Source: Prototheca cutis
Lineage: Eukaryota > Chlorophyta > Trebouxiophyceae > Chlorellales > Chlorellaceae
NCBI GenBank assembly: GCA_002897115.2
Contig: BCIH01000003.1
Location: 149,954 to 193,664 of the forward strand
Direction of reading: 5' to 3'
Length of the DNA stretch: 43,711 nucleotides
The notes below the pieces were generated by a model. That model had not been told where the DNA came from and ran no database searches. It saw only the letters and a list, made by a program, of their open reading frames with translations. The translations under genes and the position numbers were made by a program. Below, piece after piece: positions 1 to 43,711 of this stretch. The first letter of the stretch is position 1; each line of letters opens with the position of its first letter.

Positions 1-6
1 CCCACC

Positions 7-37
<31 letters not shown>

Positions 38-100
38 CGCGACCAACGGCATCACCATCTACCCTCCACATCCCCCCCCCCCACAAAAAAAAACAAACAG
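1..100 (+). other. 3' end of an EHD intron with (CA)n and C tract
   Basis: The window opens inside an intron of the EHD gene. It holds a (CA)n microsatellite at about 8-38, an 11-C run at 72-82 and an A-rich stretch ending in the acceptor AACAG at 96-100. The exon that follows reads straight into the conserved EHD segment before the P-loop. Confidence 0.7.
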
Positions 101-1848
101 ATTCGGCCATTGGAGGAGGCATACAAGTTTGGGCACTTTTTCTCGCCGTTACTGGCGGAAGGAGACTTTGAGGCAAAGCCCAGCGTGATGCTGCTGGGCC
201 AGTACTCTACAGGCAAGTCCACTTTTATCAAGTTTCTGCTTGGCCGCGAATACCCCGGCATCCACATCAGCCCCGAACCGACAACGGATCGGTTCGTCGT
301 GGTCATGCACGGTCCCGAGGAGCGGCGCACACCCGGCAACACTCTGGTCGTGCAGCCGGATAAACCATACACGGGTCTTGCTCAGTTTGGCAACGGGTTC
401 CTGTCAAAGTTCGAGGCGGCCTCCATCGACAACCGCCTGCTTGAAGAAATCACGCTGGTGGACACACCGGGCGTGCTCTCAGGAGAAAAACAGCGCATCG
501 AACGGACCTACGACTTTATCCAAGTCTGCGGCTGGTTTGCCTCACGCTGCGACCTCATCCTCTTGCTCTTTGACCCCCACAAGCTCGACATCTCCGACGA
601 ATTCAAAGCGGTGAGGATCATGATGTGGGGGGGGGGGGGGGGGGGGTGTTACATATGGCACAACATCTGGACCTTTTGCCCAGCATCGCCTTCAAGACTT
701 CTTGCTTAAAATCTTACCTCTCCACTTCCCAAACCCCGAACACCTATGCCACAGGTGATCAGCACGCTCCGGGGTCACGACGACAAGGTGCGAGTGGTGC
801 TGAACAAGGCGGACTCGGTGAGTCAGCAACAGTTGATGCGCGTCTATGGCGCACTCATGTGGTCGCTGGGCAAGGTGTTTCGGTCGCCCGAAGTGTGCCG
901 GGTCTATATTGGCTCCTTCAATGCCGGGCACCCCATCCGTTCGGACGTGAACCCCGAGTGCAAGCCGCTGTTTGAAAAAGAGCAAGAGGTGAGCGATTTT
1001 TGGGGGAAGGTGGTTGGGATGGAGTCGGAAGGGGGGCCTGAGATCCATCGAGCACCCACCATCTTGAGTCATCTCCTGTCTGGCATGGCCGGTTGATCCA
1101 ATCGATCCTCGAGCAATTTCTGCTCAAGTAATTCCATCCAGCGATAAAAAGACATCTCCCCCCTCCTCCTCAACACACACAGGACTTGCTCCATGACCTG
1201 TACGACATTCCCTCCCGCTCCTGCGACCGAAAAGTGAATGAATTCGTCAAGCGTGTGCGCGCGGCCCGCATCCACTGCCTGATCCTGGGACACCTGCGAC
1301 GCCAGATGCCGTACTTTGGGCAAAAGAAAGCGCAGGAAAAGCTTATCAACAACCTGGCCAATGAGTTTCGGCAGGTCCAGCGGGAGCATCACCTCCATGC
1401 AGGTGGGTTTAGGTAATGGATTCCCTCGAAGAGTACTCCTGCATGATGCCTTTTTTCAACAATAGAAAGCACCCCCACCCGCCCTTGTCACCGCAACAGG
1501 AGATTTCCCCGATGTGGATCGGTACCGGGACATCCTGTCGGCCTTTGACATCTCCAAGTTTCCCAAACTGGAAAAGTCCATGATTAAACAGGCACGTGGA
1601 TGTGGGGGGTTGGTAGAAGTAGTATGTCGTGCTGCAACAGGATTAATTGATGTGCATGCCTGCATGCATGCATATGGGGTGGTGTTTGCCAGGCGACACG
1701 CACGGCCTGCCTGCCAGTGTTGAGCCTCAGTGCGATGTTCTGAAACAGTGCAATCGACTCGCTCACAAGCATCATCTCGCAGATTGACGACGCCTTGTCG
1801 CTGGACATTCCACAGCTGGTGCGGCAGATGGAGAATCCCTACACATGA
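101..1848 (+). CDS. EHD: EHD-family dynamin-like ATPase (5' partial)
   Basis: Membrane-remodelling ATPase of the Eps15-homology-domain (EHD) family, which tubulates endosomal membranes. Five exons are visible: 101-610, 755-988, 1183-1402, 1500-1591 and 1783-1848 (stop TGA). They join in frame to 373 residues, and the gene continues 5' of the window. Seen: P-loop GQYSTGKST, the conserved EPTTD stretch, switch-II DTPGVLSG, the NKAD guanine-type motif, and the helical region ending near the FPDVDRYRDIL block. The protein ends at ENPYT with no C-terminal EH domain. Plant and algal EHDs carry the EH domain at the N terminus, so it is probably upstream. The last intron starts with GC (CAG|GCACGT) rather than GT, and the first visible intron has a 20-G tract 16 nt after its donor. 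The family call is firm; the exact final donor is inferred. Confidence 0.93.
627..646 (+). repeat. 20-G homopolymer in EHD intron
   Basis: Uninterrupted run of 20 G, 16 nt downstream of the GT donor at 611. It is one of a set of intronic homopolymers with consistent strand polarity. Its exact length may be unreliable in the assembly. Confidence 0.9.
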
Positions 1849-2136
1849 CACATGCCCGGCACTGCAGGACTGTGAGATTGGTTGAGCTTGGCAGGCACGT
1901 CCAATCGTCCCTGGTCACATGGCCTTTGACATGTGTCACAAGATTGTTCATGCACACACCACGTGCGTGGCATTGCCGCAACCCCTCTGTCCTAATGAAG
2001 GGGTGGGCTGGTGTGTAACGGGCCAGCCGCGGTTACACAGGCGCCAAGTTGGTTGCACTGGTATGTTCGCATTATGAACCATGAGCGAATCCAGAAAGAA
2101 GCGCTGCAGAGCAGATTGGCCATGCTGTTCCGTTTT
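1849..2136. other. Convergent intergenic region EHD / NOL8-like
   Basis: Spacer of 288 bp between two convergent stop codons. A TGTAA motif lies on the + strand (2014-2018) and another on the - strand (2033-2037), downstream of the EHD and NOL8-like stops respectively. TGTAA is the classical green-algal poly(A) signal, so these may be the two polyadenylation signals. The other genes here do not show it consistently. Confidence 0.35.
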
Positions 2137-4247
2137 TCAGTCCCTATTGCGTCCAGCCTCATCCCTACCACCTTTGCTACCCCCGCCCCGGGTGCGCCGC
2201 ATTTGGCGGTGCTTGGACTTGAAGTCGCGCACAAGTGCGTCGTGCTGCACTCGCCAGACCGCTTCGATCTTGGCCAGGGGCTCCTGGCGGTAGAAGCCAG
2301 CCGCCGCAGGCAGCGCTGCAGCGACCCAGACAGGGACGCCACCATTGGTGTCATCAATGCTGTGTGCATCGCTTCCAGGAGTGCCCTCTTCTTCTGACGA
2401 GGAGTCATCAGAGCTTGAAGCGCCACTGTCGTCGTCGCATGCTGATGCTGCGCTGCCAGATTCATCGGCGCTGGCAGATTCGGCACTCGATGACTCATCC
2501 GCACTACCACCGCTGCTGCTGTCACTGGTGCTGGGTGGGGGGGCTGAGCTGGCACGCCGTCGTTTCTTGCTGCTTGCGGGTTTTCCTGTTTCCTCCTCAT
2601 CTCCGCTGCCGCTAGACTCCTCCTCGTCGTCACTGCCGATCGCACCGTCGACTTGAGGGATCCGCCCCGTACCCGAAGGCCGTGGCACCGCCGTCATGTC
2701 ATCGTCGTCATCGTCAAATCGGCTCAGGTCGACTGCGGCGGCCGGTCGCCCCCTGGCGCCCCCGGCATACGCTATTGAGTCGCTGGCGTCCCAGAAATCC
2801 ACCACACCCTCCCTCGGCCTCTTCTGAGGCACCGACGGGCTTCTCTGCTGCTGTTGGGATGCATGGGATACATGGCTGCTGTGTTGCCAGCTCGATGCCG
2901 TGGGAGGCTCCGACCCCGATTGCCACCGGCTGGGCGGCGACTCATCCTGGTCACCAGCGCCACGCTCGGCTGTTTCCGCAGTCGACTCGATGCCCTCTGC
3001 TCTCAAAAAATCCAGCAACTCGCTGGCCCCGCTGCTGCCCGACGAGTGCGTGTCTGGCTCGTGGACTGGCGCTGCCCTGCGGTCTGGGACAGCTGTTCTG
3101 GCAGCGCCGGCGCCTTGGAGGCGCGGGACGCCATACAGCGACTGATGTGCCCCGCCGCGTGCCCACTGCCAGGAGCCAGGCTGTGCCGTGACTGCCAGAG
3201 CCTCATCGTCCCCTTTTTCTGCAGGAGGAGACAATGCATGTGGGTCAGCCTCGGCGCCACAAAAAACCCTGCCGCAGCAGTACACCACGGTCGCCTTGCT
3301 TCACAAACAAAGTAGCTCCTTCAGTCCCCTAACAAAACCCCCAGAAGCCACGCACCGAGCTCGGCGAGAGCTGCTTGCTCCTTGAGTTCTTTCCGTCGTT
3401 GCTTCTCCAGCCTGGCAGATATCTTGGCCCAGCGGGCTTCAACCACATACTTGGCACCTTTGGGTACGGGCAGTGGTTGCCAGCTCCGGGCTGCCGGCGG
3501 CAGCTCTGCCGACGTTTCCGCTCCATGAGCGTCCTGCCCTGCCCCAGAGGTAGCCGGTGGGAAGTGCACTTGGCTACCATTTCCTTTTGCTGGGACAAGG
3601 ATGGAAGATCGGACGGTGGTGCCTCGCAGCCTGAGCTGGACATCGCTCTCCGTCAAGGACTCAGCCTGTTTGTCAGCCTGCTGTTTGCAATGCAGGGGTG
3701 GTGGTTGGTAGTGGAGTGACTTCGTGTGGCCAAGGGACAGCATGATGCACTGCTGCTCTTTCATCGTTAGGGCTTGGCCCTCATTGCAATGCACATCAGC
3801 TTCCATGGAAGCTCAAGACTGAACCCTTGCACGTCTGCCCATTCAAGCCCCATGTCAACCCTGTCCCCAGTGCTCACAGAATGAATTCTGACATTGTATC
3901 CACATCAGACCGACCTGGGCAGGCTCCAGCTCCTTTTGGGACTGCAAGATTCTCTCTGAAAAGCCTGGCCGGGCCACGGCACAGCGCAGCACCCCGCCCC
4001 GCCACTTGCAGCCGTTGTATGTGGCTAGGCACCTTGCCAAGGAGGAGGGGGCTTTGGGGCGCAGGTTCACGTACCCAAACCCCCTGTAAAATGTGTCGTC
4101 GCCATACACCTTTGGGGACGCCAGGTCGCAGGCAGTGACCTCCCCAAAAGGCTCGAATCGAGCTCGCACGTCGGCACTTGTGGTGCCGGGTTTGAGGCCC
4201 CCCACGAACAGCCTCACGGAGCCGCCTGGAGCCTCCATCTCAGTCAT
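2137..4247 (-). CDS. NOL8: NOL8-like nucleolar RRM protein
   Basis: Likely nucleolar RNA-binding protein acting in ribosome biogenesis, about 579 aa. Exons on the minus strand: 4247-3915, 3680-3356 and 3218-2137; the phases fit. Residues 1-95 form an RRM with RNP2-like RLFVGGLKPGT, an RNP1-like GFGYVNL, and the CKWRGGVLRC segment typical of NOL8 RRMs. The middle is low complexity: a QQQQ run, DDDDDD, and long Ser/Asp/Glu-rich acidic stretches with a KKRRR basic cluster (possible nuclear signal). The C terminus (FYRQEPLAKIEAVWR..., KHRQMRRT) resembles the conserved basic NOL8 tail. The acceptor of exon 2 is a CAGCAG tandem, so one codon may be optional. It is divergent from CIAO1 with 244 bp between start codons. 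The RRM and tail support the call; the exon 2 boundary is inferred. Confidence 0.78.
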
Positions 4248-4491
4248 GCCGCACCTATTCTCACATTACCACTGGGGTAATGCATACCTGTATACAATGG
4301 AATGTGGCTTAGCCAGTCATCCGCTGTAATCCCGCAGCTGTTTGGGAATGTTGCCCAGCCGCCAAGGGCGGCAATTTTCCACGGCAGGTCTCGGCATCCG
4401 GTGGTGCCACCCCCTCCAACACCAGCCTGATCCAGAGTATGAACACTCGATCCGCTCGTGATGCCCACCTGATTTTCTATGTTACATTTAA
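4248..4491. promoter_or_regulatory. Divergent promoter region NOL8-like / CIAO1
   Basis: Spacer of 244 bp between the two opposed start codons; it must carry the 5' leaders and promoters of both genes. No convincing TATA box is visible. Confidence 0.45.
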
Positions 4492-6538
4492 ATGACATCC
4501 TTGGATCGATTGACGGCCCTGCAGACCCTGGAGGGCCATGAAGATCGCGTGTGGCACCTTGCATGGTCCCCGAAAGGTGAGGAGTTTGGGAGGGCATTCC
4601 TGTGACCAGGTACGAGCCCCGCGATGCACGTTATACATCCCTCCATTCCTGTAGCAAAGGAAGTAAATGAAAAACCACGATGTAGGCGATATGCTGGCGA
4701 GCTGCAGCGGGGACAAGACTGTCCGCATCTGGCGGCCTCTGCCGGCCGAGCCCAGCTTCTGGCATTGCAGCGCCATCTTAGAGGACGTGCACTCCCGCAC
4801 CATTCGGTCGTGCTGCTGGTCCCCGGACGGGTCCCACCTGGCCACCGCCAGCTTTGACCGCACCGTGGCCATTTGGGAAAACTCGGTGGGTGATTGGGAG
4901 AGGCTGAACGTTGGTCGTGGGAACCCTGCGCCAGCGCTGCAGCTGGCGGGCAGGATGAGTGGTGCATCGCGTTGCATGCACACACCATTACGCCACATAG
5001 GATTCACCAGGGCCATGGCTGACTATTTCCAAATGATGCACACAATCCTCAACTCTTCTGTGCAGGGTGGGGGCAAGCAATGGCAGCTGGCGGCATCGCT
5101 CGAGGGCCACGAGAGTGAAGTCAAGGATGTGGCCTGGCACCCCGAGGGCAACCTTCTGGCCACATGCTCCCGTGACAAGACCGTCTGGGTCTGGGAATCG
5201 TCCCCGGGAGACGAATACGAAGTCGTAGATGTCAAGCATGGCCACAGCCAGGCAAGCTGCTTCGTGGTTCGAATTTCGGGGTATGACGAGCTTGGCAGAC
5301 TGATGGGAGTCCCCGCTGCACGGGCAACGCCATCAACCACCCATTCATCATTCTGCCAACAGGACGTCAAGGCCATACGATGGCACCCGAGGGGTGAAAT
5401 TCTCGCTTCGGCAAGTTATGATGACACTGTCAAGCTCTGGGTTGCTGACGATGACGAGTGGATCTGTGCCCAAACACTCTCTGGTGAGAGGGTGGATGCT
5501 GATGTGTGGTTCAAGGGCTGCGTGTGGGGGCAGTGGATCGGGGTGATGCCGCAAGCATGGGACAGAACTCGCCCGAAGGCAGCTCTCGGTGCCGCTTGTG
5601 GCATCCAGCAAGCAGCTGGGTCCCATCTCGTGGGGACCATAGGCTTTCACTTGGGCGCCAATCTACCCCCCATACAGGTCCGGGTATCGGCCATGATTCC
5701 ACAGTCTGGGACCTGGCATTCGAGCCCAGCGGGGGCCATATGGTTTCGTGCAGCGACGACTGCACTCTCAAATTTTGGATCTGCAGCCCCAGCCGCAGCG
5801 GAGGTGTGGCATGGATGAAAGAGTCCCTGATCGATAGGAAGAAAAGCCTGCAACGTGACTGTTGTGACAAGGACCCCGCCGTTTGTTGGGTGGAAACAAT
5901 GCATGGCTGGTGCTCAGGTGTCGCTGCAGGAAGCGCTGACCGAGTTCCTGTCCCCCTTACCCTGAGACCCCCCCCCCCCCCAACACCCACACACACACAC
6001 AGATGGTCCGCTGTGGAAGCTGGTGACCACGGTGAAAAACAGTCACACCAGGACGATCTTTTCGGTGGACTGGTCACCTGATGGACGGTGGGTGGCTTCT
6101 GCAGGCGGCGACAATGCCATCTGCATCCATGCGTTCAACACCGCAAGTCTGGAAGGAGACCGACCTGCCGCAGCATCTCACGAGGGGCAGAGGGATGCCC
6201 ATAGCAATGGTGTCGACACCGCAGCACAGTGCTCGAGCAATCATCAGGATCACGAGCCCATGCAGCGGAGAGATGGCACGGAGGCGACGCCGCAATTGCC
6301 GCACGTGTCAGGTGCAAACTCCCCTGCCCCGCAGGCCTCGGTGCGGGAGTTGTTCATGACTCAGGCCGTGCCCCAGCCGGCCGTTCGAGTACAGCAGGTG
6401 TACCGCCAGTCCACAGCGCACCCATCCGACATCAACTGTGTCCGGTGGCACCCGTCCATCCCTGGCTTGCTTGCCTCTGCCGGGGACGACGGCTCCATCC
6501 GGCTGTGGCAGTTTGGTGGATCCGCAGCCGCCGAGTGA
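4492..6538 (+). CDS. CIAO1: CIAO1/Cia1-like WD40 protein, cytosolic Fe-S assembly
   Basis: Seven-bladed WD40 subunit of the CIA targeting complex, which delivers iron-sulfur clusters to cytosolic and nuclear apoproteins. Exons: 4492-4576, 4686-4885, 5066-5251, 5363-5483, 5678-5803 and 6003-6538, giving 417 aa (human about 339). Blade signatures match CIAO1 in order: LASCSGDKTVRIW, LATASFDRTVAIW, LATCSRDKTVWVW, LASASYDDTVKLW, MVSCSDDCTLKFW, VASAGGDNAICIH and LASAGDDGSIRLW. The extra length is a roughly 80-residue low-complexity insertion in the last exon between blades 6 and 7. Intron 3 is a GC-AG intron (CAG|GCAAGC); the protein alignment across it (HSQ joined to DVKAIRWHP) leaves no GT alternative. 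Intron 5 has a C14 tract and (CA)n before its acceptor. MMS19, a partner subunit, is encoded about 22 kb downstream. Confidence 0.95.
5968..5981 (+). repeat. C14 tract before CIAO1 intron 5 acceptor
   Basis: A C run followed by a short (CA)n stretch and then the acceptor CAG at 6000-6002. It replaces the usual T-rich polypyrimidine tract. Confidence 0.85.
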
Positions 6539-6879
6539 TATTAAAGGACTGTGCTTTGTCGTTGAATGCTCTCCTTCTTAGCTGCTGCTGCTGTCACCCA
6601 TCACACCCGACTGCGATAGTCAACAGTCAAGTCAGGGGGATTTCACAACGGTGAGTGGGTACATTGAAGCAGTAGTATCATCGCGAACGTCATGGCTGGT
6701 TCGATCAGCCACATCTGCACAGCTCTCGACATTCAATCCAGATGCCGCAACCCCCAATCGCATCAGCATCAGCAGCACCTTGCCATTGGCTTGAAAAATG
6801 CACGCCACGACCACAACAGCGATGTCTGTCAGGAACGTTCGTTCATCCACGACGAGGCCCTCCCAAGCGCCAAAGTCCC
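6539..6879. other. Convergent intergenic region CIAO1 / glucuronokinase
   Basis: 341 bp between two convergent stop codons; presumably both 3' UTRs. A GCTGCTGCTGCTG run lies near 6581. I see no further gene. Confidence 0.4.
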
Positions 6880-8532
6880 CTACACACCAGGGAGGTCCGC
6901 ACAGGGCGGTGCCACACGCACGAGCTCGCAGGCAAACCCCTCAGCCGCCGCCGCAGCCTGCAGCTCCCCCACCTGTGAGGGACCCTTTGGCAGCGCCACC
7001 ACTACGCAACCTCCCGACCCTGCAAACGTGGCACCTAGTCCCAGCGAGTCGGCCAGGGCGACCATACGCAGCGAGCGCTGACTCAGCGCCCCATCGCCAT
7101 ACAGCCGCTGCCGAAGCGCGTGATTGGCGCGCATCGAGCGTTCCAGGACTGACACGCGGTCGTCCTCTCCTGACCCTGCTGCCTTCGTCGCGAGCATCTG
7201 AGACATCGAAGACGCCAGCGCCGCAAGCTCGGCCATGCCGGCCCTGTGGCATGGCTGGGGTCGGTCTTGGTGCATTGAACAGTCCAATCAAGACACAGAA
7301 ACAGCTGTGCATTCTGCTTGTGCAAAATCAGCAGGGGAATGAGATCCTTTCAATAACATCACTCACCCGGCAGACCCCCCCCCCGACCTATGCCCTAACA
7401 CACCGGATCTCGGCGGCGCCGTCCAGCCAGCGCTGCTTGACGCTGCTGTGCACGCTGCCGCTGTCCTTTCCAGAGGGCTGCGAGTCGTACACCATCGCTA
7501 GGCTTGGCAACACATCTGGTGATCCATTGGAGGGTCAGACATGTGGGTTAGGATTGTTTCTGCTCAAGCAGCGTACCAGCGGGGCATTGGCTCACCAGCA
7601 CGAGGANACCTGGCCCCATTCCTCCCGAACAACGAAATCAATCACAAATCCACCAACACACAACACACCGGGGTCTAAAGCTCTATAGACGTGTCTGGAT
7701 GGATCAGCAAAGTCCATGAACAGCACGCCACCATAGGTCTGGATGACGCGGTCCTGGGGCCCCGCGGTGATGCCCAGTGAGGCCTCCGCCTGCAGCGCCA
7801 GCCGCGGCAGCTCGTGCACCGACAGCACAGTCTCCATGCTGTGCACGCTGCGCAGACACCGCAGCGCGGCCAGCGTGATGGCCGATGATCCAGCCAGGCC
7901 AGACTGCCGCGGAATGTTGGTCTCGTATGACAGCGCAAAGGTCCGGTTGGGCAACGCAATGCCCTTGGCGGTGCAGTGCTCGTGGAAGCAGTGGCAGGCA
8001 GCCTGGTGGTGGGGTTGTAGGCCAACATGGGGATGGGCAAGGACGAGGGTAGCCTCTCGGTTCTTCAAGATTCAACCACACGTTTCCTGGATTACAACAC
8101 GGTCCACCGTCGCTGCACATGCCCACAGACGCACCATGATGAGACGCACGCCGCCATAGTAACCCCAGCCTTTTACATGGCCCGACAGCGCATCCAGGGA
8201 GCTGAATGTGCTGGGGTCATGCAGCGGGGAGGGGCGCAGCTCCACCCTATCGCTGGGCTCGGCAGTCACCTGTGGGCGACGAGTTCGGCGTGCACGCACT
8301 CAACTAGGGGCCCCTAGACACCCTAAGACTCGCACACGCCCGATGCGATCCATCTCCCCGAACCAATGCATTGTGCATTGAAACGTAATACCAGACCAAC
8401 CTCGGCCCAGAAGTTGGCGAGCGATACTGCGATCGTTGCACCCTGGAAGCCATCACTGGGGTTGCCCAGCAAGCCGATCCTGGCATGCACCCGGCATCGC
8501 ACTGGCGCGTCCAGGGGCGAGGCCTCCCCCAT
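6880..8532 (-). CDS. GLCAK: Glucuronokinase (GHMP kinase)
   Basis: Phosphorylates D-glucuronate at C1, feeding UDP-glucuronate synthesis by the myo-inositol oxidation/salvage route of plants and algae. Exons on the minus strand: 8532-8401, 8269-8135, 8002-7669, 7515-7404 and 7243-6880; 358 aa, the usual family length. Seen: N-terminal ARIGLLGNPSD, the segment LHDP...FSSLDAL followed by GYYGGVRLI, GHMP motif 2 as PRQSGLAGSSAI, the VKQRWLDG segment and C-terminal motif 3 FAGSGGCVV. All follow Arabidopsis GlcAK in order. The donor side of intron 4 carries a sense-strand G10 tract (7375-7384 as C on +). No targeting peptide is evident, so it is probably cytosolic. One N at 7607 lies in an intron. 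Confidence 0.94.
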
Positions 8533-9010
8533 TTTCTTGACGTACAGTCATAGCATGACCAGTGGAGATTTGTTTCATGGACTTTGCGAGGGAGGCAAGC
8601 CCCTGGGAGATGCGTACGTTGTCCCTGAAACCCGAAGATGCCACACCATGAGGACTGTTAACCCCGTGGATGATTGCCAGCTTCCTGCCAGCCCGCCATT
8701 GCATACTGTGCCCTCATTTCTCTCCATGAACGCTTAGAATGGGCACAGAAAGCAACAACAACGGTACACTTATTTCAAATTTATTTACCCTGCAAGCTGC
8801 CTGGCGGCTGCCGGCATTCTCGTTGTTCTGTGTGTGTTGGGGGGGGGGGGGTTCCACCTCATTCCCATGGCTCCTGCCCGTTACAGCGGCAGTGACGCCG
8901 GCATGAGGGCCTCCCCCGCGTGAGCCTCCCCCCTTCACAGCACACACGCAACAGACAGTCCATGCACAGGCACGGTCACGCGGGCCCGGGGCACAAGCTG
9001 CATGTCAATT
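8533..9010. other. Intergenic region between glucuronokinase and PDH-E2
   Basis: 478 bp upstream of the glucuronokinase start and downstream of the E2 stop (both minus strand). It holds a G13 tract at 8839-8851 but no recognisable gene. It should contain the glucuronokinase promoter and the E2 3' UTR. Confidence 0.4.
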
Positions 9011-11074
9011 TCACAGCAGCATGGACGCCGGATCCTCCATGTACGCCTTGAACGCCTGGAGCCACTGCGCACCCAGGGCGCCGTCGACGACGCGGTGGTC
9101 GCAGGACAGCGTGACCTGCATGAACTGCGCCTCCTCGAACGCGCCCGTGGCAGCCGACTTGATGACGCGGGGCTCGGTGGTCCCGACGGCCAGGATGCAG
9201 GCCTGGGGCGGGTTGATGATGGCGGCAAACTGGGACACGCCGTACATGCCCAGGTTGGAGATGGTGAAGCTGCCTCCTGTAAACTCATCGGGCCGGAGCT
9301 TGCCCTCCTTGGCCTTGGCCGCAAGGGACTTGACGTCGGCCGAGATGGCAGCCAGGCCCTTCAAGTCGGCGTCGCGCACGATGGGCACCATGAGCCCCGC
9401 GGGCGTCTGCACCGCGACGGACACGTCGACGTCATGGTACTCACGGATGAACTCGGGGTACCACGACGCGTTGACCTGTGGGAATTTACGCAGCGTCAGC
9501 GCCGAAGCCTTGATCACCAGGTCGTTCAGGGACAGCTTGCCGCCGCCAGATGCAGCCAGCGATGCGTTAAGCGACGCCCTCAAAGCCTGCGCCGCGTCGA
9601 CGCGCACGCTGACCGTCAGGTAGTAGTGCGGGACCTGCTGCTTCGACTCCAGCAGACGCCGAGCCGTCACCTTGCGGATCTGGGTGTTCTGCACATCGGT
9701 GTAGCCACCTTCAGCAGCGGGGGCCGGGTACGCATCTGCAGGGCCGCCCGGGGCAGCAGCCCCGGTAGCAGGAGCAGCAGCACCGGACTTGATCAGGGCC
9801 TGCACATCCACGGCAGTAATGCGGCCGTCCTCGCCGGATCCGGCCGCGCCCTCCAGGGAGACGCCGGCCTCGGCGGCCAGACGCTTGGCGTAGGGGCTCG
9901 CTCGGATGCGGCCGCCTGCCGACGCGGGCTTCTTGGCGGCGGCGGCAGGCTTCTTGGCGTCGGCCGGNGCGGCGGCGGGTGCAGCCTCAGGCTCAGGCTC
10001 AGGCTCAGGCTCGGCCGCAGCAGCGGCACCACCTTCGGCATCGGCGGCCGAAAAGTCGGCAAACGGAGCAATGTCCTCGCCCTCCTCGACCAGCACCACC
10101 ACGGGGCTGCCCACGCTCACGCCGCTGGTGTGGGACGGGAGCAGGATCTTGGCGACCACGCCCTCCTCCTGCGACTCCCAGTCCATGCTGGCCTTGTCGG
10201 TCTCGACCTCGGCCCACACATCGCCTGGGGCCACGGTGTCGCCCTCTTTCTTCTTCCACTCCAGGATGTTGCCCTGCTCCATCGTCGGGCTCAGTGCAGG
10301 CATCGTCAGCACCTGGTGTGCAGGCCAGGCCTTGGCTGCGGCAGCCTTCTTCTTCTTCTTCTTCGGCTCCTCGGATTTTTTCGGGGCAAGNGCCTCGGCC
10401 GTGGCCGCCGCAGGTGCAAGTTTGGAGTCCTCGGCACTGGGCTCCCAGTCCTTGAATGCCGCCACATCTGCAGAATTGTATTGTATTTTTGTTGTGTTTG
10501 TGTGTGGGGGGGGGGGGGGGGGGGGGGGGGGGGGATTGGCCGGCATGGACAGCGGAACGGGTCGGGTGCTAGGGCTGCACCGTAGACTCTGTCAACCACT
10601 CCCCACACAAGACTCCCCAGCCCTCCCCCCAAGAGCAACCTTACCGTTCTCGTCCTCACACAGGACGGCAACGACTTGGCCCACTGGCAGGTCCTTGCTG
10701 CCATCGCCCTTGATGATCTTGGCCAGGAATCCTTCCTCCTGCGACTCCCACTCCATGCTGGCCTTGTCGGTCTCGACCTCGCAGTAGACATCACCCGGGG
10801 CAATGCTGTCGCCCACCTTCTTCTTCCACTCCAGGATGTTGCCCTGCTCCATGGTGGGGCTCAGGGCAGGCATCCGCAACTCAGTGTGCTCGGGGTAGCT
10901 CGCAAACCCCCGCCAGGCACCCAGACACAGCCGGGCACGCAGGCCGACCACGGGCACCACCGCGGCCTGCGCCAGGCTCTGCGCGCCTGGGGCGGCCTTG
11001 CCGGCATCCGCCGACCTTGCCAGGCCATGTGCCAGCGCACGGGCAAACAGTGGGAGCCGCTGCCGCATCGCCAT
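9011..11074 (-). CDS. Pyruvate dehydrogenase E2, dihydrolipoamide acetyltransferase, mitochondrial
   Basis: Core subunit of the mitochondrial pyruvate dehydrogenase complex; moves the acetyl group from lipoamide to CoA. Two exons, 11074-10645 and 10467-9011; 628 aa. Order: Arg/Ala-rich N-terminal presequence without acidic residues (about 1-65), lipoyl domain 1 (about 66-140, lipoyl-lysine in [11 protein letters not shown]), KKKKKK linker, lipoyl domain 2 (about 185-260, [11 protein letters not shown]), Ala/Pro linker, peripheral subunit-binding domain ([17 protein letters not shown]), and the catalytic acyltransferase domain ending with the active-site motif DHRVVDG. The single intron falls between the two lipoyl domains and contains a 29-base homopolymer (G on +, C in sense), 38 nt upstream of the acceptor. 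Two single Ns (9968, 10391) lie in coding sequence, leaving two residues undefined. Plastid E2 proteins have one lipoyl domain, which favours the mitochondrial form. Confidence 0.96.
10506..10534 (+). repeat. 29-G homopolymer (C tract in sense of PDH-E2 intron)
   Basis: Longest uninterrupted homopolymer inside the window, within the PDH-E2 intron. The E2 transcript sees it as a C tract ahead of the acceptor at 10468. The reported length could be an assembly estimate. Confidence 0.85.
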
Positions 11075-11689
11075 GGCCCGCCGAAAACCTGCTCAGCTCC
11101 CACCCAAGGGGGCAGCCCGGCCACTCGGCGAGGTGACCACCACCGGGCACCGGCTCACCTGCACGGGGCCAGTCAGACGCATGCCTTCTCATCCAGTCAA
11201 AACATGGGCATGCACGGCGGTCGACAGGCCCGGCGCGTCGATTGCGAGTGCAGGACCCCGGCATCGGCACACGACCAAACCCAGAGTCCAGGGGAGCTCA
11301 CCTCGATATTCGAAGGCGAGCAAGGGCCCACGGACTGACCACTCAAACCGGACGGATTCCTGCTAAGCCGACAATCAAATCCAGGCCACGCATCTGCTGC
11401 CGGGCTTTTAGGGTTGCCAAGAATTCCTGGATGGGGGTGCAGCAGGGGTGGGAGAGAGAGGTTCTGCCTTCCTCCTTTCCACCCGGCCGCATGGGCGCCC
11501 CCGGTCCGATGTTGCCCCGAATCCTGGGTGGGACCACGTGGTGCCACCACGATGTTGCCCGGCACCCGAGCACCCGCATCACGTTCCTCGAGCCGCGTGC
11601 TGGGCAACCAAATGCCGGTTTGAAGATTCATACACCGCATTTTACTCCCTTGTTATTGACCCCTACATCTGCCAGGAAAAGGTTGGAAC
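11075..11689. promoter_or_regulatory. Divergent promoter region PDH-E2 / CarA
   Basis: 615 bp between opposed start codons, the longest head-to-head spacer in the window. The open frames crossing it show no protein similarity I recognise. It presumably carries both promoters and 5' leaders. Confidence 0.45.
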
Positions 11690-13965
11690 ATGGCGACCGC
11701 GATGACCTCCGCCAGTACTCCGGCCCTGGCCGGACGGCAGAGGCTGCAGCCCTGTGCTGGCCCCCGGACCACCATCTTCCGTGGCGTGCACCTAACTCCG
11801 TCCGTTTCTGGGTCTCGGTTCGCCGCGCCCAAGCAATCCATCCCGGCCTCGACCCGCCGGGGGAGCCTGTGCGTGGCCGCTGCCTCCGCCAAGCCCAGTC
11901 CCCCCTGGGGCAAGCGCCCGCCAGCAAAGTGCGCTGGGAATCTCAGCGAAACAGGCATGCTCGCAGACGCTTGGTGTCTTACATGCTCAGAGTGTATCCT
12001 GGCCACGTGCCTTGCAGGCTTGTGCTGGAGGATGGCTCCGTCTGGGTTGGCACCTCCTTTGGCGCCACGGGCACCCAAGGTCAGTTGTGTGTGGGGGGGA
12101 GGTGTGGGGACCGCTGCTTGCTTGCCCTGAGATGATCGGAAGGAATGGGCGCCTTCCAAGTAGATGCATGGATGATCCCTGGTTTCTGGGTCCTTTGGTT
12201 GCTGGGGGGCTAGGGTCCGGGTGGGGCCACTGCAGTCTGGCTCCGCATCGCTGTGCCATCTGGGGCGTCCCCCACACACACATGTGCATACACACATGCA
12301 AATGCCTGCATCCAGTGCCATTCCTAGACCCATCAATGCTTTTCCGACACACCTGTTCTCCCAAACCATCACTGCAGTGGGGGAGGTGGTGTTCAACACG
12401 TCACTGACGGGGTACCAGGAGATTCTGACCGACCCCTCGTACCGTGGCCAGTTTGTGTGCTTCACCTACCCACACATTGGCAACGTGGGCATCAACCCCG
12501 AGGACATGGAGTCGGAGCGCGTGCACCTTGGCGCGGCCATCATCCGCGACCTGTCCTCTGCCGTGTCCAACTACCGCTCCACGCAGACGCTGGACGCGTA
12601 CCTGAAGAAGCAGGGCGTGATTGGCATTGCCGACGTGGACACGCGTGCCATCACGCGGCGTCTGCGCGTGACGGGCTGCCTCAACGGCGTCGTCACCACC
12701 GACATGGCGACGCCCGACTCAGAGCTCCTGGCGCAGACCAAGTCCTGGAGCATCGTGGGCAAGGACCTGATCAGCGAGGTGACGTGCGCCGCGCCCTACG
12801 AGTGGCGCGACCCCACGGGCAAGGAGTGGGAGTTTGCGCCCGAGGCCCTGGCCGCGCGCGAGGGCGGCAAGCCCTTCCACGTTGTTGCCTACGATTTCGG
12901 CATCAAGCACAACATCATGCGCCGCCTGGCATCCCACGGCTGCCGCATCACCGTCGTGCCCGCTGATTTCCCGGCGTCCGAGGTCCTCAAGATGAACCCC
13001 GACGGCGTCTTCTTCTCCAACGGCCCCGTACGTTTCTTCTTTCTGGGGATGTTTTGGACCAAGGGGTGTATTTATGTGTCCGTTTGTTGGTTGCCAGACC
13101 TCCATGCATACATACACACATCGAATTTCCACAACAAGCCTGAATGAACAACAGCACATCCCTTCAAATCCCCCAACACCATGCAGGGTGACCCGAGCGC
13201 GGTGCCATATGCGGTGAAGAATGCCGAGGAGATCCTGGGTCAAAAGCCCGTGTTTGGCATCTGCATGGGTCACCAGGTCCTGGGCCAGGCCTTTGGCGCC
13301 AAGACCTTCAAGCTCAAGTTTGGCCACCACGGTGGCAACCACCCCATCCGCTTCACCCCCACCGGTGCGTGCGTTTGGTGGTGATGGGGGGGGGGGATAT
13401 ATACGAGGAAACGATTGTGCTGCACTGTCGGTTGTCTTGATTGAGCACGTTCAGCCTGGACCAGGCGACACTGACCACGTCGTCGCCATCCACCCCCCGA
13501 TGTCCCCAAATCCTCCCTCCCGTAAATAACAGGCCGCATCGAGATCAGCGCTCAGAACCACAACTTTGCCGTGGACCCCGACACGCTGCCCGAGGAGGTG
13601 GAGGTGTCCCACATCAATCTGAACGACGGCACCTGCGCGGGCATGCTCTACCCCACCAAGAAGGCCATGACCATCCAGGTATGTGGATTTATGGCGGGAG
13701 GACTTTTTTTTATTTCCTTTTTGAGAGGGGGGGCAGCAGATGTGCGTGTGTGCATGACCATCAACGGCAACGGTGGTTCCACGCCGATGTACTGCGACCA
13801 CACCTGGTTCCCTCTCTCAAGAGCTCTGCACCAAAATGCCCCCCGCAACCTGCACCACCACTGCAGTACCACCCCGAGGCCTCCCCTGGCCCACACGACG
13901 CCGACATCTGCTTTGCCCAGTTCATCGACATGCTCAAGGCAGAGCGGCAAGCTGTGACGGCTTGA
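11690..13965 (+). CDS. carA: Carbamoyl-phosphate synthase small (glutaminase) subunit, probably plastidial
   Basis: Class I glutamine amidotransferase subunit of carbamoyl-phosphate synthase. It hydrolyses glutamine and channels ammonia to the large subunit for pyrimidine and arginine synthesis. Exons: 11690-11928, 12018-12079, 12378-13027, 13187-13364, 13533-13678 and 13867-13965; 457 aa. Residues 1-78 are Ser/Ala/Arg-rich, as in a transit peptide. Then [16 protein letters not shown], the CarA N-terminal domain ([17 protein letters not shown]) and the GATase domain with nucleophile Cys in [12 protein letters not shown] and the His-Glu pair in YHPEASPG. Bacterial CarA usually has GICLGHQ, so Met replaces Leu next to the nucleophile. 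The mature part matches family length. Intron 4 has a G11 tract after its donor. Confidence 0.95.
13386..13396 (+). repeat. G11 tract after CarA intron 4 donor
   Basis: Run of 11 G about 20 nt after the donor at 13365. It belongs to the polar homopolymer set. Confidence 0.85.
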
Positions 13966-14446
13966 AGGGCCCCGGGGGGCCATGACACCCACGCGCCCAT
14001 TGGACCTGGTCATTGAATCCAGCTCTTATTTGCCTGCCACGCCACGCCATGCGCCAGAAGACACCTAGGCAGCTCAATGCCGCCTTGAACGCTCGAATTT
14101 CATGTATACTCCTTTTTTGACTGTGAAGAGAACCTAGTCATGATTCCAGGCCCATGTTCTCTGGGGCACACACGTCAAGCCGGGTTGTCTTGGATTCACA
14201 AAAGACATCTTCAGACTTCAAAGGCACGCTGCTGCTTCGGCGGCAAAGCAACGCCGATGCAAGACAATGGAATCGTCCATGGGGATGGCATGAGAGACCG
14301 AGGCTGGGGCCGGCGAACCTGAAAGGGAGCCCGCCGAATCTGGTGGTGAGATCTCCGGACTCCCGCGTGCACCAGGGGCCGGGCGAGGTCTCCATTCTTT
14401 TTAGGGCCTTGCACTTGGCCATGCTACTCACCGCCACCTCCAAGCC
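13966..14446. other. Intergenic region CarA / METTL22-like
   Basis: 481 bp between tandem genes. It should hold the CarA 3' UTR and the METTL22 promoter. Short open frames across it have no recognisable similarity. Confidence 0.4.
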
Positions 14447-16097
14447 ATGACGGGGGATGGGGATGACGATTTGGACCCACCACGCCGGCAGCGGCGAGAT
14501 ATCACGACGGTCGCGGTGACCCCAGCTCGCACGGATGTGGTAGCTTCCGGAGCCCTGGCGTGCCCTGGCCAGACTGGGCAGCCCACCACCATCCGGGACC
14601 TCGCCAACGGTGCGGGCCATGCCTCGTGTCATTTGGTGTCATCCCATGTGCACACTTACACCCCTTCCAAGCACAGCCCAATTGTCTTGACTCAGGCCAG
14701 GCACTGGTCCAGCTCGTGCACGAGCCCAGCGGACTGCTGTCACACACTGGTCTCCAGGTGTGACGGGAGCCTTGACTGGGAAGAAATTCTGGATAACAGC
14801 TTGTTTACCCTCACAGCAGGCAGAATTCCACAGGAAGCATGACATGACGCTGGATTTCTGGATGCACTTGAGGAACGTGGGGTCTGCGTATCGGGCAAAC
14901 CGCCCCGTCCTAGCAAAGGAGAAATCCAAGGCAGGCTCGCCAGCACAAGCCCGCAATCGGATTCGCCCTTGTCCCACAGGTCTGGCAGGGTGCGCTGCTG
15001 TTATCAGACTGGCTTCTAGCACATGAGGACCAACTGCGCGGCGCCTGCTGCCTGGAGCTGGGTTCGGGCACGGGACTGGCCGGACTCGTCGCGGCCCGAA
15101 CTGCGGCGGCCGTCGTCCTCACAGGCGCGCGTGTGGATTTGGGCATTGGCGAGTATAGTGACACCGGATGGGTCCAGCGTAGCTGGAGGGTTGGTTGGCA
15201 CGGGGACCAAGGACCGTGTGATGTGTGGTGCCAGGCCCCGTCTCGTCCAGGAACCCTGAGACCAGCTCGTAGCTCTATCGGTGATCATCTCTGCCTCCCT
15301 TGCTCATGGCGACCCTCGCTGACGGCCCGCTCCTCTCGCACACATCAGACTGCGATCCCGAGGCGCTGGAGACTGCCCGGCGCAACTGCCAGCTCAACGC
15401 CGGACATCGATCCTTTGTCCGGTCCTTTGATTGGCTCGACCCGCCCGATGACTGGACAGCCTGGCTGTGTGGTGGAGACTTATCAGGCGGCGATCCAGCA
15501 TCACATAGCACACCAGGCAATGGCGGTGTCCCACCAGGTAGGGTCACCACGTCCGCTCCAGATCTCCCCGGTGGCAACGAACCGGCCACCATCCTGCCAG
15601 GAGGGCGACAGCTGTCCTTGCTCCTGGCGGCCGACTGCATCTTCGAGGAACACCTGACCGAAGCCTGGATGCGCGCGGTCGTGGCGCTGCTTGCTGGCGA
15701 TGCCTGCGAACGTGGGGCCAAACTCCTGGTGGCTGCGTCGCGACGCCCCGTCTTCCTGCTGGCCTCCTGCCGGATAGCTTGCCCCGCCTATGATGCCTGG
15801 CGCGCCCTGTTCTGGGACGCCGATGACGTGGGTCTCCTGCCGGCGGCGGACAAGGTGACGTGCGCTCCAGCGGCGGACATAGCAGAGGCATCGACAGTGG
15901 GTGGAACACCGAACATGACGGTGAATGCAACGGCTCCAACGACGCTCCCTGCCGTCGCTGAACCAACTTCCGGGCGGCTGCCGCTGGTTGGCCGGCGGGT
16001 TGACGTCGCATCCTTGCCGCGCCGTGTGGCCGGCTACTCCCGCCGCCCCGAAGACGAGCTGTGGGAGCTGTCACTGCTGTGTGACGAATGGTGCTGA
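14447..16097 (+). CDS. METTL22: METTL22-like lysine methyltransferase (family 16)
   Basis: Class I SAM-dependent protein methyltransferase of the METTL21/22 group; human METTL22 methylates Kin17. Exons: 14447-14609, 14696-14757, 14980-15124 and 15349-16097; 372 aa. Seen: an acidic/basic N terminus, the family segment LQVWQGALLLSDWLL, SAM motif I LELGSGTGLAGLVAA, acidic post-I LTDCDPEALETARRN, FDWLDP, the motif-IV equivalent LLLAADCIFEE, and the C-terminal block SLPRRVAGYSRRPEDELWEL typical of METTL22. The LTD join needs a GC-AG intron (donor at 15125). A GT donor 7 nt later also keeps frame but would replace the conserved Asp with His. The last exon contains a 63-nt in-frame segment flanked by GT and AG (15538-15600) that might be an optional intron. 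Confidence 0.85.
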
Positions 16098-16267
16098 TGA
16101 TACGCGGTCGTGGTCTTTGGGCGCGGGCCGGCCATGGTCGGCAGGCGGCATGCTGGGAGTCGTGAAGTCGATGCACCTGACATCAGGATCGAGCTCCGTG
16201 CTCACTCGGAGGAGATTCCTTGTCAGCGTTTGGCCCTTGGAAACTCACCAGNGCAACACACTCTCTC
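16098..16267. other. Convergent spacer METTL22-like / coiled-coil gene
   Basis: 170 bp between two stop codons; contains one N at 16252. No gene seen. Confidence 0.35.
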
Positions 16268-17745
16268 TCAGGCTGTGGCGGAGCTGCCAGCCGGAACGGC
16301 AACAAACCGTGGGCAGTGCAGTTCTGCCGACAGGGCATCTGCCTCGGCCAGCACATCGTCCAGTCCGTGCTCCCAGGTGCAGCCCAGCGCCGCCAGCGCT
16401 GCAGCCTGTGCGTCTGCAGGTGTTGTTGTTGAGAAGAAGAGGGAGTGGGTTGTAGGAATCCGAGGGATGCTGTTGCTGTAAGCGTCCATGTGATACTTGA
16501 CCAGAGGGTGCGTCCTGGGAGCTCGGAACCCCAAGAATGCCGAAACAGCACAGTAGCATACACAAACAATTCTATAAAGCAAAGGCCTGCAATTCACATA
16601 GGCAACCCTCAAACGCACCCTGCTTGGCGTGGAGTTCCTGGAGGGCTTTGGCGACGTCTGCCACGTGTCCTTGCACTGCGGCGCCCTGCGCATCGACGCC
16701 CGCTTGCGCCGAGGCTGCGGCGGCACGGACGCCATCGACGGCGGCGGCAAAACGCGCGGCGTCGTCGGCATGGGCACGTTCTAGCCGTGCCGCCGCGCAA
16801 TCCAGGTCCTCCCGCACGGCCTCCATGCCCTCCCGCAGGGTCAGGAGCTCGGCATCGTGGCGACCCAGCGCCGCGGCTGCCTCGTCCCGGCAGGCCTCCA
16901 GGCCCTCCAGTCGTGCGCCCGCGGCCGCCAGCGCCGCTGCTGCCTCCCCTCGTGCCCCCACTGCAGCCTCTATCCCCCCTCCCAGCTCGTCGAACTGGTC
17001 GGCGATGCTGGCCAGCACCTGCGACAGCCGAGCCGCCGCGCCGGCCTCCGCGGCCGCCAGCGCCGCAGCGTGCGCTTCTTCCTGTGCCTCTAGAGCAGCC
17101 GTCAGCCGTGTCACCGCCAGATCCTGCTCGGCCAGTCTCTGCTCGACACCTTGCAGCCGCTGCTGTGTACTTAGGGCAGCCTCCTGGCGGGTTTTGCGGG
17201 AGGGGGTCGATGACGTATGGATGATGACCGCTTAAAGATTGTGTTCGAACTTCATGTTTCAGAATCATCATCTTCACGCATACTCACTGCAAACTGTCTC
17301 CCAGGAACACAATAACAATGATACTGATCCCCACCTGATGCTCCCGGGTTGCGGTGGCCAGGGCGCTGCTCAGGCGGGCGCACTCTGCCTGGAGGTCCGT
17401 GATCTGGCTGGAGCCAGGCTGGGACTGCAAGGCAGCCACGCTGCGACGCAGGTCCTGCAGTTCCCGGCGCAGGCCCTCCTCCCCATCAGCCGGCTTGGGC
17501 GGGGTGGCGCCGGGGGACGGCTGGATGGTGCGGTGGTGGGGCGGTGGCCGGGTGTGAGCAAAGAGTACTGCCGCAGAACATCCGCAGAGTGCGTTCCGTC
17601 TAAGATCGATATACCACCAAACGCTACTCACCGACGCGGGCGAGATCATGGACAGGGTCTGGCGCTGGAGTTGGGCAATGACCCGATCGAGTCTTGCCAG
17701 CCTGTCCTCGCCACTTGGCGATGCCGCTGCAGCTTCGGGAGACAT
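16268..17745 (-). CDS. Ala-rich coiled-coil protein, function unknown
   Basis: Not recognised as a known family. Exons on the minus strand: 17745-17632, 17520-17335, 17183-16619 and 16413-16268; the phases agree and give 336 aa. Start MSPEAAAASPSGEDRL. The N-terminal helix (RLARLDRVIAQLQRQTL) and a long central region (about residues 100-290) have heptad-like spacing of Leu/Ala/Val with many Ala, Glu, Arg and Gln, so a long coiled coil is predicted. A Pro-rich linker (PSPGATPPKPADG) separates them. The C-terminal 48 residues begin with GCTWEHGLDDVLAEAD-like helix. There is no signal peptide or membrane segment. It is head-to-head with the small WW-motif gene (276 bp). A structural or cytoskeletal role would be a guess. 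Confidence 0.7.
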
Positions 17746-18021
17746 GGCGCTCGCCTGCGGATGCATACAGCCGAAAATAAAACTCACATCGTCATGTGGC
17801 GCATTGATGGCGTGTAAACAATGGACCATGTCCTTTGTCGGCTGAGTTCCGATGCTGTACCAAATCTCCCTGGCTGCCAACGACGTTTTGAACCGATATC
17901 GGAGAATGAACGCTGGATGCAGCCGACGGACCGCGCAATCGTCCACGATGCCATGCCACCCTTCGTGGACACCGTTGTAGCATATACACAATACGCTTTC
18001 GTATTGTGGGCTGGACTGATC
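17746..18021. promoter_or_regulatory. Divergent promoter region coiled-coil / WW-motif genes
   Basis: 276 bp between opposed start codons; shared promoter space for both genes. No specific motif identified. Confidence 0.4.
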
Positions 18022-18553
18022 ATGTCGGCGTCTGCTCTGCAGCAGGTTTGCCGGCAGGGCGCCCGGCGACTGTTGTCCACTGGGCCCCGGCGTGTCCCTC
18101 CACGAGGCCCACCAAAGGCCGAGCCAAGCAGCGCAGTGGTGGTCATCCAGGAGACCCCCAATGCCCCGGTTCAGCGCTGGGAGGAGGTGAGAGACGCCGC
18201 GTCTGGCCAGATTTACTACTGGAACAAGGCAACCGGTGCGCCTGTGGTTGGGGGAGCGTGTGAAAGAACTGATGGTGCCTGGCACGTTGAGGCTTTCCTT
18301 GAGCCCCTATCCTGGTACTGGCGTGTCTAGAGAGGTCTATAGAGTGAAGTAGGGGTTTATTATCCCGCCAACTGCAGGCCAGACAACGGCACTGGGTCAG
18401 AGCCCAGAGCAGTTTCTGTTGATGAAGCGTGCCGAAGCGCAGGCGGCGCTCCCTCCCGTCCCCCCACGGTCGGGAGGTGGACTGGGCCAGCTCCTCATGT
18501 TTGGGTTTGTCTTTGGCGCAGGCTTTACATTGATCGCACGGGTTTTGGGCTGA
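18022..18553 (+). CDS. Small WW-motif membrane protein, probably organellar
   Basis: Two exons, 18022-18235 and 18378-18553; 129 aa. The N terminus (about 1-35) is rich in Arg, Ser and Gln with no acidic residue, as in a mitochondrial presequence. Residues about 53-83 form a WW-like motif: RWEEVRDAASGQIYYWNKATG followed, across the intron, by QTTALGQSP. The first Trp and the YYWN core are present, but the position of the second conserved Trp is occupied within TTALG, so the ligand pocket is altered. The C terminus has a Gly-rich hydrophobic segment (GQLLMFGFVFGAGFTLIARV) that would cross a membrane. Plants have small proteins of similar TTALG type, but I know no established function. Three separate features hold together across one intron, supporting a real gene. 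Confidence 0.72.
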
Positions 18554-18653
18554 GTGGTTTGCTTGTTTGAGGAGGTATTTTGTTAGAATTGTCAGGTTGA
18601 GCAGGAACAGAGAGAATGGTGGGACCCTTCACCTCCTCGCCCCGTCGTTCATG
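18554..18653. other. Convergent spacer WW-motif / RlmH-like
   Basis: Only 100 bp separate the two convergent stop codons, so the 3' UTRs probably overlap. Confidence 0.4.
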
Positions 18654-19338
18654 TCAGTGGTGGTAGGGCGAGCCGCGGAGGATGGTCCATGCACGGTACA
18701 GCTGTTCCAGCAGCAAGATGTGGGCCAGCTGGTGGTTGAGGACCATGTCTGACAGTCGGATGCGGGCATGCGCTCGCGTGGCGATGGCGGCGCCGTGGCC
18801 GTGTGGCCCGCCAATGAGGAAGACGATGTTGTCGCGCCCAGCATCGGGCGCGTCGGCCAGCAGATCGGCCAGGCCGGGGCTGGTCAGCGCCTTGCCTCGC
18901 TCGTCAAGCGCCACGACGTGGGCCCTGGCCGGCAACGCTGCCAGAACCTTTTCCGCCTCATGTTCCCTTGCCAGCAACGGGTCCTTGACGTTCCGAGGGT
19001 TGGGCCGGATGACCAGCTCCTGTACGGGCACATACCTGTTGAGGTTTGGGGGGGGGGGGGGGGGGTCAACAGGGAGTGTTGTAGTGGGCATGCAGCAGAG
19101 CGAGGGCCCTGGATACTGCTTCTAGCCGAGCCGAGGCGCGTCTGATCCCAGCAGTGCCATGTAAAAAGGCATTTTCACATTGTCAGTGAAAATCAAATTG
19201 CCCAATGAACCCCAGATACCTGCTGAGCTTGACCCGCCACTCCCCGGCCAGGGCCTGCGCAGCGGGACTGGCGGCCCGGGCCACCGTGCAGATGGTGATG
19301 GGCAGGGGCCGCACCGCCTGAACCAGGTGTCGGGCCAT
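18654..19338 (-). CDS. RlmH-like SPOUT rRNA methyltransferase (YbeA family)
   Basis: Bacterial RlmH methylates N3 of pseudouridine 1915 in helix 69 of 23S rRNA; plant homologues are thought to act on organellar ribosomes. Exons on the minus strand: 19338-19220 and 19035-18654; 166 aa versus 155 in E. coli. Seen: N-terminal strand LPITICTVARAASP, the ISERGKALTS-like motif as LDERGKALTSPGLADLL, SAM-knot FLIGGPHGHG, and the conserved C terminus LSDMVLNHQLAHILLLEQLYRAWTI ending YHH. An in-frame stop just upstream fixes the start at 19338. There is little room for a transit peptide (about 11 residues before the first strand), so targeting is unclear. The intron has an 18-base C tract in sense, 12 nt before the acceptor. 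Confidence 0.92.
19048..19065 (+). repeat. G18 tract (C tract in sense of RlmH-like intron)
   Basis: Homopolymer directly upstream, in sense, of the acceptor at 19036. It serves as the polypyrimidine region. Confidence 0.85.
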
Positions 19339-19658
19339 GCCACGGCCTGGCCGCTCACATTGTCAGCCTAGAAAGAGAAGTTGAATTTCCAACATGTTGG
19401 CCACGCAGTTGGGACAAAGGACGGCGGAAGGCGAGACGAAATTCTTTGATCTTTTCTTCCGCAGGGAGTTTTGCGAGCACCGACCTGCCGAAACCTGATA
19501 ACGCGAGTCTAGCAAAATGGAACATTTGGCAGGGCGACCGCGACCGCTCCCACGCTCCATTCCCCTCCTATTTCCCATGCATTAGGATCTGAATCAGGGG
19601 CTGGTCCTGGAGTCCGACTGCATGTGGCGCGCCCGCGGGGCGGTTCCGTGGCTGGCAG
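19339..19658. promoter_or_regulatory. Divergent promoter region RlmH-like / RING-H2 genes
   Basis: 320 bp between the opposed starts at 19338 and 19659. The region is less GC-rich than flanking exons. No recognisable element or additional gene. Confidence 0.4.
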
Positions 19659-20980
19659 ATGCCTCTGTTCGACGCCGTCCTAGCTGTGCTCATCCTCGTC
19701 AATGTAGTTGCCGCTGGAATTGGTAAGCAGATGGAACTCATGCCTGTGCAAGCGTCCATGTTTTGCAGTCGGAGGCCAGGCCCGCGGACAGCTTGTTTCG
19801 TGCGCGGGGCGTGACCGTCACTCGCACCCCTACTCCGGCCTTGCTCCAGGGGTGGAGTGCGCCCGCAAGCTTGCCGCGCGTGTGGCCTTGGTTCGGACGA
19901 CATGGACTGTGCTGAGGGAGACCTCGCCGGTGCTGACATCGGCCCTGGTGGACTTTGCCGCCATCTGGGACCGGCTCATGTCCTCCAGAGCCAGTTTCGA
20001 GAGCAGGTGTGCACCTTGTGGGGGGACAGGCTGATGTGGTGGTCAGGAGGCATGCGCGGCCAGCGACGTTGTGTCATGCAGACATGGAACGTCGATTTTT
20101 GCTGTGGCGTGCAAAGGTCTGCCGTGCGCAACCCGACCCACTGGGGGTGAACCCGCACCGGCATGCCGCAGGTTTTCCGTGTTTTGCGATCAGCTGGGTG
20201 ACTTTCTGGAGGACCTGCTGCAAAAGTTCATGGACTGGTTCGAGAAGACTTTCCAGCCGCACCCAGGTAAGGATTTACCTGGGCATGTTTACAGCTGTCG
20301 TTTGGGCGATGGGTGCACGCCTGCGGCAGGGTGCTGCAGCTGGACATTCAGCCGTGCAATGCAGTGGGGTCTGGCTGCCCAGCGTGGCCTGCAGAAACCC
20401 ACAGAAGGCTCGGGTGCTGGATGTATTCTCAAGCCCTGCCAGCTTCACGCTCTTGCCCGTTTGAGTCCCCGACCCGCCACCCTGTTCCCTTGCAGCCGAC
20501 CAAGCCCGGAAGCTCAGGGCGTTGCCGCTCCGCCGAATCTCGGTGTGGGACCTCCAGCATGGGGTGGGCCCGCTGCAGCAAACCACGTGCGCCATCTGCC
20601 TGGATGACTGGAAGCATGCCGAGCAAATACGGTGCGCTGTCCCCCCTTTTTTTTNGGGGGGGGGGGGGGGGGGTATTGTCATTCGGGTTTGCNTTGGCCG
20701 AGGTGGCCGGTGGGCCATTTGCTGCTATGCTAGTGATGACTTGAGCGCTCGCTGCCATTGATTGGAGGCGATGTCAAGGTTCGTGGCAACACATGCCCGG
20801 AGCTGCCTGTCGTATGCCACGCTCGTGAGCTGGAGTGCAAAGTTCTCAACTCCCCTTCCCTGCCGGCGCTTGCGCAGATATCTGCCGCGGTGCAGGCACG
20901 CGTTCCATTCCCGATGCGCGGATTCGTGGCTCTGGAAGCACGGGCGTTGCCCCACGTGTCGAGCGCGAGCGGTGTCATGA
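19659..20980 (+). CDS. Membrane RING-H2 finger protein (probable E3 ubiquitin ligase)
   Basis: Five exons: 19659-19722, 19850-20006, 20172-20266, 20496-20631 and 20878-20980; 184 aa, all phases consistent. The N terminus [20 protein letters not shown] is a single hydrophobic membrane anchor. A helical middle follows ([20 protein letters not shown]). The C-terminal RING is split by intron 4: TCAICLDDW on one side and [30 protein letters not shown] on the other, giving the C3H2C3 zinc ligands of a RING-H2 domain. The RING ends at the very C terminus. Membrane-anchored RING-H2 proteins are usually ubiquitin ligases at endomembranes; the substrate is unknown. The first acceptor is chosen because the alternative at 19769 would leave an intron of only about 47 nt. 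Intron 4 carries a G18 tract and two Ns. Confidence 0.82.
20656..20673 (+). repeat. G18 tract after RING-H2 intron 4 donor
   Basis: Preceded by C and T runs and one N (20655), 24 nt after the donor at 20632. The N and stacked homopolymers suggest difficult sequencing here. Confidence 0.8.
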
Positions 20981-21461
20981 GTGCATCGGCGCGGCGATGT
21001 ATCATTAGGGGGAGTTGTGACGGCGGACGCGAGGCAGGGGGGCTCATCCTCTCACCAGAGCTCCAGAAGTCTTCTGCGCGCCACGATCTCCCAGGCTTGT
21101 AGAAATTTTGTCAAAGGAGCTTGAGGAACGGCAGAATGTGCCGTCGCTTTTATTTTGTTGCTATTGCGTTATCAATGAATGGAATCGTGCGGCTGATTGT
21201 CGTGAAAAACCCACCCGTTCCACCCCCAGGTGGCAACTCCGACATTTTCGAAAGAATAGAATTGTGCTCTGCGGTGTGACTTTGCGCGCGGGAGGCTATC
21301 CCCCCTGATCCAACAACCTTCCACACCTACATATGAAGTTCTTTGAATGATGATTTTCCCTGCCTGGTAACGCAACGCGTATTGGCTGCGGGGTCCAGGA
21401 CGAAGGGCCCTTAAGGGGGCCACTATTCTGACAGGGCGGGTTACGCCCTCTGGTCTGGATC
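20981..21461. other. Intergenic region RING-H2 / WD-like gene
   Basis: 481 bp after the RING-H2 stop and before the next start. AT content is higher at 21100-21400. I see no gene or RNA here; it should contain the RING 3' UTR and the promoter of the following gene. Confidence 0.35.
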
Positions 21462-23468
21462 ATGCCGGCTCCCCGGGGGACCCTCGATCCCTGGGTGCAG
21501 CAGGGCCAAGCCTATGACAAAACAGGGTTACCAGGCGTCGAGAACAAGTCGAATACGCCAGTCCTCCGGCGAGTGCACAGTGTCGAGTAAGACTAGGCCG
21601 ATGTCGTTCGGGTATTGTTGGGCTAGGCTAGGCGATCGACACGCGTCGTCGATCCCTGCAACTGGTCCTTTGCTGGGCATTGTTTTTTATGCTTTGGGTG
21701 GATGACTGTTTCGTGTTGTGTACGCATTTGAGCTGATGTCCAGGTCGCCTGGCATTGCATTCTCTCCCAGGACGTGTCCATTGCAGGCTGCATGCCCCCT
21801 CCACCCCATCTCGCATACCAGGCATCACCTGCTGAACTGGAGTTGCACGGGGAGGCTGCACGATGAGGCCATGGACACCCTGCTACTCCAGAAACCCTGG
21901 GCCTTGGTCTGCAGATCAGAGTACACCCCCGGCTTTGAGGATAGAATCAGGCGGACCATTCCCCAGACTCTGTACCGCAATCCCTACAATCCCGACATGC
22001 TGGTGTCCTGGCATACCACCAGGATGGTGATGGCGCTTTCTATACAGCGCATGCTGAATGGCGAGCCGGCAAATACGAGCCAGCTAGGCAGCTGGGACGT
22101 CTGGTCAAATAGCCCGCCCGACGGCCCCGGCTGGATGTCCTGGGTCAACGAGCACGAGGTCGTGCTCCCGAGTCGCAGGTCGGCACTCGCAGTGACACAA
22201 GGCCCCTGGAACCCTCGGTCCAGCGTGCAGCCACGGGAACTGGGGCTTCGGGGTCGCACCGCCGGGCTTCAGTTTCTTTCGTCAAAGGAAAGCACGAGGG
22301 TGCTGGACACCACCTCCCAGGGCCGCCGCGTGGTGGGCAGCGTCTCGGGGGAACTGTTTGGCGTGTGGGACCTGCGCAGCAACAGCCAGGCCAGCAGCAC
22401 AGCGGTCATGGAGTGGCGGGGGTCGGATCAGCCCGTGGGACTGGCCGTGGCCGACGGTTCGAACGACCTCGACTGGACCAAGCTGATGTCCGTCGGCAGG
22501 CGCGGCATCATCGAGATCTGGGACCTGCGCGGTGGGAGCGGCAACACAGCCTCCTTGGGCGCAACCATGAACCTCGGCCCGGTCATCTCAAAGTACAGCA
22601 TCGGCTATGGGCTTGGAACCGTGCCAGGTTTTGCAGAGCAGACGGGCCTCTGCCCCTTCAAATTGAATCTGGAGAGCATCCAGGTGCGGGGCGGGGTCAG
22701 GACCTATAAATAGAGGGGTTGCCGATAGTTGCTACCTGGAGCAACGTAATAAGAACATCTCGAACGATAAGAAGGAGAAGAACTCCAGCAACGCAGCACG
22801 GCATTGTACGCTCTGAAACCCATCCATGTGCACCACCTGTACTGCAGTTTGATCCCTGGAAGCCAACCAGGGTTGCATTTCAGCATCGGCAGATGGCTGG
22901 GGTGTATGACATGGTCAGCGCGAGCATCACACATCTCTATGCCCCACCGGACAGACCCTACTATTATGGCGATGAAGGGCCCCCACGTGCGTCAGGGTGG
23001 AGGTTGGAGTGGGGCACCTTGGTGCATGGACCTGTCCTGCATGGGGGAGTGCTTTCTTGTGCTGAGAAATCATGGTCGTTCAAATGAACAGTGTGCCGCA
23101 GCTGCACGATCACCGCCTTGCATGCCGCCGCCCACTGTCCTGCAGCCAAGCGACGGATGGCCGGCACCTGGTTGCCGGACGGCAGGTACATCGTGCCCGC
23201 ACAGTGTGGGGATGGAGAGGTGCTGGATTTCCGTGCTGCACCGGGCGCTGGCTGCGCGATTGATTATGCTGCCCGGGGCATCGCCGGTGTTGATACCGGC
23301 AACGATGTCTTCCGGCCAGTGAACCCCACTGCGCCATTTTTTGGCCATACGTACGAGTCTGATCGGCAAGAGGTCTTGTCGGCTCTTGTGCTGCCAGACC
23401 TTGACCTAGTGGCCGTGGGCACCTTTGAACCCTCGGTACTCCTGACCAAGAAGGGCTCCCCGGAGTGA
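21462..23468 (+). CDS. WD-like (beta-propeller) protein, function unknown
   Basis: Family not recognised. Exons: 21462-21586, 21822-22683, 22848-22986 and 23146-23468; the phases match and the total is 482 aa. Start MPAPRGTLDPWVQQGQAYDK. Two segments look like WD-repeat strands: GELFGVWDLRSN and GIIEIWDLRGG. A third blade-like stretch is WLPDGRYIVPAQ, and the C terminus has LPDLDLVAVGTF. This suggests a divergent propeller with a short N-terminal extension. A conspicuous aromatic segment is RPYYYGDEGPP just before the last intron. There is no signal peptide or membrane segment. The first exon is inferred from an ATG, a good donor (GA|GTAAGA) and a phase-compatible acceptor. The last intron donor (C|GTGCGT at 22987) was chosen by phase. 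Confidence 0.68.
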
Positions 23469-23658
23469 CCGACCGTTGCCCAGCGGAACAAGCAGCGCGC
23501 TCAAGGAATGCATTGCGGTACGACGCAATGGCCAGTCCTCCCTGGCATGGTGTGTGTCTCGCCCCCCCCCACCACCCACCCACTTAAACCCCGCCACCAC
23601 CACCCAAGAAAGCCCTCTGGCTGGCTGGCTGGCTGGCCTCTGCTCGCTCGTTTCAGGT
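23469..23658. other. Convergent spacer WD-like / MINDY
   Basis: 190 bp between two stop codons. Contains a C run and a tandem CTGG repeat. No gene seen. Confidence 0.35.
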
Positions 23659-25507
23659 TCACATGATGGAGCAGTCGGTGGGGCGTCCCTTTTGCTTCTT
23701 CTTCTTTTCACCCGTCTTCTTTTTCCGTCCGTCGAAACTGCCCCGCACCATAAATGTCCCCGGCGAGAAGCGATGCAGTGCGTCGTTCTGCTGCGACTTG
23801 GGCTGGCTGGCAGTCGGCGAGGGGCTGCGGCGGCCGCTGGAAGACGCCGGCGAACCCGACCCTGAGCCCCCACCGCCCGCAGTCGCAGCCGCACCAACCC
23901 GGCCGCGGTCGGCGCCCTCGGGACCGGCGTTTGGCGCGCGCTCGAAGCTCGAGTTCCGGCTCGGGGGCCGCGGCGGGTGCGCCAGCGAAGCCGGCGCCGG
24001 GTTGCCTTCCCGGAAAGTGCTCCACGACGAAGCCAGGGGGTTGCCCTCGGGCCGGGGAGGGTGCTGCTCCGCCTGGGAGCTCGCGGCAGCAGCCGCCGCC
24101 TTGGAGTCCTCCTCCTGCTGCAACTGCAGTGCAAGTGCAAAATCGGCATCACACTCCGCCGAGCTCCGCGGCGGCTGAGAGCCTGCGACGACGAGGTGGG
24201 GCGTGTGCCATGGCAGCGGGCTCAGGAGCTATTGCTGATTGGAAACCATCACCTCGACACAAGCGAGTCTCGTGCTGGCAAGCATGCTCGCATGCATGCT
24301 CCCATATATGCATACATATAATCAAGGCTAATATTCATGCAATGCCTCATTTTGAAACACAAAATCAAATACATTATAACCAGAAATCCAGCAGGCGTTG
24401 GACCAGAGGCTGTTTCCACCATTCCCACCCCTTCTCTCTCCACACACACACACACCNGTGCCTGGGAGGTGGGCGAGGTGCGGCTGGAAAGGACGAAACT
24501 GCGCGTCAAACAGCGAGCTGTCACCGTCCACCGCTGCAAGGTGCTCCCACACGACGTCCCGTTCAAACTGATAGCCCTGGTCAGTCACCAGCATGAACAG
24601 CTGTCCACCATGCTTGTGCAAGACATTAAAATGGTTGTTTCTGTATATTAGGGTTGGGTGGGTGGTGGGTGGTGGTGGGTGGGGNNNNNNNNNNNNNNNN
24701 NNNNNNNNNNNNNNNNNNNNNNNNNNNNNNNNNNNNNNNNNNNNNNNNNNNNNNNNNNNNNNNNNNNNNNNNNNNNNNNNNNNNNNNNNNNNNNNNNNNN
24801 NNNNNNNNNNNCACACACAACACACACACACACACACACCACACACTCCCAACCACCCTTCAACCACCGCAACCGCAAAACCCTGAACCGTCCAACCTAC
24901 CTGAAAAAAACGGCGAGCTCTTGTTCCTTGAGCTCTTGCTGGAGCGTGCTGAGCCCGTGGTATGTCAGCTGGCTGGGGGACTGATCCAAAAAGTCTCGGA
25001 TGAGCAATGCATCGAGCAGCTGCTGCTGCGTGGGTGCCGCGGGGGCCGGGCCGCCGACAGACGGCGGCTTTGCCGGGATCTCGTGCGTGGTCACAGCCTC
25101 TCCGAATGTCACCGTCTTGCCTGCCGAAGACCTGCCTGCCGTGCGGCTGCCGCCGACCTGCATTGGAGCCGACCGCGGTGCCCCGGGCCGGCCGCCAGCA
25201 GCCAACGAGGGGCCTGCCTCGCCGGCTGACCCCAGCCCGCCCCGCGCGCCGCCCCCATCGTCCCCTCCGCCCAGCGACAGCTGGGCCAGCTCGTCCGCGG
25301 GGCCTGACAAGCTCTGCCGCATGTCGTCCCCTGCCTCGTCAAGCTGCCCGCTTTCATCCCCGGGGTCATCGGACGTGGCGCCCAACAGGCCGCCCTCGCT
25401 GCCGGCGCTCGCAGCACTGTTGGACAGCCCATGGAGGACGCTCAGGCCCGACGATCCGCCATACAGCAGCATGTCACCCGCCTGTCATGCACGGTTGTTT
25501 GTTGTCC

Positions 25508-25538
<31 letters not shown>

Positions 25539-27137
25539 CGCGCGCGCGCGCGCGCGCGATGCGACAGGCAAGAGCATGGAGTCCAGAGTCGAGCGGGCGG
25601 GTGAGTGGGCACTCGAACGCAGCACCGCGGCTGCCCATCTCACAAAATCAATGAAAACATTTCCTGGCAGCGCCTCCCATGCTCGCACCAGGTCATTTGA
25701 AAGATGGCTGGAAGCCAGGGCGGCCGAGGGGCTGGACGAGCCAACATCGTCGTCTCGCTGGGCCGCCAGAGCGCCCAGCAGTGTGCCGGGGGAGTTGATG
25801 CCCAGGCTGGGCGTCTGGCCGCCTGACCGCGCAAACGTGTCCTGCGGGATTATGTGATATGTTGTAAGGCTCCCCCCATCCAACACAACAGCCAGAAGCA
25901 GGTGACCTGAAGAAACACATTTCAATCACCAAAACAAAGATCTGGCAGAACACACTTACTTTGACCAGGTCGGCAAGCATCTGACTAATCGCCGAGGAGA
26001 CGCTGTCGTAAGGGAGTGAGGGGTGTGACCCCGGTGCGCTGGCCTCTGCCAGGGCATGTGCCAGCATGCTGGCATCCACCACGCCACCGGCCGTCCCGGG
26101 GATGGCCAACGGCATCGTCGCCTGCTTTCCACGACCGCCAACGGCAAAGGCACCAGCTGCTTGCCCAGCAGGCCCCGTGGGATCGGCGCCCTTCCCTGCC
26201 GCAACAGTGCTCTCCAGCAGGCAGATCACGCGCATGATCAGCTCGTTATACGATGCGTTGCCAATCGCCGCGGTGGTGGCCACGTCCTGCGTTTGTGAGG
26301 GGATGTTGAGTGGTGATGGTGGTGGTGTTGTTGTTCGGGGGGGGGGGGGGGGGGACCCATCACATTATGGTGGGGAAAACAAAATCCCCCATCCTCCATC
26401 CCTTTCCACTGTCCGCCTCAGAAACAGTCTCGCTCACCTGGGGGTCGGTCAGCCAGCCGTGCACCAGCCGGACATTCAGCAAGTCGAAAATGCCGGTCTC
26501 GCGCGTGAACTGCAGTGGGTTTTGCGGGAAAACTTGGCGGGTGACATGCATGCCAGAGAACACTGCACGCCGAAGAGCCCACCCACACCAACCGGCATAC
26601 CAGCACCACCGTCAACCAGTCAGTCTCACCTCAAAGCCATCGATGGAGTTGAATCGGACGTTGACATCGATGCCCGTGGTCAACTGCGGCAGGAGTTGCA
26701 TCCCATCCGCCATCTGCTGGTGGAGAGCGGCCTGCTCCTCGGGGCTGCCGCCCTCCGGGGAGCTGGCATCTAGGAAGTATCCTGCCAGCAGCTCCACTAC
26801 CTTGTCCTGCGAGGGGAGAACAAGGGGATGGCGTGCATCTCATTCGAGTGCAATGGCGTGTCGCTGACGCCCATGGACCTGGGCAGGCCACGCCAAGAGG
26901 CAGGTCTCCCAGGCATGCCAGTGCAGGCCTGCCTTCGGTCCCCCACCCTCCGCTTTCAATCGGACGTACCGAGGAGACCTCCCCGACGCCAGCGGGCAAG
27001 TCCAACCGTGATCTCAAGAATAATACATTGGCTATGGCGATGAGCGGGCAGGGCCCGTTCACATCCTGCAGCAGGATGGGCACCGAATTGCCCTGGAACG
27101 AAATGCGCTTCACTTGGTACGAGCCAGGGCCAGCCAT
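23659..27137 (-). CDS. MINDY: MINDY-family deubiquitinase (DUF544) with C-terminal CaaX box
   Basis: Cysteine protease of the MINDY family, which trims K48-linked polyubiquitin. Eight exons on the minus strand: 27137-26970, 26806-26630, 26509-26438, 26286-25960, 25841-25644, 25481-24901, 24640-24462 and 24182-23659; about 741 aa. Seen: catalytic Cys in QDVNGPCPLIAI, TGIDVNVRFNSIDGFE, FDLLNVRLVHGWLTDPQ, SYNELI, LTYHGL, catalytic His in the FFRNNHFNVL join, and FMLVTDQGYQFERDVVWE, all in MINDY-1/2 order. A large Ala/Gly/Ser-rich insertion of about 300 residues (exons 4-6) interrupts the catalytic domain. After it comes an MIU/UIM-like helix (DADFALALQLQQEED), then a basic K-rich tail and terminal CSIM, a possible farnesylation box. 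Intron 6 contains the N gap. The exon 7 donor is either GC at 24461 or GT six bases later; both keep frame. Confidence 0.9.
24685..24811. other. Assembly gap of 127 N
   Basis: Lies entirely inside MINDY intron 6, flanked by GGT/GGGT-rich sequence on one side and (CA)n on the other. The gap probably hides simple repeats; no coding sequence is expected to be lost. Confidence 0.95.
25508..25558 (+). repeat. (GT)n followed by (CG)n alternating tract
   Basis: About 26 bases of GT repeats run through GCAC into about 18 bases of CG repeats, all within MINDY intron 5. Uninterrupted purine-pyrimidine alternation of this kind is prone to form Z-DNA. Confidence 0.85.
26337..26354 (+). repeat. G18 tract (C tract in sense of MINDY intron 3)
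   Basis: Located on the acceptor side of the intron spanning 26287-26437, so the transcript has a C tract upstream of the acceptor. Confidence 0.85.
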
Positions 27138-27577
27138 GGCAGGGCCCAACCCTGCTGTCCAAGTTCCAAGCAGCTATTTGATGCAACCGACTAGTGGGCT
27201 GACCGTGTGCCAAGGTGTTTTCATGTGAACGCGGTGGGTGGGTACCCAGAAGGGAGTTGCGACCAGCAACCCCCCGCTTCGTACGCTCTTGGCCGCGGCC
27301 CTTGCCTGGAATCTGGGTGCACGATCGACCGCCACCAATGAGACTGGACCGTTCCACTCTGATACTCAGTCCGACCGTTCTGTTGTGTGCATGCATTGTG
27401 AATCAATGTTGCTCCATTGTCAGTTCAGGCCCTTTCTCCCCGGCAAGGGCAGCAGTGGCAACACTGTGTCAAAGACAAGGCCCCACCCTAGCCCCTTTGG
27501 CGCAGCCAGAGGATGGGAAACAAGAACCAGGATGCCCAGTCTCCAGCTGTGGAACGGTTTTCTTCATTTGGTCACAT
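27138..27577. other. Intergenic region upstream of MINDY
   Basis: 440 bp between the MINDY start and the stop of the small basic-protein gene (both minus). It should contain the MINDY promoter. Open frames on either strand have no recognisable similarity. Confidence 0.35.
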
Positions 27578-28003
27578 CTANGCAGATTTTGCACTCGCGA
27601 CGGACGCCGAAGCAGCTGCCGCCTGCGGGTCGCCCGCCTCTGCCTGCCGGAGCGCGGATGCCAAGTCAGCCTCTTGGCCCCTGTTCTTCCGCCTGGTAGC
27701 CTTCTGTGTCTGGTTCATGCCTGCAGCATCGCAACGCAAGGAGAGCAGTCGGTATGCGGGGCCGGTGCTAGGTCCAGCAATGCGCAGCAAGCAGACTCCA
27801 TTGACACACCTGTGAGGCCCCACTTGGGCAGCCACGCCCTGCCTCCTGTCGTCTTTTTCACCCGCTGCGCCATGCACAGGATCCTGCGGTGTTAATGTCG
27901 TGAATGTGCACGCTGAAGGCCTTGCACTCATGCTCAGCACTGCCAGGGGACCAGCAGTCGCGCATTCGGGCCAGCCATAGGCCCACCTGCTAGGCGCCAC
28001 CAT
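27578..28003 (-). CDS. Small basic protein, function unknown
   Basis: Tentative gene of 77 aa from three exons on the minus strand: 28003-27987, 27883-27810 and 27720-27578. Phases agree. A two-exon version starting at 27873 would give 68 aa. The sequence starts MVAPSRILCMAQRVKK, continues through GRAWLPKWGLTG and the basic ATRRKNRGQEADL, and ends in an Ala/Ser-rich helix-like tail. An N at 27581 affects the last codon before the stop but not its reading as Ala. The family is not recognised. Support is limited to good splice sites, consistent phases and coding-like composition; it could be a small ribosome- or RNA-associated protein, but nothing in the sequence proves that. Confidence 0.42.
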   Translation of the reverse strand: MVAPSRWAYGWPECATAGPLAVLSMSARPSACTFTTLTPQDPVHGAAGEKDDRRQGVAAQVGPHRCVNGVCLLRIAGPSTGPAYRLLSLRCDAAGMNQTQKATRRKNRGQEADLASALRQAEAGDPQAAAASASVASAKSX

Positions 28004-28273
28004 TGCAGCGGCTGCCACTGGAACTCGCTGCGACCTCTGTGAATAGTATTGTATTAAATGCGCATTGTTGTGGTTCGTGGTCTGCACTGCATTGCAAGCC
28101 GGATGCTCTAGAGGAATGGCCATGTCGCAATGCGATGTGCGTAGCATGCAGTCCAAATTGCCGACAATCCCAATCGTCCAGGACGCATCGAAAACGCATG
28201 CGCCACGGCTGCTCGCCCTCACAATCGATGCCGATGATCGCCACATAGGCATGGCCGCTTAGATCAATGCACC
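28004..28273. promoter_or_regulatory. Divergent promoter region small basic gene / MMS19
   Basis: 270 bp between the opposed starts. An AT-rich patch (around 28041-28062, with TATTGTATTAAAT) stands out in this GC-rich genome and could be a core promoter element, but that is inference. Confidence 0.4.
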
Positions 28274-31200
28274 ATGGCTGAGGATCGGTCCTGGGGACGC
28301 GCCTTGGCGGCGCTGGTGGGTCAGGAGTTAGCCCAAGACGAGTTCGACAGGGCCCTGGACGCGCTGGTTGCGGCCATTCGCCAGGAGGGCGTGACCATAT
28401 CGGCCCTGAACACCAGCCTCGGGGCCTACCTCACCTCCAGCAGCAACAACCAGCGAGGAACAGGCCTCACTGTCCTGGCAAAGGTTGGCACGCAATGGTG
28501 GCATGTGTGTGTTGTGACGAGGTGATCGCATGTGTGCTTCTGGATGCTGGTCTCTTGCTAGGATGGGGTCTCGACTGCTCATGTGCATGCCTCACTTTGT
28601 GCCACATGGCATGCCAGCATTGAAGAACACTCCCGCTCCCATCTGTCCCAGGTGATCTCCGCTTGGCCGGAGATCTTAACGACGCAGCCAGAGGCACAGC
28701 ACACAGCGGATTTCTTCATTGCCCGGCTGGTCGACTGGTGCGAGGGACTGGCTGCAAAAGGGGGTGTCTTGTATGGAGTTTGCTGCCAATTATTTGGACA
28801 CACGCCTGCAATCCCTTGCAACGTGTGGGATGCTGCAGGTGTCAACACTGCTGAGCAGCCCCAAACCCTTCCCTCCCCCCCCAAAAATGCACAGGCCTTC
28901 TCTGAACGGTGCCCTGTTGGGGTGCCTGGTGTTCCTGCAAGAACCTCAGGAAACGGTGCAGCTGTCGCCACAACAAGTCGTGGACATTGCCACCAGCCTC
29001 ACCAAGAATGTGTTTGTGCAGCATCTGGCACAAGAGGAGCGCCGGCTGGCCTTTGGCTGCCTCCTCTGCCTGACGCAGGTACGATGTCATCTTTGGGGGG
29101 GGGGGGGTAGTTGATATATAGTGCAATGGAGATCATTGCTTGCTTGCTGGGAATCGTGTGCCCTACGAGAGCCAGATGACTGTTGTTACTAAAGCACCTC
29201 AGACAACCACTACGGCCTGACCTTCCAATGCCCCCCTGCCACCCCCCCAATCAACAAAAACACAGAAGCATGGTCAAGCTGTTCTGGATGCCGGGGTCAA
29301 ATTGTGGGACGCCTGCGTGAATGCCATGGACGGCGAGCGTGACCCGAGGTGCCTGCTGCTCGCCCTCGACTTGGTCACTACTCTGGTGGAGCTCTACAGG
29401 GAGCAGCCTGCCGACAGCCTGTCAGCTGCAGACTACGAGGTGCGTGTCCAGTCCAAGGGTGGTCTTTCCCTGAGCAATCCCCTCCTCCCCACTACCTGCG
29501 CAAACAGTCACACACAACACATTCTGCTCGCAAGCAAGCCATCTGTAGGAGGGGTGCGAGGAGTTGTTTGACGTGCTATCTTGCTACTTCCCTGTCAGTT
29601 TCAAGCCGCCGCCGGGCAGCCCACATGGCATCACGCGGGAGGACATCTTCACACACCTCTCAGCTGCCCTGCTCTCGACACCGGCCTTTCTTCCACACCT
29701 CGTCCCGATAGCACTGGAAAAGGTCGCCCCTGGCACCAGGTGCGATGTTTGGTGATGGTGGCAGGGAGCTCTGTATGTGAATGCCGGAGCCCAGTCGTGG
29801 AATGAGCATCTGTCCAGCGACTCGTGGAGGAATGCAACTCGGGCGACATGCAAGAAATCCCTGGCAGAACATAGTAACCATGACCCCCGGGAACCCCACC
29901 ATCTCCTCTCCCGACCGCAGCAAGGAAGCCAGGGGCGATGCCTTGGCACTGCTGACAAGCATTTCCAAGAATTTTTCGAGCGCCGAGCTGCTGGGCCTGG
30001 GCAGCCCAGATGCCGTTGTCACGCAGCTCAAGACGTTCATGCTGGGGAGCATTGACACTGCAGAGATTGAAGCAGCCGGGCAGCGTTCTGCTTCTGTTGT
30101 CGAGCCAGGCATGGAGCAGGCGGCCACTTGCCTTGCGTCCTGGGTGCGTCACTCCAGGACGTCACTGCTGATGTGCAATGATTCTTGCTTGCAGCTGCCG
30201 CCTGCATTCATACACATACCCAACACACAGACTGCTCAAAACTATTCTGAAGCAATCCATGTGGTGACGGCTGACTCGACCGTTGCACATTCAAAACTTC
30301 CCCACTCCAAACAACCCCTTTTTTTCCCCAGGTGTCTGCGCTGTCTGAGGCTCAGCCCAGCCTTGCCCGGGAGCTGCTTGAAGACACGGGCGTGCAGTGC
30401 ACGCTGTCTTGCATGCAGCGCCCAGGCAGCACCCCGGAAGTCTTTGACCGGTCCGTCATCCTGGTCCAACGTGGTCTCTCCGTGGCCGCGGTGGTGAGGA
30501 TCTGGGGAGGGGCGTCCTTGCTCTCTTGTCTGTGCAGAGGAACGCTCTGAAAGGAGGCGGTTGTGATGGCGGTTCCGTGAATGGACAAGGGAATGAATGG
30601 TGCATGGGCAGATGCCATTGGGAGGGATGGCGTTGGACCAGACATGCTGAACATCTGTCGACCGAGTCCTCTTCGTCTCAAGAAATAGCCATGTTGACAA
30701 GCAAGCCAATCTTCCTCTTGGCCGCATTTCCNCATGACAAGCAACTCCCACCGAGCACCGTGCAGGCGTGCATGGCCGACCCCACGCTGCAGACACCGCT
30801 GCTGGCGCAATGCGCAGCAGGCACGGATCTTGCGCAACCGGACACGCTGTTGCTCGAGCGGCAGTGCCTGAGCTGGGCTGCTGCAGCCCAGCTGGTCCGT
30901 TTCTTCCTTTCCTCCAGTGCTACTGCCAGCGAGACCGAGCTGGCAGCCGGATTGCAGCCGCTGTGGGCGCGCGCACTAGAGCACCTCCTCGCTCCTTTTG
31001 TAGGTAGTGACGAAGTGGGTGCATTGTCTGCGGACGAGAACGAGGATTCAACCGACAACGTAGCTGAAGANGAAGAAAACGCAGAGGAGGCCCTGGATCC
31101 CTGGACCGTGCTGACCTTCCCGTGCACCCGCCGGCAACTGACTGCGGAACTGCATGTCTTTCTGAGGCTGGTTCTGCAAGCACCTGCGGTGAAGCTGGGA

Positions 31201-33264
31201 ACCGAACAGGTCTGCGCTGCCGCGGCCCGCCTGGCAAGTGCTTGTGGACCGATGGCACCGGGCGATGCGGCCGCGTTGTCGGCACCACCCAGCAACGGCC
31301 AGAGGCAGCCTGAGGCCACAGGGGGCAGAGGAATGGTGCGCACACTCTGCACTCTGCTCCGATGCCGCGGCAATCTTTTGTCCCCAGACGCCATGGAAAA
31401 GGACGTGCTGCTCCAGATTGTCTCTCCGGACGGATCCTGTCAGCCAACAGCAAAATCGCTGGCGACACTGCGGCAGCTGGCGCGGGCTTCCTCGGGGATG
31501 CATGCTGTCGTGCTCGACTGGTATGCCACAGCACTTGAGGACACACTGGCCATGGAGGATAGCCAACTGCAAGGGGACTCGCGGGCCCATGCCTTTGCGA
31601 GCCTGTGCATTGAACTAAAAACCCTGGTGGCTGAGGCAGCCTGCATGCATGAGGACGCCTGCACCCGCTTGCTCGACACCCTTGCTCCACTGGTGCGCAT
31701 GCATGCAGCCAGCCAGCCAGCCAGCCGGCCAATGAATGGGGTTGGGGATGGCAGTGCATGATTCTGTGTGCACCTGGTCATTGCCTGCTTCTCGTGCTGC
31801 TGTCCTGGCATTGTTGCTTCAATATGCTGCCTGTGCAGGCGCCTGCTTCCCACCAACCCCCACACACCCACGCATCCCACAGGAGCATCAGGACGTGCGG
31901 AGCTTGGAGGCGGCAGAAGCGCTTGCGTCCACGCTCGTGGCTCGGCTTCCCTTGGCGCACCAGCGCAAGAGAGCGCAGGCTGCGAGGGATGACATCGTCG
32001 CGGCACAGATTGTGGACCCTGTGCGCATCCGCTTGGCATGTGCCATTACGGCTGGCATATCGCTGGGCATTCGGCGGGAAGTGCTGTGCACAGCCGATAT
32101 TGTGGGTCGCCTTTTGGATTTTTGGGCAAGTACTGGTTACCCCGGATCAATTCTCGTGGCAGCAGCGGCACTGCTCAATGGATACGCAAGTGAGTGGGAC
32201 ATGCACCACTTGTTTTGAGANNGGCGGTTTGCTTTCATATGCACGAGATTTCATTGCCTGAAGCTCGATTTGTCTGGTCAAACAGCTGGGCAGTGCTGCA
32301 TGGAGCAGGCCGCCCCTGCGGCATCCTCACCAATCCGCAGCAGGAAAGAAAAGCGGCCGATCAAACACCCCATCCATGCGTAACTTCCCATGCATGCATG
32401 CATACAGGCCCAGATTTCCGGGCAGTGACTTCCGAGGCGCTGGCCAGGGTTCAGAGCGGCTGTGGAGACACGCTGTGGCCCTTGGCACAGCTGACGAAAG
32501 CCCTGGCGCTGCGCTCTGCACCCATGCTCAAGGAGGCGGTGGCGTCGTGCTGTTCTGCGGCAGCTTCTCCCCAGCTTCCACGCCTGGCCCTTGCCGATGG
32601 AATAGCCGTCCTGCTTGCTGCTCCGGTGCAGGGATCTTTGTCTGGAAGTGGAGACGGAGGATCCGCGGGAGCCCGGGCATCACCAGGTGTGGTCCAGGCA
32701 ACTTACCACGACGCCGTGGTAACTCGCTTTTGGCGGCAGCGGACACTGAGCATCGTGGTGGCACAACTGTCGGAGCAGCTCAAACAGTGCAGCCCTGATT
32801 CAAACGGTTCCGGCGATGGCATGCGCGAGCGGTTGCTTGGAGCGCTGGCGGCGGCCCTGGCGGTCTGCCCCCCCGAGCTGCAGGCGCCCGTGGAAGAAAG
32901 CACGGCGCCCTGGTTCGACGATTGCCTGGAGGCCGTGCTCACCTGCACGGACCCAGGAAGTGCAGGGTATGCCGCTGGGCTCCTGGAACTGGTGCAACGC
33001 CAGGTGACAGTCCCAGGCGTGACGGAGCGCCTGTCCCTGCGTCGCCTGGTACTGCTGCTCGTGAAGGGGATCGCGGCGCCGAACGCCCGGGTCCGTGAAG
33101 CGGCGCTGCGAGCTGTCCAGGCCCTGGGGACGTTGCCCTACGAGATCCTGCATCCCTATCGGCGTACGGTCGTGCATGCCGTGCGTGCCGCACTTGACGA
33201 CGACACACGCAGCGTGCGAAGCGTGGCAGCTCGCTGCTCGGCGGGGCCCTGGGCCGCATTTTGA
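28274..33264 (+). CDS. MMS19: MMS19, HEAT-repeat subunit of the CIA targeting complex
   Basis: Adapter that with CIAO1 and CIAO2B recognises apoproteins such as DNA polymerases, helicases and primase for Fe-S cluster insertion. Ten exons: 28274-28483, 28652-28737, 28895-29078, 29266-29439, 29549-29739, 29921-30143, 30332-30493, 30766-31692, 31883-32189 and 32408-33264. Total 1106 aa (human about 1030, Arabidopsis about 1134). The N-terminal MMS19 domain is unmistakable: FDVLSCYFPVSFKPPP and HGITREDIFTHLSAAL. The middle is helical with an acidic stretch near ENEDSTDNVAE, and the C-terminal HEAT repeats include VREAALRAVQALGTLPYEIL and LDDDTRSVRSVAARC. Two single Ns are in introns (30732) or coding (31071). 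Intron 3 has a G13 tract after its donor; intron 9 ends in (GCAT)n. The exon 8 acceptor at 30764 is inferred from phase. Confidence 0.94.
29095..29107 (+). repeat. G13 tract after MMS19 intron 3 donor
   Basis: Run of 13 G, 16 nt after the donor at 29079. The spacing is the same as in the first visible EHD intron. Confidence 0.85.
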
Positions 33265-33621
33265 TCTTCAGATTGGCGGCATCATGCTCGCGCTGACCGA
33301 CTGTTCGATTGCGAACTTCTTGTGCCAACAGGCTATCAAGCCAGCTTGACCCCATCGCTCCAGTCTGTGCACTACCCGGTCAAAAAGGGTGCCATGCAGC
33401 CCAAACGATTGGACAGCATCGGCAGCTGTCCGCAAGCAATTGAAAGAAAGAAAAATTCTAGGCGACAGTGCAACCAGAAAGCAGTGCTGTAGAGGGGTGC
33501 AGCATTGGTGGCAGGACGCCCAGCCAGTTGTTCCCAATTCCGTGTGCGGATGCTGGGGGGCTGCTCGTCTTCCTCCGCACGACCAGCCGGGCTGCGAATA
33601 GGAAAGCTCGCGCGATCTATT
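33265..33621. other. Convergent intergenic region MMS19 / KCR
   Basis: 357 bp between two stop codons; presumably both 3' UTRs. No gene recognised. Confidence 0.4.
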
Positions 33622-35201
33622 TCATGCATCCTTCTTGGCTTCGCCATTGGCCTGACCATCAGCTGCTGCACCGGCCAGGTTGTTGCCCCTGCTCGCCCGC
33701 GCTTTCTTTTTGTAGGCAGCGCGACGGAGGCTGCGGTGGATCTGCATGACCTGGTACTGCACCAGCCCCGCCGGGAGCATCTTCACGACTGCCGCCTGCA
33801 GCGCGTGGAACCAGTAGGGAATGGACACGGTCTCACGGCCCATGGCCCTCACGGCGGCTGCCGCCCAGGCCGTAGGCGTGGGGGCATCGATCCGTGCCCG
33901 CCGGATCTTGGACATCTTTGTGGCCACAAACAACGGCGCTTGGTTCTGCACACGCACGCCAAACTCCCGGTACTCGTCGTCCAGCGATCGGCTGAATGAG
34001 TCAACGTATGCCTGTCGTTTTTTGGGTGTGTGCACACGGAGTGGGCGGGCTGCCGTCGACCGTATGGGCGTCAAACATGGGTGCATGTGCGGGAAGGGAA
34101 CTGCCCACCATTATACATTCTCCCTCCCAAGCAAAGGAAACCCACTGCGTATGCACCTTGGTGGCAGTGTATGTGGCGAGCAACGGTCCTGAGGGGATGG
34201 CGCTGGCGGCACCGCTGCCGACGTTGACCACCAGACCCCGGCCGCGCTCCTTCATGCCGCCCAGCACCATCCGGCACAGCTGCGGTGATGTAATGGGTAC
34301 ATTTGTTGGGGCCAGTTTCTCGTGCCACGAATTCCCCACCCCAAATGTACACCCATCTTTTGCCAACGAGGCCTCAAACCCAACTCCACATGCTTCCTAC
34401 CCGCGTGAGGGAGATGGTGTTGATGGTGATGACGTCCTGGATCACGTGGTCGTCCAGGAGATGGTGGTACTCGGGGTGGCCGAACGACATCCCCGCGTTG
34501 TTCACCAGGATGCCAATGTCCAAGTCCTTGAGCCCGGTCTCGATGTGTTCATAGACGGCGTCGTCGGTCGAGGTCAGATCAGCAGCAATCGTCCGAACCT
34601 CCACGCCGTACTTGTCGGTGATGGCCTGACTCGCTTCCTCCAGGCGAGAGGGAGTCCGGGAAATGAGCACCAGTCGCATCTCTGTATTGGGGTGAGTGGG
34701 TCGGCGGAGTGGGAATGGGAGGTGGGCACCAGGCATGCATGCATGCATGCATGAGAGTGGCAAGCAACAGAACCCTTCCCCAGATTCACAGGCATGCCGG
34801 CAAGGGCCTAGAGTCGAGTCCAGCACCCAAGCCCCCAAAGCAGCCCAGAAGAGGCATGATCCGTAGAATTCAAGGCATGCGAGGACGTCATTCGAGCCCG
34901 TGACATGANACCTGGCACATCACCCATTCCCCAACACCCACGTACTCTGCTTGGCGAGGGCTTCCGCGTACGCCTTTCCGATGCCGTCCGTGGCCCCCGT
35001 CACCACAGCCCACTGACCGTACTTGCGCACGCTCACGGCTCTCCTCAAGAAATGAGCGTACAGGCCGCCAAGCAGACGCGCCAGGAACCGGAGCGCGGAG
35101 CCCAGCGTCAGCACGCAGGCCAGGGCCACCAGCGCAGTGGCCACAGGCGACTGAGCCGCCTGGCCTGTCAGCTCCTGCAGCCGATCCATGATTCCCAACA
35201 T
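33622..35201 (-). CDS. KCR1: Very-long-chain 3-ketoacyl-CoA reductase (KCR, HSD17B12-like)
   Basis: ER-membrane short-chain dehydrogenase catalysing the first reduction of the fatty-acid elongation cycle, using NADPH. Exons on the minus strand: 35201-34946, 34681-34401, 34279-34157 and 34011-33622; 349 aa (plant KCR about 318). Seen: an N-terminal membrane segment ([20 protein letters not shown]), cofactor motif [17 protein letters not shown], Arg in [15 protein letters not shown] in [13 protein letters not shown], catalytic Ser in [12 protein letters not shown], and YTATK as the Tyr-Lys pair. The protein ends in a basic/Ala-rich extension with terminal KKDA, a match to the KKxx ER-retrieval signal. 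The catalytic domain and ER signals make the call strong. The start is the first ATG before the membrane segment. Confidence 0.93.
34734..34752 (+). repeat. (GCAT)n repeat in KCR intron 1
   Basis: About five tandem GCAT units in the intron between KCR exons 1 and 2. Similar ATGCAT-rich stretches occur in several other introns of this window. Confidence 0.85.
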
Positions 35202-35645
35202 GGACCAAGTTCCTTCAGAAAGATCTGCATGTGCCACTGTGTATTAAAAGAGTGTGCAGCACGCCTTTGCGGCAGGTGCCCGTTCGCTCCTGGCGATGGT
35301 TTTTCAATCTGTGATCGCGAGCAGGATGGGCGATCACGGCGGCATTTTTTGGGCGCCTCGTTGGGAGAGCACATAAGAACAATGAATCTGTCCGTCAGCT
35401 GATGCCAATTGACACGACATCTCAGAAAAGCCGTAAAGTTTTGCAATCTTCACAATGAAATTGGTGTTTGTCCACGAGAATCACGATGCCTGCTTGAGGA
35501 TTCATTTGCTGTGCAAAGGACAACAGCTCGGTTCAGCGCATCGAAGGAAAATGTTCGATACGAAAACGAGTGCGCGAAATTGCCTTTCCGTGCAAAGAGT
35601 ACAGCCACCATGCGGGTGGAATATAGACGCCATTGGAAATGCATT
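35202..35645. other. Intergenic region KCR / beta-strand-rich gene
   Basis: 444 bp upstream of the KCR start and downstream of the next minus-strand gene's stop. It is comparatively AT-rich (35400-35640). No gene recognised; it should carry the KCR promoter. Confidence 0.35.
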
Positions 35646-37849
35646 TCAAGGGCCACCGACAACATTCAGAAAGGCCATGGCCTGCCAGGCTTCTCTAACT
35701 CGGGACAGCCGAAGACTTGCCCGACTGTCGCCGCGGCCAAGTGCCACATCCAGGAACAGAGGGCCTCCACCCTGGGCACGCACACCCAGGGTGAGGTGCA
35801 TGCCATGTGGGGCTCCCCCCAGTGAAGCAGTTGCCTCGATGGCATGCAAGGCCGGCCGCGGTCTCCTTNGAAACGGCCTGTCGCCATTGGTGGGCGCAAG
35901 CCGTGCCCTGGCACACATTCTTAGCACAGTCGATCGCCCGCGGCGCAGGCTCGCGGACAGCGCTGCCTCAGAGCCCTGATCGGCACGGTGCCTGGCGTCC
36001 AAGCTCGCCTTTGAGCCCGGTCCCACGTCCCACGACCAAAGGCCACGGAGCAGGGGCGGGGTACGGGCGTCGCCTGCCAGGCCGATGCCCAACTGCTGCC
36101 GGGTGGGGCCCCAGCCCCGCGTCCCCGGGGCGCGCACATGGGGTGCCTTGTCAAACAGGTTCAGTGGAGGCACCGTCGNNAGTTCCTGTGCAGCTTTGAG
36201 AAAGCTGTCACCATCTCCAAGCTCGAAGGCGTCATCGGAACGCGACCAGCTTGGCCGTGATAAGCCAGTACCCGACAACGGTGCCGACGGCAGCAGCGCC
36301 ACCTCGCTCCCGTCCCCAGTCTGCTGTGCCTGCCACTCAACGTCGAGGTCCACGTGCCGGTCTGAGGCAAGGCGGCCGGCGCCAAGTTTGATGGCCACGT
36401 TAGGCCCGGGCCCTCGGACGCGCCATGTGGCGCCGGCCGATAGGGTGGCCCCCCGTCTCCAGCTCAGCTCGTGCTCCAGTGATGCAACACGCGAACCAAG
36501 TTTTTTGACCCTGGAGGGGGGAGCTTGTGATATACTCTATGCCACTGCCTTTCTTTCACCATGCAAGCAGCATGGACTCCCTCACCNCCGATTCACGAGC
36601 GTCAATAGGACAATCATCCGCAATTGCTGTTTTCTCCTCCACCTCCATCAGACAGCACACACAGACACACACAAAGAACCAAAGAAAACAGAAACAATCG
36701 CTCACTGGTGGTAGACGGCCATGCGTGCGCTGAGCTGTCCTGAGCCTGCATAGTCAAGGGTCGCCTCTGCCTCCTGGAACCCGGGGCCTGAAACCAATGG
36801 AGGAGCGCATGCCAGCCTCGCCTGCGCACCCTGCAACCCCCGCCGCGTCAACGCCACCCGTTGAGCAGCTTCCAGATTGTCCCGGGGCATCCAGACGCTC
36901 CAGACTGTCGTGCTTTCTGCTTGCCCCGTCCCACGGACAATGTCTCTGTACTCCTTGAGCAGCAAAACTCCCATGCGGTGGGCTTTTGTCCCCGTGGGGC
37001 AGTCGAGCTCCGTGGATTTGGCGGCATCTTCCACGGCCCACTGGGCCCTCAACCTGTGCAGCAGAAGGCCAGGTCTGGGATTTTCTTCATGTCAAGGGAA
37101 TGCCACATAGCATCCCAGTATATACTTCAGACATCGAATGACCATTGTCATGCCTGTAGAAGATAGAAGCGCATGTGTTTCTCCAATGAACCTCAGCCCC
37201 GACCAAGCTGGCCACTGCACAGGAATGCCGAACAACATAGTTCGCATCCTACCTCCTACACAGCTCTGAATCGGAGCTGCTCACGCGTGGAATGGGGGCA
37301 TTGCAGTGCCGACCGCCCTTCATGGCAGTCACGATGATCCTCCATCGCTGGGGACGCCAGCACGGCGGGGTGCGATCATCCAGCTTGCCAGGCCCCCCGG
37401 CTGGGCCGTGGCGGATCCATGCTATTGCAACCCCCCACGCGCTGTCATGAATGTCCTAACAATGGCTACATGAATGAAACATGGTTTTAGCAACAAGGGG
37501 AGGTACTTTCTCGCGGTGCTGCACAAGGTTACCTGCAGGGCATGGGCCTGCGGCAAATCATCGACCGACCCAAGAAAAGCTTGGGTGAGCTGGGCCCTGC
37601 TGGGCCCAGCTCCCCCGGACGGACGAGCTGTGGTCATTCTCCACGTGCAGAGCGTGTGCTGTAGGGCTTTGTGGCGTGCACTGCGTATTGTAATGACAGT
37701 ACGAATATATTCACGAGAACAATAGTGGGAATCGCGCAGCTCACCGTTCGCCCACGACCCATTGGCTTCACGTCTGACAGGACATTTCGGCACCCATGCC
37801 AACGCATCACGGCCGGTGANGGCACTGCATACCGAATGATTATGCACAT
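35646..37849 (-). CDS. Beta-strand-rich protein, function unknown (possible membrane beta-barrel)
   Basis: Family not recognised. Six exons on the minus strand: 37849-37833, 37773-37745, 37627-37533, 37455-37253, 37053-36706 and 36510-35646. Phases are consistent throughout; about 518 aa from the ATG of MCIII. The first exon and the 29-nt second exon are the least certain, and translation could begin further 5'. The N-terminal third contains WGVAIAWIRHGPAGG and RWRIIVTAMKGG; the middle has KEYRDIVRGTG and VWSVWMPRDNLEAAQ. The C-terminal half shows repeated short stretches alternating polar and hydrophobic residues (GATLSAGATWRVRG, NVAIKLGAGRL, SKASLDARHRA, MHLTLGVRAQGG, LFLDVALGRG), the pattern of amphipathic beta-strands in outer-envelope barrels. 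No signal peptide is seen. Ns at 35869 and 36179-36180 leave three residues undefined. Confidence 0.6.
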
Positions 37850-37991
37850 TTCAAGCAGACGCCGCAATTCTGGGAGGGGATCACGCAGCGCCGCTCCTGC
37901 CGCCACGCACGCAGGTTCAACTGAGCGAGTCGGGCCACGGTAGGGAACCTTGGCGGGGTTGGCCCCAGCCTAGCAGCACCGCGCGGCTGCA
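37850..37991. promoter_or_regulatory. Divergent promoter region beta-strand gene / LamG-FN2 gene
   Basis: Only 142 bp between the opposed starts, the tightest head-to-head pair here. If the minus-strand gene has an extra 5' exon, the two genes would overlap. Confidence 0.35.
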
Positions 37992-40900
37992 ATGAGCTCG
38001 ACAGTCGCTGTGCTCGGCGCCCTACTGGCGCTCACGCTGGCGTCGCCCAGTGCTCTCGGCGTGACCGCGAGGACCCTGAAACAGGCAGGCCTGGTGATCT
38101 GGCATTGGGGGAAGGGAATGTGATCATGGGTGCAGTAGGGTTTGCTTGGGTCTTGACACATTCCCTGGTCAAATGAAGGTCCCCCAACACGCATGTGCCT
38201 CTAAACCCACGCCTGTGCAGAAGTCGACGGCCTCCTTCCCCTCTGTGGATGTGGCATTCATCTTCCAAAGTATGCCAGTGGGTCCGGTGTGGCGGGCCTT
38301 GGAAGCGGCCGGCCTCGACGGGGGCTAGCGCCAAGGCTTTGTGACGCACATTTGTGCGGTGAAACAAAACAGTTCGTGAAATCACAAACGACTCCCACAA
38401 CGTATTGGCACAGATGGATCACTGGATTCTGCATCCCCGGCCAACGCCTATGCTGGCATTGGGCACAATGTGGAATGGGTGGAGGATACGGTGTTTTCCT
38501 CTGTGCTGCAATGCAATGCGGTGAGAACAGAGGAGGGGTCTTGGGGGTGCGTACCTTGTGTGGCATTAGGTGTGATTGCGGGGTGCGGGTTGTCTGCCAT
38601 GAGAACAACAACTATGGTTGGTCCTGCTGTGCGCTTTCTGCACCGCTGCCTGTCGATGTGGAGCACCCTTTGCTTGTGCTCCCGAGTCTCTCTGGTGCCA
38701 TGTGACAAAAGCAAGCTGCTAGTTTTGCCGGCCCCCCTCCCCCTCCCCCCCACCACACCCCCCCACCCCACCACACCCACCCACTACCNCACCCACGCGG
38801 ACTGCTGCATCACAAACCCCGCTCCACTGCTCCCCGCCCATTGGCCAGGACGAGAACAGTTACGTGGCAATCCCTGGTGTGAGCTACGGGCAGGAGGGGG
38901 CGTGGGCCATGGCCGTCTGGGTCAAGTTTGACCAGAAGCCTGGCACTGGCCTCGGCTACATTCTGAGCCAGAACAACTCTGGCAACGCCGACGCCGGTCT
39001 CAGTCCAGACACGGTGGGTGGAATTTTTCTGTGGCAAGGGCAATGAGTCGGGGTGTGTGCAGGGTCGACGATGCTTTGGGGGGTGTAGCTCTGTGTGGCC
39101 AGCAAACTCGCAGAAAAACTTGCCCAATAACCGCCGTCGATGAATCTCTGAATTCCCCCCCAAAAAATGCAAGGTGGGGTTGATGGTGCCAGCCGAGGAG
39201 AACCCCAGCTTTGGGCAGGTGCTTGGCATCGTGCACGATTCGACCGACCGCCAGGCATCGGGGTCCAGCGTGCCCTTTTACATCGGGTCCAATGGCTGCA
39301 TCTCCCAGATAGACTGCGCCAATGCCACGGACTCCATCGTCACTGAGGTGTGCCTGTAGTTGGGTGGGGGTTGGGAGGATGAATTTTCGGGCAATGGGAT
39401 TAACGAATTGAGTTACTCGGCATGTGGGCCTCCCATCCCATCCCTCGCGCATTGCAACGCTCTCGTCCACTTTATTGCAACCCAACCCCAACGCAAATAC
39501 AGTCAAATGCTTCGTGGCACCTTGTTGGTCTGACGACGCTTCCCGGCGGGGGCAAGGGTTACCAGCTGTATGTGGACGGCCTGCTGGCGGGGGAGGCCTC
39601 GGGCAATGGGACGTTTGTTGACTATGTTGGTGGAGTTCACACGGCAAACGGTGGTGACGCCATGAACATGACGGGGGACTTGACACTGTGCACGCGGGCA
39701 GACTTGAACGACACACGAGCGTTTTCGGGTCAGATCGCGGCACTGCTTATCTGGAACGAGTCCCTCACCGCCGAAGACTGGATGGCGGTGTACCAGAACC
39801 CAAACATGCTGGACAAGTTCCAGGCATCACCTTCGCCGGCTGCTGCGGGAACGACGACGACAACGGCGGCGTCTTACCCGGTCGCAGGCGCGTTCTTCCC
39901 ACTCGCATCTGGCAGCCTGGCGTCGGCGGTGCCAGTAAACACGTACAGCGGGATCGGCACCAACACCACATGGACGGACGACCCCGTTCTGGGCAACGTT
40001 CTGACGTGCAACGAGAGCGACGGCAGTCACGTGACCATCCCGGGCGTCAGCTATGGCCAAAACGGGTCCTGGGCACTCGCGTTCTGGGCCAAGTGGGACC
40101 TGGATACCAGCGCCAACGTCAGTTACATGCTCAGTCAGAACAACTCGGGCAACGCCGATGCAACCCTCAGCCCAGACCTGGTGCGGATTTGAGAGGGTTT
40201 TCCATGTCCTTGATTTTTTTAGTTCATGTTTCTTTGGGGGGGTTGTGTGTGGGGGTGTGGGGGGGGGGGGGGCCCACTGAAACCTGGGGGATATAGGCCA
40301 TGCATTCACAATACTGTCTGCAATGACTAAACCGCCAGCACCACAGAGTACACCAACCCAAATCAAACACACTCAAACAGGTGGGACTGTATCTGCCGGA
40401 CCAGTCCAACCCTAGTTTTGGCGTGGTTCGTGCAATTGTGCACGATTCAAATGACCGACAGGCCTCGGGATCCAGCGTGCCCCTGTACCTCGATTCGAAC
40501 GGCTGCATTTCAGACGTCAACTGCGCCAACGCCAAGAACCTGACGCTGTTCACGACGCCGCCGGCCTGGCACCACATCGGCCTGACGACGTTTCCAGATG
40601 GCGGTGCCGGGTACCAGCTCTACATCGACGGCGCCCTGTCCGCCGCGCTTGACCCCGGAAACTACACCGACTACCTGGGTGGCGTCCACACCGCAAATGG
40701 CGGTGGGCCCATGAACCTCACGGGAGATCTCACCCTCTGTGCCCGCTCCGACCTCGACGAAACGGTGCGGTAATAGGGCTTTTGCTTTTCAGGGTTTCTT
40801 TTTTCTTTTGGGGGGTTTGCGGGGAGTGCAGGGTTTGGGCTATGGAGACCTGGGAGCAGTCCCGCCCGGGAAGGAGGCAAGGGGTTAGCAGGGAATAAAG

Positions 40901-41003
40901 GTGCAGTCTGGTGAGAGGGAGCTACAACTGCACAGTAGGGTGGGCACGGATGGGAAGGCATGCAGGCCAACAGAGGTGGCCAGCCGTGTGCGGTGCCCTT
41001 CTC

Positions 41004-41039
<36 letters not shown>

Positions 41040-43711
41040 GTGATGGGGCTTGACTGGCCATCGGCAAGACGTCAGACATTTGTTGTGGGTGACTAGCATG
41101 CAAGGGGGAATAAACAAAAGGATGAAAGTGCCCACTGTACGTCCCGTGGCAGCGACTCTGGGTACCACAGCCTGTCAGTGTCCTCGGGACAAGTGATGAA
41201 GCTGGCCCATGCCGGGTGGAATGTCAGCAACAGTCGACAGCCAAAATCTCCCACCCAGCTTAACAGCAACGCAAAACATCGGAGCCCCAACACATAACGA
41301 TCTCTCTTTCTCACGCCCGTGCAGCGTTTTTACTCCGGGATGCTGACCAACCTTATGATTTGGAACCAGAGCCTGGGAGCCTCGGATTTTGCTGCGATCT
41401 ACGAGGCGGTGGGTCCAAAGTATTGAGTGTTGCGTTGGCCCAGCTCGCACGGCGTAGTGCGTCCCAGAACTTTTGCACTGCAATGAACCAATGCCGTGGT
41501 TATGTGTGCTTTGGACTTGGCCTCTGTTCACCCTGTCTGTGTGACGACGGTGCCGCCGACGGATGAAGCGGAGATGAGGATGCCGGCAGATGGCAGTCGT
41601 CCCATGGACAGGGGAGGGAAAGCGTGGACACTGGAAACTTCCCTCCCTCCGTTCATCCCCCCACCAGCACCAGATACATGCCAGATGTTGTGATCCCTGC
41701 ACACCTCCGTTCTCTCTGCAGGGTGCACAGTATCTGGGAGGTCTGCCATCACCCCCACCCTCGGCTGCGGGTTCACCTGCGCCCAGCCCANNGGCGGCGT
41801 CGCCCTCACCCAGCGTCGCTGCATCGCTGTCCCCAAGCCCGGTGGCATCCCCCGTCGCCGGCGTGGCGATCGTCCAGGGCCAACCCGTCTGCACGCCTGG
41901 CAGCGCCATTCAGGGTCTGAACAGCCTGAGCAGTTGCTACACGGGCTACGTCTGTGCGCCCCTGACGCATGCCCAGATCATGCAGTACCTGCCGGACTAC
42001 AGCTCGCTGCCGGAAGGCAGGATTGGCATTTGCGCCTATTTGCCCGCGGGCAACCTGATGCCCAATGCCTCCCTCGTCCCGGTGCCCAGGTACTGTGTGG
42101 ATGAGTGGAGATGTCAGCATTATGTAATGGGCTATGGTGATTGTCATGGATGCAAGGTGAAACCAGCCCATGCACCAAAATAAACAAACACCAAAACACA
42201 CCCCACCCACTCCCACTCTCTCAATCACCCCACCAACTGTGCAGCGTGTTTTATCCGCTGAACACCCAGTCGCTGCAGAGCTTCCCNCTGCCGGATTACA
42301 GCGGGGTACAATCTGGGTCGGTGCTGGAGTCCGACCCTGTTTTCGGCGCGACGCTGCGGTGCGGCGGCGGCGCCTCGGACGTCGTGGGCCTGAGCACGCC
42401 AAACTTCACGGCATCGGGTGCATGGAGCGTNAACGTCTGGGTTAGAGCCGACAACCTCACGGGCACGGGGCTGGCATATGTCTACAGTCAAATTGGGCCG
42501 TTGACCAATCTTTCCAACTCGGGCTGGGACCCCGACCAGATCCAGATTTACTTCCCAGAAACAGGCCACCAGGCATACGGCGTGCTGCGCGCGTATGCCC
42601 GCGATGGCTCTGACAACTACACCGGCGCTGCATCGCAGACGTGGCTGGATTCTGATGGCGCGGTGTCGGTCAACACAGCGCGGGCTACTCCTGGCTCCGT
42701 GGTCAACGGCAGCTGGCACATGGTGACCCTCACCACGCAGCCTGCGGGGGGGAAGGGTCTCCGGCTCTACATCGACGGCCAGTTGGTGAACGACATGACG
42801 GCGAATGGAACGTACTACTCAGATGCGGGCGTGGCGATGCAACCCACGGCGGGGCTGCCCATGGACCTGAATCCTGTGGCCGTGCTCTGCACCCGAGCCG
42901 ACGGGCCTTCGGATCGCCAATTTGATGGACAGATTGCATTCTTGGGGCTGTATGACGAAGCTCTGACGTCAGATGAGGTGGAGACATTGTATGCCGCCGT
43001 GCAGCCCACGCTGCTTGCAGTCGGCACCACGGCCTCTGCACCTGCCACCGAATCCGGGTTTGTCGCAGTCGCGACGCCAGGTGCGTCAGTTGTATGGGAA
43101 GGGAGGATGAAGCCATGCGAGCAGGTGGGGTTGCTTTGGCCTCGACTCACCTTATCGAATGGTCGTCCCTGACGACTACCCCCCCTACCCGATCGTTAGC
43201 CAACACCAGGAGCCCAACCCCCTGTTCCACGGAACGCTGCAGGCTCCAATCTCACCATCTCTAATGAACAGAGCGAGAATGGCAACCCCTGCGTGTTTCC
43301 CTTCCTCTACAATGGCCAGCTCTATACCAGCTGTGTCACCATCGACGACAGCGCCTACTGCCTTGTGTGTTGGGTTGCTGGGTGGAGATGGGGTTCAGTT
43401 CTCCTTTTGCGATTGACTGCAGGTAATTATGATACACATTCAAGTTCTTTGCGGCATCAACTCAAAGCACCCCCTCAAAAACAAACGCTCCCTCTGCAGG
43501 TGGGCACGGGTGTGATGGAGCTGTGCAAGACTCAACCGACGCCCGCGCCCGCAGGCGAGTCGGCAACACCGGTGGCCAACCGGACAACTGTGAGCGGTGA
43601 ACAGTGTGTCTTCCCTGCGACTTTCCAGGGTCAGGGGGGGGGGGGGGGGGCCATCTACAATGGCCTGCCTATCTGCCAGGTACAAGAGAAGAAAGGGGGG
43701 GGGGGGGGGGG
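37992..43711 (+). CDS. Secreted multi-LamG / fibronectin type II-like domain protein (3' partial)
   Basis: Probable cell-wall or extracellular protein. Exons: 37992-38093 (or to 38084), 38221-38269, 38414-38520, 38849-39013, 39174-39347, 39503-40180, 40381-40764, 41325-41408, 41722-42089, 42245-43080, 43243-43364 and 43500-43679; it continues beyond the window (about 1080 aa seen). A signal peptide (MSSTVAVLGALLALTLASP) leads. Three LamG/concanavalin-like domains follow, at about residues 45-305, 320-578 and 702-960, each with repeated motifs such as GVSYGQ, SQNNSGNADA, QASGSSVP, YQLYVDG and DLTLCTRADL. A Ser/Pro/Ala hinge and a Cys-containing block separate domains 2 and 3. Two FN2-like modules start with NPCVFPFLYNGQLYTSC and GEQCVFPATFQ. 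Many N-x-S/T sites fit secretion. The ligand is unknown. Confidence 0.82.
40259..40272 (+). repeat. G14 tract in LamG-FN2 intron 6
   Basis: In the 200-nt intron 40181-40380, nearer the donor than the acceptor and preceded by other G-rich stretches. Confidence 0.8.
41011..41033 (+). repeat. (GA)n microsatellite in LamG-FN2 intron 7
   Basis: About 11 GA units in the 560-nt intron 40765-41324, the longest intron assembled in this window. The rest of the intron shows no open frame of interest. Confidence 0.85.
43634..43650 (+). repeat. G17 tract inside an FN2-like coding exon
   Basis: Seventeen G at 43634-43650 read in frame as Gly residues between CVFPATFQ and AIYNGLPIC. It is the only homopolymer of the set placed in coding sequence. 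Confidence 0.7.
43695..43711 (+). repeat. G tract at window end, after donor at 43680
   Basis: The window ends inside a G run that starts 15 nt after the donor following FN2-like exon 12. This repeats the donor-plus-G-tract arrangement of the EHD and MMS19 introns. Confidence 0.75.

Follow-up and report, generated by a model that had tools for sequence, protein, structure and literature searches.

Mirrored polarity of long G and C runs in introns of Prototheca cutis: a possible extreme of a base gradient along the intron

The window, the whole stretch of 43,711 nucleotides analysed here, comes from the green alga Prototheca cutis (assembly GCA_002897115.2, contig BCIH01000003.1, positions 149,954 to 193,664). 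A first-pass annotation had placed 14 long runs of G or C in it, and all 14 were found in position; they are set out below with the genes that hold them. A further C9 at 23562, predicted to be intergenic, is shorter than the cut used in that annotation. Rfam and tRNA scans of the whole window gave zero matches.

72..82, plus strand: C11 in the EHD gene; the acceptor ends at 100, 18 nt 3' of the run
611..754, plus strand: EHD intron; G20 at 627-646, donor 16 nt upstream
5968..6002, plus strand: WD40 gene (labelled CIAO1 at first pass); C14 at 5968, then a CA repeat and an acceptor
7244..7403, minus strand: intron of a GHMP-kinase gene (glucuronokinase at first pass); sense G10 at 7375-7384 (C10 on the plus strand), 19 nt past the donor
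8839..8851, minus strand: intergenic run (G13 on the plus strand); C13 then AACACACACAG, acceptor-like
10468..10644, minus strand: intron of a PDH-E2-like gene (two lipoyl domains); sense C29 at 10506-10534 (G29 on the plus strand), acceptor 38 nt downstream
13365..13532, plus strand: CarA intron; G11 at 13386-13396, donor 21 nt upstream
19036..19219, minus strand: intron of a SPOUT methyltransferase gene (RlmH-like); sense C18 at 19048-19065 (G18 on the plus strand), acceptor 12 nt downstream
20632..20673, plus strand: gene labelled RING-H2 at first pass; donor-like GTGCGC at about 20632, G18 at 20656-20673
26287..26437, minus strand: MINDY intron; sense C18 at 26337-26354 (G18 on the plus strand), acceptor 50 nt downstream
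29079..29265, plus strand: MMS19 intron; G13 at 29095-29107, donor 16 nt upstream
40181..40461, plus strand: intron of a gene labelled LamG-FN2 at first pass; G14 at 40259-40272, donor 78 nt upstream
43634..43650, plus strand: G17, exonic in the gene model; the gap-edge G17 at 43695 follows 44 nt downstream
43680..43711, plus strand: donor and G17 at 43695-43711, then a 1972-base assembly gap

The EHD product has EHD_N and Dynamin_N domains. Its intron with C11 is broken by a 5126-base gap immediately left of the window, and the G17 at 43695 is truncated by the window end; the introns of these two runs are cut by assembly gaps, so that one intron end is visible in each. The spliced CarA protein aligned without gaps over the 13365..13532 junction with four homologues, and its nearest named matches were trebouxiophyte green algae, which makes the comparison with animal splicing enhancers drawn at first pass ill-suited to this host.

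It had been claimed that all twelve intronic tracts obey a single rule on the sense strand, G runs following donors and C runs preceding acceptors. A gene finder run with G/C runs masked bore this out directly for 10 of the 12, the runs at 5968 and 20656 failing there. In the first case it passed over the acceptor at about 6002, which lies downstream of the C14 and CA repeat and was assigned by reading, and chose a different one. In the second, where the run adjoins one ambiguous base, it merged the upstream stretch and fused the region into a longer intron; the donor-like GTGCGC 24 nt before the run was likewise assigned by reading. Both look like gene-finder errors, and on reading the sequence by eye we judge both to agree with the rule. 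As for the two runs listed as exceptions, that at 8839 is acceptor-like on the minus strand and is perhaps the acceptor side of a UTR intron there, and that at 43634 lies near the gap-edge G17 and is possibly a misassembly.

The count by intron end and strand that the first-pass annotation had proposed was made in 240 kb around the window (contig C3) and 50 kb of a second contig (C1), a non-random sample of 290 kb with 258,455 readable bases, in which gene models were those predicted by the gene finder. Runs of at least 9 bases numbered 69, of which 58 were intronic, 6 intergenic and 5 exonic; introns made up 33% of the sampled sequence but carried those 58. Donor halves held 30 G runs and one C run, acceptor halves 26 C runs and one G run, so that 56 of 58 obeyed the rule in predicted introns (binomial p about 1e-14 against 0.5), 8 of the 58 sitting in introns that contain N. 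By place, the rule held for 10 of 12 in the window, 37 of 37 in the remainder of C3 and 9 of 9 on C1, that is, for all 46 beyond the window. With the threshold lowered to 8 bases it was kept in 61 of 66 and broken in 5, the three extra failures being runs of exactly 8 bases whose predicted introns measured 470, 593 and 855 nt. Run edges came no closer than 9 nt to a donor and 12 nt to an acceptor, sense-C runs lay 12-66 nt upstream of acceptors (excepting a misassigned one at 284), and the longest pure runs reached 40 bases. The polarity of the runs is thus confirmed as real and not confined to the window.

The first-pass interpretation was supported in part: the signal is a gradient along the intron from keto (G/T) to amino (C/A) bases and not G/C tracts as such. 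Introns had a median length of 164 nt and passed on the coding strand from G/T-rich to C/A-rich: at 15-20 nt past donors G was 0.38 and T 0.29, and at 15-20 nt upstream of acceptors C was 0.41 and A 0.23 (387 introns, runs included). With runs of 8 or more masked, GC skew in introns of 120-260 nt was +0.42 to +0.44 in the first tenth and -0.42 to -0.56 in the last, crossing zero at about mid-intron in these length classes; above 260 nt, where the models are less reliable, the gradient was weak. Among the 147 of 439 introns that passed the confidence filter, the 5' end was more than half G/T in 93% and the 3' end more than half A/C in 82%. First introns were weaker (G/T 0.610 and A/C 0.539) than middle introns (0.674 and 0.653). 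Other repeats followed the same division, T runs of at least 8 occurring 11 times in donor and never in acceptor halves, A runs of at least 8 never and 11 times, and, in 339 introns, repeats of at least five units 8 and 0 times for GT and 0 and 12 times for CA. Skew changed sign at exon-intron borders: at third codon positions it was -0.24 at 15-29 nt before donors, against +0.43 inside the intron, and +0.20 after acceptors (151 confident introns). On the acceptor side it was smaller in unambiguous sites, shrinking to between +0.07 and +0.08 in the first 30 nt of exon when only the 70 acceptors lacking a rival site were taken.

Motif proxies were counted over 19.9 Mb of the genome. T8G8 occurred 226+225 times (451) and its mirror G8T8 2+5 times (7), and (GT)5G8 155+141 times against 3+3 for its mirror. 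After the donor-like AGGTRNGT, G10 was found 49+48 times (97) and C10 6+1 times (7), with a high backwards control for G10 (32+27); T8 was found 15+24 times (39) and A8 3+1 times (4), the listed matches falling at 36 and 3 distinct donor sites. The expected excess of C10 before the acceptor proxy GCAGG was not found in the same 19.9 Mb (82+96, 178, against 114+112, 226, for G10; backwards controls 19+26 and 37+25), a proxy that is uninformative because GCAGG is too short and G-rich.

A position-dependent simulation was trained, with runs of 8 or more removed, on the same 337 introns (100-400 nt, no N) in which runs were then counted. With the gradient it gave 5.7 runs of at least 9, 0.3 of them misplaced, against 47 observed with none misplaced, this filter having excluded both rule-breaking runs from the set. 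As the gradient alone predicts the polarity, it accounts for the polarity of the runs. Their length probably has another source. G/C runs of 4-6 bases were about as frequent as composition predicts, runs of 8 showed no excess (4 observed, 8.65 simulated), and the excess over the simulation began at a threshold of about 9, as for mononucleotide repeats expanded by slippage; replication slippage probably accounts for run length, lengths here being those of one assembly. The number of runs of at least 9 relative to runs of 6-7 bases was 58/133 in introns, 6/23 in intergenic sequence (p=0.38) and 5/62 in exons (p=0.0001).

We propose that a strand-specific base gradient marks these introns, which are G/T-rich past the donor and C/A-rich ahead of the acceptor, the G-C sign being reversed in the exon bases immediately upstream of the donor, and that the runs are the visible tail of this gradient, lengthened by slippage, the gradient being kept by selection on splicing; we hold this reading to be slightly better than even (a probability of about 0.55). 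On this model G/C runs that reach about 9 bases would then grow by slippage, and would persist outside the first 9 or so and last 12 or so bases of the intron because the core splice sites occupy those. Less certainly, selection on splicing would maintain the gradient as a composition code that distinguishes intron from exon for short introns, in preference to a single RNA stem tailored to each intron. The earlier suggestion that the tracts are a splicing signal stands in so far as position and strand track donor and acceptor whichever DNA strand carries the gene, and do so on C1 as well as on C3; the tracts per se are not the signal. A tentative extension, which we regard as doubtful, is that the complementary composition of the two ends (G/U-rich and A/C-rich) is a general intron-bridging and intron-definition code in most short introns, replacing the U-rich polypyrimidine tract. 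Under such a code 5' and 3' ends would be interchangeable as pairing partners, with no need of an intron-specific stem, and the code would be at its strongest in the G and C runs.

One alternative explanation is a bridging stem, in which an intron's G/U-rich 5' end forms a duplex with its own A/C-rich 3' end and so draws the splice sites together. The model would be the AC/GT introns of fish (Lin et al. 2016, Genome Res), which as described in PMC7404189 have a GT-rich 5' end and an AC-rich 3' end, and whose authors, according to that review, also proposed a role of G- and C-rich repeats in mammals. Here too, complementary GT-type and AC-type repeats lie at opposite intron ends; the differences are that the gradient is present in most of the introns examined and that mononucleotide runs are prominent. 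Fish AC/GT introns are reportedly spliced independently of U2AF2. In P. cutis a U2AF large-subunit model matched at C13:352559-354003 (best E 2e-52; 0 of 29 matches above the cut-off), a search that also matched in 2 of 14 control genomes. Predicted pairs between the first and last thirds of introns stood at 0.290, against 0.176 in whole shuffles, as would follow from a stem, but this rise arises because the two ends are complementary in base composition: cross pairs in two-intron chimeras were equal (0.289) and whole-intron folding did not differ from that of chimeras (p=0.40). Residual duplex energy was slightly lower for true pairs (p=0.037), yet true ends paired no better than swapped ones (p=0.17, 280 introns; p=0.11, 127 introns), and in this the intron-specific test differs from the fish case. 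GT and CA repeats of at least four units shared an intron in 6 cases against 1.71 expected (p=0.0039), one of six contrasts; the remaining five were non-significant (for example GT5/CA5, 1 against 0.24, p=0.22), with G8 and C8 runs together once against 1.77 expected. Finally, 5' keto content correlated with 3' amino content (rho 0.28, 337 introns), but the correlation fell to 0.13 (p=0.12) in the 147 confident introns, within-gene permutation gave p=0.22, and different introns of the same gene correlated nearly as much (rho 0.105, from 396 non-independent pairs). We regard an intron-specific stem as unlikely.

Less likely again is accretion, in which repeats start from the GT-rich donors and CA-rich acceptors, extend inward and decay, the composition being a record of repeated growth without function. 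Repeats of at least five units did exceed a composition model (GT 8 against 1.1, CA 12 against 1.4), longer introns tended to have more G/T at the 5' end (rho 0.30, p=0.0002) and the mid-intron zero crossing fits growth from both ends. However, the composition-like frequency of runs of 4-6 bases hardly suggests decayed runs, the 3' end showed no significant gain of A/C in longer introns (p=0.12), and accretion leaves the reversed skew of exons upstream of donors unexplained.

Splicing-coupled strand asymmetry is said to have been described by Touchon and colleagues in 2004. According to PMC10030826, Zhang et al. (2008) described opposite skews of introns and exons and proposed that these aid in telling them apart, and human and mouse introns carry a single sign throughout, T over A and G over C. 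Introns and exons have opposite skews here too, but the sign reverses inside each intron. This reversal, within about 160 nt of the same transcript, speaks against the G-skew mutation tied to transcription that had been offered at first pass, and makes transcription-coupled mutation or R-loops a very improbable source of the coding-strand G excess; the donor half, with G over C and T over A, is as such a bias would give, but third codon positions before donors are C-rich and skew is stronger in middle and last introns than in first ones. Slimmer still are the chances of a sequencing or assembly artefact, which is disfavoured for both the existence and the polarity of the runs. Each of the six gaps of at least 25 N in the 240 kb of C3 is flanked by simple repeats on one or both sides, in three cases by G/C runs of at least 17, and of the 69 runs 6 adjoin a single ambiguous base and 3 a gap; an artefact would, however, be blind to gene strand and intron half, whereas the rule is kept by runs on either strand, and short runs and the base gradient have the same polarity. 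Intronic G triplets near 5' splice sites are known splicing enhancers of the hnRNP F/H type, and the position of the sense-strand G runs close to donors would fit them, as the C-rich stretch and sense-C runs upstream of acceptors resemble a polypyrimidine tract, with the candidate branch-site motif CTNAC peaking 30-39 nt upstream of the acceptor (29/159). That the runs are merely such elements is no more credible than an artefact: the G runs are pure, extend to 40 bases and are mirrored by C runs, T runs and GT repeats past donors are unexplained, and the sequence 6-42 nt before acceptors is C-rich and not U-rich (T 0.18-0.19, A 0.25-0.28, C 0.38-0.42; T before acceptors overall 0.18-0.20), with A raised and A runs of 8 or more on the acceptor side only. 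A telomere-like or 3'-tailing origin of the T-to-G runs, considered in view of the polarity of T8G8, was set aside because polarity follows the donor and acceptor sides of introns.

If the gradient reading is true, a mirrored base code and not a U-rich tract can mark intron ends, in a lineage distant from the fish in which complementary GT/AC ends were described. Among the matches listed in the open-licence literature, as titles and beginnings of abstracts, no report of a mirrored run pattern in a green alga was found. Selection on pairing, selection on factor binding and neutral repeat growth make differing, testable predictions in these introns. For gene prediction in GC-rich algae, the strand of a run may indicate gene strand and intron end, with the caution that in such genomes an assembly can be interrupted where an intron begins or ends. 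We note that shorter motifs violated the polarity rule more than long ones: GT repeats of at least four units lay 25 times in the right half and 3 times in the wrong one, CA repeats 30 and 2 times, and G/C runs of 6-7 bases conformed in 101 cases and not in 20.

The long G and C runs in the introns of Prototheca cutis are the tail of a base gradient. All 14 homopolymers listed by the first-pass annotation are present in the window (C3:149954-193664), and its rule was that, on the sense strand, G runs follow donors and C runs precede acceptors. Gene models were made for a non-randomly chosen sample, C3:93001-333000 and C1:300001-350000 (contigs of the same assembly; adjoining pieces joined), with 258,455 readable bases by the gene-model tally. 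The purpose-written gene finder combined coding statistics of period 3 with short splice-site matrices (-3 to +6; -5 to +1) and a non-coding model that treats both strands alike, and runs were masked and hence invisible to the gene models. All introns are predictions by this gene finder from one species' assembly; 439 were predicted in the 290 kb (median 164 nt), with donors AG/GTGNGT and acceptors YGCAG/G. For Auxenochlorella, PMC12636532 gives a mean intron length of 179 bp. Of the 69 runs of at least 9 bases, 58 lay in introns, 6 between genes and 5 in exons. Donor halves of introns held 30 sense-G runs and one sense-C run, and acceptor halves 26 sense-C runs and one sense-G run. Counted by strand and by donor or acceptor side, the rule was kept by 37 of 37 runs in the rest of C3 and by 9 of 9 on C1. 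The claim that all twelve intronic tracts in the window obey was borne out for ten by the run-blind models and failed there for the runs at 5968 and 20656, where, on our own reading, the gene finder seems to have mis-set one intron end. With the threshold lowered to 8 bases, 61 of 66 runs kept the rule; the three further exceptions sit in predicted introns between 470 and 855 nt long. No sense-G run begins closer than 9 nt to a donor, and no sense-C run ends closer than 12 nt to an acceptor. Two places in the window had been listed as an intergenic and an exonic exception:

Window 8839-8851, minus strand, in what seems to be intergenic DNA: 13 C, then AACACACACAG.
Window 43634-43711: two runs of 17 G, 44 nt apart, the first in a predicted exon of the gene labelled LamG-FN2, the second at a gap edge.

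To judge from its bases, the former looks like the acceptor of a UTR intron; the latter is possibly a misassembly.

The gradient itself extends well beyond the runs. At 15-20 nt past the donor G reaches 0.38 and T 0.29, and at 15-20 nt ahead of the acceptor C reaches 0.41 and A 0.23, with a smooth crossover (387 introns, runs included). With runs of at least 8 masked, GC skew in introns of 120-260 nt was still +0.42 to +0.44 over the first tenth, changed sign near the middle and came to -0.42 to -0.56 over the final tenth. Runs of T of at least 8 bases fell 11 to 0 in favour of the donor half and those of A 11 to 0 in favour of the acceptor half; likewise, GT repeats of at least five units were divided 8 to 0 between donor and acceptor halves and CA repeats 0 to 12, and four-unit repeats 25 to 3 and 2 to 30 respectively. 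Among the 147 of 439 introns passing the confidence filter, G/T exceeded 50% at the 5' end in 93% and A/C exceeded 50% at the 3' end in 82%. The gradient was weaker in first introns and weak in introns longer than 260 nt, among which there may be wrong models.

Pattern searches that need no gene models covered 19.9 Mb of the assembly in 23 contigs. T8G8 occurred 226+225 times vs 2+5 for its mirror G8T8, and GTGTGTGTGTG8 155+141 times vs 3+3; A8G8 occurred 2+2 times vs 1+0 for its mirror. Within 30 nt after AGGTRNGT, a donor-like word of unproven donor status, G10 was found 49+48 times (backwards control 32+27), C10 6+1 (4+10), T8 15+24, at 36 distinct donor-like sites (8+12), and A8 3+1, at 3 distinct sites (2+3). 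GCAGG, a crude stand-in for the acceptor, failed to favour C, being preceded by C10 82+96 times (control 19+26) and by G10 114+112 times (control 37+25). Around the 66 of 69 runs in the 290 kb with readable flanks, the 20 bases 5' of the G-strand run were 43% T and 11% A and those on the 3' side 25% T and 21% A; the 5' flank was the richer of the two in G/T at 46 runs and the poorer at 13, with 7 ties.

Introns simulated with a second-order model of how composition changes with position in the same set, after removal of runs of at least 8, contained 5.7 runs of at least 9, 0.3 of them misplaced, vs 47 and 0 in the real introns (337 of 100-400 nt without N, a filter that drops both rule-breaking runs). 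Composition thus explains the polarity, and the number and length of the runs need another cause, of which slippage beyond a threshold near 9 would be the simplest. Long runs per run of 6-7 bases were 58/133 in introns and 6/23 in intergenic DNA, a difference that was not significant (p=0.38), and were much rarer in exons (5/62; p=0.0001).

The skew reverses in the flanking exons. Third codon positions 10-20 nt upstream of donors are C-rich (skew -0.19) and those 10-20 nt downstream of acceptors G-rich (+0.19), both effects fading out by 50 nt; at 15-29 nt the values were -0.24 and +0.20 (151 confident introns). Where no rival splice site lay within 60 nt, the values were -0.28 (58 donors) and +0.07 (70 acceptors), so that the donor-side exon skew is robust and the acceptor-side skew is not. 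Such alternation would fit selection on exon-intron discrimination, an idea raised in PMC10030826, which credits Zhang et al. 2008 with opposite intron and exon skews in human and mouse. According to the same source, human and mouse introns have one skew sign, whereas in P. cutis the sign alternates along the transcript and also within the intron.

Another possibility is a stem between intron ends, an idea known from fish introns (PMC7404189), and the base composition of the two ends is indeed complementary. Predicted pairs between first and last thirds were 0.290 in real introns and 0.176 in whole shuffles, and reached 0.289 in chimeras of different introns. Own ends paired no better than swapped ends (-28.8 vs -28.2 kcal/mol, p=0.17, 280 introns; p=0.11 in 127 confident introns), and whole introns folded no better than chimeras (p=0.40). 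One residual pairing test gave p=0.037 (127 confident introns), and GT4 and CA4 shared an intron 6 times vs 1.71 expected (p=0.0039, one of six contrasts); G8 and C8 runs did not co-occur (1 vs 1.77 expected). The two ends were correlated in 337 introns (rho 0.28) and less so in confident introns (0.13, p=0.12), where ends of different introns of one gene gave 0.105. On these results, a stem of the fish type may exist here mainly as a population-wide effect of composition. The G-skew mutation process tied to transcription that the first-pass annotation had offered would not yield a skew whose sign alternates along the transcript. Nor could sequencing have produced the link of runs to gene strand and intron half, although some runs do border assembly gaps:

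Gaps of at least 25 N on contig C3: 144828, 174638, 193665, 225856, 241541 and 327594.

Each of the six, in 240 kb of C3, is flanked on one or both sides by a simple repeat, either a GT/CA repeat or a G/C run, and at three of them it is a G/C run of at least 17. Of the 69 runs, 3 lie beside a gap and 6 beside a single ambiguous base. For these reasons run lengths and counts are uncertain. Single ambiguous bases are many, 105 in the 240 kb from C3 and 38 in the 50 kb from C1, and are perhaps heterozygous or low-quality sites.

U2AF large-subunit family matches lie in neighbouring open frames at C13:352559-354003, on another contig; none of the 29 matches passed the curated cut-off in an exon-by-exon model search, which was also positive in 2 of 14 control genomes. 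As for the window's genes, Pfam domains in the seven proteins or protein fragments tested agreed with EHD, GHMP kinase, lipoyl (PDH-E2), SPOUT, MINDY, MMS19 and WD40 genes; the labels CIAO1, glucuronokinase, RING-H2 and LamG-FN2 are those of the first-pass annotation. Joining six exons gives a predicted CarA protein that aligns with algal CarA except at its variable N-terminus, and the intron with the run at 13386 falls where the alignment with four homologues has no gap. Its top-scoring named match was Auxenochlorella (76% identity), with Nannochloris and Parachlorella at 70%, Helicosporidium at 75% over 88% of the query and Botryococcus at 77% over 85%, and an environmental protein was nearer (85% over 85%). 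These affinities point to a trebouxiophyte green alga, probably a chlorellalean one.
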